In this document: in pieces, positions 1 through 64,000 of the stretch
Numbering within the stretch: position 1 is the stretch's first letter
How the letters are laid out: each line of letters begins with the position of its first letter
Source of the DNA: Blautia sp. MSJ-9
Lineage (GTDB): Bacteria > Bacillota > Clostridia > Lachnospirales > Lachnospiraceae
Length of the DNA: 64,000 nucleotides
Assembly (NCBI RefSeq): GCF_018919065.1
Contig: NZ_JAHLQG010000006.1
Coordinates: 1-64,000, forward strand
Direction of reading: 5' to 3'
Made by a program: the position numbers and the translations under genes
Notes under the pieces: model-generated
What the model was told of the DNA's origin: nothing
What the model saw: only the letters and a program-made list of their open reading frames with translations
Database searches by the model: none

Positions 1-63
1 GGCAGGGGATCATCTGCAGTAGTATTTTATAAAAAGAAGAAGGAAAAATCCATGCAGAAGTAA
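1..63 (+). CDS. C-terminal end of an upstream gene (partial)
   Basis: Frame 1 is open from the first base to a TAA at 61-63 and would encode a Lys-rich tail (GRGSSAVVFYKKKKEKSMQK). Only 20 residues are visible, so the family cannot be named. It is called a gene end only because the frame is open to the window edge and the bases from 64 to 217 look non-coding. It could be chance. Confidence 0.3.
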   Translation, partial: GRGSSAVVFYKKKKEKSMQK

Positions 64-217
64 TTTCTACAGGTATAGAATTTACTCTTGCAAGGTAGAA
101 TTTAAAAATACATTTAACCGATTAGCATGGCAGTCCTTTTGATTTATAAAAAAACAAAACAAATGTTCGAAAAAACTCTTCCATTTTCGAATGGAGTGTG
201 GTATTATAAGTCAAAAG

Positions 218-244
218 CGAATATATGTTCGGAATATATGTTCG
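218..244 (+). promoter_or_regulatory. two overlapping LexA-type (SOS) boxes
   Basis: CGAATATATGTTCG (218-231) differs at one base from the Gram-positive LexA box CGAACATATGTTCG. A second copy, GGAATATATGTTCG, follows at 231-244 with a 13-bp step. A perfect 7-bp inverted repeat (TGTTCGG at 239-245, CCGAACA at 252-258) partly overlaps the second box. A weak -10-like TATTAT lies at 202-207. The boxes sit about 40 bp before the start of the next gene and just downstream of that putative -10, a position where LexA could block transcription. LexA control is inferred from the motif. Confidence 0.55.
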
Positions 245-284
245 GTTTCGGCCGAACAGAGAAGATTTTAAGGAGGAGAAAGAA

Positions 285-506
285 ATGACAAATACAGCAA
301 ATACCACACAGAGAATCAGAAGAAATAAGAACCACAAATTTTCAAAGACAATGGCAGTGATCCTGGGAGTGATCGTTACTCTGGAGGTGATGATCGCAGG
401 GGGAATGATCTTTAATATTGATTTTCATTCCACGGATATCATTGCCCTGATCTTTGGGTTTATAGTGGTATTTTCAGGGGCAGTCGCTATTCTGACTGAT
501 AATTGA
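285..506 (+). CDS. small membrane protein, probably SOS-controlled
   Basis: This encodes 73 residues. The start is the ATG at 285, set by AAGGAGGAG at 270-278; an upstream in-frame codon would read through the LexA boxes. The N-terminal ~25 residues are basic (RIRRNKNHK). Two hydrophobic segments follow: MAVILGVIVTLEVMIAGGMI (~22-42) and IIALIFGFIVVFSGAVAIL (~51-69). No known family was recognised. In Firmicutes, small membrane proteins under LexA (such as YneA near lexA) often delay division after DNA damage. This protein has no LysM or other YneA feature, so any link to division arrest is a guess from the operator and the size. Confidence 0.7.
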   Translation: MTNTANTTQRIRRNKNHKFSKTMAVILGVIVTLEVMIAGGMIFNIDFHSTDIIALIFGFIVVFSGAVAILTDN

Positions 507-560
507 TCAGGTCGGAATACTAATACATCATTTTCAAAATAACTATACCACTCACTTGCC

Positions 561-604
561 TGTGCATCACGAAGCGTGTTGCTGGGCGCGGAGTGAACAG
601 TAAC
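561..604 (+). repeat. dispersed intergenic repeat, copy 1
   Basis: A 44-bp stretch (core GAAGCGTGTTGCTGGGCG, ending GGAGTGAACAGTAAC) recurs at 57823-57866 with three mismatches. A weaker copy lies near 40269-40299. It is intergenic, between the small membrane protein gene and birA. The fuller copy at 57.7 kb has hairpins and imperfect terminal inverted repeats, so this copy may be an internally deleted relative. Confidence 0.65.
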
Positions 605-707
605 AAAAGCTTGGATTTTTCCTAAATATTAGACAAAAGTTGTCAGAAATGGTATGATTAAAAATATATCATAACAGGATATGGAACATATCATAAAAGG
701 GGTAAAG

Positions 708-1676
708 ATGACTGTAAAATCAAGTCTTTTGGAAATGTTAGAGAAGAATAAAGGGGAAGTGCTCTCAGGTGAGAGTATTGCCGGTGAGCTGGGATGTACC
801 AGAGCGGCAGTGTGGAAGGCAGTGAAGGCACTTCGGGAAGAAGGATATCATATTGAGGCAGGACCGAATAAAGGATATATGCTTGCAAAAGATACTAATC
901 GGTTGTCTCAGGAGGCAATCCGGTTATTCTTGGATGATCCGGAGGTTAGGATCGATATTTATGATGAACTGGAATCCACGAATCAGACAGCTAAGAAAGA
1001 GGCTATGATCGGGGAAGCAAGGCACGGCGAATTTGTAATTGCCAGAAGTCAGACTGCAGGCAGAGGCAGACGCGGACGGGAGTTCTATTCACCGGCGGAT
1101 GCGGGGCTTTATATGAGTGTGATCCTGAAACCTCAGGGAACCATACATGACAGTCTGCTGATCACTACAGCGGCAGCAGTGGCAGTGTACAGGGCTGTTG
1201 AGCAGATTTGCGGGATTCAGCTGGATATCAAGTGGGTCAATGACCTGTTCTATAATGGAAAAAAAGTCTGCGGAATTCTCACAGAGGCTGTCACCGACTT
1301 TGAGAGTGGAAATATAGAGTTTGTAGTAGTGGGCATGGGACTGAACATTTATCTGGAACCGAAGATGCTGCCCGAATCATTGAAAGATGTTGCCGGAGCA
1401 CTTTATCAGAGTCGTGAGGATGCAGAAAAAACAGACCGTAACAGATTAGCGGCAATGATCGTAAACGAACTGAGAAAAGAAACCGAAGATTTGAAGCTGT
1501 CCCCGGATTATGTGGAGCACAATATGATCCCGGGACATCAGGTTACAATTACAGATGGAACCTCTTCCAGAAAGGCATTTGCATTAGAGATATGCAGCGA
1601 CGGACGGTTGAAAGTACGGGAAGAGAACGGACATGAGACGATATTATCTTTTGGAGAAGTTTCGGTGTCTGTGTAA
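708..1676 (+). CDS. birA: bifunctional biotin--[acetyl-CoA-carboxylase] ligase / biotin operon repressor
   Basis: BirA activates biotin as biotinyl-AMP, attaches it to a lysine of biotin-dependent enzymes, and can repress biotin genes. The N-terminal ~65 residues form a winged helix (CTRAAVWKAVKALREEGY). The catalytic domain carries the biotin loop GRGRRGREF, then IKWVNDLFYNGKKVCGILTE and VVGMGLNIY. A C-terminal SH3-like domain follows. Length is 322 aa, normal for class II BirA. The ATG at 708 is chosen over an in-frame ATG at 681 because AAGGGG lies 6-10 bases before it. The gene is single and ends in its own terminator. Confidence 0.95.
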   Translation: MTVKSSLLEMLEKNKGEVLSGESIAGELGCTRAAVWKAVKALREEGYHIEAGPNKGYMLAKDTNRLSQEAIRLFLDDPEVRIDIYDELESTNQTAKKEAMIGEARHGEFVIARSQTAGRGRRGREFYSPADAGLYMSVILKPQGTIHDSLLITTAAAVAVYRAVEQICGIQLDIKWVNDLFYNGKKVCGILTEAVTDFESGNIEFVVVGMGLNIYLEPKMLPESLKDVAGALYQSREDAEKTDRNRLAAMIVNELRKETEDLKLSPDYVEHNMIPGHQVTITDGTSSRKAFALEICSDGRLKVREENGHETILSFGEVSVSV

Positions 1677-1678
1677 AA

Positions 1679-1726
1679 GAAAAATGCGATTCAGATATGA
1701 TGGATATCTGAGTCGCATTTTTTAAT
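1679..1726 (+). terminator. rho-independent terminator of birA
   Basis: The arms AAAATGCGATTCAGATAT and ATATCTGAGTCGCATTTT form a stem of about 17 bp around a short TGATGG-type loop, followed by a T run. It starts a few bases after the birA stop codon. Confidence 0.9.
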
Positions 1727-1759
1727 CGAATTAAGTAAGTCCCCTGCTTCAATTGCGAA
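1722..1759 (+). repeat. post-terminator repeat, copy 1
   Basis: This 38-bp stretch (core CTGCTTCAATTG) recurs at 39222-39259 with six mismatches. In both places it begins at or just after a strong terminator. Its function is unknown. Confidence 0.5.
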
Positions 1760-1883
1760 CTCCCGTTTGAATCGAATTAGTCCAGTAAAAAGAAAGCATT
1801 CATTCGTCTTAATGGATCAGGTAAATGGTAAATAGATATCTGATCTGAAGAGAACCGGATTTTTTGTTTTATGACTGTAACTA

Positions 1884-2672
1884 TCATGCAGTCTGGGAGT
1901 CTGAGCTGGAATCAGAATTACTGAGAGAATCAGACTGATTTTCAGCTACATTTTTATTTTCTGCTTCTGGTTCAGAGGAAGTAATTTCCGAATACAGAGT
2001 ATCAACAACAGGTGCGGCATTCTGCGGTTCTGTCTGCTGCTGAGTGGCAGGCGTATTTGCGCTTACGTCCATATGAGGCATATCGTTGATATTTTGCTGA
2101 TACGGGCGATAAGGTGTCCAGTAATGTTCTTCTTCCTTATGGCTGTTTATCTGCTTATCATTCAGTTCATCTTTCTTACGGGTAAGAATATAAATCCCTG
2201 CAAGAATAATACATACTGCAATTACCAGCTGTGGCAAATGATATGCGAAGGTTCCAAGAACATCGGCCAGATATCCTGGAAGGATCATGTAGAAGAAATC
2301 TACAATATTATTCCACAGGATAGAAGCTCCGAGAATGATCAGCAGAATTGCAGTCAGCTTCCTGTGATGACTGACCAGAGAACTGATATCTCCTGCCAGT
2401 TCATCCATATGAAAGACATAGGAGTCTTCTATGGAATAGAATTCTTCCTCTGAGAGAGATTTCAGGTTGTGCACATTAAAGAAGCTGTAGAACCAGATGA
2501 TCGGGATCAGGAAGATAAGCCAGTCCATTCCGGTAAATGAGCCTACAGCAAATACACCCCAGAACAGCAGCATAATACTGAGTCCCTGCTTCTTAAATCC
2601 CATATACATTTCTCCTGCGCCCGGGATTAAGGAAAAGATAAAAAGCCAGAATCCACGTTTTTGTTTTTGCAT
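1884..2672 (-). CDS. multi-pass membrane protein in the sigma/anti-sigma operon
   Basis: This encodes 262 residues. The N-terminal ~70 residues resemble a TM2-type unit (SLIPGAGEMYMGFKKQGL, then LLFWGVFAVGSF and WLIFLIPIIWFYSFF). After a cytosolic stretch come two more membrane segments (LTAILLIILGASILW and LVIAVCIILAGIYIL), then a Gln/Ser/Glu-rich tail of ~90 residues with no clear fold. It lies 3 bp after the anti-sigma gene on the same strand and is the last gene of that operon. It may help sense the signal for the sigma factor or be one of its outputs; the sequence does not decide which. Confidence 0.75.
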   Translation of the reverse strand: MQKQKRGFWLFIFSLIPGAGEMYMGFKKQGLSIMLLFWGVFAVGSFTGMDWLIFLIPIIWFYSFFNVHNLKSLSEEEFYSIEDSYVFHMDELAGDISSLVSHHRKLTAILLIILGASILWNNIVDFFYMILPGYLADVLGTFAYHLPQLVIAVCIILAGIYILTRKKDELNDKQINSHKEEEHYWTPYRPYQQNINDMPHMDVSANTPATQQQTEPQNAAPVVDTLYSEITSSEPEAENKNVAENQSDSLSNSDSSSDSQTA

Positions 2673-2675
2673 ACT

Positions 2676-3173
2676 TTATTTGCCTCCATTCATTATTTTG
2701 CTGGAAAAATCACTGATATACTGAGCCAGAGAACTGGTACCATCGCAGATGCTCTGGTTCACTCCTCTGGAAAAATCATAAAGTTGGTTGCCGCTGCGTT
2801 CCGGTACGGTACGTTCACTCTGAGTAGAATAATGATTTGATCTCAATTCTGAGAAATCTACACTCGGAATGCTGAACAGAAGAAGCAGTGCAGCCGCGAC
2901 ACCGGCAGCAGTCTGCAGGCTGTATCGCAAAAGCTGGACCTTGCGCGAAGCTTTATCTGCAGCCCTTGCGAATTGTATTTCGCCGGAATCAGTTTTATTT
3001 AATATCTGCTCTGTCAGATAGGAGGGAGCAGTGGCCAAACTGTGGCTTTCCTGTTCTATCATCTGATCGAGACATGAATCGCAGTGATCCAGATGCGATA
3101 GAAACTCGATGACTTCCTGAGTGTTCATAGTACTGTTGTCAAATTCTATTAAATCGTTTTTATCAATATGCAT
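2676..3173 (-). CDS. anti-sigma factor, zinc-finger (ZAS) type with one membrane segment
   Basis: This encodes 165 residues. Near the N-terminus, HLDHCDSCLDQ gives the His-x3-Cys-x2-Cys signature of zinc anti-sigma domains, which bind and silence ECF sigma factors. One membrane segment lies at ~90-108 (AAGVAAALLLLFSIPSV). The remaining ~55 residues should lie outside and may sense the signal. The start codon directly follows the sigma gene stop, so the two are translationally coupled. Family knowledge predicts release of the sigma factor by proteolysis or a conformational change. Two PrsW/HtrA-like proteases are encoded further along, but no link is shown. Confidence 0.85.
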   Translation of the reverse strand: MHIDKNDLIEFDNSTMNTQEVIEFLSHLDHCDSCLDQMIEQESHSLATAPSYLTEQILNKTDSGEIQFARAADKASRKVQLLRYSLQTAAGVAAALLLLFSIPSVDFSELRSNHYSTQSERTVPERSGNQLYDFSRGVNQSICDGTSSLAQYISDFSSKIMNGGK

Positions 3174-3680
3174 CTAATCACTCCTTTCAAGCATCTTTTT
3201 TAACATAGCTCTTGCACGGTAGAGCTGGGTCTGGATTGTTTTCGGATTTTTGTTTGTACGGTGTGCGATTTCGGATACAGACAGTTCTTGACAGAAATGA
3301 GCATAAGCAACTTCTTTGTAAGGACTTTTCAGCTGCATACATAATGCCCTTACCCGGGCATCGGAGTCTGTAAGCATGTATTCATCTTCAGGAGAAGACT
3401 GCTGATCCGGAAGCTGAGAAAAGTATGTATCCTCAGTAGGAATACTGCGGCGCCCGGCGGCTTTCAAATAGTCCAGACATTTTCGGACAGCAATCTTACT
3501 TAGCCAGGCTTTCTCATAAGTGCCATCAAAACGGGACAAGTTCTTATAGGCAGACAGAAATACTTCCTGAGTGAGATCCTCGGCATCAAATGGATTACCG
3601 ACGGACTTCAGGCAGATCGAGTATATTAAGTTCTGGTATTGCGTAATCAGATATTCCAGATATTGCTTTTCTGTGATCAT
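3174..3680 (-). CDS. ECF-type RNA polymerase sigma factor
   Basis: This encodes 168 residues, the usual ECF size. Region 2 is at ~10-75, with NPFDAEDLTQEVFLSAYKNL and AWLSKIAVRKCLDYLK. Region 4 is at ~110-165, with LKSPYKEVAYAHFCQELSV, then SEIAHRTNKNPKTIQTQLYR as the helix-turn-helix. Regions 1 and 3 are absent, as expected for ECF factors. It is the first gene of a three-gene minus-strand operon with its anti-sigma factor. The 238 bp before it are shared with a divergent gene at 3919. The target genes are not visible. Confidence 0.92.
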   Translation of the reverse strand: MITEKQYLEYLITQYQNLIYSICLKSVGNPFDAEDLTQEVFLSAYKNLSRFDGTYEKAWLSKIAVRKCLDYLKAAGRRSIPTEDTYFSQLPDQQSSPEDEYMLTDSDARVRALCMQLKSPYKEVAYAHFCQELSVSEIAHRTNKNPKTIQTQLYRARAMLKKMLERSD

Positions 3681-3800
3681 TACTGTCTCCTTTGTCCCTG
3701 TTCATTTAATTATAACGCAGAAGACAGGGGAATGGATTCAAAAAATATATGAAACAATATATAAAAATAACTGAAAAAACATAGAATCAACCTTTAAATA

Positions 3801-3829
3801 TTGACATTGTAATGAGCATTATGTACTAT
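3801..3829 (+). promoter_or_regulatory. sigma-A promoter for the 3919 gene
   Basis: TTGACA (3801-3806), a 17-bp spacer and TACTAT (3824-3829) give a near-consensus promoter. Transcription would start near 3836, leaving a leader of about 80 nt before the ATG at 3919. It is the clearest promoter in front of the kinase/FHA locus, which then runs on one strand for 30 kb. Confidence 0.75.
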
Positions 3830-3918
3830 TAAATATATGTTTGAAGAAAATTGATGGATATAATCGAAAATAAAGATAAAAAATATACATAATACCCAAA
3901 ACGAAGGATAGAATAAGT

Positions 3919-5265
3919 ATGACGAAGGAAAATAATTTAAAATTTGACAGCGAAAGAGAGTATACGTATATCTCTTCGAATAATCTGACAGGGATCAAAT
4001 CAGAGGCCCTTTCCCCCGAAGAATTGATAAAATTTATGGAAAATGGCTTTATTTGCCGCACATTCAAAGATACAATTGCGCAGTTTTATACAGAATATGA
4101 AAAAGAAAAGAGAGAAAAATGCGAAGAACAGGAATATAAAGGAGATGTAAAGCGTTTTTTATCAGGCAAGTTATCGGATATGGCGCAAATTTCTTATGAC
4201 AGTATGTCACGGAATGTTAGGAACTGGATGAATGGAGTGAATGTACCACACAGAGAACAGCTCTTTCAGATGTGTTTTGCATTGGAACTGGATGAAAGGC
4301 GGGCCAGTCAGCTTTTGGCGAGTATTTCGGATACAGGAATTCATTATCGCAACCCGGAAGAACTGGTTTATGCATTTGGCCTGAGGCAAAGAATGAGTTA
4401 TGGCGAAACGCTTCAGCTGAAAAATGAAGTTATGGAACAGTATGCTCAGAACAGGAAACCATCTTCATCATCAAAAGAGAATAAAGAAGTAAAAGTTTAT
4501 ACCCGCCAGATTCAACGGAAGTTTCTGGATGAGGTACATACAGTAGAGGATTTGAAACAGTTTTTTGATGAAAACAACGCTGTGTTTGGAAAAATCCATG
4601 AGGCTGCTTATGATGAATTTATGAGAATGATAAAACTTTTGCAGAATCCAGAAGCAGACTTTGAGGCTTATTGGATGCAGTATTTAAAAGAAAATACAAA
4701 GTACACGGAAGAAGAGAGACAAAAAGAAGTCGAGAAAATCAAGCAGGATCTGAAGAAAAAAAGCGTTGAAGAAGTTATAGAAGAGTATTTGCGTATGTAT
4801 GTTCCGCAGAATACATCCAGAAAAAACACCAGTGAGGGAAAACGAAATTATACATATCTGCAGCGGGTAATCAAAAAGAACTGGCCGAGTGAAAGCACAA
4901 TCTCGAAAATGAAAACAAAGGAGATGGATGTCAGCAGAAAGGTACTGCTTTTGCTATTTCTGCTGACAGAAGAATTTGAAGTATCAGATCTGATAAACAG
5001 AGAAAAAGAAGATGATATTTTTTCAGATCTTGATGACGACGATGAATATCTCAATGATTTAGGTGAAATGGAAGATGCAAATGATCGAATGGAGAGAAGG
5101 ATTGTACAGCTGAATCTGTTTCTTGAGGCATATGGCATGAACCAGCTTGACCCGGGCTCTGCGTTTGACTGTTTTGTACTGTATGCGCTGAAGGCAAGCT
5201 ATGACGGGGCAGAGGACAATATGGGAGAACGTTTTAAATCGGTATTAAAATTACTGTTTGAGTAA
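3919..5265 (+). CDS. cytosolic protein with HTH-like segments, possible regulator
   Basis: This encodes 448 residues with no signal peptide or membrane segment. Residues ~88-133 (ISYDSMSRNVRNWMNGVNVP, then a LFQMCFALELD stretch) look like an XRE-type helix-turn-helix. Residues ~318-362 (WPSESTISKMKTKEMDVSRK, then a leucine run) look like a second unit of the same kind. A charged coiled-coil-like middle and a very acidic stretch (DLDDDDEYL, ~375-390) are also seen. It has its own promoter and stands first in the kinase/FHA locus, so it could be its regulator or a kinase substrate. The family was not recognised; the DNA-binding idea is inference. Confidence 0.6.
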   Translation: MTKENNLKFDSEREYTYISSNNLTGIKSEALSPEELIKFMENGFICRTFKDTIAQFYTEYEKEKREKCEEQEYKGDVKRFLSGKLSDMAQISYDSMSRNVRNWMNGVNVPHREQLFQMCFALELDERRASQLLASISDTGIHYRNPEELVYAFGLRQRMSYGETLQLKNEVMEQYAQNRKPSSSSKENKEVKVYTRQIQRKFLDEVHTVEDLKQFFDENNAVFGKIHEAAYDEFMRMIKLLQNPEADFEAYWMQYLKENTKYTEEERQKEVEKIKQDLKKKSVEEVIEEYLRMYVPQNTSRKNTSEGKRNYTYLQRVIKKNWPSESTISKMKTKEMDVSRKVLLLLFLLTEEFEVSDLINREKEDDIFSDLDDDDEYLNDLGEMEDANDRMERRIVQLNLFLEAYGMNQLDPGSAFDCFVLYALKASYDGAEDNMGERFKSVLKLLFE

Positions 5266-5477
5266 TAACGTAACGCATTTTAAAAAAGTAATTGTTCTGT
5301 ACTCTAGTGCGTCGACAAGCTGATATACTGACAGAATAGCAGACTGAAGAACAGTTGCCAGAAGACATCTAGTTCAGAAAGACTCCAGGGGCGGAAAAGA
5401 AATGCGGATACTGAAACAGGACAAAGATATACTTGAGACATTAAGAATGTCAACATAGATATGAGGAGGTGTCCTGC

Positions 5478-8411
5478 ATGGGAAATATACGCAGTTTGAG
5501 AAAGAATGGAGATAAACTGATTCTTGGAGGGTGTACATATACAATAAAGGATGTAGAGGGATGCGGAGGAAATTCGGTCGTATATCATGCAATATATAAC
5601 GATAATCTGAACAGAGAACTGCAGCATGAGGTGTTGATCAAGGAACTTTATCCTTATCATCCAAGAGGCGGCATATATAGAGATGAGAACGGAAATATCA
5701 GTTATGTTTCAGAAGCAGAAGAATATATGCAAAACTGCAAAATGCGTTTTAAACAGGGAAATGAGATTAATCTCCGGTTATTACAGACTCTTCCTTCGCA
5801 GATTTCAGGAAATGTAAATTCGTATGAAGCATATGGGACATATTATTCGGTTTTGACAGTTCATGGAGGACAGAATCTGGAAAATGTTCTGGAAACTACG
5901 GATTCACTGTCTCTTCGCGAAGCGGCAAAGATCATGGAGAAAGTTCTGGATGCAGTGGAAATTTTTCATGAAAATGAAATGCTTCATCTGGATATCAGTC
6001 CGGACAATATTATTCTTTTGCCGGAACAGGCATTTTTGATAGATTATAACAGTGTATGGAGTGTATCGGATAAACATAACGGCGTTTTTTCTTTTTGTGA
6101 AAAAGAGGGTTATTCAGCTCCGGAAATCCGTCTTTGTGATGCTGGAAAAATCAGCTATGCAACAGATATTTATTCTGTATGTGCGGTGTTTTACAGAATT
6201 CTTACAGGAAATAAACTGACAGATAATGAAATTATACGAAACGGATTAAAAAGCAGCTTACGGGCAAATCTGAGTATTTTTCGGGGAGAACCTAACAGTG
6301 CGGTATTAAAGGCGGCACAGATCGTGATAAAAGGCTTACAGATGCTTCCGGAAAAAAGATACCAGAGTGTTGCGGCTCTGAGAAGAGAGTTTGATGAACT
6401 CTTACTTAGAATTGAAGGAAAAGGCATTTCACACAGTGCAATCTGGGAAAGCAGCAGAAATATTTACAGAAAAACAGTGCATTGTGATACATCTTATATA
6501 TTACAGGATATTCAAAATTCTTACATGATGAAGCAGATATCCGGAAATGAATTATATTCTGATCTTAAAGACAGAAGTAAAGTCCTTTTAAAGGGTTCCG
6601 GTGGTATGGGAAAAACAAGATTCATGGAAGAATTATGGAAAAACAATGTAAGACAATACCGAGAAGCGGAGCCGGTTGTCTGGTTTGTTCCATTAAAAGA
6701 ATATCAGTACACAGCAAATGAAACGGCATTTATCAGAAAACATCTGTTAAAACATCTTTGTTTTTCTACGGAGAGTATAGGAACAGGCGAATCTCTTCAC
6801 GAACTGGAACAGTTTTTTAACGGAAAACGCCGGGGAAATGTAAATATTATTTTTCTTCTGGATGGATTAAATGAGACCGGGACAGACAGAGAGAAACTTT
6901 TAAGAGAAATTGAAGAATTAAGTGCAAAAGAGGGAGTCAGTGTTCTGGTTACAGAGAGATCAGATGAAGTTCTGACGTACGGACTTCAGGGATTTCAAAG
7001 TGTAGAATTGCTTCCACTGGATCAGGAGAAGGTTCGGCAGGAAACCGAAAAAATGCAAATTCCTTATCCGGCAGATAAAAGAATGCAAAATCTTCTGGGA
7101 AATCCTATGATGTTAGAGCTTTATGCAAAAGTCTGCGGTCTCAGAAAGGATTCTTCTGAGACACAGGAAGAAATTATGAGTATCAGCAGTCCGGAACAAC
7201 TGATCCAGCTTTATCTGGGACAGTTGTTGAAGTATCAATTGCGGGTACATTCCGGGAAACCTGGAATACAGTTATGCAGTAAGTATATTCTTAATCATAT
7301 GCTGCCGGACATTGCCGGGGAAATGAAGAAGAAAAATAAAACATTACTGTCGGTAGATGAAGTATATAAAATAGCCCAAAAGAATTATTCTAATCTATAT
7401 AAGAAAGAATTTTGCAAAACTTTTCCGGAATATCTTGGAAAGTCCAGAATCATGCTGGACAGAATTGCAGATGCATCGGAATGGTTTGATTTTGCAATAG
7501 AGGAACATCTTACAGGAGAGCTTGGGTTGCTGGTGAAGACAGGAAACGGATATTATGGACTGGTTCATGATAATTTTATTAAATATCTGACAGAGGCTTC
7601 CGAGCATAACAGAACGGTATACAGAAAAAGGCAGAGACGTGGCACGATTTTAAAAGGAACGGCAATAACTGGTGCCTGCGTAATCCTGAGCCTGTCTGTT
7701 ATCTGCATTTTACATAAAACAGGAATTATTTCTGATGATAAGGGACCTTCCGAAGAGGAACAGCGGATTCTGAAACGTGCGGCTGCATGTATGCAAATGA
7801 ATTTAGGAATTTTCAGCGGATTTGTCAGCGATCAGAAAAGCGTTCTGGAGATGGACGAGATTGAAGGGGTATTAAATCAGGATTCAACGGCAGTTGAGGA
7901 AATGGAAAACAGGATAGATATTGCCCTTTCAAAAGACCTGGATAATTACTCAGAACTGAAACCAGAAGTGAGAGATGGTCTGATCGAGATTTCAGATTTT
8001 CCAATAACAGAATACGTAGATTTATGTGATGCGCCTGTAGATATGTCAGATTTTATGGAATCGGCGTTGGTGGATTTGAAGGAAAAAATGTGCAGTCAAG
8101 ACAGTGTTTACAGGGAATATGAAGACAGAAAAGCACTTGTAGAGGTCTATGAAGGATATCTGAATGCATATACGGAATTTATTTTTTATGAACTGGATTA
8201 TGTATCAAATTTTTTACTTCCTGAACAGGCAGCAGAAATTCTGGATGCCAACCAGTATTCCAGGGTTTTTCGCAATTATTTTAAGACTGTGCAGATTGGA
8301 AATCAGGATATTGAAAGCATCAGACGCGGTATGGAAAGTGCTGATAAGAAACTGCGGGCGGCAAAAGCTGAGATGCTGAGCTGGAACTATAATATAGAAG
8401 GTGTGAAATAA
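5478..8411 (+). CDS. membrane Ser/Thr kinase-like protein fused to a NACHT/STAND-type NTPase
   Basis: This encodes 977 residues. The start is the ATG at 5478 with AGGAGGT 7 bases before it. Residues ~12-310 are a Hanks-type kinase fold: loop GCGGNSVVY, Lys in VLIKELYP, catalytic loop HLDISPDN (Asp172). The usual DFG is replaced by DYN and HRD by HLD, so activity may be altered or lost. Residues ~365-600 form a P-loop NTPase with Walker A GSGGMGKT (373-380) and Walker B IIFLLDGLNE (Asp462), of NACHT/STAND style. A membrane segment at ~727-747 is followed by ~230 residues, probably outside. STAND ATPases act as ligand-triggered switches; here the ligand is unknown. Confidence 0.85.
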   Translation: MGNIRSLRKNGDKLILGGCTYTIKDVEGCGGNSVVYHAIYNDNLNRELQHEVLIKELYPYHPRGGIYRDENGNISYVSEAEEYMQNCKMRFKQGNEINLRLLQTLPSQISGNVNSYEAYGTYYSVLTVHGGQNLENVLETTDSLSLREAAKIMEKVLDAVEIFHENEMLHLDISPDNIILLPEQAFLIDYNSVWSVSDKHNGVFSFCEKEGYSAPEIRLCDAGKISYATDIYSVCAVFYRILTGNKLTDNEIIRNGLKSSLRANLSIFRGEPNSAVLKAAQIVIKGLQMLPEKRYQSVAALRREFDELLLRIEGKGISHSAIWESSRNIYRKTVHCDTSYILQDIQNSYMMKQISGNELYSDLKDRSKVLLKGSGGMGKTRFMEELWKNNVRQYREAEPVVWFVPLKEYQYTANETAFIRKHLLKHLCFSTESIGTGESLHELEQFFNGKRRGNVNIIFLLDGLNETGTDREKLLREIEELSAKEGVSVLVTERSDEVLTYGLQGFQSVELLPLDQEKVRQETEKMQIPYPADKRMQNLLGNPMMLELYAKVCGLRKDSSETQEEIMSISSPEQLIQLYLGQLLKYQLRVHSGKPGIQLCSKYILNHMLPDIAGEMKKKNKTLLSVDEVYKIAQKNYSNLYKKEFCKTFPEYLGKSRIMLDRIADASEWFDFAIEEHLTGELGLLVKTGNGYYGLVHDNFIKYLTEASEHNRTVYRKRQRRGTILKGTAITGACVILSLSVICILHKTGIISDDKGPSEEEQRILKRAAACMQMNLGIFSGFVSDQKSVLEMDEIEGVLNQDSTAVEEMENRIDIALSKDLDNYSELKPEVRDGLIEISDFPITEYVDLCDAPVDMSDFMESALVDLKEKMCSQDSVYREYEDRKALVEVYEGYLNAYTEFIFYELDYVSNFLLPEQAAEILDANQYSRVFRNYFKTVQIGNQDIESIRRGMESADKKLRAAKAEMLSWNYNIEGVK

Positions 8412-8530
8412 GAAAAATATAAGTAAGAGAGAAAAAACAGAACGTGATGAAAAACTATTTTATAAGACTTGTCAGAGGAAAATCACAGTAAGGGATACCT
8501 AAGATATGATATGAAAAAAGGAGGAGCATA

Positions 8531-9295
8531 ATGAAAAAGAAAATATATATAGTTACATTGTGTTTAATGGCAGGAAGCCTGGCAGGAGTCTGCCCGGTAT
8601 CTGCAGAAGAAGGCTATCAGAGCATAGTAGAAGAATATAAAAAGATATTTCTAACCATGGATGATGTAAGTTATCAGTATGATTGTGTGCTTGCTGCAGT
8701 AGGTGATTATCTTGATGAGAAAACAGATCATTCAGATACTGTAGAAACCGTAAAAAACATTACAGATACACTTAAAGAGAAAAAAGACAGTCTGGAAGAG
8801 TATACACTGGATGATAAATTGTCAGATCTTCTGGAAGAATACGGAATACTTCCAGAAGAATTTGAAGCATTTGGAAGAAGTCAGGAAGATGAGTTTACAG
8901 ATACAATATCCGATATTGAAGAATTGACAGAGTATCTGGAGTATGCGGAAGACTCAGAGGATGACTATGACAGGCTTACAGTGGCATATGAAGAGTACAA
9001 AGATATTCAGGATTATATGAAAGGCGTCAATTATTATACAAACTTTAACTACTGGTTTGCAGAATGGGATGAAGAAATGACTGACTATGTACAGAAAGAA
9101 GTTACACCTGAGATAAAGTCCTGTATCTCAGAAGATTTTGTATGGGAAAATGACAGAGATGTTGTTGAGCGTAAGGCTATGCGGTACATGGATGACCTTG
9201 AAGATTACATAGAAGTTCTTGCAAAACATACGGGAGAAGCACGGGAAAGAAAACTGGAGATTGAGCAGGAACTGGGAAGACAGCTGGGAGAATAA
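8531..9295 (+). CDS. exported protein, short member of a three-gene family
   Basis: This encodes 254 residues with a signal peptide (MKKKIYIVTLCLMAGSLAGV, cut after VSA). The mature part is acidic and mainly helical. It resembles the N-terminal half of the two 493-residue proteins at 27125 and 28739, sharing SIVEEYKKIFL-like and YQYDCVL near the start and NFNYWFAEWDEEMTDYVQ further on. It lacks the two C-terminal FSF-x-P-x-SW domains of those paralogues. The ATG at 8531 has AAAAGGAGGA before it. The function is unknown. Its place between two kinase genes suggests an outside partner of the kinase ectodomains. Confidence 0.75.
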   Translation: MKKKIYIVTLCLMAGSLAGVCPVSAEEGYQSIVEEYKKIFLTMDDVSYQYDCVLAAVGDYLDEKTDHSDTVETVKNITDTLKEKKDSLEEYTLDDKLSDLLEEYGILPEEFEAFGRSQEDEFTDTISDIEELTEYLEYAEDSEDDYDRLTVAYEEYKDIQDYMKGVNYYTNFNYWFAEWDEEMTDYVQKEVTPEIKSCISEDFVWENDRDVVERKAMRYMDDLEDYIEVLAKHTGEARERKLEIEQELGRQLGE

Positions 9296-9335
9296 AGGCA
9301 GAAAAAACATAGTCATTACAAAGGAGGAGAATGGC

Positions 9336-11750
9336 ATGACTTTCGACAGGTGTTTTGGGTGTATGCAAAAGCTGAAAGAACCAGATGAAGTTTGTCCGCA
9401 TTGTGGGTTTGATATTGCACAATATAATGAAGCAGAATTTGCGTTAAGACCGGGTACGATTTTGCATGGAAGATATGTTATTGGGAAAGTTCTGGGAAAA
9501 GGTGGATTTGGTATCACTTATATTGGATATGATATGTCCCTGGATATCAAAGTGGCAATTAAAGAGTATTATCCAGAAGGATTTGTAGGAAGAGATGCCA
9601 GACAGTCTGCAAAACTTAGCTGGTATAGCACCAGAACTGGTGTCCAGAGCGCTATAAAAAGCAGGGAGAGCGTGATAAAAGAAGCCCGTAATATGGCAAA
9701 GATTGATACGCTGCCTACTCTGGTAAGAGTAAGGGATGTACTTGTGGCAAATGAGACGGCATATCTGGTTATGGATTATGTTGAGGGCGAGACATTAAAG
9801 AATCTGGTGATAAACAGAGGAACACTTTCTTATGAGGAAGTGTGTACATATTTATTTCCAATCATGGAAGATTTGTCAAAGATTCATGAAAAAGGAATCA
9901 TTCATAGGGACATCAGTCCAGATAATATCATGATTGAAGCAAATGGAAGAATGCGACTTTTGGATCTTGGAGCAGCAAAAGATTTGTATAAAGTGAATGA
10001 GAATGGAGAAGTTCCAGCTTCCACACAGATGGTGCTGAAACATGGCTTCAGCCCTATGGAACAGTACAGAACACATGGAGAAATTGGACCATGGACAGAT
10101 GTTTATGCAATGACGGCAACTATTTACTATCTGATGTCGGGAACAGTACTTCCTACACCTATGGATCGTCTGGATAAAGAGCAGGAAGAAAAAGTTCGGG
10201 GAATGATAAACAGACTGTCTATGCCAGAAAAAGCAAGAGAAGGAATGAAAAAAGGACTTGCTATTCTTAAAGAAGACAGAATCAGTAGTATGAGTGACCT
10301 CAAAAAGTATTTGTGTCCAGAAAAAGTGGAGCTAAAACCGAAATTAGAAGTAATTCCCCAAATTGAATCAAATTCTAAATTAATACTAAAATCTGAACAA
10401 AAATATAAAGATAAAACAAAATTAAATTTAAAAAAGTTAAAGAAATGGTCGTTTTTTTTGTTAGGTGCAATTTTGGTAGGAAGTATGACTCTATTTGGAA
10501 CCATGTTGTTTCATAAAAGGGCAGATAAATACTATAGTAAGGGAAAATATGAGCAAGCTTTGAATGCTTATCGGCAGGAAAAAAATATAGATGGCGTGAA
10601 AAAAACATTGAAAATGATTTATAAAATAGCTGGATGCTATAAATCTGGAATAAGTGGATATGAAAAAAATGAAGAAGAGGCTATCAAATATTATAAACTT
10701 GTAGCAGAAGATGAAAATGCAGAAAGTCTTGGAGGATATGCATGTAATTTCTTGGGAGAAATTATGGCTAAAAATGAAATAGAAGAAGATGATACAGAGG
10801 CCGCAACGTGGTTTGAAAAAGCAATCAAAAAAGGATATTTTGATGCGGCAAATAATCTTATATATATGTATAAAAATGGAAAAGAAGTTCCACAGGATAA
10901 TAAAAAAATAATAGAACTTTTAGAACAGTCAGCAAATAGTGGAAATAGTACAGCAATGTACAATATGGGGAGAATTTATGGATATGGTGAATGCAATCAG
11001 GAAGTAGATCTTAGGAAATCGCTAAATTGGTTTAAAATAGCAGAAGAAAATAATTTTGAGGATGCGAAAGATGATATTGAGTATGTATTACAGAAAATGT
11101 ATGATACGGCAAAGGATTATCGAAAAGGAACTAATGGATGTGAAAAGAATGAGGAAGAAGCCATCAAATATTATAAACTTGTAGCGGAAGATGAGAGTGC
11201 AGAGGAGGAACTGCAAAGTCTTTCATGCTATTATTTGGGATATATTATGGCTAACAATGAAACAGAAGAAGATGATGCAGAGGCTGCAAGGTGGTATGAG
11301 AGGGCAATTGAGAAGGGAGATACTGATGCAATGAATAATCTTGCAGATATGTATAAAGATGGAAGAGGTGTATCACAGGATTATAAAAAAGCTATGAAAC
11401 TTTATGAGCAGGCAATTGAAAAGGGAAATGCTGTTGCAAAGAATGATCTTGCCTATATGTATATGTATGGAGAGGGTGTGGATAGAGATTATAAAAAAGC
11501 TATGGAGCTTTATAAGCAGGCAGCAAATGATGGAGTTAGTACTGCAATGGCTAATATAGGATGGATTTATGAATGGGGTCTATGTGGTCAGCAAAAAGAT
11601 TTAAAAAAAGCATTAAAGTGGTACAAAAAGGCGCAAGAAAACGGTTATGACAACGCAGAAGAACATATTCAGTACCTACAATCGGAGTTGGAATCCGGTA
11701 GTAATACATCGGACTCCGAATCACAGAAAAGTAAATTAGTTCTGGAATAG
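9336..11750 (+). CDS. zinc-ribbon Ser/Thr kinase with membrane segment and outside Sel1 repeats (copy A)
   Basis: This encodes 804 residues. The ATG at 9336 is set by AAGGAGGAG; upstream in-frame codons overlap the previous gene. A zinc ribbon (Cys6, 9, 20, 23) leads into a Hanks kinase: GKGGFG, Lys76 in VAIKEYYP, HRDISPDN (Asp192), DLG in place of DFG. A membrane segment lies at ~371-391. The outside part has about seven Sel1-like repeats (patterns such as AMNNLADMYKDGRGV). Sel1 repeats bind proteins or peptides, so this is probably a receptor kinase. Its kinase half is nearly identical to the next two genes, which points to recent tandem duplication. Confidence 0.9.
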   Translation: MTFDRCFGCMQKLKEPDEVCPHCGFDIAQYNEAEFALRPGTILHGRYVIGKVLGKGGFGITYIGYDMSLDIKVAIKEYYPEGFVGRDARQSAKLSWYSTRTGVQSAIKSRESVIKEARNMAKIDTLPTLVRVRDVLVANETAYLVMDYVEGETLKNLVINRGTLSYEEVCTYLFPIMEDLSKIHEKGIIHRDISPDNIMIEANGRMRLLDLGAAKDLYKVNENGEVPASTQMVLKHGFSPMEQYRTHGEIGPWTDVYAMTATIYYLMSGTVLPTPMDRLDKEQEEKVRGMINRLSMPEKAREGMKKGLAILKEDRISSMSDLKKYLCPEKVELKPKLEVIPQIESNSKLILKSEQKYKDKTKLNLKKLKKWSFFLLGAILVGSMTLFGTMLFHKRADKYYSKGKYEQALNAYRQEKNIDGVKKTLKMIYKIAGCYKSGISGYEKNEEEAIKYYKLVAEDENAESLGGYACNFLGEIMAKNEIEEDDTEAATWFEKAIKKGYFDAANNLIYMYKNGKEVPQDNKKIIELLEQSANSGNSTAMYNMGRIYGYGECNQEVDLRKSLNWFKIAEENNFEDAKDDIEYVLQKMYDTAKDYRKGTNGCEKNEEEAIKYYKLVAEDESAEEELQSLSCYYLGYIMANNETEEDDAEAARWYERAIEKGDTDAMNNLADMYKDGRGVSQDYKKAMKLYEQAIEKGNAVAKNDLAYMYMYGEGVDRDYKKAMELYKQAANDGVSTAMANIGWIYEWGLCGQQKDLKKALKWYKKAQENGYDNAEEHIQYLQSELESGSNTSDSESQKSKLVLE

Positions 11751-11859
11751 TGCTATGGAAATAACACGAAAAATGTGGGTGGATATAGTATAAAATTCTG
11801 TCTAAAGAAAATATGTAGATTAATTAAAAATACAGTTGCTACAGAGGGAGGCGGAGGTA
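11697..11859 (+). repeat. duplicated gene end plus leader, copy 1
   Basis: The last ~50 bases of the copy A kinase gene and the following ~110 non-coding bases (from TGCTATGGAAATAACA to the GGAGG motif) match 14419-14593 closely, at the end of copy B. The leader contains CTGTCTAAAGAAAATATGTA in both. This marks the unit of tandem duplication as gene plus upstream region. Confidence 0.75.
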
Positions 11860-14472
11860 ATGACTTTCGACAGATGTTTTGGATGTATGCAAAAATTGGA
11901 AAGACCAGATGAAATTTGTCCGCATTGTGGGTTTGACATTAACCAAGATGATGAAGAGAGGTTTGCGTTAAGACCAGGAACAATCCTACAGGGAAGATAT
12001 GTCGTTGGAAAAGTGTTGGGTAAAGGTGGATTTGGAATTACCTATATTGGTTATGATATGTCGTTGGATATTAGGGTGGCAATCAAAGAATACTATCCAG
12101 AAGGATTTGTAGGAAGAGATGCCAGACAATCTGCAAAACTTAATTGGTATAATACAAGAACTGGTGTCCAGAATGTAATAAAAAGTCGGGATAGTTTGAT
12201 AAAAGAGGCCCGTAATATGGCAAAGATTGATACGTTGCCTACTCTGGTAAGGGTAAGGGATGTGCTTGTAGCAAATGAGACGGCATATCTGGTCATGGAT
12301 TATGTCGAAGGAGAGACATTAAAGAATCTGGTAATGAAAACTGGAACACTTTCCTATGAAAAGGTTTGTACATATTTACTTCCAATCATGGAAGATCTGT
12401 CAAAAATTCATGAAAAAGGAATCATTCACAGAGATATCAGTCCGGATAATATTATGATTGAAGCAAATGAACAGATGCGTTTACTGGATCTTGGAGCAGC
12501 AAAGGATTTGTATAGAGTGGATGGAATACAAGGAAAAGCAAATGAACAAGTTCCTGCCTCCACACAGATGGTATTGAAACATGGATTTAGCCCTATGGAA
12601 CAGTACAGGATACACGGAGGAATCGGTCCATGGACAGATGTTTATGCAATGACAGCAACCATATATTACCTGATGTCAGGGAAAATATTACCTACACCGA
12701 TGGATCGTCTTGACAAAGAGCAGGAAGATGCGGTTCAGAATATAATAAATAAACTCTCTATGCCAGAAAACGCGAAAGAAGGAATGCAAAAGGGGCTTGC
12801 TATTCTTAAAGATGATAGAATTAAGAGTATGGAAGAACTTCAGAAATATTTTTCGTTAAAGAAAGTAGAACCGAAGATAGAGCAGAAATCAGAATTAAAA
12901 GTAGAATTAAAATCTAAAAAGTTAAAAAAATCGCCTGTTTTCCTATTAGTAGGCATAATTGTAATAGCTGGCGTGGCTTTCACAGGAATAAAGTTATCTC
13001 ATAAAAGTGCGGAGAAATATTATGAGGAAGGAAATTATGAGCAAGCTTTAGAAACCTATCGTCAGGAAAAAGATGAGGATGGTGTGAAAAAGACAACACA
13101 GACTATGTATGACGCAGCGTATAATTATTTGTCTGGAGAGAATGGATATGAAAAAAATGAGGAAGAAGCTGTTAAGTATTATAAATTAGTAGCAGAAAAT
13201 GCAAATTCAGAAGATCTTAAAAAAAATTCCTGCTATTATTTGGGATATATTATGCTTAAGAATGAAACAGAGGAAGACAATGAGGAAGCAGCAATCTGGT
13301 TTGAGAAAGCGAGCGAAAAAGGAGATATGCTTTCAAAGGATTATCTTTCAATTATGTATAGCGAGGGAACGGGTGTATTACAAGACCAGAAAAAGGCAGT
13401 AGAACTTTTAGAAGAAGTGGCAAATAGTGGAGAAGATTGGGCAATAACAACGCCTTCTTTTCTGGGGATGCTTTATGAATCTGGCAAATTTAATGATTAT
13501 GTTCAGGAAATAGATTATGTAAAAGCATTAAACTGGTACAAAAAAGCAGAAGAAAACAATGTTGATGGTTCAAAAGAAAGTGTTCAGCGTGTATTGAAAG
13601 CGATATATGAAATGGCAAATAATTATAGAACTGGAGAGAATGGATATGCAAAGAATGAGACAGAAGCAATCAAGTATTATAAGCTTGTAGCAGAAGATAC
13701 GGATGCAGAAGATAACTCCGTAATGGATGCATGCTATTTTTTAGGAAAAATTATGAGCAACAATGAAACAAAAGAAGATGATGAGGAAGCAGCAAGTTGG
13801 TATGAAAAGGCAGTTGAAGAGGGAGACATATCCGCAATGAATAATCTTGCATATATGTATGAATGCGGAGTAGGTGTATCACAGGATTATGAAAAAGCAC
13901 TGGAACTTTATAAACAGGCAGCAGATTGTGGACTTGGTGTAGCAATGACTACAATGGGAACAATCTATTGGCAAGGTTTATTAGGACAAGAGATAGATAA
14001 TGCAGAAGCAGTAAAGTGGTATGAAAAAGCAATTGAAAATGGGGATGCCGCTGCGATGAATTATCTTGCGTATATGTATGAGCATGGAGAAGGTGTGTCA
14101 AAGGATAACGAAAAAGCGTTGGAACTTTATGAAGAGGCAGTTGAAAATGGAAGTGTCTCTGCGATGAATAATCTTGCGTATATGTATGAGCATGGAGAAG
14201 GTGTGCCCAAGGATAACGAAAAAGCGTTGGAACTTTATGAACAGGCAGCAGATGAGGGAGAGAGTGCTGCGATGGTTAATATAGGATACAATTATGAATT
14301 TGGTGAGTGTGGTCAGCAAATGGATTTGAAAAAAGCGTTAGAGTGGTATAAAAAGGCAGAGGAACAAGGATATGATGCAAAAGAACTTATTCAGCGTGTG
14401 CAGTCAAAATTAGACTCTGATAGTAATACATCGGACTCCAAATCACAGAAAGGTAAATTAGTTCTAGAATAG
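11860..14472 (+). CDS. zinc-ribbon Ser/Thr kinase with membrane segment and outside Sel1 repeats (copy B)
   Basis: This encodes 870 residues, with the ATG at 11860 behind GGAGGCGGAGG. It has the same order as copy A: zinc ribbon (CFGCMQKL, then CPHCGFD), kinase with HRDISPDN and DLGAAKD, and a membrane segment near residue 360-380 (FLLVGIIVIAGVAFTGI). A longer outside tail of about nine Sel1 repeats follows. Two neighbouring repeats are almost identical at DNA level (14053-14268), so the array is still expanding or being homogenised. The tail ends in SDSNTSDSKSQKGKLVLE, nearly the same as copy A. Copies A and B probably sense different partners through different Sel1 arrays. Confidence 0.9.
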   Translation: MTFDRCFGCMQKLERPDEICPHCGFDINQDDEERFALRPGTILQGRYVVGKVLGKGGFGITYIGYDMSLDIRVAIKEYYPEGFVGRDARQSAKLNWYNTRTGVQNVIKSRDSLIKEARNMAKIDTLPTLVRVRDVLVANETAYLVMDYVEGETLKNLVMKTGTLSYEKVCTYLLPIMEDLSKIHEKGIIHRDISPDNIMIEANEQMRLLDLGAAKDLYRVDGIQGKANEQVPASTQMVLKHGFSPMEQYRIHGGIGPWTDVYAMTATIYYLMSGKILPTPMDRLDKEQEDAVQNIINKLSMPENAKEGMQKGLAILKDDRIKSMEELQKYFSLKKVEPKIEQKSELKVELKSKKLKKSPVFLLVGIIVIAGVAFTGIKLSHKSAEKYYEEGNYEQALETYRQEKDEDGVKKTTQTMYDAAYNYLSGENGYEKNEEEAVKYYKLVAENANSEDLKKNSCYYLGYIMLKNETEEDNEEAAIWFEKASEKGDMLSKDYLSIMYSEGTGVLQDQKKAVELLEEVANSGEDWAITTPSFLGMLYESGKFNDYVQEIDYVKALNWYKKAEENNVDGSKESVQRVLKAIYEMANNYRTGENGYAKNETEAIKYYKLVAEDTDAEDNSVMDACYFLGKIMSNNETKEDDEEAASWYEKAVEEGDISAMNNLAYMYECGVGVSQDYEKALELYKQAADCGLGVAMTTMGTIYWQGLLGQEIDNAEAVKWYEKAIENGDAAAMNYLAYMYEHGEGVSKDNEKALELYEEAVENGSVSAMNNLAYMYEHGEGVPKDNEKALELYEQAADEGESAAMVNIGYNYEFGECGQQMDLKKALEWYKKAEEQGYDAKELIQRVQSKLDSDSNTSDSKSQKGKLVLE
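14053..14268 (+). repeat. two near-identical 108-bp Sel1 repeat units
   Basis: Units 14053-14160 and 14161-14268 share long identical runs (for example ATGTATGAGCATGGAGAAGG) at exactly 108-bp spacing, which is 36 codons, one Sel1 repeat. Other repeats in the gene are far more diverged, so this is a recent internal duplication. Confidence 0.85.
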
Positions 14473-14593
14473 TGCTATGGAAATAACATGAAAAATGGGG
14501 TGGGATATAGTATAGAATTCTGTCTAAAGAAAATATGTATAAAAAATATATAGATTTATCAAAAATACAGTTGTTACAAAGGAGGCAGAGGTA
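14419..14593 (+). repeat. duplicated gene end plus leader, copy 2
   Basis: This is the second copy of the stretch at 11697-11859, with a small insertion near AAAAATATATAGA (about 14539-14551). It supports tandem duplication of kinase genes and gives each copy its own leader and ribosome binding site. Confidence 0.7.
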
Positions 14594-16237
14594 ATGATAT
14601 TCGACAGATGTTTTGGGTGTATGAAAAAATTGGAAAAGCCTGATGAGATTTGTACATATTGTGGGTTTGATATTAAGAAATATGACGAAGCAGAGTTTGC
14701 CTTAAGACCAGGAACAATCTTGCATGGAAGATATGTTGTTGGAAAGGTGTTAGGTAAAGGCGGATTTGGAATTACCTATATTGGTTATGATATGTCGTTG
14801 GACATTAAGGTCGCAATCAAAGAATATTATCCGGAAGGATTTGTAGGAAGAGATGCCAGACAATCTGCAAAACTTAATTGGTATAGTACCAGAACCGATG
14901 TCCAGAATGTAATAAAAAGTCGGGATAGTTTGATAAAAGAGGCACGTAACATGGCAAAGATTGATACGTTGCCTACTCTGGTAAGGGTAAGAGATGTGCT
15001 TGTGGCAAATGAGACGGCATATCTGGTTATGGATTATGTCGAAGGAGAAACGCTAAAGAATCTGGTGATGAAAACTGGAACACTTTCTTATGAGAAAGTT
15101 TGTACATATTTACTTCCAATTATGGAAGATTTGTCAAGGATTCATGAAAAAGGAATTATTCACAGAGATATCAGTCCGGATAATATTATGATTGAAGCAA
15201 ATGGACAGATGCGTTTACTGGATCTTGGAGCAGCAAAGGATTTGTATAGAGGAAATGGAACACAAGGAAAAGCAAATGAACAAGTTCCTGCCTCCACACA
15301 GATGGTATTGAAACATGGGTTTAGTCCTATGGAACAGTACAGGACACATGGAGGAATCGGTCCATGGACAGATGTTTATGCAATGACAGCAACCATATAT
15401 TACCTGATGTCGGGGAAAATATTACCTACACCGATGGATCGTCTTGACAAAGAGCAGGAAGATGCGGTTCAGAATATAATAAATAAACTCTCTATGCCAG
15501 AAAACGCGAAAGAAGGAATGAAAAAGGGGCTTGCTATTCTTAAAGATGATAGAATTAAGAGTATGGGAGAACTTCAGAAATATTTTTCTTCAAAGAAAGT
15601 AGAACCGAAGATAGAGCAGAAATCAGAATTGGAGGTAACCCCAAAATCTAAAAATCATAAAAAATTGACAGTTTTTTTGTTTGGTGTGGTTTTAGTAGCA
15701 GTAGGAATAAAGTTATCTTATAAAAGTCCGGAGAAATATTATGTTGAGGAAAATTATGAAGATTCTGTAGATAATAAAATTACAGGAATCAGTTTAGGTG
15801 GATATACCACACAGTCTAAAATAACATTTACAGCAGTTGGAGCAGGTATGGATAATGAAAATCCAGGAAAAGGTGATGTCCGTTATATACCATATAATTG
15901 GAAGGTAGTAAGTACAAGTAGCTGGAACACTGCACCTTATACGGCGTCATTTAGCATTACAAAAGCAGGAACTTATACCCTGACAGTTACATTTATTCAG
16001 CAGATGTATAACGGAAGTGAATGGGAGAATACTGAAAAACAAGATACCAAACAGGTGAACTTCAATATTGACCACGCACAAATATCTACACCAACACCAA
16101 CTCCAGTTCCATTACCAGATGATCATGGTGATGCTGCATCAGAAGACGAAGACAATCCAAACCCAATACCAATTGTGGAAGGAAGTGGTATATTATCACC
16201 TTCTTCAGACAATAATGAATCCGTTTTTGGTGGTTGA
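14594..16237 (+). CDS. zinc-ribbon Ser/Thr kinase with membrane segment and outside beta-rich domain (copy C)
   Basis: This encodes 547 residues. The first ~370 residues (zinc ribbon CFGCMKKL and CTYCGFD, kinase with HRDISPDN and DLG, membrane segment LTVFLFGVVLVAVGI) match copies A and B almost word for word. The outside part is different: no Sel1 repeats, but a ~110-residue Ser/Thr/Tyr-rich domain (ITGISLGGYTTQSKITFTAV ... YTLTVTFIQQMY) with the look of an Ig-like beta sandwich, then a Pro-rich and acidic tail. A stable kinase half with a swapped outside half is a mark of a diversifying receptor family. Confidence 0.88.
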   Translation: MIFDRCFGCMKKLEKPDEICTYCGFDIKKYDEAEFALRPGTILHGRYVVGKVLGKGGFGITYIGYDMSLDIKVAIKEYYPEGFVGRDARQSAKLNWYSTRTDVQNVIKSRDSLIKEARNMAKIDTLPTLVRVRDVLVANETAYLVMDYVEGETLKNLVMKTGTLSYEKVCTYLLPIMEDLSRIHEKGIIHRDISPDNIMIEANGQMRLLDLGAAKDLYRGNGTQGKANEQVPASTQMVLKHGFSPMEQYRTHGGIGPWTDVYAMTATIYYLMSGKILPTPMDRLDKEQEDAVQNIINKLSMPENAKEGMKKGLAILKDDRIKSMGELQKYFSSKKVEPKIEQKSELEVTPKSKNHKKLTVFLFGVVLVAVGIKLSYKSPEKYYVEENYEDSVDNKITGISLGGYTTQSKITFTAVGAGMDNENPGKGDVRYIPYNWKVVSTSSWNTAPYTASFSITKAGTYTLTVTFIQQMYNGSEWENTEKQDTKQVNFNIDHAQISTPTPTPVPLPDDHGDAASEDEDNPNPIPIVEGSGILSPSSDNNESVFGG

Positions 16238-16251
16238 TAGGAGGAAATAAT

Positions 16252-17568
16252 TTGAAAAGAAATTTAAGAGTAATTCATATATTTGTAGAACTTATATTTT
16301 TCAATATAGTAATGTTCTTTGTCCCATATTCGGTAAGAGCAGCCGATACGGAGGGGCTTGTTGTATACCAAGGGGAAAATGAAGGACAGCAATATGCAAA
16401 TGTAGCTGTATGTATGGATGTGGGAGATGGTCAGATATCATTGTTGGCTTTCCTAAATAATAATGAAGAAGAGGGCATTTCGGCAGAAATTGTAACTGAA
16501 GAAAAAAGTTTTCCTATAAAAATGATAGGAACATATGCTAACACCATTGGTATTTGGAGATGTGAGGAAGACAGCATACAGCAATGTGTAAATGTATATA
16601 AAACAGCTCTTCCGATTAAAGGTGAACAGGCAGCTGCAGTATATATTTTTCAAGGTGATAATGGAGCTGAGATAGGCAGACAGCAGGTTACTGTTAATGA
16701 GAGTTGTTTATTAAATGAGGATAATCCTGATGCAGGCTATGCCATTTTATTTGACAAAATTGAAAATGAAACTTACATGAATTCTTTTCTGGGAGCATTG
16801 GAAAATGAAAATGGGGAATGTATAGGAGTAATCTTAGAAAATGGTATTGCGTGTCCAATATCATATGATGACAGTGTTTTCAATAGTAGTACAACAGAAG
16901 AGAAAACGGTGGAAGAGCAACCTCAAAAGCAGCCGGAAAGGACGATAGAAAGTAAGACAGAGAAGCAGTCGGAGAAGCAAACGGAAGATCAGTCCCAAAA
17001 GAAGACGGACGCTCAGGCGAAAGACCAGTGGGAAAAAATAGGAGAAATTCTTGGAGGGTTTATTATAACAATTTTGTTTGCAGCATTCTTCATAAGAAAA
17101 ATGCTCAAAAAGAATAAGCCGACTCCTCCACTACCAGAGCCAGATCCTATACCCACTCCTGGTCCACCCCCTGTTCCTAATCCAAGACCTGTTCCTCCAG
17201 CTCCTAAGCCGAATGTTTTTGAACCGGCAAACCTGTTTTTGTACATTGAAAGCGGGCATATGGCAGGACAGGCATATCCGATAGGAAATGATAAGGTTAT
17301 GATTGGTCGTAGCAATAAGTGCCGTATTCAATATCCGAAAGATTATGCCGGTGTAAGTACTATTCATGCCAGTGTATTCTACCTCAATGGAAAACTCTAT
17401 CTGAAAGATGAGGATTCTTCCTATGGAACTTATCTAAAGACGAAAGTCGGTGCAAAGAAACTTGAACCCACACAGCCACAGGAACTTCACGAAGGAAGCG
17501 AATTTTATATTGCGGAAGAAAAAAATGTAATTCGGGTTGTTAATGTTGCTGCAAAAAATAAAAGATAA
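16252..17568 (+). CDS. exported-sensor / membrane / FHA protein
   Basis: This encodes 438 residues and starts at TTG 16252, set by AGGAGG at 16239-16244. A signal peptide (~1-28) precedes an outside domain of ~190 residues of unknown fold and a Glu/Lys/Gln-rich linker. A membrane segment lies at ~263-283 (ILGGFIITILFAAFFI), then a Pro-rich linker (~290-318). The cytosolic FHA domain (~326-432) has VMIGRSNKC, VSTIHAS and SSYGTYL. FHA domains bind phosphothreonine peptides, so the tail can dock on a kinase of the locus. This order (outside module, membrane, inner FHA) recurs in several neighbours. Confidence 0.85.
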   Translation: MKRNLRVIHIFVELIFFNIVMFFVPYSVRAADTEGLVVYQGENEGQQYANVAVCMDVGDGQISLLAFLNNNEEEGISAEIVTEEKSFPIKMIGTYANTIGIWRCEEDSIQQCVNVYKTALPIKGEQAAAVYIFQGDNGAEIGRQQVTVNESCLLNEDNPDAGYAILFDKIENETYMNSFLGALENENGECIGVILENGIACPISYDDSVFNSSTTEEKTVEEQPQKQPERTIESKTEKQSEKQTEDQSQKKTDAQAKDQWEKIGEILGGFIITILFAAFFIRKMLKKNKPTPPLPEPDPIPTPGPPPVPNPRPVPPAPKPNVFEPANLFLYIESGHMAGQAYPIGNDKVMIGRSNKCRIQYPKDYAGVSTIHASVFYLNGKLYLKDEDSSYGTYLKTKVGAKKLEPTQPQELHEGSEFYIAEEKNVIRVVNVAAKNKR

Positions 17569-17591
17569 AAAAGAAAAGGAGACGAATAATT

Positions 17592-18293
17592 ATGGAATTT
17601 AAACAGTGTGAGAAAGGTCATTATTATGAAAGTACATTAACCAGATGCCCACAGTGCGAACGGGAAGCAATGGAGCAGTCAAATGAAACTATGGATTTTA
17701 ATCAGTCTGGTGGGAAAGCATCTGATTACAGACCAACAGAATCTTTTTCATTTCCTGAAGTTGAGGATTATGGTCCAACAGCACCAGTGGGAATGGGGAC
17801 TGTAAATTCACAGAGTCAGATGGGAAATAATGGAGGAGAAACACGCCCACCGGAAAATTATGGATTCACAGTACCAGGAGGAAATCCATTTGGTGATACT
17901 TTACCTCAAAACACAACAAGTGTATATATGAATGATCAGGCGGGATTTTTACCTGTAGTAGGCTGGCTTGTATGCATTGAAGGTCCGGAAAAGGGAAAAG
18001 ATTATCGAATTCATGCAGGCTATAACAGCATAGGAAGAAGCTTTTCGATGGATATTGTACTTAAATACGATAATAATATTTCCAGAGAAAAAGACTGCTA
18101 TATTGGTTATGACCAGCAGGAAAAAGAATTCTTCTTTGGTCACGATAATGGAAGAAATATTATCAGGGTAAACGGAAAACGAGTAAATGGTTCCACAGAT
18201 TTGAAATCATATGATATTTTATCGATTGGTTCTTGCAAATATATGTTTGTGGCATTATGTGGTGAACAGTTTGACTGGAGTGATGAGGAATGA
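17592..18293 (+). CDS. cytosolic FHA protein with N-terminal zinc-knuckle
   Basis: This encodes 233 residues. The N-terminus has a Cys-x3-His ... Cys-x2-Cys pattern (Cys6, His10, Cys19, Cys22: CEKGHYYESTLTRCPQC), followed by a ~90-residue linker rich in Asn, Gly and Thr with several TxF/TxP sites that could be phosphorylated. The FHA domain (~125-225) has GWLVCIEGPEKGKDYRI, SIGRSFSMDI, ISREKD and VNGKRVNG. It is the clear paralogue of 60386 in the second locus, which has the same knuckle and FHA. It overlaps the PP2C gene by 4 bp (ATGA), so the two are translationally coupled. Confidence 0.88.
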   Translation: MEFKQCEKGHYYESTLTRCPQCEREAMEQSNETMDFNQSGGKASDYRPTESFSFPEVEDYGPTAPVGMGTVNSQSQMGNNGGETRPPENYGFTVPGGNPFGDTLPQNTTSVYMNDQAGFLPVVGWLVCIEGPEKGKDYRIHAGYNSIGRSFSMDIVLKYDNNISREKDCYIGYDQQEKEFFFGHDNGRNIIRVNGKRVNGSTDLKSYDILSIGSCKYMFVALCGEQFDWSDEE

Positions 18294-19036
18294 AAATATC
18301 AGTTGGAAAACTGCATCATATTGGAAGTCGAAAGTCACAGCAGGATAGTTTCGGAACGGTGACATTGGAAGATGAGACTGTGTTAGCTGTTCTTGCGGAT
18401 GGCATGGGTGGACTTTCAGATGGGGATAAAGTGAGTCAGATTCTGGTTTATACGATATTGAGTCAGTCAAAAAATGTTCTGAAGGAAGGGGTCATAGCAC
18501 CTTTATATCAGCTTGTCGGTATTGCAAATGATGTAGTGAATGCAGATAGTGATATAGGGCAGAATAGTGGCTCAACACTTCTGGTAGTATGGCAGAAGCA
18601 GAATCATTTTCAGTGGATTTCAGTAGGTGACAGCAGAATTTATCTCTATCGCGCAGGAAACCTGATTCAGATGAATTCAGAGCATGTTTATAAAAAAGAG
18701 CTACTGTTGTCAGCTGTAAACGGAGATATGAGTTACGAGAACGCATATACAGATGAACAGTCGGAATGCCTTACCAGTTATATGGGAATGGGGCGTTTAA
18801 GACATATAGAAGGCAGCTTGCGGGATGTGGAATTGGAGCCTGGTGACAGGATATTACTCATGAGTGATGGCGTTTTTAATACAATTTCTGAAAAGGAAAT
18901 TGCAGAAAGCGTTATTCGTGGAGGTGATGTAAAAAAGGCTGCAGAAATTATGCTGGAAGAAATTCTGAAAAAGAACAATCCTGTACAGGATAATTTTACT
19001 GCTGTTATTCTCGGCTGGGATTACGAGGGAATGTGA
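18290..19036 (+). CDS. PP2C-family protein phosphatase (1 of 3)
   Basis: This encodes 248 residues and removes phosphate from Ser/Thr using two metal ions. The motifs are seen in order: SRKSQQDSFG, the metal motif LADGMGGLSDG, WISVGDSRIYLYR, LLMSDGVFN, and the closing QDNFTAVILG. There is no membrane segment. The start overlaps the FHA gene stop, and a kinase-FHA gene follows after 6 bp, so writer, reader and eraser are made together. Confidence 0.92.
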   Translation: MKISVGKLHHIGSRKSQQDSFGTVTLEDETVLAVLADGMGGLSDGDKVSQILVYTILSQSKNVLKEGVIAPLYQLVGIANDVVNADSDIGQNSGSTLLVVWQKQNHFQWISVGDSRIYLYRAGNLIQMNSEHVYKKELLLSAVNGDMSYENAYTDEQSECLTSYMGMGRLRHIEGSLRDVELEPGDRILLMSDGVFNTISEKEIAESVIRGGDVKKAAEIMLEEILKKNNPVQDNFTAVILGWDYEGM

Positions 19037-19042
19037 TTTTGA

Positions 19043-20254
19043 ATGAGTGAATATGAAACAAGAAATGCATTGCTGTCTGGAAGCTGGTTAAAAGGAAGAT
19101 ATCAGATATTAAATCTTCTTGGTCATGGTGGCTTTGGGAATACTTACCGAGCGTATGATGCAAAATATCATGAAATGGTGGCAATAAAAGAATTGTATCC
19201 AAGTGGTTTTGTGTATAGGGATAGATATACCAGATATGTGATACCTGCGAAGGGAAGAGAACAGGTATTTGAAGTGTACAAAGGTAAATTTAAAAATGAA
19301 GCAGACATTATGCATGAGCTTCGAAATTATCCTAAGACATTAAAAGTTTATGATCGGTTTGCTTATGGAGGTACAGAATATTATGCTATGCAGTTTCTTG
19401 AAGGGGAAAATCTGAAAGAATATCTGATTCATAATGGTAAGATGACATGGCAGCAATTTGCACCTGTGATAAAAGAAGTCCTGGACATATTGAAAGTATT
19501 TCATCAAAAAGGATATATCCACAGAGATATTAAGCCAGATAATATTTTTCTGACGAGACAGGGAAAGATATATTTGATTGATTACGGAAATGTACGTGAC
19601 TTTGCGCATGCAGATCATTTTACAGAACTTTTAACAGATTATTTTGCACCACCTGAACAGTATTTAAATGATAGTGAACAAAAGGCATACACGGATATTT
19701 ATTCGTTATGTGCCACTATTTACTATTGTTTAAGTGGAAAGTTACCTCCAATAGCTCTTGCACGTACAGCAGATAAAAGAAGCGGGGAGGCAGATTCTTT
19801 GGTCCATTTGAGCGAAGTTACTGAGGATGTTCCGTCTCATGTGTCTGATGCAGTTCATAAGGGACTTCGGGTGGAAACTGAAAAACGTTTTCAAACGATA
19901 CAGGAACTGGAAAATGCTCTTTTTGACAGAAAAAAATTTGTAGAGAAACATAATTTAGAGAGAGCCATTTACTGTGTACATGGGATGTTGAAAGGAAATA
20001 AATTTCAGATTCCAAAAGGAAAAAATTTCTCCGTTGGGCGTGCAGCAGATATTCAATATCCCCAAAATGCAGTTGGAATCAGCAGGATTCAGTTTTATCT
20101 TTTTGTAGATTGGATGGGATATGTTTGGATTTTTGATCCGGATTCTACCAATGGTGTATCAGTAGACAATCAAAGAATCGCTAAAGAGACGTGGAAACAG
20201 ATTTCAACGGGGCAGATGATTTCATTTGTAAATGAAGTATATGAATTGGTGTAA
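19043..20254 (+). CDS. cytosolic Ser/Thr kinase with C-terminal FHA domain
   Basis: This encodes 403 residues. The kinase domain (~15-290) has GHGGFGNTY, Lys in VAIKELYP, HRDIKPDN (Asp162, with the canonical Lys164) and DYG in place of DFG. It is the only kinase here with the standard HRDxKPxN loop; the others have Ser in place of Lys. The FHA domain (~320-400) has FSVGRAADI and DSTNGVSV, but the His after the Ser-Arg is replaced (ISRIQF). It has no membrane segment, so it may relay signals among the membrane proteins or act on its own FHA ligands. Confidence 0.9.
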   Translation: MSEYETRNALLSGSWLKGRYQILNLLGHGGFGNTYRAYDAKYHEMVAIKELYPSGFVYRDRYTRYVIPAKGREQVFEVYKGKFKNEADIMHELRNYPKTLKVYDRFAYGGTEYYAMQFLEGENLKEYLIHNGKMTWQQFAPVIKEVLDILKVFHQKGYIHRDIKPDNIFLTRQGKIYLIDYGNVRDFAHADHFTELLTDYFAPPEQYLNDSEQKAYTDIYSLCATIYYCLSGKLPPIALARTADKRSGEADSLVHLSEVTEDVPSHVSDAVHKGLRVETEKRFQTIQELENALFDRKKFVEKHNLERAIYCVHGMLKGNKFQIPKGKNFSVGRAADIQYPQNAVGISRIQFYLFVDWMGYVWIFDPDSTNGVSVDNQRIAKETWKQISTGQMISFVNEVYELV

Positions 20255-20257
20255 ATT

Positions 20258-20287
20258 TGGTGCAGTTTGTATATACAGGCTGCACCA
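20258..20287 (+). other. intergenic hairpin without T tract
   Basis: TGGTGCAG (20258-20265) and CTGCACCA (20280-20287) form a perfect 8-bp stem between the kinase-FHA gene and the next PP2C gene. No T run follows, so full termination is unlikely. It may protect or separate transcript parts. Confidence 0.5.
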
Positions 20288-20312
20288 TAAATAAAACCAG
20301 AAAGGTTATAAA

Positions 20313-21035
20313 ATGATAACAATTGAAAGTTATTCTTCAAAAGGTGGAAAAAATAAAAATGAAGATACCTGTATGTTCTGTGTATATGAGAAAAATCTTG
20401 TAGCTGTGCTTGGAGATGGACTTGGAGGACATGGAGATGGGAAAAAAGCTTCAGAAATAGTATGCGAGCAGCTGGTGCAATGTGGTTCTGATAATGAAGA
20501 AGTTACAAAAGAACAACTAATTCATTCGTTTTCTGAAGCAAATGAACAGATTCTTGAGCAACAACAGAATGATTACCACATGAAGACAACAGCTGTATAT
20601 CTTTGCGTCAGTCTCGGTCGTGCAATTTGGGGACATATTGGGGACAGTAGATTATATCATTTTTTTAATGGAAAATTAGTGGATTATACACTGGATCACA
20701 GTATTGCACAGGTAGCAGTTAGCTTAAATGAGATTAGTCGTGATGAAATACCGGAATATCCGGGGCGAAGCAAGATATTTCATGCACTTGGTACAGCAGA
20801 AGAGGAGTTGAAATCAGTAAAATGTATTCAACTTGAACCAGGCGAGCATGCATTTTTACTATGTTCGGATGGTGTGTGGGAACTATTGTCAGATGAAAAG
20901 TTAACAGAACTTCTTGCTAAGTCATCTACGGCAGAAGAGTGGATAAAACTTATTCGACAAACGGTAGAAGAAAATATGCCGGAAAAGCATGACAATCATT
21001 CTGCAATTGCTGTGATGATACCGGAAAGGACTTAG
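20313..21035 (+). CDS. PP2C-family protein phosphatase (2 of 3)
   Basis: This encodes 240 residues, soluble. Its motifs are GGKNKNEDTC, the metal motif LGDGLGGHGDG, WGHIGDSRLYHF, LDHSIAQ, LLCSDGVWELL and HDNHSAIAVM. It is closer to the phosphatase at 59503 in the second locus (shared GLGGHG, WGHIGDSRLY and LDHS) than to the neighbour at 18290. The locus therefore carries two distinct PP2C lineages, perhaps with different substrates. Confidence 0.92.
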   Translation: MITIESYSSKGGKNKNEDTCMFCVYEKNLVAVLGDGLGGHGDGKKASEIVCEQLVQCGSDNEEVTKEQLIHSFSEANEQILEQQQNDYHMKTTAVYLCVSLGRAIWGHIGDSRLYHFFNGKLVDYTLDHSIAQVAVSLNEISRDEIPEYPGRSKIFHALGTAEEELKSVKCIQLEPGEHAFLLCSDGVWELLSDEKLTELLAKSSTAEEWIKLIRQTVEENMPEKHDNHSAIAVMIPERT

Positions 21036-21043
21036 ATAAAAGT

Positions 21044-22399
21044 ATGGAAAAAGGAAAGAATTTATTTTGGAAAATACTGACTATATTTTTGTTGTGTACA
21101 GTTTTGGGAAGTGTTTCTGTAAGTGCAGATGAATCGGCTGTAAATAAAGCAAGAAATGGCGTGGTTCGAATCGCTGCGATAGATGAAGAAAAGAATTATT
21201 TTGCTACAGGTACAGGATTTGGCGTTGGAAAATCAGGCGAAGCAACAGATACATTTGTTACGAATCGTCATGTTGTGGTCAATGAGGATGGTAATATTGT
21301 ACCAACATATATTATTTTAAGTGATGATGCAATTAGAATAGATTTTACAGAGTATGTAGATAAGAATGGGGAAATACAGAATGCGCAAAAAATTAATATT
21401 GATTATAGTAAATTGGAAGCCTGTACGGTTGTAGATATATCAGACGAATATCCGGATGTTGCAATTTTGAAAACAGAGAAAATAATTAGTGAAAGAGTTG
21501 CTTTGTCGTTAATGCATACAGATGACACTGTGGAGGCACAAAAAGTCTACGCATTAGGATTTCCAGGTGATGCAGATGAGTATTCAGATGCTTACGATAC
21601 AGATGGACAAACATATTCGGTATGTAGGCGAAGCATATTTGGAGCAGTTGAAAGTATTATCTCTACAGATGGAACAATTTCACGATTTACTACTCTTTCG
21701 TGGGCTGACAATAACAAAGTAATTCAAAGTACCGCAAAAATCAACCATGGAAATTCAGGGGGACCGTTGATTACAGAAGATGGCGCAGTAATTGGAATTA
21801 ATACATATGGTATAGGAGAGTCATTCTATTCAACTTCTATTTATATTGACTATGCAATGGATATGCTGGATGCAAATGGTATTTCTTACGATCTTTACAA
21901 AGCATCATTTCATTTTCCAGACTGGGCACTTCCATTGGGAATTTTTATTCTGGCGGCAGCAGTTATCGGGATTTTTCTGATATCCAGACAGAAGAAAATG
22001 AATGAAGAACATAAAGAAGAGATAAAAAAACTTGAAGCTGAACTTAATAAGAAACTGAACGAATGGCAGAATCATGTAAAACAAAAAGACAGCGGATACA
22101 GAATTAATGGAATCAGTGGTGTATTTGTTAAGAGAAGATTTGCTATTGGAGATGTGGTAACAGTCGGAAGAGGAAATGACTGTCAGTTACGGTACCCGGC
22201 AGACACAAATGGTGTCAGTGGTATGCATTGTAAGCTGGTAGTGAAAGATGGGAAACTTTTTGTGATAGATTACGGTTCAACTTATGGAACTTTTCTGGAA
22301 AAGGGAGATAGAATACCAAAAGATGTGTATGTAGAGCTTCCTGTTGGAGCCAAAATATATTTTGGTTCAAAAGAGCAGGGATTTCAGATTTCAAAATAG
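21044..22399 (+). CDS. HtrA-like trypsin-fold protease with membrane segment and cytosolic FHA domain
   Basis: This encodes 451 residues. A signal peptide (~1-29) precedes a chymotrypsin-type domain with a full triad: His76 in TNRHVVV, Asp138 in YPDVAIL and Ser238 in GNSGGPL. No PDZ domain follows. A membrane segment lies at ~295-315 (LPLGIFILAAAVIGIFLI), then a short coiled coil, then an FHA domain (~350-450) with TVGRGNDCQL, VSGMHCK and STYGTF. The active site lies outside the cell and the phosphothreonine reader inside. Kinase signalling could thus recruit or cluster a surface protease. It is 8 bp after the PP2C gene. Confidence 0.9.
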   Translation: MEKGKNLFWKILTIFLLCTVLGSVSVSADESAVNKARNGVVRIAAIDEEKNYFATGTGFGVGKSGEATDTFVTNRHVVVNEDGNIVPTYIILSDDAIRIDFTEYVDKNGEIQNAQKINIDYSKLEACTVVDISDEYPDVAILKTEKIISERVALSLMHTDDTVEAQKVYALGFPGDADEYSDAYDTDGQTYSVCRRSIFGAVESIISTDGTISRFTTLSWADNNKVIQSTAKINHGNSGGPLITEDGAVIGINTYGIGESFYSTSIYIDYAMDMLDANGISYDLYKASFHFPDWALPLGIFILAAAVIGIFLISRQKKMNEEHKEEIKKLEAELNKKLNEWQNHVKQKDSGYRINGISGVFVKRRFAIGDVVTVGRGNDCQLRYPADTNGVSGMHCKLVVKDGKLFVIDYGSTYGTFLEKGDRIPKDVYVELPVGAKIYFGSKEQGFQISK

Positions 22400-22444
22400 T
22401 GTTGTTTTAGCACTGGTGACGACTTGACAGGAAGGTAGGGTTTT

Positions 22445-23218
22445 ATGAGAAAAAGAAGAGTATTGATAATCTTTGCATTAATTTTAATGTTGAGTCAGAT
22501 ACTTTTTCTGCATGATAGAGTGTTGGCAGCAGGAGAAAAGCCTGATGAAACGGAAAAAGCATTTAGTGAAATTCAGGTTGAACAGATCAGTGAAGCTCCG
22601 GAAGAAAGTACAAAAGATAAGGATGAAGAGAAAGTTCAGGACTCTTTGTCAGAATCTGATGAGACTATAACTACAGATCAATCAAAACCTCAAAAAAATG
22701 CTAAAAAAGAACAGAAAAAAGAGCCAGAAACAGAAAACGAAATAGAATTGAAAACAGAACCAAATGGTATAAAGGTACATAATCTAAAAAAATATTCAGG
22801 ATATCTGGTAGTAGTATTTTTAATATTTGTTATTCTGTTATGTTTTATTATTTATAAAAAGAGAAGTAAGAAAAAAAATAATAAAATACCCAGTACAGAT
22901 TCTCAGGAGATGATAGGAACAGTTTATTTAGTTAATCAGAATGAGAGAATTGCAATTCCGGTTCGCAAAAAGGTAAAGTCTACAATTGGAAGTAAAGGAA
23001 AAGCGGATATTGCACTTGATGAAGATGCAGAATTGGCAGATATTCATATGACATTGTGGCATGATCAGGGAAGATACTGGATTGAAAAGCAACAGACAGA
23101 AAAGCCGTTAAAATTTAATGGAAGAGAACTTAAAAAGGGTGAGATTCGTGCGCTTTATAATCACGCAGTTTTAGAGATTGGAAACACAAGATATTGGTTT
23201 ATAGATGAGGAGGGATGA
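22445..23218 (+). CDS. membrane protein with degenerate FHA-like cytosolic domain
   Basis: This encodes 257 residues. A signal peptide or anchor (~1-28) precedes a highly charged Glu/Lys/Gln-rich outside stretch with no clear fold. A membrane segment is at ~118-138 (YLVVVFLIFVILLCFIIY). The cytosolic domain (~155-257) has the FHA outline (TIGSKGKADIALDEDAEL, KFNGREL) but lacks the GR, S-R-x-H and S-x-N-G residues needed for phosphothreonine binding. It may be a structural partner. Its stop runs into the ribosome binding site of the next gene, so the two are coupled. Confidence 0.7.
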   Translation: MRKRRVLIIFALILMLSQILFLHDRVLAAGEKPDETEKAFSEIQVEQISEAPEESTKDKDEEKVQDSLSESDETITTDQSKPQKNAKKEQKKEPETENEIELKTEPNGIKVHNLKKYSGYLVVVFLIFVILLCFIIYKKRSKKKNNKIPSTDSQEMIGTVYLVNQNERIAIPVRKKVKSTIGSKGKADIALDEDAELADIHMTLWHDQGRYWIEKQQTEKPLKFNGRELKKGEIRALYNHAVLEIGNTRYWFIDEEG

Positions 23219-23220
23219 AA

Positions 23221-24876
23221 ATGAAAAAAATAAGATATATTCTGATTTGGGTGATGGTGTTATTGGTGACTACATTTCCAGTATCAGCAGCAGCCAACAA
23301 ACGAATGATTCAGGAATGCATTACGGATGGAAGCAAAATACAGCTTTATACTTATGTAGAGGAAGGAGATAAAGCAGAATATTCTGCAAATCTTTCAGGA
23401 ATAAATCTTTCTGCACCAAAGGTAAAATCAACAGAAAAGAATGCAGTTACCTGGTATATCCTTCTGGATATTTCGGGTTCAATGAAAGGAACTCCGTTTG
23501 ATTGTGCAAAGGAGATTATTCAGACAATCACTGATAACATGACTGATAAAGATAATATGGTTATTGCAACAATGGGTGATACAATTCTTCCCTCTTCTTT
23601 TATGACAGATCAGTCAGAGATTTCCTCATATCTTGCAGGATTAGAGGTAACGAAAGAAGATACAAATCTTTATACTGGAATTGTAGAAAGTATGGAGGAG
23701 CTGGCGAGCAATACTTCAGTAAAAACAAAAAAATGTCTGGTCATTCTTTCAGATGGTCATAATGATCAGAAAAAAGGTTCTACGGAGAAGGAAGCGACAA
23801 GTGTTGTAAAAGAGCAGACAGTTCCGGTTTTTACGGTGGCAACATTATATGATAATCCATCGAATGAGGCAAATGAATACGCAGATATTCTTGGAAGCTT
23901 TGCAAGAGATTCTTTAGGTGGACAGCATTATGTTCCGGTTGTTGAGAACATTTCGGCATCAGATGTTGGAAAGAGTATTGTTGAAAATATGCATAAAGTT
24001 CAGAAGGTTGTTTTTGATTTATCTGATCTTTCAAATGAAGATCTGCTTAAGCTTGATCAGAAGAATGAAGATACAATGACATTACGTTTATCTTGTCTTG
24101 TAAACGGAGAAAAGAGCTATGAAGATACAATTAATATTTTTAGGGATACAATAGAAATAAAACCTGTAGAAACTGAAGAAGAAGCGGTATCTGAAATGAA
24201 TACCGAAGAGCCAGAAACAGTACCTGAACAAACGGTAGAGGCAGAGATACCAGAGGAAAAAGATACGGAAGAGCCGGAGACTGTGCCTGAAGAAAAAGCA
24301 GAAGAGGAAATAAGAGTATCAGAAGAAAATAGTTCATTATTATCTGCATATCGTACATATATCTGTGCAGGCGTTGCGGTTTTATTAATTATAAGTGTGA
24401 TTTTGATCGTTAGAAAACAGAAGAAAAAAGGGAATAATCCTCCTATTAAAGAACCATCAGAGGAAGAAAAGGATGATATTCCTATTACAGACTCTTTAGA
24501 GAAAGAAAGTGATAATAATTCTGAGATAAATCCGAATAATGAAGAAATAATTCCACCAGCATACAGATTACAAATAGTAGTTATAGGTGATAGCAATGTG
24601 AAATTCCAATATTTGTTTGATATGAATAAACCATTTACCATGGGACGTGATGACAGATCAGATATGAAACTGATTCAGAATGATATGAAGCTGTCCGGTC
24701 AGAACTGTCAGATGGTTTATAATGGAACGGAGATGTATATTACTGATATTTCAACAAATGGAATTGCATTAGAAGGTGTAAAACTTATTAAAAATCAACC
24801 AACAGAAATTACAAATAACAGTAAAGTTCGAATGGGAAGTTATGAATATCGCTTTAGCTGGATGAGGAATGAATAA
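23221..24876 (+). CDS. outside VWA domain / membrane / cytosolic FHA protein
   Basis: This encodes 551 residues. The ATG at 23221 is preferred over the one at 23215 because GAGGAGGG lies 6 bases before it. A signal peptide (~1-25) precedes a VWA domain with the MIDAS motif ILLDISGSM (Asp ~82), which usually binds proteins through a metal ion. A long Glu/Pro-rich spacer (~310-370) follows. A membrane segment is at ~379-398, then FHA at ~467-547 (FTMGRDDRSD, ISTNGIAL). The FHA has LSGQNCQ where S-R-x-H is expected, so phosphothreonine binding may be weak. A paralogue with a canonical FHA lies at 60958. Confidence 0.88.
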   Translation: MKKIRYILIWVMVLLVTTFPVSAAANKRMIQECITDGSKIQLYTYVEEGDKAEYSANLSGINLSAPKVKSTEKNAVTWYILLDISGSMKGTPFDCAKEIIQTITDNMTDKDNMVIATMGDTILPSSFMTDQSEISSYLAGLEVTKEDTNLYTGIVESMEELASNTSVKTKKCLVILSDGHNDQKKGSTEKEATSVVKEQTVPVFTVATLYDNPSNEANEYADILGSFARDSLGGQHYVPVVENISASDVGKSIVENMHKVQKVVFDLSDLSNEDLLKLDQKNEDTMTLRLSCLVNGEKSYEDTINIFRDTIEIKPVETEEEAVSEMNTEEPETVPEQTVEAEIPEEKDTEEPETVPEEKAEEEIRVSEENSSLLSAYRTYICAGVAVLLIISVILIVRKQKKKGNNPPIKEPSEEEKDDIPITDSLEKESDNNSEINPNNEEIIPPAYRLQIVVIGDSNVKFQYLFDMNKPFTMGRDDRSDMKLIQNDMKLSGQNCQMVYNGTEMYITDISTNGIALEGVKLIKNQPTEITNNSKVRMGSYEYRFSWMRNE

Positions 24877-24878
24877 GA

Positions 24879-26195
24879 ATGGGAGTTAAGGACTTATATA
24901 ATAAGCTATTAAATAAACCGGAAGATGTAACGTGGGTGGATTTTTTCTCGGATTTTTATAAAAAACATTCAAAATCTGATAAGGAGTTAATTGTTTCAGC
25001 TGGAGAAATGTATGATTCCAAAAGTAGAGAATATCTTCTTAGTGTTTGGCAGAAACCTTGGTTATTTTATACGGTTTTAAAATACGGTCTGGGTGTCTGT
25101 GGCATAATTTATGTGGCTTTATATTTGTTAATAGAATATATTGGTAGCATTAATATTCCGGCGATTAATTTGTTTGTGATTATGGCTTTTCCTTTATTAC
25201 CTCCAATTGTAGTAATGATTTTTTTCTGGGAATTAAATATTCCCAGAAATATTTCATTATTGCAATTGATAGGAATATTTTTAGCAGGTGGATTTCTTTC
25301 GCTTGTGGCAACTGCATTTATGAGTAAAGATATTCCTGTAAAAGAGGTGGCGTATGCTCCTTTTATTGAAGAGCCGGCAAAGCTTCTGATTGCTGTTGGA
25401 TTTTTGGTTCTGCTTAATAAGAAGCCTAAATTTAGAATTTGGGGATTAACAGGATTAGTAATTGGAGCAGCAGTAGGTGCAGGCTTTGGTGGATTTGAGT
25501 CTGTTCAATATGGCATTGTAGAAAATGTGAAAATATTACATGTAGAATTTTTGAGATCAATAGATAAGAACAATTTAGTTTTTCTTTTTCAGAATCAATT
25601 GTTAAGAGGAATTTGGGCGATGGCAGGGCATACACTTTTTTGTGCACCGTATACGGCGGCAGTTGCTTTGCATACAGAAAACGGAAAAATTACAGAAAAA
25701 TCTTTCTTTAATAAAGATTTTGGAATTGCATTTGGAACCAGCTTTGTATGTCATTTTATCTGGAATAGTATTAATAGAACTCCTGTTTTTATTATCATTA
25801 CGATTGTACTTTGGATGAATTCACTTACAATTGTAAAAAAGTCGTTTATTCAGTTTTTGAAATCAAATGGAAATACAGAAGTTGGGGGATATTTATTACA
25901 GGGAATTACAGGACCACTTGCCGGACATAAATTGTCAATAAAGGAAACAGTATTAATTGGAAGGTCTTCTAAATGTGATATATGTCTGCCGAATAATACT
26001 CAGGGGGTTAGTGGAACTCATTGTAGAATTGTAAGTGAAAATAATCAATTATTTATTACTGACGTTGATTCCACCTATGGAACATATGTAAATAATATAA
26101 AGATTCAGCCCAAAGTCTATCAGAGACTGAGGAATGGAGATCGCATTGCATTGGGGTCAACAGCAGTTGTTTTTGATATATGCCAGGAATGTTGA
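24879..26195 (+). CDS. PrsW-type intramembrane protease with C-terminal FHA domain
   Basis: This encodes 438 residues. About eight membrane segments fill residues ~60-335. PrsW signatures are seen: APFIEEPAKLL (Glu164, Glu165), a GFGGFESVQYG segment, MAGHTLFC (His251) and VCHFIWN (His292). PrsW proteases cut membrane anti-sigma factors (RsiW in Bacillus). The FHA domain (~340-436) has LIGRSSKCDI, VSGTHCR and STYGTYV, with all key residues kept. This suggests that cleavage in the membrane is targeted by threonine phosphorylation. Possible substrates include the anti-sigma factor at 2676 or the membrane-FHA proteins; none is shown. Confidence 0.88.
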   Translation: MGVKDLYNKLLNKPEDVTWVDFFSDFYKKHSKSDKELIVSAGEMYDSKSREYLLSVWQKPWLFYTVLKYGLGVCGIIYVALYLLIEYIGSINIPAINLFVIMAFPLLPPIVVMIFFWELNIPRNISLLQLIGIFLAGGFLSLVATAFMSKDIPVKEVAYAPFIEEPAKLLIAVGFLVLLNKKPKFRIWGLTGLVIGAAVGAGFGGFESVQYGIVENVKILHVEFLRSIDKNNLVFLFQNQLLRGIWAMAGHTLFCAPYTAAVALHTENGKITEKSFFNKDFGIAFGTSFVCHFIWNSINRTPVFIIITIVLWMNSLTIVKKSFIQFLKSNGNTEVGGYLLQGITGPLAGHKLSIKETVLIGRSSKCDICLPNNTQGVSGTHCRIVSENNQLFITDVDSTYGTYVNNIKIQPKVYQRLRNGDRIALGSTAVVFDICQEC

Positions 26196-26246
26196 CTTTT
26201 AAATAGAAAATAGTGATATTCCAAATATAACCAGAAGAATGAATAT

Positions 26247-26357
26247 GAAAAAGGGTTGCGTTTAAGAACTTAAACTATGTTCATCAAAAGGAAGGGGTGA
26301 GGACGAATACAGAGAAAATACCTGAAACAGTAAAATAATGGATGTAAGAAAGGATGG
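26247..26357 (+). repeat. conserved leader before secreted gene, copy 1
   Basis: This ~110-nt stretch, from GAAAAAGGGTTGC to AAGAAAGGATGG, is closely matched in order and length by 30249-30361 before another secreted-protein gene. Shared blocks include AAAAGGAAGGGG-like, GAAACAGTAAAA-like and AAGAAAGGATGG, the last acting as ribosome binding site. It may be a common 5' leader. Confidence 0.6.
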
Positions 26358-26365
26358 GAAATGGT

Positions 26366-27094
26366 ATGAAAAAAATGTTAAGAAAACGTGCAATGGTTTT
26401 AGCGTTAGTTTTCAGTATGTTAGCAGGTGTATTTGGATTCACAGAAAATGCGTATGCGAAAGCTTATTCGTGGATGGATACTGCAACCCTGCTTCCGGCA
26501 GAAACAGCCATGGGAGGTGTGTTCACCAGAACAGGAGAAAAAATTTATTATATCTCTGTTCCTGAAACTATGGATATTAATTTATGTGTTGGAGTTCCCG
26601 GAACAAAAACAGCAGGTGTGTTGATTTATGGCAGCAACGGAAAAACTCTGAAATCATTTTACGGTAGTAAACAGTGGAGTTATTCCAAGAAGAACGGAAT
26701 TAACTTCTTTGAATACAGTGCAAGATTTTCAAAAGGTGTGTATTATATTGGAATTAAAAATTTTGGAAGTATTTCCAAATATGCTTTAACATATTCTGCT
26801 AAACTTGCCAAAAAAGTAAATTTAAAGAATTTAAAGAGATATTCATCAACTTCAACGATAATTACCTGGACAAAACTTAGTTCCGTGACAGGTTATGAAG
26901 TTTATCGTGCGACATCTTTAAATGGAACTTATAAACGTATAGCGACTGCATCATCCTCCAGAAACTATTATATTGACAGGTCCATAACAAATGGAAGGAG
27001 CTATTATTATTTTGTCAAAGCATACAGAATGATTAATGGAAAGAAAATTTATTCATATAGCTCAGCGATAGGAAGAATAACCTTATCAAGATGA
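26366..27094 (+). CDS. secreted protein with C-terminal FnIII-like domain
   Basis: This encodes 242 residues. The ATG at 26366 is chosen because the ribosome binding site and spacing match the homologous leader at 30371. A signal peptide (~1-30, ending NAYA) precedes a ~120-residue beta-rich domain (IYYISVPETMDINLCVGVPG, KSFYGSKQWSYSKKNGINFF, YYIGIKNFGS) that resembles bacterial pre-peptidase-type domains. An FnIII-like module follows (~160-240: VTGYEVYRATSLNGTYKRIA). The same FnIII type occurs in the protease at 31343. No catalytic residues are seen. It is probably a surface or secreted binding protein. Confidence 0.75.
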   Translation: MKKMLRKRAMVLALVFSMLAGVFGFTENAYAKAYSWMDTATLLPAETAMGGVFTRTGEKIYYISVPETMDINLCVGVPGTKTAGVLIYGSNGKTLKSFYGSKQWSYSKKNGINFFEYSARFSKGVYYIGIKNFGSISKYALTYSAKLAKKVNLKNLKRYSSTSTIITWTKLSSVTGYEVYRATSLNGTYKRIATASSSRNYYIDRSITNGRSYYYFVKAYRMINGKKIYSYSSAIGRITLSR

Positions 27095-27124
27095 CAGACA
27101 CGCAGAGTATGGAGGAAATAGCAG

Positions 27125-28606
27125 ATGAAAAAGAAAATAGGTTTATTTATTATCTGCCTGACAATGTCAGGCAGTATAAATATAATGGGAAGTTCTTCTG
27201 TGTCTGCACAGGAGGATTATCAGACGATAGTGGAGGATTATAAAGAACTTTTTCTGTCTCTGGATCAGATAAACTATCAATATGACTGTGTACTGGAAAC
27301 TGTAGGAGATTATATTGAGGGAAAGGTAAATCTTTCGGAGACAGAAGAGAAAGTAAATGATACGTTAAGTATAATTATGGAAGAAAAAGAGAAAAATTAT
27401 AGCTATCGTAAATTAGAAGATGAACAGATTAGTTTGCTGGAAGAATATGGAATTAATGCAGAAGAGTATGAGACATTTGGAAACAGTCTGAGAGAAGAGT
27501 ATGTATATATTATATGTAATCTTGCGGAGCTGGCAGATGATTTGTACTATGTTAAGAAATCAGAATCAGGATATGAAACACTGGTGTCTGATCAAAAAGA
27601 ATATAAAGAATTACAGGAGCTTAAAAAAGAATATCATTATTATAGAAACTTTAATTACTGGTTTGCTGATTGGAATGAAGAAATGACTGCCTATGTGCAG
27701 GATCAGGTTTCGCCGGAATTGAAATCCTTTATTTCCGGAGATTTTGTATGGGAAAAGGATAAGGATATTGCAGAATGTAAGGCGATGGACTACATGGACA
27801 ATTATGAAGCAGGAATGCAGCAACTGTCTGAGAATAAGAAAGAGGTAGAAGAAAAGAGTCCTGAAGAAGATATAAAGACGCAGAAGAAGATTTTTGAAAC
27901 AGAAGAATTTTCATTTGAAATTCCAGATTCCTGGGTAAATGGATATTACAGCGGAACAGGAGGAGAAACGGAAGCTTTTTATTTCAGCTTTTCTGATAGA
28001 AATATTTCTTACAAAAGTGACGGTGAGTTTATGCGCCTGATCCTGACCAGCAATGAAGAATTTGAAAAGGAAGATGGATTTGAATATACAAAGTTAGATG
28101 GTGAAACGGTTTTGGGAAGAAGTATTTATATGGCCGTTAATACAAAACATTCAGAGATGGATCCGGAGGACAAAAAATTCGAACAGGAATATCTGGAGAA
28201 ACGTTCAGATTGTGACAAAATTCCAGATACCCTGAAATTGAAGACGGATTTTTCATGTAGAAAAATAGAAAATAATGATTACAGTTTTTATTTGCCGAAA
28301 GCATGGGAGGGAAATGTAATTATGATCCCCAGAAAAGGTAAAACTTGTACTAGTTATGCCTTTTATCATAAAAAAAGCCTTTCTTCCGGCGGAGGTCTTC
28401 TTTTAAGTATAGTACCCAGCAAAACAGGAGAGAGACCGGACCTTTTAGATGGAGCCAGAGTACTGGGAGAAGAAAAAAATCGACAGATAATGTACTGGAT
28501 TGGAGGACCTACGGGGGTAACGTATGGAGAAGCAGAGAGGGAGGATTATTTTAAAATGAAGTTTGCTGCTACAACAATTATGGCGACATTCCAGGTGAAA
28601 AACTAA
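27125..28606 (+). CDS. exported protein, long member of the three-gene family
   Basis: This encodes 493 residues. A signal peptide (~1-28, ending SVSA) precedes a helical N-terminal half (~30-235) homologous to the protein at 8531 (DYQTIVEDYKELFLSLDQIN, NFNYWFADWNEEMTAYVQ). The C-terminal half has two related domains, one starting EFSFEIPDSW (~260) and one NDYSFYLPKAW (~385). Each has the FSF-x-P-x-[SA]W start and a beta-rich body. Neither matches a named family that I can state with confidence. The next gene encodes a close paralogue, so the pair arose by tandem duplication. The protein has no anchor and is probably released or bound to a surface partner. Confidence 0.75.
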   Translation: MKKKIGLFIICLTMSGSINIMGSSSVSAQEDYQTIVEDYKELFLSLDQINYQYDCVLETVGDYIEGKVNLSETEEKVNDTLSIIMEEKEKNYSYRKLEDEQISLLEEYGINAEEYETFGNSLREEYVYIICNLAELADDLYYVKKSESGYETLVSDQKEYKELQELKKEYHYYRNFNYWFADWNEEMTAYVQDQVSPELKSFISGDFVWEKDKDIAECKAMDYMDNYEAGMQQLSENKKEVEEKSPEEDIKTQKKIFETEEFSFEIPDSWVNGYYSGTGGETEAFYFSFSDRNISYKSDGEFMRLILTSNEEFEKEDGFEYTKLDGETVLGRSIYMAVNTKHSEMDPEDKKFEQEYLEKRSDCDKIPDTLKLKTDFSCRKIENNDYSFYLPKAWEGNVIMIPRKGKTCTSYAFYHKKSLSSGGGLLLSIVPSKTGERPDLLDGARVLGEEKNRQIMYWIGGPTGVTYGEAEREDYFKMKFAATTIMATFQVKN

Positions 28607-28738
28607 AACGGGACAAGGTTGGCACGATAATATGGGAGATATTGATGTATAATAAATAGATATAATACGTGCTAATTTACAGAAAATTCACACATTGATT
28701 TTGAATGTTTTATATGAAAACTTGTGGAGGGAAAAGAG

Positions 28739-30220
28739 ATGAAAAAGAAAATTTATCTGACAGCTATTTGTATAACTGCAATCGGCAGCACAATGACAAA
28801 TTATTCTGTATCTGCGCAGGATGATTTTCAAAAAGTAGTGGAAGACTATAAAACTTTTTTCCTTCCATTGGACCAGGCTAGTTATCAATATGATTGTGCA
28901 CTGGATACAGTAGGCGATTATCTTCAGGGAACTGTAAATCTTTCAGAGGCAACAGAGACAGTAAATAAAGCAATAAATTCACTGATGGAGAGTAAGGAAC
29001 AAAATATTGGTTATAGTTACTTAAATGAAGAACAGAAAAATTTATTTGAAAAATATGAAATCAGTGCGGACGAATTTAACGAATTTGGAATTAGCCGGGA
29101 ATATGAAGAGATATGTATGATATCGAATCTTGCCGAATTATCCGATGATTTATGCTATGTAGAAAAATCTGATTCGGGATATGAAACACTGGTGTCTGAT
29201 CAGAAAGAATACAAAGAAATGCAGGAATTCAGGAAAGGATATCATTATTATAAAAATTTTAATTACTGGTTTGCCGGCTGGAATCAGGAAATGACTGATT
29301 ATGTACAGGAACAGGTGACGCCAGAACTGAAGTCATGTATTTCTGAAGAATTTACATGGGAAAATGATAAAGAGGCAGTGGAACGTAAGGCGACGGAATA
29401 TATGGACAAGTATGAAGAGTTGGCGCAGCGTTTATCAGAGAGTAAAGAAGCAAAAAAAGAAAAATCCCAAAGTGATTCAGAATTACAGGATGAAATATTT
29501 GAAACGGATGAATTTTCATTTAAGATTCCAGACTCATGGAAAGGCGGATATTCCAGTGGTTCAGGAGGAAAACTTGGAACTTCTTATTACTATTTTGTGG
29601 ATGAAAATTTTTCTTATAGTGATGGTGTTCTCATGCATTTGATTCTGACTTATGACGAAGAATTTCAAAGAGACGAAGAATTCGAATATACAAAGTTAGA
29701 TGGTGAGACTATTTTTGGCAGAAGTATTTATATGGCGGTTAATACGAAACATCCTGAGCTGGCTTCGAGAGATGAGGAAAAAGAACGGAAATATCTGGAA
29801 AAACTTGCAGGATGTAAAGAAATTCTAGAGACGCTGAATTTAAAAACAGATTTTCCAAATAGGAAAATAGAAAATGACAATTACAGTTTTTATCTGCCGG
29901 AATCCTGGGACGGAAATGTAATCATAAGATCTCAAAAAAGTAAAAGATATACAAAATATCTGTTTTATCAGAAAAAAACATTTTTTCCACAGGGAAATGG
30001 ATTTTTTTTGAGAATTGCTGTGTGTGAATGGGGATATGGGCCAGATGACGCGGATGATACACAATTGACCGCAGAGGATGAGGATGCACAGGTCATGTTC
30101 TGGATAGCCGGACCTACGGATGTAACCTGTACAACAGAGGACAAAGAAGTACGTGCAGAATATGAAAAAATGAAAAGCGATAGCCAGACAATTATAGCAT
30201 CGTTTCAGGTAAAAAAATGA
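28739..30220 (+). CDS. exported protein, second long member of the three-gene family
   Basis: This encodes 493 residues, with the ATG at 28739 behind TGGAGGGAAAAG. The plan is the same as the previous gene: signal peptide (ending SVSA), helical half with YQYDCALDTVGDYL and NFNYWFAGWNQEMTDYVQ, then two beta-rich domains starting EFSFKIPDSW and NDNYSFYLPESW. The pair stay alike through FGRSIYMAVNTKH and the C-terminal FQVKK. The ~118-bp gap before it holds no clear terminator. The function is unknown, and its retention in three forms within the kinase/FHA locus suggests a dedicated role. Confidence 0.75.
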   Translation: MKKKIYLTAICITAIGSTMTNYSVSAQDDFQKVVEDYKTFFLPLDQASYQYDCALDTVGDYLQGTVNLSEATETVNKAINSLMESKEQNIGYSYLNEEQKNLFEKYEISADEFNEFGISREYEEICMISNLAELSDDLCYVEKSDSGYETLVSDQKEYKEMQEFRKGYHYYKNFNYWFAGWNQEMTDYVQEQVTPELKSCISEEFTWENDKEAVERKATEYMDKYEELAQRLSESKEAKKEKSQSDSELQDEIFETDEFSFKIPDSWKGGYSSGSGGKLGTSYYYFVDENFSYSDGVLMHLILTYDEEFQRDEEFEYTKLDGETIFGRSIYMAVNTKHPELASRDEEKERKYLEKLAGCKEILETLNLKTDFPNRKIENDNYSFYLPESWDGNVIIRSQKSKRYTKYLFYQKKTFFPQGNGFFLRIAVCEWGYGPDDADDTQLTAEDEDAQVMFWIAGPTDVTCTTEDKEVRAEYEKMKSDSQTIIASFQVKK

Positions 30221-30248
30221 GACATAACTGCAAAACCGGAAAGGATAC

Positions 30249-30361
30249 GAAAAAGGGGTTGCAGACGTGAGATAAAATATGTGTAACAAAAAGAAAGGGG
30301 CGAAAGAAACAAAGAAGAAACCCGGAAAACAGTAAAAACAGCAGAACTTAAGAAAGGATGG
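30249..30361 (+). repeat. conserved leader before secreted gene, copy 2
   Basis: This is the second copy of the ~110-nt leader described at 26247-26357. It runs from GAAAAAGGGGTTGC to AAGAAAGGATGG and is followed after 9 bases by the ATG at 30371. The genes downstream of the two leaders are not homologous in their main domains, so the leader has been kept or copied separately. Confidence 0.6.
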
Positions 30362-30370
30362 AAAAACAGT

Positions 30371-31318
30371 ATGAAGAGAGCAGAAAGAATTTATCAGAAA
30401 AATATTTGGAAGATTATGGCAATCATAGTTGTATTTATGACTTCTTGCATAGCAATTTCGTTTAAAGCTCATGCAGAAGTAAAGGCATATGATCCAATTA
30501 TTGTGCAGGGCTATAATTGGATGTATTTATCTGACAGTGATATTGCTGATATGCCTTTACAGGTATTGTGCTATGGAAAAAATGAAATTTATGCACAGCA
30601 TGGACGTAAATTTGCATCACAGGAATTGCAGGATTATTTTAACAGTCAATACTGGTATTATGGAACAGTTGAACCGGGTGATTTTTCTGAAAGTATGTTA
30701 AATGAATATGAACTTGCAAACGTTAAACTTCTGGCAAAAAGAGAAAAGGAACTCGGTGGTTATAAGTTGGATGTAGCAGGATACAGTTATCAGCCTGTAA
30801 AAGATTATATAGATAAGACAAAAAATAAAATGTTTGGTGGAGTTACTTACGAAAGTACAGATGCCCTTTCTGGTATTCCTTACAAAGTGAGTGTTTCTAA
30901 AGGGTACCTGGCATTAAGAAGCGACCCGGAATATAATGATTCAAATGAGAAGGGTCAGCTATATACAGGGGATAAAGTCTTTTTACAACAGGGAACGGAT
31001 ACTCAGTATTGGTATGTATATGCACCGAAATATCAGGATTACGGATATGTTAACAAGGATTATCTTGTAAAAGATTCAAATGCTTCAAATACTTCCACAT
31101 CTTCATACAATTTTCCGGTAATCTATAAAACGGTAAAAGTAGATAAAGGGTACCTGGCATTAAGAAGCGAAAAATCTTTTAACTCAGGTAATGAGAAAGG
31201 TGAGCTGTATACAGGCGATGTAGTAGAAGTTCGTGACAGCAGTGACCCGACTTATTGGCTCGTATATTCATCAAAATATAATGATACAGGATATGTAAAC
31301 ATGAATTATTTGCATTAA
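30371..31318 (+). CDS. secreted protein with YARHG domain and two SH3-like repeats
   Basis: This encodes 315 residues. An N-terminal signal segment (~1-35, IMAIIVVFMTSCIAISF, cut near AHA) is followed by a YARHG domain (~60-120: LCYGKNEIYAQHGRKFASQE, then YFNSQYWY), an extracellular module found in Firmicutes that is thought to act near the cell wall. Two SH3-type repeats follow, at ~175-240 and ~255-315. Each has KGYLALRS, a GxLYTGD turn and a DxGYVN end. Such repeats often bind peptidoglycan or proteins. It is probably wall-associated and lies 24 bp before the protease gene in the same transcript. Confidence 0.85.
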   Translation: MKRAERIYQKNIWKIMAIIVVFMTSCIAISFKAHAEVKAYDPIIVQGYNWMYLSDSDIADMPLQVLCYGKNEIYAQHGRKFASQELQDYFNSQYWYYGTVEPGDFSESMLNEYELANVKLLAKREKELGGYKLDVAGYSYQPVKDYIDKTKNKMFGGVTYESTDALSGIPYKVSVSKGYLALRSDPEYNDSNEKGQLYTGDKVFLQQGTDTQYWYVYAPKYQDYGYVNKDYLVKDSNASNTSTSSYNFPVIYKTVKVDKGYLALRSEKSFNSGNEKGELYTGDVVEVRDSSDPTYWLVYSSKYNDTGYVNMNYLH

Positions 31319-31342
31319 ACAGGTGAAGTTCGGGAGAAACGG

Positions 31343-34087
31343 ATGAAAAAGAATAAGAACAGTTATAAAAAGATTTTCACAGTATTTTTGTGCCTGACTA
31401 TGTGTTTAAGCACAGAATCTGTGGTATATGCGCAGGAGGAGTTCGAATCCGGTACTTCTGATACTTTTATATTTCAGGATAATGAAGATATGGTAGAAGA
31501 ATTTCAGGATAAATCTTCCAATGAAGAAGTGGATTGTTTTGAAACAGGAGAAAGTGCAACTGTGTTTGGAACTGGGGATGAAGAAAGCCAAGAAGATGGA
31601 GAAATCCGATACATAAAAGGCCGTCCATTGACAGAAGAAGAACGGGAAAAAGAACTGGAACCATTTAATTATCCTACATTTACAGAAAAGGTACCGTTTA
31701 TTGGAAGTAACCTGGATATTGATACTTATCAGCTATATCCATCTAAATATGATGCAAGAGAAAAGGGGATTATCACTTCGGTTAAAAATCAATACCAATC
31801 TCCGATGTGTTATGCATTTAGTCTGACTTCAATTGCTGAAACATCATTACTTGCGCAGGGAAAAGGAACTTATGATCTTTCAGAAGCGCATCTGGGATAT
31901 TTTTTTGGAAACAGAAGTAATGATCCACTTGGGAATACACCAAATGATAAAAATGTTAGAGTTAATCCTTACGCATGGAACGGTAATACCCGATTAGGTA
32001 CTATTTTTCTCACAACCTACTCTGGATTGACAACGGAAGATGATATGCCTCTTCCGAATGAATTGAAATATTCTGGTGAAACTTCAGCTCAAATTTCATC
32101 TGATAAAGAATATCATGCGGTTGCATACTTAAGAAATGCGATTTTTTCTGACTATTCTGTGAATAGGATGAAACAGTTGCTTATAGAAAAACAAGCTGTA
32201 AAAATCAGTATGAATCGAAAAGATGAATACTATAATCCTGATACAGCTGCATATAGTAATCCTGTTTATGAAGATACGACAAATCATGCAGTGGTGGTAG
32301 TGGGATGGGATGATAACTATTCTTCAAAAAATTTCATTGCATCTTCTGAGGTTACTTCGGATGGAGCATGGATTGTAAAAAACAGCTGGTCAAATAGCTG
32401 GGGTGACAATGGATATTTTTACATTTCCTATGAAGATAAAAACATTCGAGAACTAATAGCTGTAGATATGGAAAAAGATACAGAATATGAAAATAATTAT
32501 TTTTATGATGGTTCAACAGGATATGGTAGTTGGAGCCTTTCTCCTGGTCAGTCTATGGCAGTGGCTTTTAACGCGAAAGCAGGAAATGGAAAAGCAGAAA
32601 TTTTAGGAGAAGTAAATATAATTACATTTAGTGATGATGCTTGTTACAGTATACAAATTTATGCAAATTTAAGCGATATACAGAATCCTACAAGCGGCTC
32701 TCCAGTATATGAAGTTCCGTATGAAGCATATCAGTCACTGGCAGGAATAAAAACAGTAAGAATACCAGAAGTAGTATTACAACAGGGAAGCAAGTATTCG
32801 GTTGTAATTACAAATACTGGTGTCAATAAATTCAGTATTGGACGTGAAGTGGGTAATATCGCTTCCTGGTATTACACAGAAGCCGGAAGCAACATTGGTG
32901 AAAGCTTTTTCAGAGCTTCTGCAGAAGGAAGCTGGAGAGATTTATATGATTTATATTCATCTCCGAGAATCAAAGCTCATACTAAAACCCTTGATTATGC
33001 AGTAACTCCCGTGCTTTCTTTTACAACAGATAAAACAGTTCTGAAGTCTGGCGAAAGTGTCAAGACAAAAGCAGCCATAACACCAGATTCTATGAGTTAT
33101 ATTAATCTGTTATATGAAAGCAGCAATCCGGAAGTGGCAACAGTAGATGAAAATGGCGTGATCAATGGCAAAAAGAATGGAACAGCAGTAATTACCTGTA
33201 AAAGCACAGATTCATCACAGCTTTTATCTACTGTTACAGTTAAAGTTAAAGCAATGCAGGTTTCCGGATTTCGTGCAGAGCCTAAAGCATACAATAGAAT
33301 TGTTCTTTCATGGGAACGAGTGGAGGACGCAAAAGGTTATACGATTTACAGAGCTGAAAAAGGAAAAAAATCAAAGAAACTGGCAGATGTAAATGCCAAG
33401 GCGGTTAAATATCAGGATACTTCTGTTAAAACAGGAACCACATACGTATATACAATAATTCCTTTTAAAATAAAGAATGGAAAGAAAGAGTATGGTAAAA
33501 AATCAGACCAGGCAGAAGCAAAGAGTGCTCTTGATATTCCGAAATTTACAGTGAAGGCATTATCAGATGGATATAATCAGATAAAATGGAAAAAAGTTTC
33601 TGGAGTAACGGCATATAATATTTTCCGAAAGAAACCTGAAGGAGAAAAATGGGAATTTCTAAAAGCAGCATCATCATCTGAGACGAAATATAATGATAAG
33701 AATCTTGCATCCGCAACATCCTATCAATACTTGATACAGGCATACAGAGAGGTTTCAGGAAGCAAAGTTTACAGCAGATATAATGTAAGCCCGGCTATAA
33801 AGACGGCTCCTGCTGTTACTAAAATTAACTCTATAAAAAATGAAAGTGATGGAATTTATATCCGTTGGAATGTACAGAAGAGTTGTGACGGCTATCAGAT
33901 TCTGCGAAAAACAAAAAATAATTCCTGGAAACAGATTGCTAAGATTGATGATGCAAAGAAGAGTTCCTGGACTGATGAAACTGCCGAAAAAGGTGAGTCA
34001 TATTATTATGCAGTGAAAGCATTTGTAAAACAGACGAATGGGACTACATATGGCAAATATGAGGCATCTTCTGTTATTAAGAGATAA
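31343..34087 (+). CDS. secreted papain-family (C1) protease with Big2 and FnIII modules
   Basis: This encodes 914 residues. A signal peptide (~1-28) and an acidic pro-region (~30-130) precede a C1 peptidase domain (~135-375). The catalytic Cys is ~156 in NQYQSPMCYAFSLTSIAE, His ~314 in TNHAVVVVGWDD and Asn ~346 in VKNSWSNSWGDNGYF. A beta domain follows (~385-545), then a Big2 Ig-like domain (~560-630, SNPEVATVDENGVINGKKNG). Three FnIII-like modules end the protein (~640-914, each with a GYTIYR-, AYNIFR- or GYQILR-type strand). There is no LPXTG anchor. It is the last gene of the locus and ends in a terminator. It probably cuts extracellular or surface proteins. Confidence 0.9.
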   Translation: MKKNKNSYKKIFTVFLCLTMCLSTESVVYAQEEFESGTSDTFIFQDNEDMVEEFQDKSSNEEVDCFETGESATVFGTGDEESQEDGEIRYIKGRPLTEEEREKELEPFNYPTFTEKVPFIGSNLDIDTYQLYPSKYDAREKGIITSVKNQYQSPMCYAFSLTSIAETSLLAQGKGTYDLSEAHLGYFFGNRSNDPLGNTPNDKNVRVNPYAWNGNTRLGTIFLTTYSGLTTEDDMPLPNELKYSGETSAQISSDKEYHAVAYLRNAIFSDYSVNRMKQLLIEKQAVKISMNRKDEYYNPDTAAYSNPVYEDTTNHAVVVVGWDDNYSSKNFIASSEVTSDGAWIVKNSWSNSWGDNGYFYISYEDKNIRELIAVDMEKDTEYENNYFYDGSTGYGSWSLSPGQSMAVAFNAKAGNGKAEILGEVNIITFSDDACYSIQIYANLSDIQNPTSGSPVYEVPYEAYQSLAGIKTVRIPEVVLQQGSKYSVVITNTGVNKFSIGREVGNIASWYYTEAGSNIGESFFRASAEGSWRDLYDLYSSPRIKAHTKTLDYAVTPVLSFTTDKTVLKSGESVKTKAAITPDSMSYINLLYESSNPEVATVDENGVINGKKNGTAVITCKSTDSSQLLSTVTVKVKAMQVSGFRAEPKAYNRIVLSWERVEDAKGYTIYRAEKGKKSKKLADVNAKAVKYQDTSVKTGTTYVYTIIPFKIKNGKKEYGKKSDQAEAKSALDIPKFTVKALSDGYNQIKWKKVSGVTAYNIFRKKPEGEKWEFLKAASSSETKYNDKNLASATSYQYLIQAYREVSGSKVYSRYNVSPAIKTAPAVTKINSIKNESDGIYIRWNVQKSCDGYQILRKTKNNSWKQIAKIDDAKKSSWTDETAEKGESYYYAVKAFVKQTNGTTYGKYEASSVIKR

Positions 34088-34092
34088 CTATT

Positions 34093-34144
34093 AAAGCTAC
34101 AGCTTTAGTGAATTGATAAGATTCAAAAAGCTGTAGCTTTTTTG
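34093..34144 (+). terminator. terminator closing the kinase/FHA locus
   Basis: AAAGCTACAGCTTT (34093-34106) pairs with AAAAGCTGTAGCTT (34126-34139), followed by a T run. It lies a few bases after the protease stop codon. Confidence 0.88.
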
Positions 34145-34291
34145 CTGGTGTATAGAATATTTTTGGCATGGGCTATAGTCTTGATAATATGCTGGAATTG
34201 CTTTATACTTGCATTAGATTTAAAAAAATGTAAAGAGAAATTCTATTAAAAGAGGATAAAAATTAGAAATAAAATAGGAGAATAGCAGACA

Positions 34292-35443
34292 ATGACAGAA
34301 ACAAGACGTTTATATTATGAAGATGTATATAAAAAAGAATTCACAGCAATAGTAGTAGAGTGCAGAGAGAGAAAAAAAGGCTATGCCATAATCCTGGATA
34401 AGAGTGCTTTTTATCCGGAAGGCGGCGGACAGCCGAGTGACATGGGAACTCTGGGTGATGTGAAAGTGACAGAGGTTCATGAGAAAGATGGAGAGTTGCT
34501 TCATTATATAAACAAGCCACTGGAAGTGGGTACGAAAGTTGAAGGAAAGATTGACTGGGCACGTCGTTTTGATCTGATGCAGCAGCATTCCGGAGAGCAT
34601 ATGGTCAGCGGTATTATTCATGCGAAGTATGGCTATGACAATGTAGGCTTCCACATGGGAAGTGATGTGATCACTGTAGACCTGAATGGTATGCTGGATG
34701 AAGCTCAGCTGGCGGAGATTGAGCAGGAAGTAAATGAGAGAGTCTGGGAGGATAAAGAGGTACAGATCACTTATCCGACAGCAGAGGAATTAGAGACTCT
34801 GGATTACAGAAGCAAAAAGGAACTGACCGGACAGGTTCGTATCGTGACTTTCCCGGGAGTAGATGTATGTGCATGCTGCGGTACTCATGTGACACATACA
34901 GGTGAAATCGGAATGGTGAAACTTCTCTCTGTAGTGAAGTTCCGTGATGGTATCCGTATGGAGATGATCTGCGGAAAACGTGTTCTGGACTATTTGAATA
35001 TGGTAAATGAGCAGAACCACCAGATTTCTGTAAAGCTTTCTGCAAAGATGGAAAAAACAGCAGATGCAGTTCAGCGTCTGCAGGATGAGAACTTCCGTCT
35101 GAAAGGACAGGTAGCCCGTATGGAGGAAGAAATGTTCCAGGCAGAAGCGAAGAAGTGGGATGGGGCAGGAAGTGTCCTGATCTTCAAAGAAGGTCTGGAA
35201 GCAGATTCTGTACGTAAACTTGCAGATGCAGTGATGAATACCTGCCAGGGATGCTGTGCAGTATTTTCCAGAAATGAAGATGGAAGTTATAAGTATGCGA
35301 TGGGAGAAATTGACGGAGACTTACGCCAGTATACAAAGGAAATGAATGCTGCATTAAACGGCAGAGGTGGAGGAAAGCCATTCTTTGTACAGGGGTCTGT
35401 GCAGGCGACAGAGGCAGAAATTCGTAATTTCTTTGAGAAATAA
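34292..35443 (+). CDS. AlaX-like alanyl-tRNA editing protein with DHHA1-type tail
   Basis: This encodes 383 residues. AlaX proteins hydrolyse wrongly charged Ser-tRNA(Ala) or Gly-tRNA(Ala) in trans. The zinc site is seen as HSGEH in LMQQHSGEHMVSGI and as Cys/His in CACCGTHVTHTGEIG. SAFYPEGGGQPSD is the usual N-terminal motif. A coiled coil (~250-285) and a DHHA1-like domain (GRGGGKPFFVQGSVQA) complete the long AlaX form, with no synthetase catalytic core. The ATG at 34292 has AGGAG 10 bases upstream. It is the first ordinary gene after the accessory locus. Confidence 0.9.
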   Translation: MTETRRLYYEDVYKKEFTAIVVECRERKKGYAIILDKSAFYPEGGGQPSDMGTLGDVKVTEVHEKDGELLHYINKPLEVGTKVEGKIDWARRFDLMQQHSGEHMVSGIIHAKYGYDNVGFHMGSDVITVDLNGMLDEAQLAEIEQEVNERVWEDKEVQITYPTAEELETLDYRSKKELTGQVRIVTFPGVDVCACCGTHVTHTGEIGMVKLLSVVKFRDGIRMEMICGKRVLDYLNMVNEQNHQISVKLSAKMEKTADAVQRLQDENFRLKGQVARMEEEMFQAEAKKWDGAGSVLIFKEGLEADSVRKLADAVMNTCQGCCAVFSRNEDGSYKYAMGEIDGDLRQYTKEMNAALNGRGGGKPFFVQGSVQATEAEIRNFFEK

Positions 35444-35572
35444 GATGTGGTAGATAAGGAAAACGATAATAAGGCAGAGATTTCAAAACAGCAATAAGAT
35501 ATGTAAATCATAAAACGAACAACAGATTCACATGCGTCTTAATCTAAGAAAGAAAAGGCAGAGAAAAGAGAA

Positions 35573-36442
35573 ATGTTTGGAGAATGTCATGCGCATATAA
35601 TTATGGATGGTGTGAATTACCGTCAGGCAATTGATATGCATAAGAATGGTCCGGATGACCAGATAATAAGAGAGCATCTGAAAGCTTATCAGGACAGAGA
35701 TATTACTTTTGTACGTGATGGTGGCGATGCACTGGGCGTTTCCGCGAGAGCGAAAGAACTTGCGCCGGAATACGGTATTGATTACCGGACTCCTGTATTT
35801 GCAATCCACAAAGAGGGACACTATGGTTCCATTGTTGGAAAAAGCTTTGCAACAATGCGGGAATTTCATGGTCGTGTGCTTGAGGCGATAAATGCAGGTG
35901 CGGATTTTATTAAGATCATGACTACAGGAATCATGGATTTCAATGCACACGGAGCTGTCACGGGAACACCGCTGGATGCGGCTGAAGTGAAAGAGATGGT
36001 ACATATTGCACATGAAGAGGGTATGGCCGTGATGTCTCATACTAACGGGGACTATGGTGTTCAGGCAGCAGTGGAAGCCGGTGTGGACAGTCTGGAGCAT
36101 GGGAACTACATGAATGAAGAAAGTCTTAACATGCTGGCAGAGAGTGATACAGTATGGGTTCCGACGCTGGTCACAGTGCGTAATCTTCTGGGAGACGGGC
36201 GTTATGCTGATGAAACGCTGAAGCCGATCATAGAATTTGCAGAAGAGAATATCAGAAAGGTATTTAAACTTGGAGTAAAGGTTGCTCCGGGCAGCGATGC
36301 AGGGGCTTATCGGGTTCTTCATGGAAAAGGAATTCAGGATGAAATGAAAGCGTTTACAGAAATTCTGGAAGAAAGTGATATTGTCTGTCACTGGCTTTCA
36401 GATGGTGAATCAGAAATTAAAAAGAAATTTATCAGACGGTAA
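35573..36442 (+). CDS. metal-dependent amidohydrolase, compact form
   Basis: This encodes 289 residues. The metal-binding HxH is in FGECHAHIIMDG at the very N-terminus. The Lys expected to be carboxylated is in GADFIKIMTTG, later His residues are in MSHTNGD and SLEHGNYM, and the final Asp is in APGSDAGAYRV. All core TIM-barrel ligands of the imidazolonepropionase-like group are present. The N-terminal beta-sandwich part usual in ~400-residue relatives is missing, so this is a short form. No frameshift is needed to explain it. The substrate is unknown. Confidence 0.82.
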   Translation: MFGECHAHIIMDGVNYRQAIDMHKNGPDDQIIREHLKAYQDRDITFVRDGGDALGVSARAKELAPEYGIDYRTPVFAIHKEGHYGSIVGKSFATMREFHGRVLEAINAGADFIKIMTTGIMDFNAHGAVTGTPLDAAEVKEMVHIAHEEGMAVMSHTNGDYGVQAAVEAGVDSLEHGNYMNEESLNMLAESDTVWVPTLVTVRNLLGDGRYADETLKPIIEFAEENIRKVFKLGVKVAPGSDAGAYRVLHGKGIQDEMKAFTEILEESDIVCHWLSDGESEIKKKFIRR

Positions 36443-36446
36443 TAAC

Positions 36447-36496
36447 AAAAGCAGTTCATTCTACAGCGTACAAACTGTAAATGGACTGCTTTTGGC
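36447..36496. terminator. bidirectional terminator between convergent genes
   Basis: AAAAGCAGTTCATT (36447-36460) pairs with AAATGGACTGCTTTT (36479-36493). A/T runs lie at both outer ends, serving the amidohydrolase gene and the convergent lipoprotein gene. Confidence 0.85.
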
Positions 36497-37675
36497 TTAT
36501 GCATACTGAATCTTGACTGCAGTATAAATATTAGAAGATTTTGATTTAGACGGATGGAAAGTAACACATACATAGTCGCCGTATTCCACACCGCTTTCAG
36601 TAAGATCCTGAGCGTTTTCAATGCGGAAAGTGTCGACTGCACCATCGTCGGTCTGAACGGTGATCGTATTAGCGGTGTTTCCGATGATAGTTCCGGTTGC
36701 TGTAAAGGAAATATGTTTATCATCGATTCCGGCAGGATTTTCTCCGGTTACGGCAATGATACGAATGCCCTCCAGAGTGTCCTCTTCCAGATTTCCAATA
36801 TAAGTCACATTTGCATGAGAACCGGGAGCAATTCCGCCCTCAAAATAAGCAGGAATTGCAGACATATCAATGCTTAGCGGAGTATCACTGCCAGCAGGAA
36901 GAACCTGAAGAATATTCAGATTTACTGCCTGGATGGTTACCAGAAACTGTTTCTCACGGTTCGCAATCTGCTCCGGTGTCAGTGTAACTGTCGGTTCAGG
37001 TGTAGGTGTCGGATCCGGAATCTGCAGGTCTTTCAGGTCGGAAATACTCAGGACTTTCAGATGACTAGCGTTTAAAGACGCAGAGGAATCATCAGAAGTA
37101 TCCGGAAATTCACCTTTAAAGGTAAGGTAGACCCAGTCGCCGGATTTGATGCCGTTCTGATAATATTGTTTCGTTCCGGTGATCGGGTAAGTAGCAGTTT
37201 TGCCTTTTTTATTTTTTATGGTGATCGTATTGGAGGTCAGAGATATGACCTGCCCGTGAGCAGTACGTTTCTTCAGTTTGTTCTTCTTGTGGAATTCATC
37301 CACTACTTTCAGAACACGAACACTGCTGGTATCTGTATTGGAGAGCTGTCCTTCATAAATAATACTGATCTCATCACCGGTGATCATTCCGCCTTTACAC
37401 TCCAGTGTGGCGTTGGAAACATTGAATACATAAGATGCATCGTCTGTATTCAGGATGAGCTGGCTTCCGGAAAAATCCTGTAGAGTACCGGAAATCTCAT
37501 CCATATAAACGCGGTCTTTGGCTTCGGTTACAGTTGTAGTATCAGATGAAGAAGTAAGTTCTCGGACAGATGTATCTCCGGTAGATGTGAATTGTTCCAG
37601 TACAGTTCCAAGGCTGCATCCGGTCATAGAGAAGCTAAGAACGGTACAGGCACATGCGGCAAGCAGTTTTTTCAT
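36497..37675 (-). CDS. lipoprotein with repeated small beta-barrel-like units
   Basis: This encodes 392 residues. The N-terminus MKKLLAACACTVLSFSMTGC is a lipoprotein signal with the lipobox SMTGC (Cys20). The rest is beta-rich, with repeats of a phrase such as GQVISLTSNTITIKNKKGK, TGTIIGNTANTITVQTDDG and SGTLQDFSGSQLILNTDD. Each is followed by a Y-G-D-x-V or S-G-D-W-V turn, suggesting four OB/SH3-like units. A Pro/Thr linker (DPTPTPEPTVTL) lies in the middle. It is probably anchored on the outer face of the membrane. The role is unknown. GGAGG lies upstream of the ATG at 37675. Confidence 0.8.
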   Translation of the reverse strand: MKKLLAACACTVLSFSMTGCSLGTVLEQFTSTGDTSVRELTSSSDTTTVTEAKDRVYMDEISGTLQDFSGSQLILNTDDASYVFNVSNATLECKGGMITGDEISIIYEGQLSNTDTSSVRVLKVVDEFHKKNKLKKRTAHGQVISLTSNTITIKNKKGKTATYPITGTKQYYQNGIKSGDWVYLTFKGEFPDTSDDSSASLNASHLKVLSISDLKDLQIPDPTPTPEPTVTLTPEQIANREKQFLVTIQAVNLNILQVLPAGSDTPLSIDMSAIPAYFEGGIAPGSHANVTYIGNLEEDTLEGIRIIAVTGENPAGIDDKHISFTATGTIIGNTANTITVQTDDGAVDTFRIENAQDLTESGVEYGDYVCVTFHPSKSKSSNIYTAVKIQYA

Positions 37676-37754
37676 AATAAAGACAGGACCTCCGATAAAT
37701 CATTCGTTTGAGCATTATTCCTGCCGCATGCAGTGTAAGGATCTCGAAACATAG

Positions 37755-37952
37755 TTATTTATGAGAAGAGATTCTGTCTTTTGACGGATCTGGGATAAAA
37801 TCAAAAATCTTGCGGTAGTTTTCCCATTCGTCATTGTCTTTGGCAGGAGTAGATATCAGGCCGGTACATTCTGTACAGGCGTTGGTATTCAGGTAATTAT
37901 CATAACATACATTGTAAGGATTTTGGCAGCTATTTTTACGCTTTTCTGACAT
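37755..37952 (-). CDS. small cysteine-containing protein
   Basis: This encodes 65 residues, with the ATG at 37952 set by GGAGGT 7-8 bases upstream; an upstream in-frame codon at 37988 has no such site. Four Cys residues are seen (CQNPYNVCYD and NACTEC), with a charged C-terminus. They could bind a metal ion or form disulfides. The family was not recognised. It lies alone between the lipoprotein gene and the folT leader. Confidence 0.6.
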   Translation of the reverse strand: MSEKRKNSCQNPYNVCYDNYLNTNACTECTGLISTPAKDNDEWENYRKIFDFIPDPSKDRISSHK

Positions 37953-38231
37953 TTTTTTACCTCCATGATTATAGCAGATGCGATCCATCTGTCTGTATAA
38001 TGGATAGTATTAGTATATGCGGTTATTTTATGTGAGTTTTTTGTCCGCTGTTTAAGGAAAACTGCGAAAGAGTTATTGGGTTATGGAGAAGTAGTAAAAC
38101 GGATTACGAATATCTGACAGAACTGATAAGATTCTGGGAAGTGTGCTGCTGTGAGCAGACAGTAACTGGTTTTCGTGAAATAGGTACAATAAACAGACTA
38201 TAAATTTGACAAAATAATAACGAAAAATATA

Positions 38232-38259
38232 TTGAAATTTCTATGGATTGTGATATAAT
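38232..38259 (+). promoter_or_regulatory. promoter of the THF riboswitch / folT unit
   Basis: TTGAAA (38232-38237), a 16-bp spacer and TATAAT (38254-38259) predict a start near 38266, about 10 bases before the riboswitch. A second, upstream TTGACA (38206-38211) with TATATT (38228-38233) may add another start. Confidence 0.7.
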
Positions 38260-38275
38260 TTCGATAAATAAATAA

Positions 38276-38382
38276 TAGCGAAGTAGGATTTTATGCGTCA
38301 AGTGTTCACAGGCTGGGGAGTCGCCGTGAAACGAAAAGCAGAAAGCGTGCTGCTTACGATATGATTTCCGCACCCGTTGCTA
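38276..38382 (+). ncRNA. tetrahydrofolate (THF) riboswitch
   Basis: The core GCGTCAAGTGTTCACAGGCT, GGGGAGTCGCC and GTGAAACGAA matches the conserved THF-I riboswitch pattern. Closing stem P1 can form from TAGCGAAG (38276-38283) and CCGTTGCTA (38374-38382). It lies directly upstream of a folate ECF transporter gene, the classic target. THF binding would turn expression down when folate is enough. The next 85 bases up to the ATG form the expression platform. Confidence 0.88.
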
Positions 38383-38397
38383 CATATGAGGACATCT

Positions 38398-38459
38398 CAT
38401 AATGTGGAGGGATTATTATTTATGTAACTACTCTATTTTTTAAACACATTATGGAGGTG
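38398..38459 (+). promoter_or_regulatory. folT expression platform: hairpin beside the ribosome binding site, with a start-stop codon pair
   Basis: CATAATGTG (38398-38406) is exactly complementary to CACATTATG (38445-38453), whose last base is the first G of the folT ribosome binding site GGAGGTG (38453-38459). Between the arms lie GGAGGG (38406-38411) and ATGTAA (38422-38427), a start codon followed at once by a stop. Folding could hide or present the real site. Confidence 0.6.
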
Positions 38460-38467
38460 TTTTTATT

Positions 38468-39028
38468 ATGCAGAAAAAACAATATTGGAACGTAAAGACA
38501 TTAGTGTTCATGGCTCTTCTGATCGCTATGCATCTAGTACTCACACGAGTTCTGGTGATTGATCTCGGTGCATACCGTATTTCTGTAGGAAGTGTAAGTA
38601 CAATTCTTGCAGGTCTGTGGCTTGGCCCGGTAGCTGGTGGTGTCTGTGGATTATGTGCAGATATCATCGGATGTTTTATGAAAGGATATGCAGTAAACCC
38701 GTTTATTACAGTTGCAGCAGTTCTCTGGGGCGTTCTTCCTGCTCTTGCAAAACCGTTATTTGCAAACAAGAAGAAAACAGGAAAGACAGTTGGCATCTGC
38801 GTATCTATCGTAGTAACAGCGGTTCTCAGCTCTCTGGTATTTACAACAGCAGGACTTGTAATTATGCTTGGATATAACTTCTATGCGATCATGCCTGGAA
38901 GACTGGTACAGTTTGCAATTATGATCCCGATCTACTGTGTACTGACCTGCCTGCTGTATTTCAGCCCGCTGACAGCAATGGTTGTTGAGAATGCGGCACC
39001 TGCAGTGCTGAAGAACAAAACCGTATAA
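38468..39028 (+). CDS. folT: folate ECF transporter S component
   Basis: This encodes 186 residues with about five to six membrane segments. It has the usual S-component features: VKTLVFMALLIAMHLVLTRV, LGAYRISVGSVS, and LAGLWLGPVAGGVCGLCADI, then a GCFMKGYAVNPF turn. The S component binds folate and docks on a shared EcfAA'T module encoded elsewhere. Folate is assigned from the THF riboswitch upstream and the FolT-like sequence. GGAGGTG lies 8 bases before the ATG. A strong terminator follows. Confidence 0.88.
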   Translation: MQKKQYWNVKTLVFMALLIAMHLVLTRVLVIDLGAYRISVGSVSTILAGLWLGPVAGGVCGLCADIIGCFMKGYAVNPFITVAAVLWGVLPALAKPLFANKKKTGKTVGICVSIVVTAVLSSLVFTTAGLVIMLGYNFYAIMPGRLVQFAIMIPIYCVLTCLLYFSPLTAMVVENAAPAVLKNKTV

Positions 39029-39154
39029 TTGAGATAGAATTAAGACTTGAATAATGGACTGATAAGATAGTTAAGAAAACATGGTTTTGCGCGGACTATG
39101 TTAATTACATATCAATCGATTCCCCGAAAAAGAAGAAAGTTATGATATAAAAAG

Positions 39155-39209
39155 ACAGACTCATTGTAAAGTAAAATATGAAGTACTTTACAGTGAGTCT
39201 GTTTTTATT
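39155..39209 (+). terminator. terminator of folT
   Basis: ACAGACTCATTGTAAAGTA (39155-39173) pairs with TACTTTACAGTGAGTCTGT (39184-39202), a 19-bp stem with one G-U, followed by a T-rich run (TTTTATTA). It lies 125 bp after the folT stop codon. Confidence 0.92.
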
Positions 39210-39221
39210 ATATTCTGAAAC

Positions 39222-39259
39222 TTAATCAAATCAAGTAAATCTTCTGCTTCAATTGTGAA
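39222..39259 (+). repeat. post-terminator repeat, copy 2
   Basis: This matches 1722-1759 (six mismatches in 38) and again begins just after a strong terminator. The shared core is CTGCTTCAATTG. The role is unknown; it may be part of a dispersed intergenic repeat. Confidence 0.5.
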
Positions 39260-39306
39260 AAGCAATGAACAGTGGGCGGGGACATGCCTGCCATGATCAG
39301 AGCATT

Positions 39307-40083
39307 TTATTTTTCTGGTGGATAGTTACCGTTCTCATCCGGCTGTACACGGAACCAGTAAGTATAAAGCTGGTTGAATCCGAGCGATTTGTACAGTGCA
39401 CGGGCATTGTCATTTCCCTCTACAACCTGAAGGTATGCATTCTGCGCACCTTTCTTTATCCCTTCTTTCAGAAGTCCGGTACAGATCTGGCGTGCATAGC
39501 CGTGTTTGCGATATTCTTCTTTTACATGGATGGCATAGATCCCGATGTAATCTCTGTCCAGAATGCCGAGTCCGGTTGCAATGATCTGGCCGTTCATACG
39601 GATGCAGGCGCAGATAGTTTCTTTGAGGATCGCCTGATACATGGATGGAACGACTTTGCGGTGAACGGGGTTGGTAGTGTTCTTTAAGCGAAACAGACTT
39701 TCAATCCATTCAGATGGAATGTTATCGTAGAACGTTACGTCCGGATACGGAGCGTCCAGACGCGCGGCATTCATGCTCATCGCCATGACATTGGTGGTAT
39801 GCTGGATGGCATATCCACGGTTCTCCAGAACATAATCAAAGTCAGGAGAAACAAGAGGGCTGATCTTAAATACAGCCGGTGTTCCCAGGCGTTTATATAC
39901 GCTTTCACAGTATGGGATTTTCTCTCTCCATGTAAGAGTAGAATTGCCGAATTGCTCTACGCTATTGGTTCTGTGTGTATAAAAATAAGAAAATCTCAGG
40001 ATCCAGCCGTCATACAGTTCCATCTTGTGAGACGGCCAGGCGTTCAGAGACATATCTTCAATCTGTTTAATTGTAGTTTCCAT
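39307..40083 (-). CDS. GNAT-family N-acetyltransferase
   Basis: This encodes 258 residues from the ATG at 40083. The C-terminal ~130 residues form a GNAT fold: IIATGLGILDRDYIGIYAIH, then the acetyl-CoA loop EEYRKHGYARQI, and the end NDNARALYKSLGF. The N-terminal half (METTIKQIEDMSLNAWPSHK, DGWILRF, RTNSVEQF) is the type found in two-domain GNATs. AAAGGAG lies 13 bases before the ATG, a long spacing. The substrate is unknown. Confidence 0.85.
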   Translation of the reverse strand: METTIKQIEDMSLNAWPSHKMELYDGWILRFSYFYTHRTNSVEQFGNSTLTWREKIPYCESVYKRLGTPAVFKISPLVSPDFDYVLENRGYAIQHTTNVMAMSMNAARLDAPYPDVTFYDNIPSEWIESLFRLKNTTNPVHRKVVPSMYQAILKETICACIRMNGQIIATGLGILDRDYIGIYAIHVKEEYRKHGYARQICTGLLKEGIKKGAQNAYLQVVEGNDNARALYKSLGFNQLYTYWFRVQPDENGNYPPEK

Positions 40084-40302
40084 AATATAAGGAAGACTCC
40101 TTTCAATATGAGTCCACAAATGCATGTTTATGCATGAAAATGCCATAACGGTTCTCTGTTATAGAAAACTTACAGAAATCCACAGGCATGCAAAAGTGTC
40201 TTTTTAGAATTATACAGAGTTTAGAAACGATGTGCAAGAAAACTTTCGTTTATTATAATATTCGTTATGAAGCACTTTGCCGGGCGTGAAGTGAACAATC
40301 AT

Positions 40303-40977
40303 TTATCCGGCGATTGTCTCCAGAACGAGGGGATATAATTTACGGGCAAGCAATTCATGTCCATGGGCGGTAAGATGAATGCCGTCTATAGTAATTGCAT
40401 CAAATCCCTGTTCAGCTGTTATTTTATTCAGATCATCATGCAGTGGCACAAATGGCAGCCGGTATTTTGCAGCAAGATTCTGGATAAGGTCAGACATGGT
40501 ACGAACATGTGGAATCCATGTCTGATATTCTTCCGGATGCGGAAAGATAAATGGCTCCATAAGGATTACCTGTCTGGCATCTGCAGTGAGCAGCTTCAGC
40601 AATTCATCGTAATGCTCAGAGAATTCTGCCATCATTTGTTTCTGCTGAGAAGCAGTGCGGTTTGTATTCATCATCAGCCCGATATCATTAATGCCGATCA
40701 GCAGCGTTACAACAGGAGAACGGTGCAGGGAAATCCGGTGCTGGCGGATATTGTCCAGGACTCTTGATATGGTGAAGCCATCGAATCCGTAGTTTTTAAT
40801 TTGTACTGTATTTGATAAAAACGATCTGGAGTTGTCAGAATATGAATCTGGCCGTCTGCCGGGAATTTCTTTCTGAAACATTTCTGCAAGCATCTGCACA
40901 TATCCATTCCCCAGAGGAAAATCATCGAGTAAATGACCGCAGTCGGTAATGCTGTCTCCAAGACAAATGATCTGCAT
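40303..40977 (-). CDS. SGNH/GDSL-type hydrolase
   Basis: This encodes 224 residues. The nucleophile Ser is in ICLGDSITDCG at the N-terminus, the block III Asn in LLIGINDIG, and the block V Asp/His pair in TIDGIHLTAHGHELLA. All four SGNH blocks can be placed. Such enzymes remove ester-linked acyl groups from sugars or lipids. There is no signal peptide, so it should work in the cytosol. The ATG at 40977 has AAAGGGAG upstream. It may act on the oligosaccharides handled by the nearby glycosidases, but this is inference. Confidence 0.88.
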   Translation of the reverse strand: MQIICLGDSITDCGHLLDDFPLGNGYVQMLAEMFQKEIPGRRPDSYSDNSRSFLSNTVQIKNYGFDGFTISRVLDNIRQHRISLHRSPVVTLLIGINDIGLMMNTNRTASQQKQMMAEFSEHYDELLKLLTADARQVILMEPFIFPHPEEYQTWIPHVRTMSDLIQNLAAKYRLPFVPLHDDLNKITAEQGFDAITIDGIHLTAHGHELLARKLYPLVLETIAG

Positions 40978-41250
40978 AGTATAACTCCCTTTTATATTTT
41001 TTATATAATAGTGAATGCTGATATAAATAAATGGTATTACCAATCTATAAATTGGTAAGTGACGTAATATAAAATTTATATAAAAACTATATAAAATAAT
41101 ATCATCGCTTCACAGTTCAGTCAACGAAAAACAGCCTTTTTCCGTGAAAATGCACTATTGTAATTGAGAAAAAAAGTAAAATTAAAAAAAGAAATGGTTA
41201 CAATGCACAAAAAAACAATCTTTTTTTGTCTAAAACAGTCAAAATGATTG

Positions 41251-41278
41251 TTGACTTTTTAACAGATTCGAATATAAT
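41251..41278 (+). promoter_or_regulatory. promoter of the ATP synthase operon
   Basis: TTGACT (41251-41256), a 16-bp spacer and TATAAT (41273-41278) predict a start near 41285, leaving a leader of ~310 nt before the first gene. The 270 bases before it (40978-41250) are very AT-rich. They hold a short hairpin (ACCAAT/ATTGGT near 41040) and nothing else I can name. Confidence 0.75.
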
Positions 41279-41290
41279 AATCTCAAAATC

Positions 41291-41571
41291 TTGAATCGCT
41301 GAAAGAATTTATGAAACTTTTAGAAAGATTTTATATTTCTCACGGATCATATATATGGTCAGGAGCTTTCAGACTTTCGACTAAACTAAGACATCTGAGA
41401 CAGACAGCAGGTAAGGACATCACAGACGGGCTTCAGGAAGAGACATCTAAGGCAGGCAGCAGGTAAAGACAGCAGGGACAGACTTCAGGAAGAGGCATCT
41501 AAGACGGACACCGGGGAAAGACATCTGAGACGGACATGATAAGAGAGTGCGAATGTCTTTCAGCGATTCAA
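41291..41571 (+). promoter_or_regulatory. long structured leader of the ATP synthase operon, closed by a 15-bp inverted repeat
   Basis: TTGAATCGCTGAAAG (41291-41305) is perfectly complementary to CTTTCAGCGATTCAA (41557-41571), 251 bases apart. The first arm begins ~6 nt after the predicted transcript start, and the second ends 6-7 nt before the first ribosome binding site (AAAGGAGGG, 41578-41586). The leader RNA would thus be one closed domain. Inside it lie a GATCAT/ATGGTC hairpin near 41345 and six 26-nt repeats. It matches no riboswitch class that I know. Confidence 0.7.
41389..41544 (+). repeat. six 26-nt tandem repeats in the atp leader
   Basis: Units begin at 41389, 41415, 41441, 41467, 41493 and 41519. 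The common pattern is AGACATCTGAGACGGACAG followed by CAGGTAA or TTCAGGAAG. Odd and even units differ, so a 52-nt higher-order period is also visible. The strand is purine-rich and the period is not a multiple of 3, so a coding repeat is unlikely. Confidence 0.85.
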
Positions 41572-41617
41572 ATAGAAAAAGGAGGGAAAAGAAACGGGTA
41601 ATTTAGCAAGCACGTTA

Positions 41618-42280
41618 ATGGAAGAACTTCAATGTAAGACAGTTTTTACCATACCAGTGTTTGGAGGAATACCGATTGCAGAATCAGTAGCAGTGACATG
41701 GATCATCATGGCAGTGCTTTTAATTTTGTCATTGGTGCTCGTAAGAAACCTGAGTGTGGAGAATCCCGGTAAGAAACAGCTTCTCCTGGAAGCAGGCGTC
41801 GGTTTTCTTCATGATTTCTTTAAGGATATCCTTGGAGAAGAGGGAAAAATGTATATTCCCTATCTGATGACAGTTGTCATTTACATTGGAATTGCAAACA
41901 TTTTCGGTGTGTTTGGATTTGTACCGCCTACAAAGGATTTAAACTGTACAATTGGACTGGCCATTACCAGTATTTTCCTGATCGAGTATGCAGGATTTCA
42001 TAAGAAAGGTCTGAAAGGCTTTCTCAAAAGCTTCGCAGAACCGTCTCCGGTCATGCTGCCGATCAATATTCTGGAGATCGCCATTCGTCCGACATCACTT
42101 TGTATGCGACTTTTTGGTAATGTGTTAGGAAGCTATGTGGTTATGAAACTTCTTGAGTTTATATGCCCGGCAGTTCTTCCTATCCCATTCAGCCTGTATT
42201 TTGATTTCTTTGACGGATTCATTCAGGCGTATGTATTTGTATTCTTAACTTCTTTATTTATTAAGGAAGCTATTGAATAA
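41618..42280 (+). CDS. atpB: ATP synthase F0 subunit a
   Basis: This encodes 220 residues from the ATG at 41618. Subunit a forms the half-channels for ions beside the c-ring. Five to six membrane segments are seen, with the key Arg in PTSLCMRLFGNVLGSYVV and the C-terminal FIQAYVFVFLTSLF. The ATG has no ribosome binding site in front of it. AAAGGAGGG (41578-41586) is instead well placed for an in-frame ACG at 41594, which would add eight residues (TGNLASTL). The real start may be that ACG. It is the first gene of the operon in the usual order a-c-b-delta-alpha-gamma-beta-epsilon. Confidence 0.92.
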   Translation: MEELQCKTVFTIPVFGGIPIAESVAVTWIIMAVLLILSLVLVRNLSVENPGKKQLLLEAGVGFLHDFFKDILGEEGKMYIPYLMTVVIYIGIANIFGVFGFVPPTKDLNCTIGLAITSIFLIEYAGFHKKGLKGFLKSFAEPSPVMLPINILEIAIRPTSLCMRLFGNVLGSYVVMKLLEFICPAVLPIPFSLYFDFFDGFIQAYVFVFLTSLFIKEAIE

Positions 42281-42348
42281 AAAAGATTACTGTTCATACA
42301 GGAATATGACATTTATATAAGACCTGAGACGCGGGACATAAGGAATAA

Positions 42349-42420
42349 GACAGCAGTTATGAACAGCGCTTAAATGCTGTCCGGATATCCGGTGGGTCAT
42401 AACGGCCATAAACAACCGTT
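42349..42420 (+). promoter_or_regulatory. structured atpB-atpE intergenic region
   Basis: This lies within a 262-bp gap. GACAGCA (42349-42355) pairs with TGCTGTC (42375-42381) and GTTATGA (42356-42362) with TCATAAC (42397-42403); the two pairings interleave. The palindrome CCGGATATCCGG (42381-42392) and AACGG/CCGTT (42401-42405/42416-42420) add more stems. It may set the high output needed for subunit c. Confidence 0.55.
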
Positions 42421-42542
42421 GGTACAGACATCTGCTGCACAGGCATCAAATGATCTCATCGGAATATCGACAGGATAGCATATTGTGAAGAAAGATTTGT
42501 AATATTTAGTTTATTTCAGTTAAACAACAGGAGGAAAAAGTT

Positions 42543-42761
42543 ATGTTAGTAGCAATTGGAGCAGCAATCGCAGTTATGACAGGTATCGGAGCAGGTATTG
42601 GTATTGGTATGGCAACATCCAAAGCAGTTGAAGCAATCGCAAGACAGCCAGAAGCAGAAAGCAAGATCAGTAAAGCACTTCTTTTAGGATGCGCCCTTGC
42701 CGAGGCAACAGCTATTTACGGTTTCGTTATCGGTCTTCTGATCGTTATCATGCTTGGCTAA
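42543..42761 (+). CDS. atpE: ATP synthase F0 subunit c
   Basis: This encodes 72 residues, two membrane helices joined by the RQPEA loop (34-38). The ion-binding carboxylate is Glu54 in ALAEATAIYGF. The residues that bind Na+ in Ilyobacter-type c subunits (Gln in helix 1, Ser after the Glu) are Ile21 and Ala55 here, which argues for proton coupling. The glycine-rich GIGAGIGIGM helix 1 packs the ring. AGGAGG lies 8-9 bases before the ATG. A long structured gap separates it from atpB. Confidence 0.95.
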   Translation: MLVAIGAAIAVMTGIGAGIGIGMATSKAVEAIARQPEAESKISKALLLGCALAEATAIYGFVIGLLIVIMLG

Positions 42762-42801
42762 TTGATGGATAAAGAATACATACGAAAGGCAGGTGGGACA
42801 G

Positions 42802-43302
42802 GTGATCGAGATTAACATCAACCTGGTCTTTACAATTATTAACCTGATTGTTCTTTATCTTTTAATGAAGAAGTTTCTGTTTGGTCCGATCCTTAACGTG
42901 ATGGAACAGAGAAAAAACATGATCGACCAGCAGTTCGCAAGTGCCAAAGAAACTGAAGAGAAGGCATACGAACTGAAAGGCAAATATGAAGATGCACTCA
43001 AATCTGCGAAAGACGAATCCATGCGAATTGTAAACCAGGCGAAGGATGAGGCAAAAGTACAGGCTGACCGTATTGTAAAAGATGCAAATACACAGGTCGG
43101 TGAAATGCTTAATAAAGCAAAGGCAGATATCAAGACAGAGCAGGAAAATGCTATGAAAGCTATGGAAAGCAGAGTGGCAGAGATTGCGCTGGATGCAGCC
43201 TCAAAGATCATGGGAGAGAAAAACAGCAGTCAGCAGGATTTGTCCCTTTATGACCAGTTTATAAAAGAGGCAGGTGATTCCAATGACGGAAACAAGCATT
43301 AA
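42802..43302 (+). CDS. atpF: ATP synthase F0 subunit b
   Basis: This encodes 166 residues from GTG 42802, chosen because AGGTGG lies 5 bases before it and VIEININLVF aligns with usual starts; an in-frame GTG at 42793 is also possible. One N-terminal membrane helix (LVFTIINLIVLYLLMKKFLF) is followed by a long charged coiled coil rich in Lys, Glu and Ala. The b dimer is the stator stalk tying F1 to F0. Its end overlaps atpH by 20 bp. Confidence 0.93.
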   Translation: MIEININLVFTIINLIVLYLLMKKFLFGPILNVMEQRKNMIDQQFASAKETEEKAYELKGKYEDALKSAKDESMRIVNQAKDEAKVQADRIVKDANTQVGEMLNKAKADIKTEQENAMKAMESRVAEIALDAASKIMGEKNSSQQDLSLYDQFIKEAGDSNDGNKH

Positions 43303-43786
43303 TTATGCAAAAGCATTATATGAGCTTTCTGTCCCGGAAGAAGCTGTTTTGGAGACAGAAAAGATTTTCGAGGGTACCCCGCAGTTAAAGGGTGTCCTTG
43401 AGAATCCGCTGGTTTCTTTAAAAGAAAAAGAACATGTAATTGACAGGGTTTTCCCACAGGAGATGAAAAATTTCCTGAAGATAACCTGTAAATATCAGAA
43501 AATCAGCAGCATTGAGGAGATTCTGGAAGCGTACGGTGATTACAGCCGCAAGCAGAAAGGTATCCTGAAAGCTGTCCTCACATATGTAACAAAACCGGAA
43601 GAAGCCCAGAAAGAGAAGATGGAGGATTTCCTTCGCAGGGAATTCGGAGCAAAGGAAGTCATTCTTACTCTGAAAGAAGACAAATCTTTGATCGGTGGCT
43701 TCATTCTTTCTGCCGGAGACAAAGAGTATGACTGGAGTCTCCGCGGACGTTATACGAAATTAAGACAGAAATTGACACGGAGGTGA
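43283..43786 (+). CDS. atpH: ATP synthase F1 subunit delta
   Basis: This encodes 167 residues. The ATG at 43283 lies inside the end of atpF, with AGGTG upstream. The N-terminal helical part (INYAKALYELSV) binds the top of F1. The C-terminal part (DKSLIGGFILSAGDKEYDWS) contacts subunit b. The family end RGRYTKLRQKL is present. Overlap with atpF and an 8-bp gap to atpA indicate coupled translation. Confidence 0.93.
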   Translation: MTETSINYAKALYELSVPEEAVLETEKIFEGTPQLKGVLENPLVSLKEKEHVIDRVFPQEMKNFLKITCKYQKISSIEEILEAYGDYSRKQKGILKAVLTYVTKPEEAQKEKMEDFLRREFGAKEVILTLKEDKSLIGGFILSAGDKEYDWSLRGRYTKLRQKLTRR

Positions 43787-43793
43787 ATAAAAG

Positions 43794-45302
43794 TTGGCTG
43801 CAGTGAATCCAGATGAAATCATTTCGATTCTGAAAGAAGAAATAAAGAATTATGACGAAATCAGTAAGGACCAGGAAGTAGGAACAGTCATCTCCGTCGG
43901 AGATGGTATCGCCACGGTATATGGTATCGATCATGCCATGTACGGTGAGGTTGTAACCTTTGAGAATGGTCTGAAAGGTATGGTTCAGGATATCCGTGCA
44001 AACAGCATCGGATGTATCCTGTTCGGTAAAGATACAGGAATCAAAGAAGGAACAAAGGTGGCAAGAACCCAGAAACAGGCAGGTGTGCCTGTAGGTGACG
44101 CTTTTATTGGAAGGATTGTAAATGCTCTGGGAGCACCGATCGATGGTAAAGGCGAGATCAAGGCAGACGGGTATCGTCCGGTAGAGAATCCGGCACCTGG
44201 GATCATTGAGAGAAAATCTGTAACAGTTCCGCTGGAAACAGGTATTCTTTCCATTGACTCCATGTTCCCCATCGGCCGTGGCCAGCGTGAGCTGATCATC
44301 GGTGACAGACAGACAGGTAAGACTTCCGTTGCACTGGATACCATTCTTAACCAGAAAGGTAAAGATGTAATCTGTATCTATGTTGCAATCGGACAGAAAG
44401 CTTCCACAGTAGCTAAAATTGTATCTACTCTGGAGAAACATGGTGCTATGGACTATACAACAGTATTCTCCTCCACAGCCAGTGACTGTGCACCACTTCA
44501 GTACATTGTTCCTTATGCAGGTACTGCACTTGCTGAGTACTTCATGTACAAGGGAAAAGATGTATTAATGGTTTATGATGATTTATCCAAGCATGCAGTT
44601 GCATATCGTGCACTGTCATTGCTTCTGGAACGTTCACCGGGACGTGAGGCTTATCCTGGAGATGTATTCTATCTCCATTCCAGATTACTGGAGCGTTCCA
44701 GCCGTCTGAATGAAAAGGCCGGCGGTGGTTCTATCACTGCACTTCCTATCATTGAGACACAGGCAGGTGACCTTTCCGCATATATTCCTACAAACGTTAT
44801 TTCCATCACAGATGGTCAGATCTTCCTGGAGAGTGACCTGTTTAACTCCGGTATGCGTCCGGCGGTTAACGTAGGTCTTTCCGTATCCCGAGTTGGTGGT
44901 GCTGCACAGGCAAAAGCCATGAAGAAAGCAGCAGGAAGTGTCCGTATCGATCTGGCTCAGTATCGTGAGATGGAAATCTTTACACAGTTCAGTTCTGATC
45001 TGGACGAGGCTACAACTCAGCAGCTGAAATACGGAAGCGGACTTATGGAACTTCTGAAACAGCCGCTTTCAAGCCCGTTAAGTCTTCATGAACAGGTCAT
45101 CACTCTTTGTGCGGCAACACACAAGGCAATGATGCACGTGGAAACTAAGAAGATGAAGAAGTATCAGAGAGATATGCTGGACTACTTTGACAGTGCTTAT
45201 CCGGAAATCGGAAGAGAGATTGAGGAGAAGAGACAGCTTCCGGATGAACTGGCAGAAAAGATCGTGAAAGTGGCAGAAGAATTTGCAGATAAGAGCAGGT
45301 AG
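43794..45302 (+). CDS. atpA: ATP synthase F1 subunit alpha
   Basis: This encodes 502 residues, starting at TTG 43794 with GGAGGTG 8 bases before it. The non-catalytic nucleotide site has Walker A GDRQTGKT. The ASTVAKIV region, the [20 protein letters not shown] block and [13 protein letters not shown] are characteristic. Length is standard. It forms the alpha3beta3 hexamer with AtpD. Codon use is richer in C-ending codons than in the kinase/FHA locus, as expected for a strongly expressed core gene. Confidence 0.97.
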
Positions 45303-45310
45303 GTGTTGAT

Positions 45311-47604
<2,294 letters not shown>

Positions 47605-47616
47605 GGAGCGGATTTT

Positions 47617-48030
47617 ATGGCAGATACATTTGGTCTTGAGATTTATGCCAGTAATAAGCTGGCGTTTGCAGGACGTGGCAGGACTCTGACAATTCCGGCT
47701 GTTGACGGTGAGCAGGCTTTTCTGGCACAGCATGAGAATATTGTTGCGGCCATCATTCCGGGCGAGATGCGTTTCGAGGAAGCGGATGGTACGAAACATG
47801 TGCTGGCTGTGAGCAGTGGGTTTGTGGAGATGATCAATAACCGTGTGAAGCTGTTCTGTCTGACGGCAGAGAGTCCTGAGGAGATCGATATCCGCAGGGC
47901 GCAGGAAGCGAAGGAAAGAGCAGAAGAGCAGATGAGACAGAAGCAGAGTATTCAGGAGTATCATATGAATCAGCTGGCTCTGTCCAGAGCTATGGCACGA
48001 CTGAGAGTTACGAGTCATAAAGAGATTTAA
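47617..48030 (+). CDS. atpC: ATP synthase F1 subunit epsilon
   Basis: This encodes 137 residues. The N-terminal beta sandwich (ADTFGLEIYASNKLAFAGRG, HENIVAAIIPGEMRF, VSSGFVEMINNRVKLF) binds gamma and the c ring. The C-terminal helical hairpin (DIRRAQEAKERAEEQMRQK, MNQLALSRAMARLRV) can brake ATP hydrolysis. It is the last gene of the operon, followed by a compound terminator. Confidence 0.94.
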   Translation: MADTFGLEIYASNKLAFAGRGRTLTIPAVDGEQAFLAQHENIVAAIIPGEMRFEEADGTKHVLAVSSGFVEMINNRVKLFCLTAESPEEIDIRRAQEAKERAEEQMRQKQSIQEYHMNQLALSRAMARLRVTSHKEI

Positions 48031-48058
48031 GTACATTTTGATAAATGGTACGAAAACC

Positions 48059-48131
48059 CCAGAGGGGACGCTTGAGCAGCGTCCCCTCTGGACACCCCTT
48101 GCGCTTCTTTTTAGGAGCGCGAGGGGTTTTT
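48059..48131 (+). terminator. double-hairpin terminator of the ATP synthase operon
   Basis: The first hairpin is CCAGAGGGGACGC (48059-48071) with GCGTCCCCTCTGG (48079-48091), a perfect 13-bp stem. The second is CCCCTTGCGCT (48095-48105) with AGCGCGAGGGG (48116-48126), followed by TTTTT. An AAAACCCC just before the first stem can also pair with the final GGGGTTTT, giving an alternative outer stem. Confidence 0.9.
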
Positions 48132-48232
48132 GTGTGTAAGGGTATTAACTTTACTGATTCGCCAGGTTGGGTCAAAAAAGTCACCGCGTGTTCGTGGTGG
48201 CTTTTTTTCGCTACTTGCTTGATTTGGTTAAA

Positions 48233-49210
48233 TTAATTCTGAAAATGAATCTTTTGTTCTGTGAGAACCGGGTAGCGGATCAGGGTGGCGGAGTCTAAGT
48301 TTTCATGGTTCATGTTTACTGCTGATATCTGGTGGTTTTCGTAGGTGGTATAGTAGTAGATTCCTTTGGTTACATTGCAGCAGGAGGTGTAGAGGGTGAT
48401 CTCGTATTTTCCATCGTCTACTTCACAGCATCCTCTCTGCTGATCTACGGAGCCGAGGATATGGAAGAATTGGCTGATGCTTTCTGCTTCGGAGTCACCG
48501 GATCGGGAGTTCATTTTGGTGAAGGCGACTTTGGCGAAGCGGGAGGCGGAGGAGAGGTCTCCCGGGAGGCCGAGGGCGCCCATGCCGCGGCTGTAGGATT
48601 GAAGTTCTAATCCAGGGGCGAATGTGTTCTCTGGCTGGCGTGGGGAGAGAGACTGGTAGTTGTTGAGCTGGAACATCTGTTGTGGGAATGGTGGGTTGTT
48701 GGTGAGGACACCTACAGGGTTATCATAGATGTGGAGACCGTCCTGCATGGATTCAATGACGAGGCAGCCGGAGGCGTCTGCGAGGATCCAGTGAAGCTGG
48801 GCGCAGGGGAAGGTCTCGCTGAACTGAGTGTTGGTGATGTTCATGGCGGAGAGCTTCCGGCGAGCCTCTTCCAAGGTGGAGCACTGGCTTAAAATCCATG
48901 GAATGAATTCGAACTGGGCTACGTTTTCTTTGTCTGATACTGGTTCTGCATAGGCTGCGTTTCCTACGAAATTCAGACCTGCCATGCCGAGACCTTTTTC
49001 GTTAATGGCATCATAGTAGAGCGGATAGTCTCCGGCTACATGGGCCATGCCGATGATAGCATAGTGAGAGTCCAGAACTTTGTCAGAGTGACGGAAGTGG
49101 AATGGGTAGTTTCTTGGTGTGATGGTGATTTCATCACCGTAGGAAAATTCGTAATCAAGGGTTCGACCGAAGTAGAAATCTTTTGTTTTATAAGTTGCTG
49201 CTGTACACAT
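48233..49210 (-). CDS. bsh: bile salt hydrolase (choloylglycine hydrolase family)
   Basis: This encodes 325 residues. BSH removes glycine or taurine from conjugated bile acids. It is an Ntn hydrolase: after Met removal, Cys2 is the nucleophile (MCTAATYKTKDFYFGRTLDY). Arg16 and Asp19 follow. NEKGLGMAGLNF carries the Asn that favours bile salts over penicillin V, with a later Asn in GVLTNNPPF and an Arg in ASRFAKVAF. The whole reads like Clostridium perfringens BSH. It has no signal peptide and is cytosolic. AGGAGG lies upstream of the ATG. It marks a gut lifestyle. Confidence 0.93.
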   Translation of the reverse strand: MCTAATYKTKDFYFGRTLDYEFSYGDEITITPRNYPFHFRHSDKVLDSHYAIIGMAHVAGDYPLYYDAINEKGLGMAGLNFVGNAAYAEPVSDKENVAQFEFIPWILSQCSTLEEARRKLSAMNITNTQFSETFPCAQLHWILADASGCLVIESMQDGLHIYDNPVGVLTNNPPFPQQMFQLNNYQSLSPRQPENTFAPGLELQSYSRGMGALGLPGDLSSASRFAKVAFTKMNSRSGDSEAESISQFFHILGSVDQQRGCCEVDDGKYEITLYTSCCNVTKGIYYYTTYENHQISAVNMNHENLDSATLIRYPVLTEQKIHFQN

Positions 49211-49321
49211 AATGATACCTCCTGATTAAAGTTGTAATCTGCGTCTATGAAAGTGTTTAACTGAAAAGTGGAATCAGATGAATTTCTGAAAGACGGCAGG
49301 TAATAGTTTTATTTTTGGAGA

Positions 49322-49351
49322 ATATTACCACAAAGTTTCCGGTTTATGCAA
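49322..49351 (-). promoter_or_regulatory. possible promoter of bsh
   Basis: On the minus strand TTGCAT (49351-49346), an 18-bp spacer and TAATAT (49327-49322) precede the gene by ~110 bp. Spacing is one base long and the -35 box is moderate. A GTATAC-ATGTA-GTATAC repeat (around 49372-49388) lies just upstream and could be an operator for bsh or for the divergent regulator. Confidence 0.4.
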
Positions 49352-49468
49352 GATATATGTGGCAGTTCTCTGTATACATGTAGTATACTGATATTACTTC
49401 AAAATATTTGACAGGAATAGCAGTCGGGAAATTTTGTCTGCTCATAAAATGGAAGGAAATGAATACGC

Positions 49469-50482
49469 ATGGTTACGATTAAACAGATTGCAGAAATGGC
49501 AGGAGTGAGCACAACGACTGTATCAAATGTCCTGCATAAAAAGACTGCCAGGGTTTCAGCTGAGACAATAGAACGAATAGAGAAACTTCTGGCGGAGAAT
49601 AACTACATCCCCAGACTGGGCCTGAATGCGCTGACCAATAAGAGCTCAAAGATCATCAGCATTTTGATCAACACGCCGGCATTTGCAAAAGGATCAGCAT
49701 ATGAGAACCCATTTTATGGAAGGATCATCGGCAGACTGGAGCAGATTCTGCGAGAGAAGGGTTATTATATTATGATCTTCTCAGATAAGAATGTGGAAGA
49801 AATTGAGAAGATGACTCTTGGCTGGAATGTAGATGGGATCATTTCTATTTCTATGCCTTTTACATACTGTAAAAAGATTGCAGGGCTTTCTGATAAACCT
49901 ATGGTTGCCATTGATATGGGAGAATTGCCGAAGGAAGAAGAGAAGTTCTATGTTGTGACTTCTGAAGATGAAAAGGCGGGCATGACAATGGGAGAATATC
50001 TGATTTCTCACGGGGCCAGGAGGATTATTTATCTGGCAAATGATAAACATGGCGCAGATTACCGAAGATATCAGGGAACTAAAATAGCGGCAGAGAACAG
50101 AGGGTGTGAACTGGATACCAGATGGCTTCCGGTAGAAATGGAAGGCAGACAGGAAGTATACAGGGAATTGCTGAAATATGCAGGAACAGATACCGCGCTG
50201 TTCTTTTCCACGGACAGAAATGCAGCAGAGATGATTTCTTTTCTTCGCAGAAATCACATACGTGTGCCGGAAGAGTTTTCAGTTGCGGGAATCGATGACG
50301 ATGTCTTTGCAACAATCGTATATCCGGAACTTACTACTATGAGGATTGATGTGGAAGAGAAAGCGGATGTGGCTGTGGATATATTGATGAAACTGATTCA
50401 GGGAGAAGAGTGTTCTGATTATATTTATAAAACGAAAGTGCAGTTGATAGAGCGGGAAAGTGTAAGAATGTTGCAGAAGTAA
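49469..50482 (+). CDS. LacI-family transcriptional regulator
   Basis: This encodes 337 residues. The N-terminal helix-turn-helix (TIKQIAEMAGVSTTTVSNVL) and hinge (ENNYIPRLGLNALTNKSS) are typical. A periplasmic-binding-like sugar domain (~60-335) follows, with VDGIISISMPF, FFSTDRNAAEMISFLRRN and VAGIDDDVFA. It probably represses the alpha-galactosidase gene 152 bp downstream and perhaps the GH31 gene, releasing DNA when a sugar binds. The effector is unknown. A TTGACA at 49408-49413 may be its -35 box, but the -10 box is poor. Confidence 0.9.
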   Translation: MVTIKQIAEMAGVSTTTVSNVLHKKTARVSAETIERIEKLLAENNYIPRLGLNALTNKSSKIISILINTPAFAKGSAYENPFYGRIIGRLEQILREKGYYIMIFSDKNVEEIEKMTLGWNVDGIISISMPFTYCKKIAGLSDKPMVAIDMGELPKEEEKFYVVTSEDEKAGMTMGEYLISHGARRIIYLANDKHGADYRRYQGTKIAAENRGCELDTRWLPVEMEGRQEVYRELLKYAGTDTALFFSTDRNAAEMISFLRRNHIRVPEEFSVAGIDDDVFATIVYPELTTMRIDVEEKADVAVDILMKLIQGEECSDYIYKTKVQLIERESVRMLQK

Positions 50483-50634
50483 TACATATGACGGCACACT
50501 AGGTATTGATTGTGTATTCTGGTATAAACGGATAATGGCTAAAAGATATGGTGTTATTGTCTGGCAGTCGTCCGATAAATAAAGAAAAATGTAAGCTAAT
50601 GTTTTGCAGTTAATATGCAGAAAAGAGGAAGAGG

Positions 50635-52758
50635 ATGGAGAAAGTATTTAAGATTCATGAGAATGGAATTTACATGGTATGGAAGATCAGAGAGGACGGC
50701 GGGGTCCGTCTGCTGCATTTTTCCGCATTGACATTTGATGAGAAGACACTGAAGAATGACTATGAAGAAAATGGCTGTAGACTGGTAGAGTTAGAAGCAG
50801 CAGGCTACGACAGACCGGAAGAGCGCCACGGAACAAAATATATCGTAACTGCACCGGGCTATCGGATGAAATATGTGAGCCACAAAGATGAGAGAAATGA
50901 AACAGGAAGAAAACTGGAAATCTGTACTGCAGATGAAGAGTCCGGCTTACAGGCAATCAATCATTTTCAGTTCTTTGACGGGATTGCAGTTGTAAGATGC
51001 TGGTGCGAGGTTGAGAATACAGGTACGGAAGTGCAGACTCTGGAATATGTTTCTACATTTAATCTGAATGGAGTAGAGAAGGAAGGCATCCTGACTCCTG
51101 ATGAGAAGATCCGTATCGGAGTGGTACATAATGCATGGCAGAAGGAACTTCAGGTAAAAGAATATTCTCTTCCAGAGGTCGGCATGGAATTTGCACAGCT
51201 CAATGCACCTGTCCGCTCATCCAAAGCTTTTGAGATCACCAATACAGGAAACTGGTCTGCAAAGAGTTACATTCCAATGGGGTACGTGAGAAATACAGAA
51301 ACAGGCAGCAGACTGTTCTGGCAGATTGAACATAACGGTTCCTGGCACTGGGAAGTCAGTGATTTTACCAATCATCTGTATGTACAGCTCAGCGGTCCGA
51401 CGGAACAGCAGTCCCATTGGTTTAAAGACCTGAAACCGGGAGATAAATTTGTTACAGTACCTGCAGGTGTAGGTGCAGTGACTGGTGACCTCGGAAATAT
51501 GGCAAAAGAACTGACGAAATACAGAAGAGCGATCCGCAGAGAAAATCAGGATAATGAAAAGCTTGGAGTTATTTTCAATGATTATATGAACTGTCTCTGG
51601 GCAGATCCAACTACAGAGAAAGAATTCCCGCTGATCGATGCAGCAGCGAAAGCAGGATGTGAATATTTCTGCATTGATGCCGGCTGGTATGCCGATGGAT
51701 TCTGGTGGGATGCGGTAGGTGAATGGAAACCATCTCAGAAACGTTTCCCGGGTGGGATCAAAGAAGTGATCGACTATATCCGTTCAAAAGGAATGATTCC
51801 GGGACTCTGGCTGGAGCTTGAAGTAATGGGAATCAAGAGTCCTATGGTAGAGAAAATGCCGGAGAAAGCATTCTTCCATAGACATGGAAAACGAATTTAT
51901 GACAGAAGCAGATATCAGCTGGATTTCCGTCAGCCAGAAGTTATCGCGCATGCAAATGAAGTAATTGATCGTCTGGTACAGGAATATGGAATCGGTTATA
52001 TCAAAATGGATTATAATATTGAACCAGGAATCGGCACAGAAGTAGATGCTGCATGCCCGGGCGAGGGACTGCTTGGTCATGAGAGAGCTTATCTGGCATG
52101 GCTGGACAGTGTTTTTGAGAGATATCCGGATCTGATCATTGAGAATTGTTCCAGTGGTGGTCTGCGTATGGACTATGCGATGCTTTCCAGATATAGTATT
52201 CAGTCTACCAGTGATCAGGAAGATTACAGATATTATGCAACGATATCTGCCAATGCACCTCTGGCAGTTGCTATGGAACAGGCTGCTGTCTGGTCTTATC
52301 CCAAAGCAGGAGCAAGTGAGGAAGAGACTATCTTTAATATGGTAAATGCCATTCTTCTCCGTATCCATCAGAGCGGTCATCTGGCAGAGATCACAGATGT
52401 TCAGAAGGGACTGGTAAAGGAAGCGCTGGATTATTATAAAACCATCCGTGGAGACATCCGCCAGGCATATCCGTACTGGCCGATCGGAACCTCCAGTTAC
52501 TCCGATGACTGGTCAGCACTGGCTCTGGATGCAGGAAAGAAGCACTATGTGGCAGTATGGCGCAGAGGTGGAAAGGACAGGATCACACTTCCGATGACAA
52601 GACTTGCAGGAAAAGAAGTGAAAGTCCACTGCGCATATCCACAGAATCGTCCGGTCACATTTGAGTGGAATGCAGTAGAAAGTTCTCTGAGCGTGAGAAT
52701 GAAAGAGGAAATCTGTGCACGTCTGTTTGAAATCGAAGTTGTGAGTGATAAAAAATAA
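50635..52758 (+). CDS. alpha-galactosidase, GH36 family
   Basis: This encodes 707 residues, the usual length for the large GH36 enzymes that remove terminal alpha-1,6-galactose from raffinose-type sugars. The catalytic barrel has FNDYMNCLWADPTTEKE, CIDAGWYADGFWWDAVGEW, the nucleophile Asp459 in GIGYIKMDYN, and the acid Asp527 in QSTSDQEDY after the ENCSSGG motif. It has an N-terminal beta sandwich and C-terminal beta domain and no signal peptide, so it is cytosolic and needs an importer encoded elsewhere. It follows the LacI-type regulator. Confidence 0.93.
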   Translation: MEKVFKIHENGIYMVWKIREDGGVRLLHFSALTFDEKTLKNDYEENGCRLVELEAAGYDRPEERHGTKYIVTAPGYRMKYVSHKDERNETGRKLEICTADEESGLQAINHFQFFDGIAVVRCWCEVENTGTEVQTLEYVSTFNLNGVEKEGILTPDEKIRIGVVHNAWQKELQVKEYSLPEVGMEFAQLNAPVRSSKAFEITNTGNWSAKSYIPMGYVRNTETGSRLFWQIEHNGSWHWEVSDFTNHLYVQLSGPTEQQSHWFKDLKPGDKFVTVPAGVGAVTGDLGNMAKELTKYRRAIRRENQDNEKLGVIFNDYMNCLWADPTTEKEFPLIDAAAKAGCEYFCIDAGWYADGFWWDAVGEWKPSQKRFPGGIKEVIDYIRSKGMIPGLWLELEVMGIKSPMVEKMPEKAFFHRHGKRIYDRSRYQLDFRQPEVIAHANEVIDRLVQEYGIGYIKMDYNIEPGIGTEVDAACPGEGLLGHERAYLAWLDSVFERYPDLIIENCSSGGLRMDYAMLSRYSIQSTSDQEDYRYYATISANAPLAVAMEQAAVWSYPKAGASEEETIFNMVNAILLRIHQSGHLAEITDVQKGLVKEALDYYKTIRGDIRQAYPYWPIGTSSYSDDWSALALDAGKKHYVAVWRRGGKDRITLPMTRLAGKEVKVHCAYPQNRPVTFEWNAVESSLSVRMKEEICARLFEIEVVSDKK

Positions 52759-52788
52759 ATTGTATATAGCTAGATAGAGAAGTGTCAG

Positions 52789-52840
52789 AATGGGCTGTCT
52801 GGATATCATTTTTGTAATGATATCGTCAGTCCATTTTGCA
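52789..52840 (+). terminator. hairpin after the alpha-galactosidase gene
   Basis: AATGGGCTG (52789-52797) with CAGTCCATT (52827-52835) and, inside, GATATCATT (52802-52810) with AATGATATC (52816-52824) form one long stem with an internal loop. Only a short TTT follows, so it is a moderate terminator. Confidence 0.6.
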
Positions 52841-52997
52841 TTAATGGCAGAAACTGAAATTCAAATTATTTTATTATAGCAGAAAATTATTCAACAATAT
52901 TTCAATGGACGGAAAAGCTTTGGGAAAGTGCTTTTTGTTTTATTAAAGGTTATGAAGAAAACTTACAATAAAATAATGGAAAATAGCGAATAAAATG

Positions 52998-53026
52998 TTG
53001 ACACTGCACATAAAACGGGTTATATT
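52998..53026 (+). promoter_or_regulatory. promoter of the GH31 gene
   Basis: TTGACA (52998-53003), a 17-bp spacer and TATATT (53021-53026) are near consensus. Transcription would begin near 53033, giving a ~150-nt leader that includes the repeat hairpin at 53134-53160. The gene therefore has its own promoter apart from the GH36 gene. Confidence 0.75.
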
Positions 53027-53133
53027 GAGAATAACAAAATGAGTCGTTTCTGCTTCATAATTAAACAACTCAAAGAGACAATAGAAACCTAATTTTAACC
53101 GGACAGCAAGGCATCTATCTGGTTATGACAAAC

Positions 53134-53160
53134 AGCAAAGCGGATGATTTTACCCGCTTG
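53134..53160 (+). repeat. AAGCGGAT hairpin repeat, copy 1
   Basis: The 27-bp stretch AGCAAAGCGGATGATTTTAC plus CCGCTTG recurs at 57986-58012 with two mismatches. It can fold as AAGCGGAT / ACCCGCTT around a GATTTT loop. It lies in the GH31 leader. Confidence 0.6.
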
Positions 53161-53181
53161 ATCAAAACAGGAGGATCAGGA

Positions 53182-55536
53182 ATGAAGTTCACAGAAGGTT
53201 ACTGGGAGAAGAATGAACGTGCAAACGCATCCTATGCGATGCAGGCTTTTACAGCGGAAGCAATTCCGGGCGGAATGAGAATCGTTTCTCCGTTCCGTGA
53301 GATCAATGACAGAGGCGGTGCTCTGGACGTAGGAACCATCACTACAGAGTTTACTTCCATACGTAAGGATATTATCAGTGTCAGAAGCTATCACTATGAA
53401 GGCTACGTAAAAGGTGAGCCGAGATACGAACTGAATGAAGATCCACAGGAAACAGAAGTAGAAATTACGGATTCAGAAGCGGTAATGAAAGCCGGAAGAA
53501 TGACAGTAAGAGTTAACCTGAAAGATTTCAAGATTACTTATGAAGCAGACGGAAAAGTTCTCACAAACATCGGATTCCGTAACCTTGGTTATATGCAGTA
53601 TGACAGAGCCACTCTGACGAAATTCCCGGAGCCGAACTATATGGCAGCGCAGTATCAGCCATATATGGTAACTGAGCTTTCCCTTGCACCGGGAGAATGT
53701 GTATATGGTCTGGGAGAGAGATTTACAGCGTTTGTAAAGAATGGACAAGTTGTTGATATCTGGAATGAAGATGGCGGTACAGCTTCCCAGATTTCCTATA
53801 AGAATATTCCGTTCTATGTAACAAGCAAACATTACGGCGTATTCGTAGATCACAGTGATCATGTTTCCTTTGAAGTTGCAAGTGAGAAAGTAGAAAATGT
53901 TGGATTCTCTGTAAAAGGCGAAGAGATCAGATATCATATTATCTATGGCGATGACATCAAGGGTGTGATCGAGAACTACACAGACCTTACAGGAAAACCG
54001 GCACTGCCGCCGGCATGGTCTTTCGGATTATGGCTGTCCACATCTTTTACAACAAATTATGATGAAGAGACAACCAACTCCTTTATCCAGGGAATGGCAG
54101 ACAGAGATATCCCGTTGAGCGTGTTCCATTTCGACTGCTTCTGGATGAAAGAATTCCACTGGTGTGATTTTGAATGGGATTCCAGAATCTTCCCGGATGT
54201 ACCTGGAATGTTGAAGAGATATAAAGACAAAGGTCTGAAGATCTGCGTATGGATCAATCCGTATATTGCACAGGGAACCAATTTCTTTAAAGAAGGTCTG
54301 GAGAATGGATATCTGGTACAGCGTGCGGACGGAAGAGGTATTAAGCAGATCGATAACTGGCAGCCGGGAATGGGACTGGTTGATTTTACAAACCCGGATG
54401 CAGTGAAATGGTATCAGAACAAACTGAAAACTCTGCTGGATATGGGCGTTGACTGCTTTAAGACAGATTTTGGTGAGAGAATACCGATCGATGTGAAATA
54501 CTATGATGGATCTGATCCTGTTTCTATGCACAACTATTATACATACCTTTACAATCAGGCTGTGTTCAGTCTGCTTAAAGAAGTAAAAGGAGAAGGAGAA
54601 GCAATCCTTTTCGCAAGAAGTGCGACAGCAGGCGGACAGCAGTTCCCGGTACACTGGGGCGGAGACTGTTCGGCAACCTATGCATCTATGGCCGAGAGTT
54701 TACGTGGCGGTCTGTCCTTTACTTTGTCTGGATTCTCCTTCTGGAGCCATGATATGGGCGGATTTGAAATGACAGCAGCACCGGATGTATACAAACGCTG
54801 GCTGCAGTTTGGCCTTCTTTCCACACACAGCCGTCTTCACGGATCCAAGAGCTACCGTGTACCGTGGCTGTTTGATGAGGAAGCTGTAGATGTATGCCGT
54901 AAGTTTACAAAACTGAAATTAAGATTACTTCCGTATCTGTATTCTATGGCTGTAAAATCACACAGAACAGGTATCCCGTCCATGCGTGCAATGATCATGG
55001 AATTTAACGATGATCCGGCAACAAAATATCTGGATATGCAGTATATGTTAGGCGACAGCATTCTGGTTGCACCAATCTTCAATAAAGAAGGACATGCAGA
55101 ATACTATCTGCCGGCCGGAAAATGGACTCATCTCTTAAGCGGAGAGGTAAAAGATGGTGGAAGATGGTATGAAGAAGATTATGACTTCTTCTCACTGCCT
55201 GTATTTGTAAGAGAAAATACTCTGCTTCCGATCGGTGCAGTAGATACTACTGTTGATTATGAGCTGGAGAAAGATGTACAGATCCAGGTTTATGAACTGA
55301 ATGGAACAAGCTCCTGTGAAGTAGTGACACGTACAGGGGAATCTGCATTTACAGTGAATGCAGTAAAAGAGGAAAATAAACTGACTCTGGAAACAACCAA
55401 AGAGAATCCGGGAATGACATATCTGCTCAGAAATATTCATGAAGTTTCAGCAGTTAAAGGTGGAAATGTAGTGAAGGATACAGAAGATGGAATTATTCTG
55501 GCAGCAGAAGGTTCTAAGACAGAGGTGACATTCTAA
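53182..55536 (+). CDS. yicI: alpha-xylosidase, GH31 family (YicI type)
   Basis: This encodes 784 residues from the ATG at 53182, set by AGGAGG at 53171-53176; the upstream in-frame start lies in a repeat. It removes alpha-xylose from the non-reducing end of isoprimeverose-type sugars. The nucleophile is Asp429 in CFKTDFGERIP and the acid Asp495 in HWGGDC. Stretches such as VFHFDCFWMKEFHWCDFEWD and LHGSKSYRVPW match E. coli YicI closely. It is cytosolic. Alpha-glucosidase side activity is possible. Confidence 0.93.
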   Translation: MKFTEGYWEKNERANASYAMQAFTAEAIPGGMRIVSPFREINDRGGALDVGTITTEFTSIRKDIISVRSYHYEGYVKGEPRYELNEDPQETEVEITDSEAVMKAGRMTVRVNLKDFKITYEADGKVLTNIGFRNLGYMQYDRATLTKFPEPNYMAAQYQPYMVTELSLAPGECVYGLGERFTAFVKNGQVVDIWNEDGGTASQISYKNIPFYVTSKHYGVFVDHSDHVSFEVASEKVENVGFSVKGEEIRYHIIYGDDIKGVIENYTDLTGKPALPPAWSFGLWLSTSFTTNYDEETTNSFIQGMADRDIPLSVFHFDCFWMKEFHWCDFEWDSRIFPDVPGMLKRYKDKGLKICVWINPYIAQGTNFFKEGLENGYLVQRADGRGIKQIDNWQPGMGLVDFTNPDAVKWYQNKLKTLLDMGVDCFKTDFGERIPIDVKYYDGSDPVSMHNYYTYLYNQAVFSLLKEVKGEGEAILFARSATAGGQQFPVHWGGDCSATYASMAESLRGGLSFTLSGFSFWSHDMGGFEMTAAPDVYKRWLQFGLLSTHSRLHGSKSYRVPWLFDEEAVDVCRKFTKLKLRLLPYLYSMAVKSHRTGIPSMRAMIMEFNDDPATKYLDMQYMLGDSILVAPIFNKEGHAEYYLPAGKWTHLLSGEVKDGGRWYEEDYDFFSLPVFVRENTLLPIGAVDTTVDYELEKDVQIQVYELNGTSSCEVVTRTGESAFTVNAVKEENKLTLETTKENPGMTYLLRNIHEVSAVKGGNVVKDTEDGIILAAEGSKTEVTF

Positions 55537-55644
55537 TCTGTGAAAACGAGCAGAATTCTTCAGATGAATGCGTACAGGCCTGGATGAAAATTGGATAAAA
55601 TGGAAATAGAAGAATAAGAAAAACAAGAAAAACAGGAATAAGAA

Positions 55645-55696
55645 ACAGGAGGCTTGTCAGTGACGGACTGATGAACCTCCTGTCTTTGTTTTTTTA
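55645..55696. terminator. bidirectional terminator after GH31
   Basis: ACAGGAGG (55645-) pairs with CCTCCTGT (ending at 55683) through a stem continued by TTGTCAGT/ACTGATGA, with a T-rich run after it and A-rich bases before it. It serves the GH31 gene and the convergent membrane-protein gene. Confidence 0.85.
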
Positions 55697-55705
55697 CTCA
55701 AAAAT

Positions 55706-56329
55706 CTAATTGTTTTTTGATAAGTAGATATCCTTATTTACAAAATATGCGGTTAAGTTGATCACTGCGGTAAGAAGCAGAAAGATGATTCCAAGGAATA
55801 CTGTGATGCCGCTGGAATGTACCATGATTTTGAACAGATCAGTAAAGGTAATGGAAATATCCTGGATGTAATCGGAAATAATATCCGGAATGCTGGATTT
55901 GATCCGCCATGGGATGTACAGAAAATCCGTTACAACTAAAAAGATACCACTCAGTAAACAAAATCCGTAACTGAGCAGATATTTCCACCGCTTTGTTAAT
56001 AATCCTGAAATTGCTACAGATAAAACAGAAAAAATGCAGGGTACAATAAAACTGATTTTATACATGAAAAGCAATCGGGAAACTTCTTTGATTTCAACAA
56101 GCTGATCTCCAACAACTTTGGCAGTTTCGCCTGCCAGACTATGTACCAGATCTTTCAGTAAGCTGTTTTCACTATCTTCGGAATCCGTTAATGTGGTATC
56201 TTCCAGAAGACTGGTAACATTATTTTTTATAATATCTCCGGCAGTATTGCTGTGTATGGCAGAAGCACCCAGACAGACTGCCGCCAGAAGACCGGTGATC
56301 AATATGATCGTTGTGAACAGTTTATTCAT
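55706..56329 (-). CDS. membrane protein beside the second-locus kinase
   Basis: This encodes 207 residues. An N-terminal signal or anchor (LFTTIILITGLLAAVCLGAS) is followed by ~65 residues probably outside, then three membrane segments (LFMYKISFIVPCIFSVLSVA, LLSYGFCLLSGIFLVVTDFL, TVFLGIIFLLLTAVINLTAY). The family was not recognised. It lies 26 bp after the kinase gene on the same strand, so it is probably co-expressed and may form a complex with the kinase. Confidence 0.72.
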   Translation of the reverse strand: MNKLFTTIILITGLLAAVCLGASAIHSNTAGDIIKNNVTSLLEDTTLTDSEDSENSLLKDLVHSLAGETAKVVGDQLVEIKEVSRLLFMYKISFIVPCIFSVLSVAISGLLTKRWKYLLSYGFCLLSGIFLVVTDFLYIPWRIKSSIPDIISDYIQDISITFTDLFKIMVHSSGITVFLGIIFLLLTAVINLTAYFVNKDIYLSKNN

Positions 56330-56355
56330 GTGGAAATTCCTTCTTTCTTTATTGC

Positions 56356-57636
56356 CTAAATAATATTCATATCTTCCTCTGTATCAGCTTCAGCAGTATC
56401 AGCAGCAACTGTAATCTCTGGCGATTCATTGCAACTTTCTATAAAATCGGAAGTTTCGTTCTGAGCGCTTATATTTATGCTGATCGTCTGATCCTGAGTC
56501 AGATACATGACCCACATAAAAATAATGACAAGAATACAAAGAATAAGGATAACTTTAAGCCCTCTGTATTTCTTTTTCTTTTTAGATTTTTTCTTCTTGG
56601 TGTTACCAGATTCGGATGGTACTGATGCTGGTTTTGGTGCAGGTTTCGGAATCTCTGTGAAATTTTCTGATTCATAAAGTGCAGAATATAACTCCTGCAT
56701 GGACTGGAAACGGTCTTCCGTATGAATACTCATACCTTTTTCAATTGCATAGGCAGCAGCAGGCGGGCAGTCAGAAGCAAGTTCCCGGACTGGCTGCAGG
56801 TTCTCATGATAGGCGCGTTCCAGAGATTCCGGAGGAATGGTTCCTGTGATGCAGCGGTACATTGTGGCGCACAGTGCGTAGACATCTGTCCAGGGACCCT
56901 GATTTCCGTGGGTACGGTATTGCTCTTCCGGTGTATATCCCGGTTTTAACATAATGGACATACTTTTTCCGGTTGAGAAAATATAATCTCTGGCACCGCC
57001 GAAATCCAGAATCTTAATTGATCCGTCCTTACAGAGCATGATATTGTCAGGGCTGATATCACGATGGATCAGATTCATATCATGAACTTTTGCCAGAGAG
57101 TGGATTACTGGCTGCATCATCTGCAACGTCTTTTGAGCAGAGAGTTTTCCTCCATTTTGTTTCAGATAGGATTTCAGGGTTATTCCGTCGATATATTCCA
57201 TTACGATATATGCGGTATGATTTTCTTTGAAGAAATCCTTTACTGAAACGATTTCAGGTAAGTTATTGCACTTTGCCAGAAGCCGTGCTTCGTTAATGAA
57301 TTTCTCCCGTCCTTCTTCAAATATGTCATGCATAGAACTTGAATAAGAAACGACGGTATTACTTTCAGATCTGTTTCTGGTTGCGCAACCATTCGGATAA
57401 TATTCTTTGATTGCAACTTTCATTTCCAGGTTCAGATCCATACCAATATAAGTAATGCCAAAACCACCTTCTCCAATTGCCATACCAAGCAGATATTTCC
57501 CTGCAAGAATGGAAAATGGCTGCAGATGATAAGGTGGGATCTCTGCTGTTTTCGGATCAAATCCGCAGAAAGGGCAGATTTCACTGGCACTGTTTTTTTC
57601 CTGCATGCAGTGTATGCATAAATTTTCTATTTTCAT
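56356..57636 (-). CDS. zinc-ribbon Ser/Thr kinase with C-terminal membrane anchor (second locus)
   Basis: This encodes 426 residues. A zinc ribbon (Cys7, 10, 21, 24) is followed by a kinase domain (~45-330): GEGGFG, Lys77 in VAIKEYYP, HRDISPDN (Asp193) and DFG (Asp211). It is the only kinase in the window with a true DFG. A Lys-rich stretch (~345-358), one membrane segment (~362-382) and only ~45 residues outside follow. It lacks the Sel1 or beta-rich ectodomain of the kinases at 9.3-16.2 kb, so it may need a partner to sense signals, perhaps the next gene's product. Confidence 0.92.
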   Translation of the reverse strand: MKIENLCIHCMQEKNSASEICPFCGFDPKTAEIPPYHLQPFSILAGKYLLGMAIGEGGFGITYIGMDLNLEMKVAIKEYYPNGCATRNRSESNTVVSYSSSMHDIFEEGREKFINEARLLAKCNNLPEIVSVKDFFKENHTAYIVMEYIDGITLKSYLKQNGGKLSAQKTLQMMQPVIHSLAKVHDMNLIHRDISPDNIMLCKDGSIKILDFGGARDYIFSTGKSMSIMLKPGYTPEEQYRTHGNQGPWTDVYALCATMYRCITGTIPPESLERAYHENLQPVRELASDCPPAAAYAIEKGMSIHTEDRFQSMQELYSALYESENFTEIPKPAPKPASVPSESGNTKKKKSKKKKKYRGLKVILILCILVIIFMWVMYLTQDQTISINISAQNETSDFIESCNESPEITVAADTAEADTEEDMNII

Positions 57637-57663
57637 ATGTAACTCCTTGTGTTAGATAGTTTT

Positions 57664-57692
57664 ATTATAATCACAAAATGCTTGTAATACAA
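57664..57692 (-). promoter_or_regulatory. promoter of the second-locus kinase gene
   Basis: On the minus strand TTGTAT (57692-57687), a 17-bp spacer and TATAAT (57669-57664) lie just upstream of the kinase ATG at 57636, with AAGGAG between. The leader would be only ~20 nt. Confidence 0.7.
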
Positions 57693-57724
57693 CCCAAAAT
57701 AAAAGCAGTAATAGCATAACTGTG

Positions 57725-57866
57725 ATTACTATTCACACGCCACTATCCCGCGAGGTGTTTTGGCATGAATATGCCAAAATCCCGAGACATACAGCGCGAC
57801 TTTATGCGATTAGCATAAAGTCTGTGCATCGCGAAGCGTGTTACTGGGCACGGAGTGAACAGTAAC
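57725..57866 (+). repeat. MITE-like intergenic element
   Basis: This ~142-bp element has imperfect terminal inverted repeats: the left end ATTACTATTCACACG resembles the reverse complement of the right end, GTTACTGTTCACTCCG. Inside are two perfect hairpins, TTTTGGCAT/ATGCCAAAA (57758-57779) and GACTTTATGC/GCATAAAGTC (57798-57822). The right 44 bp match 561-604. No transposase is encoded, so it would be moved in trans if mobile. Confidence 0.6.
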
Positions 57867-57985
57867 TAAATATGCGCATAAAATGATGGTCTGCATAGTG
57901 GAAAAACATGAAAACATGTATTATAATGAGTAAGAATATATAGTTTAACCAAACTGCGGAGCAGTTATTTGGTGTAGAGCCACGT

Positions 57986-58012
57986 AGCGAAGCGGATGAT
58001 TTTATCCGCTTG
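57986..58012 (+). repeat. AAGCGGAT hairpin repeat, copy 2
   Basis: This matches 53134-53160 with two mismatches. Here the stem AAGCGGAT / ATCCGCTT is perfect around GATTTT. It lies just before the DUF2752 gene and accounts for a spurious longer reading frame there. Confidence 0.6.
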
Positions 58013-58019
58013 TCAGAAA

Positions 58020-58373
58020 ATGCGTATGAATAGTTTGAAAACATTGAATATAAAAGAAATTGGAAAGAGAGCAGGAGAAATACTGCTGATATTTCTATTC
58101 TGTCTGTTTTACAGATGCCCGTTTAAGTTATTTCTGCACGTCGAATGTCCGGGATGCGGCATGACACGGGCAATAATTTCTGTATTAAAACTGGATTTCA
58201 GACAGGCATTTGCGTATCATCCATTATTTCCAATTGTGATTCTGGGAGGAGTCTATTATGTGTTCCGGACACAGTTTCGGAAATGGCTTCACATTGGAGC
58301 TAAACAGGAAAATGTAATGCTGCTGGTAGCTGGACTGATTTTTCTTGGAAGATGGATATGGATGAAAATTTAA
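58020..58373 (+). CDS. DUF2752 membrane protein
   Basis: This encodes ~117 residues (start at ATG 58020 or 58026; upstream codons fall in the repeat). The CPGCGMTRA motif in the first part is the hallmark of DUF2752, followed by a AYHPLFP motif. Two to three membrane segments are seen (EILLIFLFCLFYRC, LFPIVILGGVYYVF, VMLLVAGLIFLGRWI). The function of the family is unknown. Confidence 0.85.
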   Translation: MRMNSLKTLNIKEIGKRAGEILLIFLFCLFYRCPFKLFLHVECPGCGMTRAIISVLKLDFRQAFAYHPLFPIVILGGVYYVFRTQFRKWLHIGAKQENVMLLVAGLIFLGRWIWMKI

Positions 58374-58425
58374 TCAATTAAGATTAAGATAGAAATCTTT
58401 GTGAGAAGTACGAGGGAGGAACAAG

Positions 58426-59460
58426 ATGCTTGAAAAAAGAAAGAGCCGTGTGAAATTTATCATTCTTACAGTGCTTTGTATTGTACTGGCGGGAATTTCC
58501 GTGGCGGAAGGATTTTTGTATTTACAGACAAAAAGAAATTATGATCATTTACAGTCGCAGAAGACAGAAATTAAACAAAAATATAAGGCAGTCAAAAGTC
58601 AGGTAAGTGAAAAGGATGAGAAGATAACTCAGCTTGAACAGGATGTGGAAGATTTAAAGCAGCAGGTGCAGACTTTACAGCAAACCCAGACAGAAGTTGC
58701 CCAGCAGAATGAAGAAGCACAGGCAGCGGAGGCACAGACAGAGATAACGCAGGAAGAAGGAATGCTTTCTCCATCATCAGGAGATTCAGCATTTTCAGAT
58801 GTACATCTAAGAGTCAACGAGCCAATCAGTGATGATGAAATTATAAATATCGATAAATATTTTACTTCCTCTGTAATCGAAAGAGGCGATGAGATTTTTA
58901 ACAGAATTAACGGGAAATCCTATCGTGACAATGACGATATTGCCTTAGAAGATCTTAGATATCTGACTATCCCATATTATAATTTTGAGCAGCAGGTGAT
59001 ATTGGGAGAGATGATTGTTAACAAGGATATTGAGGAAGATGTGCGGAGTATTTTCAAAGAGTTATTTAATAATAAATATGAGATAAATTCTATGAAATTG
59101 ATTGATGATTACTGGCAGATAGGAAGTGGTGGAAATATTGCAGATAACAATTCTATTGAAGCTAATAATACCTCATGTTTCTGCTACAGACCGGTAACAG
59201 GTGGCGAGAGTATTTCCAATCACGGCTATGGAAGAGCAATAGACATTAATCCACAGCAGAACCCTTATGTGGAAAATGGGGGAAATAGCCATAGAAATGC
59301 AGACGAGTATGTGAACAACAGATATGTTGGTGAGCCACATGTGATCGTAGCAAGTACTGAAGATATCTGTTACTCCACATTTAAGAAATATGGATTCACC
59401 TGGGGAGGTAATTGGACGAATCCGATAGATTATCAGCACTTTGAAAAGCCAGTATTCTAA
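58426..59460 (+). CDS. membrane-anchored M15-type peptidase (D-Ala-D-Ala carboxypeptidase / endolysin-like)
   Basis: This encodes 344 residues. An N-terminal membrane anchor (~8-28, FIILTVLCIVLAGISVAEGF) precedes a coiled coil (~30-95) rich in Gln and Glu. The C-terminal catalytic domain (~215-344) has the M15 zinc motifs: His and Asp in ISNHGYGRAIDINPQQNPY and the last His in DYQHFEKPVF. M15C enzymes cut peptidoglycan cross-bridges. It faces outside. Placed in the second kinase/FHA locus, it adds a wall-acting enzyme to the set. Confidence 0.88.
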   Translation: MLEKRKSRVKFIILTVLCIVLAGISVAEGFLYLQTKRNYDHLQSQKTEIKQKYKAVKSQVSEKDEKITQLEQDVEDLKQQVQTLQQTQTEVAQQNEEAQAAEAQTEITQEEGMLSPSSGDSAFSDVHLRVNEPISDDEIINIDKYFTSSVIERGDEIFNRINGKSYRDNDDIALEDLRYLTIPYYNFEQQVILGEMIVNKDIEEDVRSIFKELFNNKYEINSMKLIDDYWQIGSGGNIADNNSIEANNTSCFCYRPVTGGESISNHGYGRAIDINPQQNPYVENGGNSHRNADEYVNNRYVGEPHVIVASTEDICYSTFKKYGFTWGGNWTNPIDYQHFEKPVF

Positions 59461-59502
59461 GTAATGCGAATAGATAACTAAAACAATGGAAGGACCAATA
59501 GT

Positions 59503-60234
59503 ATGATAAGTTATTCAATGATAAGCCGCCCAGGCAGCAGGCAGTGTAATGAGGATTCTGTAGAGATGTGTACGATGGAAGGAAACTATGTATTTACACT
59601 TGCAGACGGCCTTGGCGGTCATGGGGGCGGGGACGAAGCCTCGGCCTGTGTGACAGGAGAAGCAATTGATGTATTCCGGCGGGAGAGAGACAGCAGTGAG
59701 TATCTGTCTCATGCGTTTGAGAATGCACAGCAATGGCTTCTGCAGAAGAAAGCACAAAAAGGAAAGAAAGAAGAAATGAAGAGTACTATGGTAGTGCTCC
59801 AGATTACAGAAAAACAGATTCGCTGGGGACATATCGGAGATTCCAGGCTCTATTATTTCCACAAAGACCGGATGGTAAGCAGAACCCTGGATCACAGCGT
59901 ACCGCAGATGCTTGCTCTGGGAGGCCAGATTAAAGAAGGAGAGATTCGGCATCATAAGGACAGAAACAAGGTCCTGCGAGTTCTTGGAACACCTTGGGAG
60001 GGCGAAGCTTATTCACTGGCAGACCCTATTGAGATAACAGGCGATCAGGCATTTATCCTCTGCTCCGACGGTTTCTGGGAACTGATCACAGAGAAAGAGA
60101 TGGAGAAAACCCTGAAGCAGTCCTACAGTGTAGCACAATGGCTTGAGAAGATGGAGAAGATTGTGCAGAAGCATGGTGAGGGCAAAGATATGGATAATTA
60201 TTCTGCAATTTGTGTTTATATTGATTCTAAGTAA
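59503..60234 (+). CDS. PP2C-family protein phosphatase (3 of 3, second locus)
   Basis: This encodes 243 residues. Motifs: SRQCNEDSVE, the metal motif LADGLGGHGGG, WGHIGDSRLYYF, LDHSVPQMLALGGQI, LCSDGFWELI and MDNYSAICVYI. It is soluble and close to the phosphatase at 20313. It probably opposes the kinase at 56356. It lies 42 bp after the M15 peptidase gene and 151 bp before the FHA gene. Confidence 0.93.
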   Translation: MISYSMISRPGSRQCNEDSVEMCTMEGNYVFTLADGLGGHGGGDEASACVTGEAIDVFRRERDSSEYLSHAFENAQQWLLQKKAQKGKKEEMKSTMVVLQITEKQIRWGHIGDSRLYYFHKDRMVSRTLDHSVPQMLALGGQIKEGEIRHHKDRNKVLRVLGTPWEGEAYSLADPIEITGDQAFILCSDGFWELITEKEMEKTLKQSYSVAQWLEKMEKIVQKHGEGKDMDNYSAICVYIDSK

Positions 60235-60385
60235 AATACTTACAGGAATCAGACTATGGATGCTTATATTTATAAAGAATATAGAAATTGAACATAGAAT
60301 ATTTATCCGTTGAATAATCAAAATCTATGATTAAAAAATAATTTGAATATTCTTCAACAAAAAAGTTTGAGTGGGGAAGAGAAAC

Positions 60386-60982
60386 ATGGCAATTGTAAAG
60401 TGTGAAAACGGGCATTTTTTTGACAACAACAAATATACTTCCTGCCCGTATTGTGTGAAACTGGAAAACGAAAGAAACCGGTATGAAGAGCAGATGCGGG
60501 ATCAGGTGACAATTATGATCCCAAAGAGGGATGATAGTGCAGAAACATCAGAGTCTGTGACTGTCGGTCTGTATGAGCCACCCAAGGGTGATGACCAGAA
60601 AACCATCGGCGTTTTCGGCAGACAGTCAGGTAAAGATTTCGTGACAGGATGGCTGGTGTGCACGAAGGGAAGGGAAAAAGGAAGAGACTACCGCATTTAT
60701 AATGGAAACAACTGGATCGGAAGAGGCTACCAGATGGACATCTGTATCGTAGATGACCCTGCCATTTCAAGAGAAAGACATGCAGTGCTGGTCTATGATC
60801 ACAGGTCCAACAAATTTTTCCTCTCACCTGGGTGTGGAACTATCACAATGGTCAACCATGAGATGCTTGTAAAAGCAAAAGAAATAAAGAGCAGAGACAA
60901 GATCACACTTGGAGAGAGTGAATTTACATTTGTTCCGTTCTGCGTGGAGGGAGAAACATGGGAGAGAGAAGAAAAAGAATAG
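60386..60982 (+). CDS. cytosolic FHA protein with N-terminal zinc-knuckle (second locus)
   Basis: This encodes 198 residues from the ATG at 60386 behind GGGGAAGAG. The N-terminal Cys6, His10, Cys20, Cys23 pattern (CENGHFFDNNKYTSCPYC) matches 17592. A linker with several Thr sites follows (DQVTIMIPKRDD, DQKTIGVFG). The FHA domain (~85-190) has GWLVCTKGREKGRDYRI, WIGRGYQMDI and ISRERHAVL. It overlaps the VWA-FHA gene by 25 bp, a sign of coupled translation. Confidence 0.9.
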   Translation: MAIVKCENGHFFDNNKYTSCPYCVKLENERNRYEEQMRDQVTIMIPKRDDSAETSESVTVGLYEPPKGDDQKTIGVFGRQSGKDFVTGWLVCTKGREKGRDYRIYNGNNWIGRGYQMDICIVDDPAISRERHAVLVYDHRSNKFFLSPGCGTITMVNHEMLVKAKEIKSRDKITLGESEFTFVPFCVEGETWEREEKE

Positions 60983-62652
60983 GAAAAATAATAGGACTTC
61001 TGCTGACAGGAATGTGTCTGATGCTTCCATTTAATGTATATGCGCAGTCCTGTGAGATAGAGCAGATTTCCTTACATATGCCGGATGTAAGAGTGTATTA
61101 CCGCAGTGACCAGCAGGAGCAGAATTATGAAGCATATCTGGGTGGGGAAGCTCTGAACTATGATAAATCCGCACAATTCAGCGAGCTGAATGAAGGTGTC
61201 GATTATTACATTCTTTTGGATATCTCAGCGTCCATTCCGGACAGTCAGTTTGCAAATATCAAAGATGGTATCATTAATTTTATCTCATCTGAAGGTGAAA
61301 AGGATAAATGTGTTCTTCTGACTTTTGGTGATGAATCAAATGTAGTGTTGAATGGTTCTGAGAATCCACAGGATGCAGCAGCTGTTGTCCAGGGATTGAA
61401 GAATGACGATATGGAAACTGTACTGTTTCAGACACTGGTCAAGACTGCAGACATGATCGATCAGGCGGCACAGACAGAGGAGAAACGCCGGGTAATCATT
61501 ACGATCACAGATGGCGAAGATTGTGTGACAGGACAGGCGACTTCCAATGAGGCAGTAAGCGAACTGAATCATAAGGGAATTCCGATGTATGCCATTGCAG
61601 TAGACGTTGGAAAAGAAGAATATATCAACAGTTTCGGAGAACTTGCCCGAAATACAGGTGGTACCCTGAGTATCTTTAATTCAGGAACTTGTCTGGATCT
61701 TATGAATCAGATCCGAAATACAGTCCAGGACAGTTACGTGGCATTCTTCCACAGTGATACCAATGTAGCAAGCAACACAAGAGAAGACCTGACTGTGAAA
61801 TTTCTGGATCAGCAGGTAACTGATACAAAAGAGGTAATCCCTACAAGATGGATTCCGGATACGGAAGCACCACAGGTAGTTCAGTGGGAAAAAGAGAGCG
61901 ATAACGAACTGAAACTGACATTCTCTGAGAAAGTTCTGAATGCCGATAACCTGGCAGATTATAAGGTAGAAAGAGACGGCGAAGCTGTTGCCGTAGACTC
62001 TGTTTTTTATTCAGAGAAAGAAACGCCTTATGCAGTTCTTACTTTCAAGGACAAACTGTATACAGGAAACTATCAGATTAATTTTTCCGGCATTACAGAC
62101 TGCTCCATGGAGAAGAACGGTATCACAAAGCTGGACAGCTTTGATCTGGACGGAGCGAAAAAGGGCAAATCTACAACGTTCTGGATCATTCTGATCGCAG
62201 GAATTGCAGCAGTGGTAGTAGCTGGCGTGATTATTGTAGTTGTGGTGACTTATAAGAAAGTCAAGAAGAACAAAGGCGTAATCTATGTGGATGGCAAAGC
62301 AACCCTGGCATCCAATGTGGATGTGAAGCAGCATGTTTCCGTGGTAAATCTTCCGCAGAAAACAGTTACTTTCCTGATGAAAGATCAGATCAATGGAAAA
62401 TGTGAGCTGAAGATTACGATCAATGGAAGTGCTATGGCAGGACGAAGCGATGACTGTGATATTTACTTCGATGATCCAAAGATGTCCAGACAGCATTTTG
62501 CACTGGAGACAGATGGAAATGATGTTTATATCACAGATCTGGAGAGCAGTAACGGAACATTAGTTAACGGAGTTCGCCTGAACAGGAGAAGAAAGCTTTT
62601 GCCGAATGATGAAATTACAGCAGGGAATATCCAGGCAAAAATTGTCTGGTAA
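60958..62652 (+). CDS. outside VWA domain / membrane / cytosolic FHA protein (second locus)
   Basis: This encodes 564 residues, with the ATG at 60958 behind GGAGGGAG. A signal peptide (~1-30, ending VYA) precedes a VWA domain with MIDAS Asp88, Ser90, Ser92 in YYILLDISASIP. A beta-rich region (~290-395) follows, then a membrane segment (~405-430, WIILIAGIAAVVVAGVIIVV). The FHA domain (~490-562) is canonical: MAGRSDDCDI, MSRQHFAL, ESSNGTLVNG. It is a paralogue of 23221, with an intact phosphothreonine site. It is the last gene of the second locus. Confidence 0.92.
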   Translation: MGERRKRIGKIIGLLLTGMCLMLPFNVYAQSCEIEQISLHMPDVRVYYRSDQQEQNYEAYLGGEALNYDKSAQFSELNEGVDYYILLDISASIPDSQFANIKDGIINFISSEGEKDKCVLLTFGDESNVVLNGSENPQDAAAVVQGLKNDDMETVLFQTLVKTADMIDQAAQTEEKRRVIITITDGEDCVTGQATSNEAVSELNHKGIPMYAIAVDVGKEEYINSFGELARNTGGTLSIFNSGTCLDLMNQIRNTVQDSYVAFFHSDTNVASNTREDLTVKFLDQQVTDTKEVIPTRWIPDTEAPQVVQWEKESDNELKLTFSEKVLNADNLADYKVERDGEAVAVDSVFYSEKETPYAVLTFKDKLYTGNYQINFSGITDCSMEKNGITKLDSFDLDGAKKGKSTTFWIILIAGIAAVVVAGVIIVVVVTYKKVKKNKGVIYVDGKATLASNVDVKQHVSVVNLPQKTVTFLMKDQINGKCELKITINGSAMAGRSDDCDIYFDDPKMSRQHFALETDGNDVYITDLESSNGTLVNGVRLNRRRKLLPNDEITAGNIQAKIVW

Positions 62653-62761
62653 CTATACATAGAAGGAAATTAACAGTTAAATATAAATTATAAAATCATA
62701 TAAGTATATGTTGAGTTTTATAAGATATTAGAATAGGATATTATTGAAAGGAGTTGATACT

Positions 62762-63421
62762 TTGAGTAAATATTATTCTATACATGAATTTTCAAAAATT
62801 ATAGGCGTATCTGCCCAGACATTACGAAATTGGGATGCCAATGGAAAACTTCATCCGCATCATACTACAGTAAGTGGCTATAGATATTATTCTGATGAGC
62901 AACTCAACCAGGTAATAAATGTAAAGCCTAAAAACCGCATTACAATTGGATATTGTCGCGTTTCCAGCCATAAACAGAAAGATGATCTGGAACGACAGAT
63001 TGATAATGTTAAGACATATCTTTTGGCAAAAGGACAGCCATTTGAGATAATAAGTGATATCGGTTCCGGGATTAATTATAAGAAAAAAGGACTTCAGGAA
63101 TTAATCAGGCGAATATCTCAAAATCAGGTTGAAAAGGTTGTTGTTTTATATAAAGACCGGCTATTACGATTTGGTTTTGAGCTGATAGAATATATCACTT
63201 CACTTTATAATTGTGAGATTGAGATCATTGATAATACTGAAAAATCCGAACAGCAGGAACTTGTTGAAGATCTGGTTCAGATAATCACAGTATTCAGTTG
63301 TAAATTACAAGGAAAACGAGCGAATATAGCTAAGAAACTTATCCGTGAACTGATACAGGAGGAAACAGATGGTAAAAGCCATAAAAGTAATGCTGATACC
63401 AAACAATGTACAGAAAACTAA
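62762..63421 (+). CDS. tnpA: IS607-family serine recombinase TnpA
   Basis: This encodes 219 residues from TTG 62762, set by AAAGGAG at 62747-62753. A MerR-like helix-turn-helix (YSIHEFSKIIGVSAQTLRNW) precedes the catalytic domain of a small serine recombinase. The nucleophile Ser is in IGYCRVSSHKQKDDL, followed by RQIDNV, SDIGSGINYKKKGLQELIRR and VVLYKDRLLRFGFELI. It moves the element through a circular intermediate. Its last 53 bp overlap tnpB in another frame. Confidence 0.93.
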   Translation: MSKYYSIHEFSKIIGVSAQTLRNWDANGKLHPHHTTVSGYRYYSDEQLNQVINVKPKNRITIGYCRVSSHKQKDDLERQIDNVKTYLLAKGQPFEIISDIGSGINYKKKGLQELIRRISQNQVEKVVVLYKDRLLRFGFELIEYITSLYNCEIEIIDNTEKSEQQELVEDLVQIITVFSCKLQGKRANIAKKLIRELIQEETDGKSHKSNADTKQCTEN

Positions 63422-64000
63422 GATGTTTCAGTACGCAGGTGCTTCAAGATTTGCTTATAACTGGGCTTTGGCCAGGGAAATAGAAAACTATGAAAAAGGC
63501 GGAAAATTCCTTTCAGATGCAGAACTCAGAAAAGAATTTACAAAGCTTAGACATTCTGATGAATATGCGTGGTTATTGAGTATTTCAAATAATGTAACCA
63601 AACAGGCGATCAAAGATGCCTGTACTGCGTATAAGAACTTTTTTAAGGGTTTGCAGAAATTCCCAAGATTCAAGTCAAAAAAGAGATCAATGCCGAAGTT
63701 CTATCAGGACAACGTTAAGATACGCTTCAGTAATACACACGTTAAATTTGAAGGCTTTTCTTCCAGCAGGAAAGCAAATAAACAAAAAATGAATTGGGTA
63801 AGACTTGCAGAACATGGACGTATTCCGACAAATGCTAAATATATGAACCCGAGAATATCCTTTGACGGATTGAACTGGTGGATCAGCGTATGTGTAGAAT
63901 TTCCTGACTGCAGGGAAACACTTAATGATGACGGAGTCGGCATAGACCTGGGAATCAAAGATCTGGCTGTCTGCTCTGATGGAACTAAGTATAAGAACAT
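63369..64000 (+). CDS. tnpB: TnpB RNA-guided nuclease, 3' end missing (window edge)
   Basis: The frame opens at ATG 63369 and stays open to the last base (210 codons). It starts MVKAIKVMLIPNNVQKTKMF and contains RFAYNWALA, KKRSMPKFYQDN, the ISFDGLNWWISVCVE strand pair and GVGIDLGIKDLAVCSDG. The last carries the first RuvC catalytic Asp. TnpB proteins are RNA-guided DNA nucleases and the ancestors of Cas12. The remaining RuvC motifs and zinc finger lie beyond the window. It overlaps tnpA by 53 bp. Confidence 0.92.
   Translation, partial: MVKAIKVMLIPNNVQKTKMFQYAGASRFAYNWALAREIENYEKGGKFLSDAELRKEFTKLRHSDEYAWLLSISNNVTKQAIKDACTAYKNFFKGLQKFPRFKSKKRSMPKFYQDNVKIRFSNTHVKFEGFSSSRKANKQKMNWVRLAEHGRIPTNAKYMNPRISFDGLNWWISVCVEFPDCRETLNDDGVGIDLGIKDLAVCSDGTKYKN

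Follow-up and report, generated by a model that had tools for sequence, protein, structure and literature searches.

The first 64,000 nucleotides of contig NZ_JAHLQG010000006.1 of Blautia sp. MSJ-9 (the window, i.e. the whole stretch analysed) carry a run of kinase, phosphatase, FHA and protease genes, which raises the question of what such an assembly may sense and which proteins it may control.

Extent and layout of locus A

Twenty genes lie on the same strand between positions 3919 and 34087, with five kinases, two PP2Cs and seven FHA-type domains by Pfam, as the first-pass annotation had counted. Pkinase scored above cut-off at 5469, 9219, 11836, 14594 and 19043, the PP2Cs are those at 18290 and 20313, and the FHA or FHA-like domains, all above the Pfam cut-off, are found at 16234, 17592, 19043 (C-terminal), 21044, 22445, 23215 and 24879. 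The single strand and short gaps that it had described were also confirmed (-77 to 203 bases), the value of -77 being due to an over-long start call for the kinase at 9219, which more likely starts at 9336. Judged by hydropathy alone, the cytosol-membrane-outside order assigned to the kinases applies to four of the five, the exception (19043) having no transmembrane segment (TM), and the reverse order proposed for most FHA proteins applies to 16234, 21044, 22445 and 23215 (signal peptide, outside part, TM, FHA). The "seven-odd" exported proteins placed after this hub were recounted as five downstream and one upstream (8531). Four features went unmentioned in that annotation: a NACHT domain in the first kinase, a separable module at 3919-9295, the absence of the segment from relatives and a second related locus on this contig.

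The segment absent from relatives, locus A, spans 3724..34285 (approximate edges, no strand assigned) and is flanked by an ECF sigma gene on the left (3174-3680, - strand) and an AlaX-like gene on the right (34292-35443, + strand). Its ~30.5 kb are missing in all five same-genus relatives in which the site was retrieved, the two flanking genes being adjacent in G001, G448, G469, G023 and G453. The alignment with G001 ends at 3723 and resumes at 34286, while that with G448 extends to 3740 on the left side. Locus A is a conserved cassette that was probably acquired horizontally; PrsW-FHA had zero matches in plasmid and phage collections at E 1e-20. Promoter and terminator scans gave results inside two standard deviations of shuffles, and the sole Rfam match, a THF riboswitch, lies outside locus A.

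Components and their conservation

All locus A genes described in this section are on the + strand. The receptor kinases at 9336..11750 (ORF open from 9219) and 11860..14472 (ORF open from 11836) consist of a zinc ribbon, a kinase domain, a TM and Sel1 repeats by Pfam and hydropathy, and the one at 14594..16237 combines this chassis, 92% identical to 11860 at the DNA level up to and including the TM, with another ectodomain; a cytosolic kinase is fused to FHA (19043..20254; Pkinase 2.9e-31, FHA 2e-5). The five catalytic positions inspected are intact in all five locus A kinases, and catalytic residues are retained in 103-109 of 110 kinases across cassettes. Neighbouring kinases share one chassis and often bear unrelated ectodomains (propeller, LRR, MORN, Sel1 and others, choline-binding domains also being among them). 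The median identity of the kinase part is 63% within a locus (33 pairs) against 43% between loci (1095 pairs), and the ectodomains lack strong similarity in 18 of the 33 same-locus pairs. The ectodomain set (n = 48) was limited to kinases followed by exactly one TM, and FHA-fused kinases, copies and ectodomains <60 aa were excluded. Kinases with LRRs or other repeats in their ectodomains recall plant receptor kinases.

Positions 3919-9295 form a separable module of three genes. The first, O1 (3919..5265), encodes a 448-aa protein of an unnamed family without match above the Pfam or NCBIfam cut-offs and with PDB matches all at E 0.29 or worse; a Ser/Thr kinase adjoins 21 of the 23 hits of this family. 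O1 resembles an HTH regulator by eye, an assignment that we do not claim, and no HTH family occurred among the best 25 of 26 Pfam families obtained with 19 members at E up to 1. The second gene (5469..8411) encodes a Ser/Thr kinase-NACHT NTPase (Pkinase 1.1e-19, NACHT 4.3e-9) with a TM at residue 730 and an ectodomain, and the third (8531..9295) a secreted-type protein of the EXP family, with an N-terminal hydrophobic segment and no Pfam match. The triad is present in L155-L158, where the kinase-NACHT protein is kept over its full length, and it also occurs alone. We do not claim homology of EXP to the ectodomain of the kinase-NACHT protein, for which hhalign gave a probability of 34% (E 0.0004).

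The FHA proteins include a signal peptide-ectodomain-TM-FHA protein (16234..17568; FHA 3.1e-11, TM by hydropathy) and a cytosolic zinc ribbon-FHA adaptor (17592..18293; FHA 6.9e-5) whose C..GH..C..C motif is shared by 30 of the 42 small FHA proteins (170-290 aa, copies removed, some being fragments). PP2C phosphatases 1 and 2 are encoded at 18290..19036 (PP2C_2 6.3e-17) and 20313..21035 (PP2C_2 2.9e-12). A signal peptide-TM protein (22445..23218) has a marginal, degenerate FHA domain (21.9 bits against a Pfam cut-off of 20.7) that lost the phosphothreonine (pThr)-binding Arg and Ser, both retained in the other six FHA domains of the window; the usual His is absent in 17592, 19043 and 23215. 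The pThr-binding Arg/Lys and Ser are retained in 30/30 PrsW-FHA, 27/27 protease-FHA and 169/193 distinct FHA domains (identical rows removed, an earlier tally having included copies of the same contigs), and one or both are lost in 6/23 VWA-FHA domains. The usual Asn is mostly Tyr in PrsW-FHA (24/30) and protease-FHA (21/27), so that peptide binding may differ from that of textbook FHA domains.

Three further proteins join an FHA domain to a domain of another type. In an HtrA-like protein (21044..22399; Trypsin_2 5e-17, FHA 4.3e-12), a serine protease predicted outside (triad H76 D138 S238) is linked through a TM to FHA inside, and PDB searches with a profile of its family match HtrA chains. 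The VWA protein (23215..24876; VWA 6.3e-13, FHA 1e-7) has the same arrangement and bears MIDAS residues, while the third is a PrsW intramembrane protease-FHA fusion (24879..26195; PrsW 2.5e-13, FHA 6.2e-20). The protease triad is intact in 13 of 16 protease-FHA proteins and degenerate in three, the MIDAS residues are retained in 16-17 of 17 proteins, and the PrsW active site (EE..K, E, H, H) in 8/8.

Downstream, exported-type proteins are encoded at 26354..27094 (fibronectin-like C-terminus; domain scan, hydropathy), 27125..28606 (EXP family by similarity, with an extra C-terminal domain), 30371..31318 (YARHG-SH3; YARHG 1.1e-19) and 31343..34087 (papain family with Big_2 and fn3-like domains; Peptidase_C1 2.8e-22), and another EXP-family protein with an extra C-terminal domain at 28724..30220 has no hydrophobic segment above threshold. 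The EXP part of 27125 shares 60% identity with 28724 and 48% with 8531. An earlier suggestion that exported effectors are controlled by the hub fared poorly: the EXP family (8531, 27125, 28724) recurs near O1 and kinases, but among 30 PrsW-FHA loci the papain-type domain occurs in two (L091, L096), YARHG in two (L102 and L080, where it is a kinase ectodomain) and the FN3 protein in none.

These 30 loci, most of whose record titles are Lachnospiraceae, are a lower bound because they were found by a scan for one conserved motif; one record (L086) is titled UNVERIFIED_CONTAM, and the ORF picker overlooked the PrsW gene in four. Their flanks contain kinases in 28, further FHA proteins in 27, PP2C in 26, kinase-FHA in 17, protease-FHA in 13 and VWA-FHA in 11, and similar cassettes occur across genera in distantly related gut bacteria. 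Of 397 family genomes, six have matches to both protease-FHA and PrsW-FHA (P 2e-6). This value is based on all 16 and 13 matches and includes those that cover only part of the query, namely G164, G256, G274 and G326 (PrsW part only) and G346 (FHA part only). In all six genomes the two genes are adjacent or a few kb apart. A PP2C gene is at the cassette in all 14 of the cassette genomes that were searched, out of 23 that gave a match, with only 2-6 PP2Cs per genome. The complete gene set is not obligatory: of 18 protease-FHA genes, those of L075 and L078 lack any cassette gene, kinase and PP2C included, within 10 kb in the sequence examined. The neighbourhood comparison proposed in the first-pass annotation, which had named scattered genes as a refutation, found the genes together in most loci, not always as the full set, and its "membrane phospho-hub" gains from this conservation while L075 and L078 count against it. 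A close version of the cassette is available in the complete genome of a culture-collection strain, [Clostridium] asparagiforme DSM 15981 (L092).

A candidate phosphothreonine-docking circuit and its alternatives

Locus A can be read as a phospho-signalling cassette in which kinases would sense the outside, FHA-tailed membrane effectors would dock on pThr and PP2Cs would reset the system, a reading drawn from sequence for and against which we give equal weight. Receptor kinases with a common cytoplasmic chassis and swappable repeat-type ectodomains would sense something extracellular; the variable, binding-type ectodomains agree with the earlier notion of outside ligands, themselves putative. 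Active kinases would phosphorylate threonines on themselves or on partners, and the cytosolic FHA tails of the HtrA-like protease, VWA protein, PrsW and other single-pass proteins would bind these sites, with the zinc ribbon-FHA adaptor and kinase-FHA fusion as presumed bridges between pThr sites and effectors. Docking might gather or activate effectors at the membrane, the output being local surface and intramembrane proteolysis of presumed substrates, until the two PP2Cs reset phosphorylation; O1, kinase-NACHT and secreted EXP would form an input module able to exist alone. The earlier claim that surface proteases are controlled is consistent with the FHA tails on the HtrA-like and PrsW proteases and their mostly intact active sites (13/16, 8/8), phosphorylation being presumed; control could also run in the opposite direction, from effectors to kinases.

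Locus A might instead be an orphaned T7SS control module acting in trans on an EssC elsewhere in the genome, which we consider unlikely. T7SS variants c-j carry differing combinations of kinase, PPM, FHA and vWA components (Garrett et al. 2024, PMC11217815), and the authors raise threonine phosphorylation as a means of control. In the same genus EssC has VWA-FHA as a neighbour, accompanied or not by small FHA, PP2C and kinases (L061, L063/L064, L069, L070, L071), and in another family of the order its neighbours are FHA, PP2C and kinase (L074); this genome itself encodes EssC on contig C49 (TIGR03928 above cut-off). However, phmmer with the C49 query, run over the stretches examined, found no EssC in the window, in L039-L058 or in the 30 PrsW-FHA loci, and T7SS membership was rejected on this ground. 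Used as phmmer queries of low sensitivity, the five small proteins beside the C49 EssC matched only L003, L061, L062, L063 and L069; two of the five were scanned, one matching the WXG100 model just below cut-off. The VWA tree (23 rows after copy removal, the window row being a long branch) also speaks against this reading, as the protease-type loci have their VWA proteins on one side of a weakly supported branch (77/83).

It is improbable that locus A is an envelope homeostasis module whose kinases monitor the wall while its proteases perform quality control and PrsW feeds an anti-sigma cascade. PrsW is the site-1 protease of RsiW (PMC3482391), the 21044 family has an HtrA-type fold, and YARHG, SH3 and choline-binding domains are present. 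The membrane protein and ECF sigma genes directly upstream would fit as well, but relatives without the island carry this pair, which is therefore not dedicated to locus A and was rejected as a system part. Moreover, PASTA was absent among the best 25 of 31 families for the 48 ectodomains, with none listed for the window kinases, and the ectodomains vary strongly, unlike those of a housekeeping sensor. A conflict or anti-phage system, with kinase-NACHT sensing infection and proteases as lethal output, is likewise improbable: the NACHT domain in 5469, the absence of the island at this site in relatives and PADLOC kinase-domain matches favour it, but the PADLOC matches listed for the 10 proteins scanned are kinase, PP2C or protease domains rather than whole systems, Pfam named no nuclease or toxin domain above cut-off among the 20 genes, and the receptor ectodomains point outward.

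The reading of locus A as a sensing, docking and resetting cassette can be extended, with more doubt than confidence, to a general design, a bacterial receptor-kinase repertoire of gut Clostridia: one chassis, duplicated in tandem with LRR, beta-propeller, MORN, Sel1 and choline-binding ectodomains, may feed common FHA-docked effectors through an interchangeable socket that takes proteases in type A, an ABC exporter in type B and the type VII ATPase in type C, with O1 as a new, dedicated partner family. A shared pThr/FHA plug would therefore connect the sensing of contact or ligands with any surface machine that docks. If true, gut Clostridia own a modular outside-to-membrane hub based on threonine phosphorylation, and T7SS control, FHA-ABC exporters and FHA-proteases are one design. 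Both O1, as an uncharacterised kinase-adjacent family, and the PrsW and HtrA-like proteases, which appear phospho-controlled, are testable subjects.

Comparison with known systems

The TerY-P triad consists of a cytosolic vWA protein, a PP2C and a kinase, accompanied by Ter genes. The earlier comparison with it was set aside: the VWA protein of locus A is exported and anchored, so that other systems (T7SS c-j modules, Rv1747/PknF, archaeal ArnA/B/C) stand closer to locus A than TerY-P does. Membership was rejected, as hydropathy gives the VWA protein a signal peptide and a TM, and no Ter family is listed for the 40 window ORFs scanned.

In archaea, a zinc finger-FHA protein, a vWA protein and a Hanks-type kinase (ArnA/ArnB/ArnC) cooperate with a phosphatase via pThr-FHA binding (PMC12852372), regulating archaellum components with no exported vWA part. 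Locus A corresponds in architecture only, with phosphatases of different types, and its VWA protein is predicted to be extracellular with its own FHA tail. The T6SS pathway PpkA/Fha is a precedent for kinase-FHA docking: a kinase-made pThr site bound by FHA switches on a membrane machine, the T6SS (PMC3953482), but this system is Gram-negative and its FHA protein is separate from the bound machine part.

A second precedent is Rv1747/PknF of M. tuberculosis, where a neighbouring kinase regulates FHA domains that are part of a membrane machine (PMC3908365). In locus A, proteases and VWA take the place of the ABC exporter and the kinases are many; the Rv1747-type fusion (two FHA domains and ABC exporter) is absent from it. 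The same architecture (PMC3908365) is encoded by the FHA-FHA-ABC gene (contig positions 66430-68745) of a second related locus on this contig, locus B, which spans 56356..62652 and continues to about 72679 (no strand assigned). Locus B comprises kinase, M15-like peptidase, PP2C, zinc ribbon-FHA and VWA-TM-FHA genes, then an IS, followed by PP2C, kinase, FHA-FHA-ABC, membrane-FHA, zinc ribbon-FHA and kinase genes.

The first-pass annotation knew of no described system with the full set; none was found in the literature searched, but near relatives are described, the closest published ones being the kinase/phosphatase/FHA/vWA modules of T7SS variants c-j (PMC11217815). Both have a kinase whose C-terminal region lies on the envelope side, a PPM phosphatase and FHA proteins that stand alone, to which T7SSc adds a vWA protein, the sets varying among variants (PMC11217815). 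Locus A contains the phospho-module of variants c, e and j, in which a membrane kinase and a PPM phosphatase are accompanied by FHA proteins (e, j) or vWA (c). Unlike these variants, it yielded no EssC, fuses its HtrA-like, PrsW and VWA outputs to FHA, and holds several kinases; its vWA protein is exported and anchored, whereas TscE of T7SS is cytosolic (PMC11217815), and the main text of that article makes no mention of trypsin or PrsW. Locus A resembles secretion-system control modules, yet is built around proteases.

Gene content and setting of the kinase-FHA-protease locus

The cassette (locus A) comprises 20 genes, all on the + strand, from window position 3919 to 34087. The five kinases, two PP2C enzymes and seven FHA-type domains that the first-pass annotation had placed there were borne out. 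The catalytic positions checked were kept in all five kinases, and all seven FHA domains passed the Pfam cut-off, that of 22445 only barely. The Arg and Ser that bind phosphate are missing from the 22445 domain, and the usual His is missing from three other FHA domains of the locus. Hydropathy gave the order kinase-transmembrane segment (TM)-outside for kinases 5469, 9219, 11836 and 14594, signal peptide-outside-TM-FHA for 16234, 21044, 22445 and 23215, and a polytopic protein with a C-terminal FHA domain for 24879, while 17592, 18290, 19043 and 20313 were without TM. Exported-type proteins are encoded by five genes at the downstream end and by one further upstream (8531). A papain-type protein like that at 31343 also occurred near two other cassettes (L091, 10193-11515; L096, 12372-13793).

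Genome comparison identifies locus A as a putative island. The sigma gene (3174) adjoins the AlaX-like gene (34292) in all five same-genus relatives for which this site was fetched (G001, G448, G469, G023 and G453), the marker protein having been matched in 34 of 60 genus genomes. Since the alignment with G001 ends at window 3723 and restarts at 34286, about 30.5 kb was either gained in the window genome or lost in G001. In 2-kb steps, island GC was 0.33-0.39, mostly lower than the 0.37-0.47 elsewhere in the window. No integrase was named among the island genes, nor did the window yield a tRNA. Further along, a THF riboswitch (38277-38381, +) precedes the substrate-binding gene (38468) of an ECF transporter.

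Recurrence of the cassette and its locus types

Among 397 Lachnospiraceae genomes sampled, the PrsW-FHA protein (24879 type) matched in 13, four of these matches, which were not fetched, spanning the PrsW part only, and the HtrA-like protease-FHA (21044 type) matched in 16, one spanning the FHA part only. Both were present in six genomes (P 2e-6), where their genes were adjacent or a few kb apart in every case. A PP2C gene lay within 10 kb of 15 of 18 protease-FHA genes examined; the L061 piece had FHA alone as a cassette neighbour within 10 kb, and those of L075 and L078 had none of the cassette genes nearby. As a control, 14 cassette genomes out of the 23 matching ones were searched; each had at least one PP2C gene at the cassette, from a total of only 2-6 per genome.

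Named genomes scanned with the PrsW-FHA alignment yielded 30 loci, mainly from metagenome assemblies, with titles mostly of Lachnospiraceae and some of Oscillospiraceae, Ruminococcaceae or other Clostridia. Within flanks of up to 10 kb each (some stretches clipped, the shortest 3.3 kb), they encoded kinases without FHA (28/30), further FHA proteins (27/30), PP2C (26/30), kinase-FHA (19043 type; 17/30), protease-FHA (13/30), VWA-FHA (23215 type; 11/30) and O1, the family of the first gene (7/30). The complete genome of [Clostridium] asparagiforme DSM 15981 (L092) has a gene set close to that of the window: consecutive genes encode a single-pass FHA protein, a small FHA protein, kinase-FHA, VWA-FHA, PP2C, protease-FHA, PrsW-FHA and a further PP2C, followed by four full receptor kinases. 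In a class-wide sample, the PrsW-FHA model matched 7 of 391 genomes, including the window's own; of the six others five were fetched, two of which had the cassette (G573, G817) and three a PrsW protein but neither FHA nor cassette (G711, G645, G571). PrsW-FHA tandem duplications were seen in Lachnospiraceae assemblies L081-L084.

Three locus types were distinguished: type A with proteases, type B with an FHA-FHA-ABC exporter (locus B, L059, L066) and type C with EssC (L061, L063, L069, L070, L071, L074). EssC identity was checked for two, both confirmed (TIGR03928 above cut-off); in the stretches covered, neither the 30 named loci nor L039-L058 gave an EssC match. One contig (L061/L062) mixes the types, carrying EssC, a degenerate protease-FHA and FHA-FHA-ABC. 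In the VWA tree, type A fell on one side of a weakly supported branch (77/83), and the three type labels needed 3 changes against 7.5 after shuffling, a result to which relatedness among the rows also contributes. In a type VII locus elsewhere in the window genome (C49, L003), EssC with FHA lies at the end of the contig, its upstream side off the contig; a WXG100-like small protein and others are also encoded there.

Locus B, with kinase, PP2C, FHA and VWA genes and the FHA-FHA-ABC exporter, which has the Rv1747 architecture, spans window 56356-62652 and continues on the same contig (C9) to about 72679 (L001). Its flanks, a GH31 gene and prepilin-peptidase/TadZ-like genes, are ~2.2 kb apart in G001. 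Tad pilus-like genes lie just downstream (TadZ-like at 75403, by eye; a TadA-like ATPase in L002). Between VWA-FHA and the second PP2C sits a two-gene insertion element (window 62744-63421; contig 63369-64532, L001), consisting of a MerR-resolvase and a transposase-like gene, the latter recognised by eye.

Receptor kinases, FHA readers and predicted mechanism

Kinases 11860 and 14594 share 92% DNA identity over 1164 bases, through the TM, with no clear similarity beyond it. Median kinase-part identity was 63% within loci (33 pairs) versus 43% between loci (1095 pairs), and the ectodomains were without strong similarity in 18 of the 33 within-locus pairs. Among the families listed (25 of 31), Pfam searches of 48 ectodomains gave DUF5050 (14), LRR_5 (9), MORN (5) and Sel1 (3); YARHG, choline-binding, FMN-binding, Big_2 and other domains turned up once each. 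In L092, the tandem kinases scanned, four in number, carried DUF5050, LRR, LRR and FMN-binding domains. In L001 (14454-16679), the outer part of a kinase-TM protein resembles a serine beta-lactamase fold by eye. That the outer parts of bacterial membrane kinases vary is known in general (available text of PMC12077195); no description of a tandem receptor repertoire within an FHA cassette was found in the literature searched.

Arg/Lys and Ser were retained in 169 of 193 distinct FHA domains, including all those of PrsW-FHA (30/30) and protease-FHA (27/27) but only 17/23 of VWA-FHA. As the usual Asn is Tyr in 24/30 PrsW-FHA and 21/27 protease-FHA proteins, binding by these two may be atypical. 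The residues that we take to be the PrsW active site were present in 8/8, the protease triad in 13/16 and the VWA MIDAS positions in 16-17 of 17. A C..GH..C..C zinc ribbon-FHA protein, a predicted common adaptor, accounted for 30 of 42 small FHA proteins and is present in all three locus types. In G290 (L045, 15281-18188), two protease-FHA genes in tandem have one intact and one degenerate triad, and degenerate copies also occur in L061 and L047; such copies suggest putative scaffold roles.

The best reading of the cassette is a predicted mechanism in which the kinases would create phosphothreonine docking sites, these would gather FHA-tailed membrane effectors, and PP2C would reset the docking. 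Precedents are described in the available texts on T6SS PpkA/Fha (PMC3953482), PknF/Rv1747 (PMC3908365) and ArnA/ArnB/ArnC (PMC12852372).

The O1 module and comparison with known systems

A second module occupies window 3919-9295 (+) and consists of O1, a kinase-NACHT-TM protein and the secreted-type family EXP. The same triad stands alone in four other family genomes, G234, G293, G145 and G290 (L155, 5218-10927; L156, 5760-10846; L157, 5935-10896; L158, 7328-12057), and resembles a small signalling system in its own right. In G170, a triad without NACHT adjoins the cassette; O1 and kinase-NACHT occur without EXP in L192. EXP was found in 6/397 family genomes, and in every one of them a copy neighbours O1 and a kinase; four of the six also have the cassette (P 1e-4; either marker matched in 23/397 genomes), on a different contig from EXP in G234 and G290. 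Of 23 O1 matches in 20/295 family genomes, ten were weak (E 7e-22 to 3e-11), and 21 had a kinase gene within 3 kb, the exceptions being in G232 and, at a contig end, G170 (C31). No Pfam or NCBIfam model matched O1 above its cut-off, and nothing in PDB matched it below E 0.29. Distant O1 homologues, unlinked to locus A, lie beside PP2C and a transmembrane kinase in the same genus (L200, C28 of the window genome, 8215-12182; L201, 4965-9097).

The nearest description of the cassette, in the available text of PMC11217815, is that of T7SS variants c-j. These combine kinases, PPM phosphatases and FHA proteins, to which T7SSc adds a vWA protein; trypsin and PrsW gave no hit in the main text of that paper. 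Actinobacterial kinase-PP2C-vWA neighbours are mentioned in the available part of an eLife conflict-system survey (PMC7159879), and PrsW-linked export is described in that of a polymorphic toxin survey (PMC3482391). No description of an FHA-protease cassette was found in the literature searched by title and abstract opening, a coverage that leaves out most subscription papers. On this coverage, the cassette would be a novel form of an already described type of system, with O1 and the tandem receptor kinases as its most novel parts.
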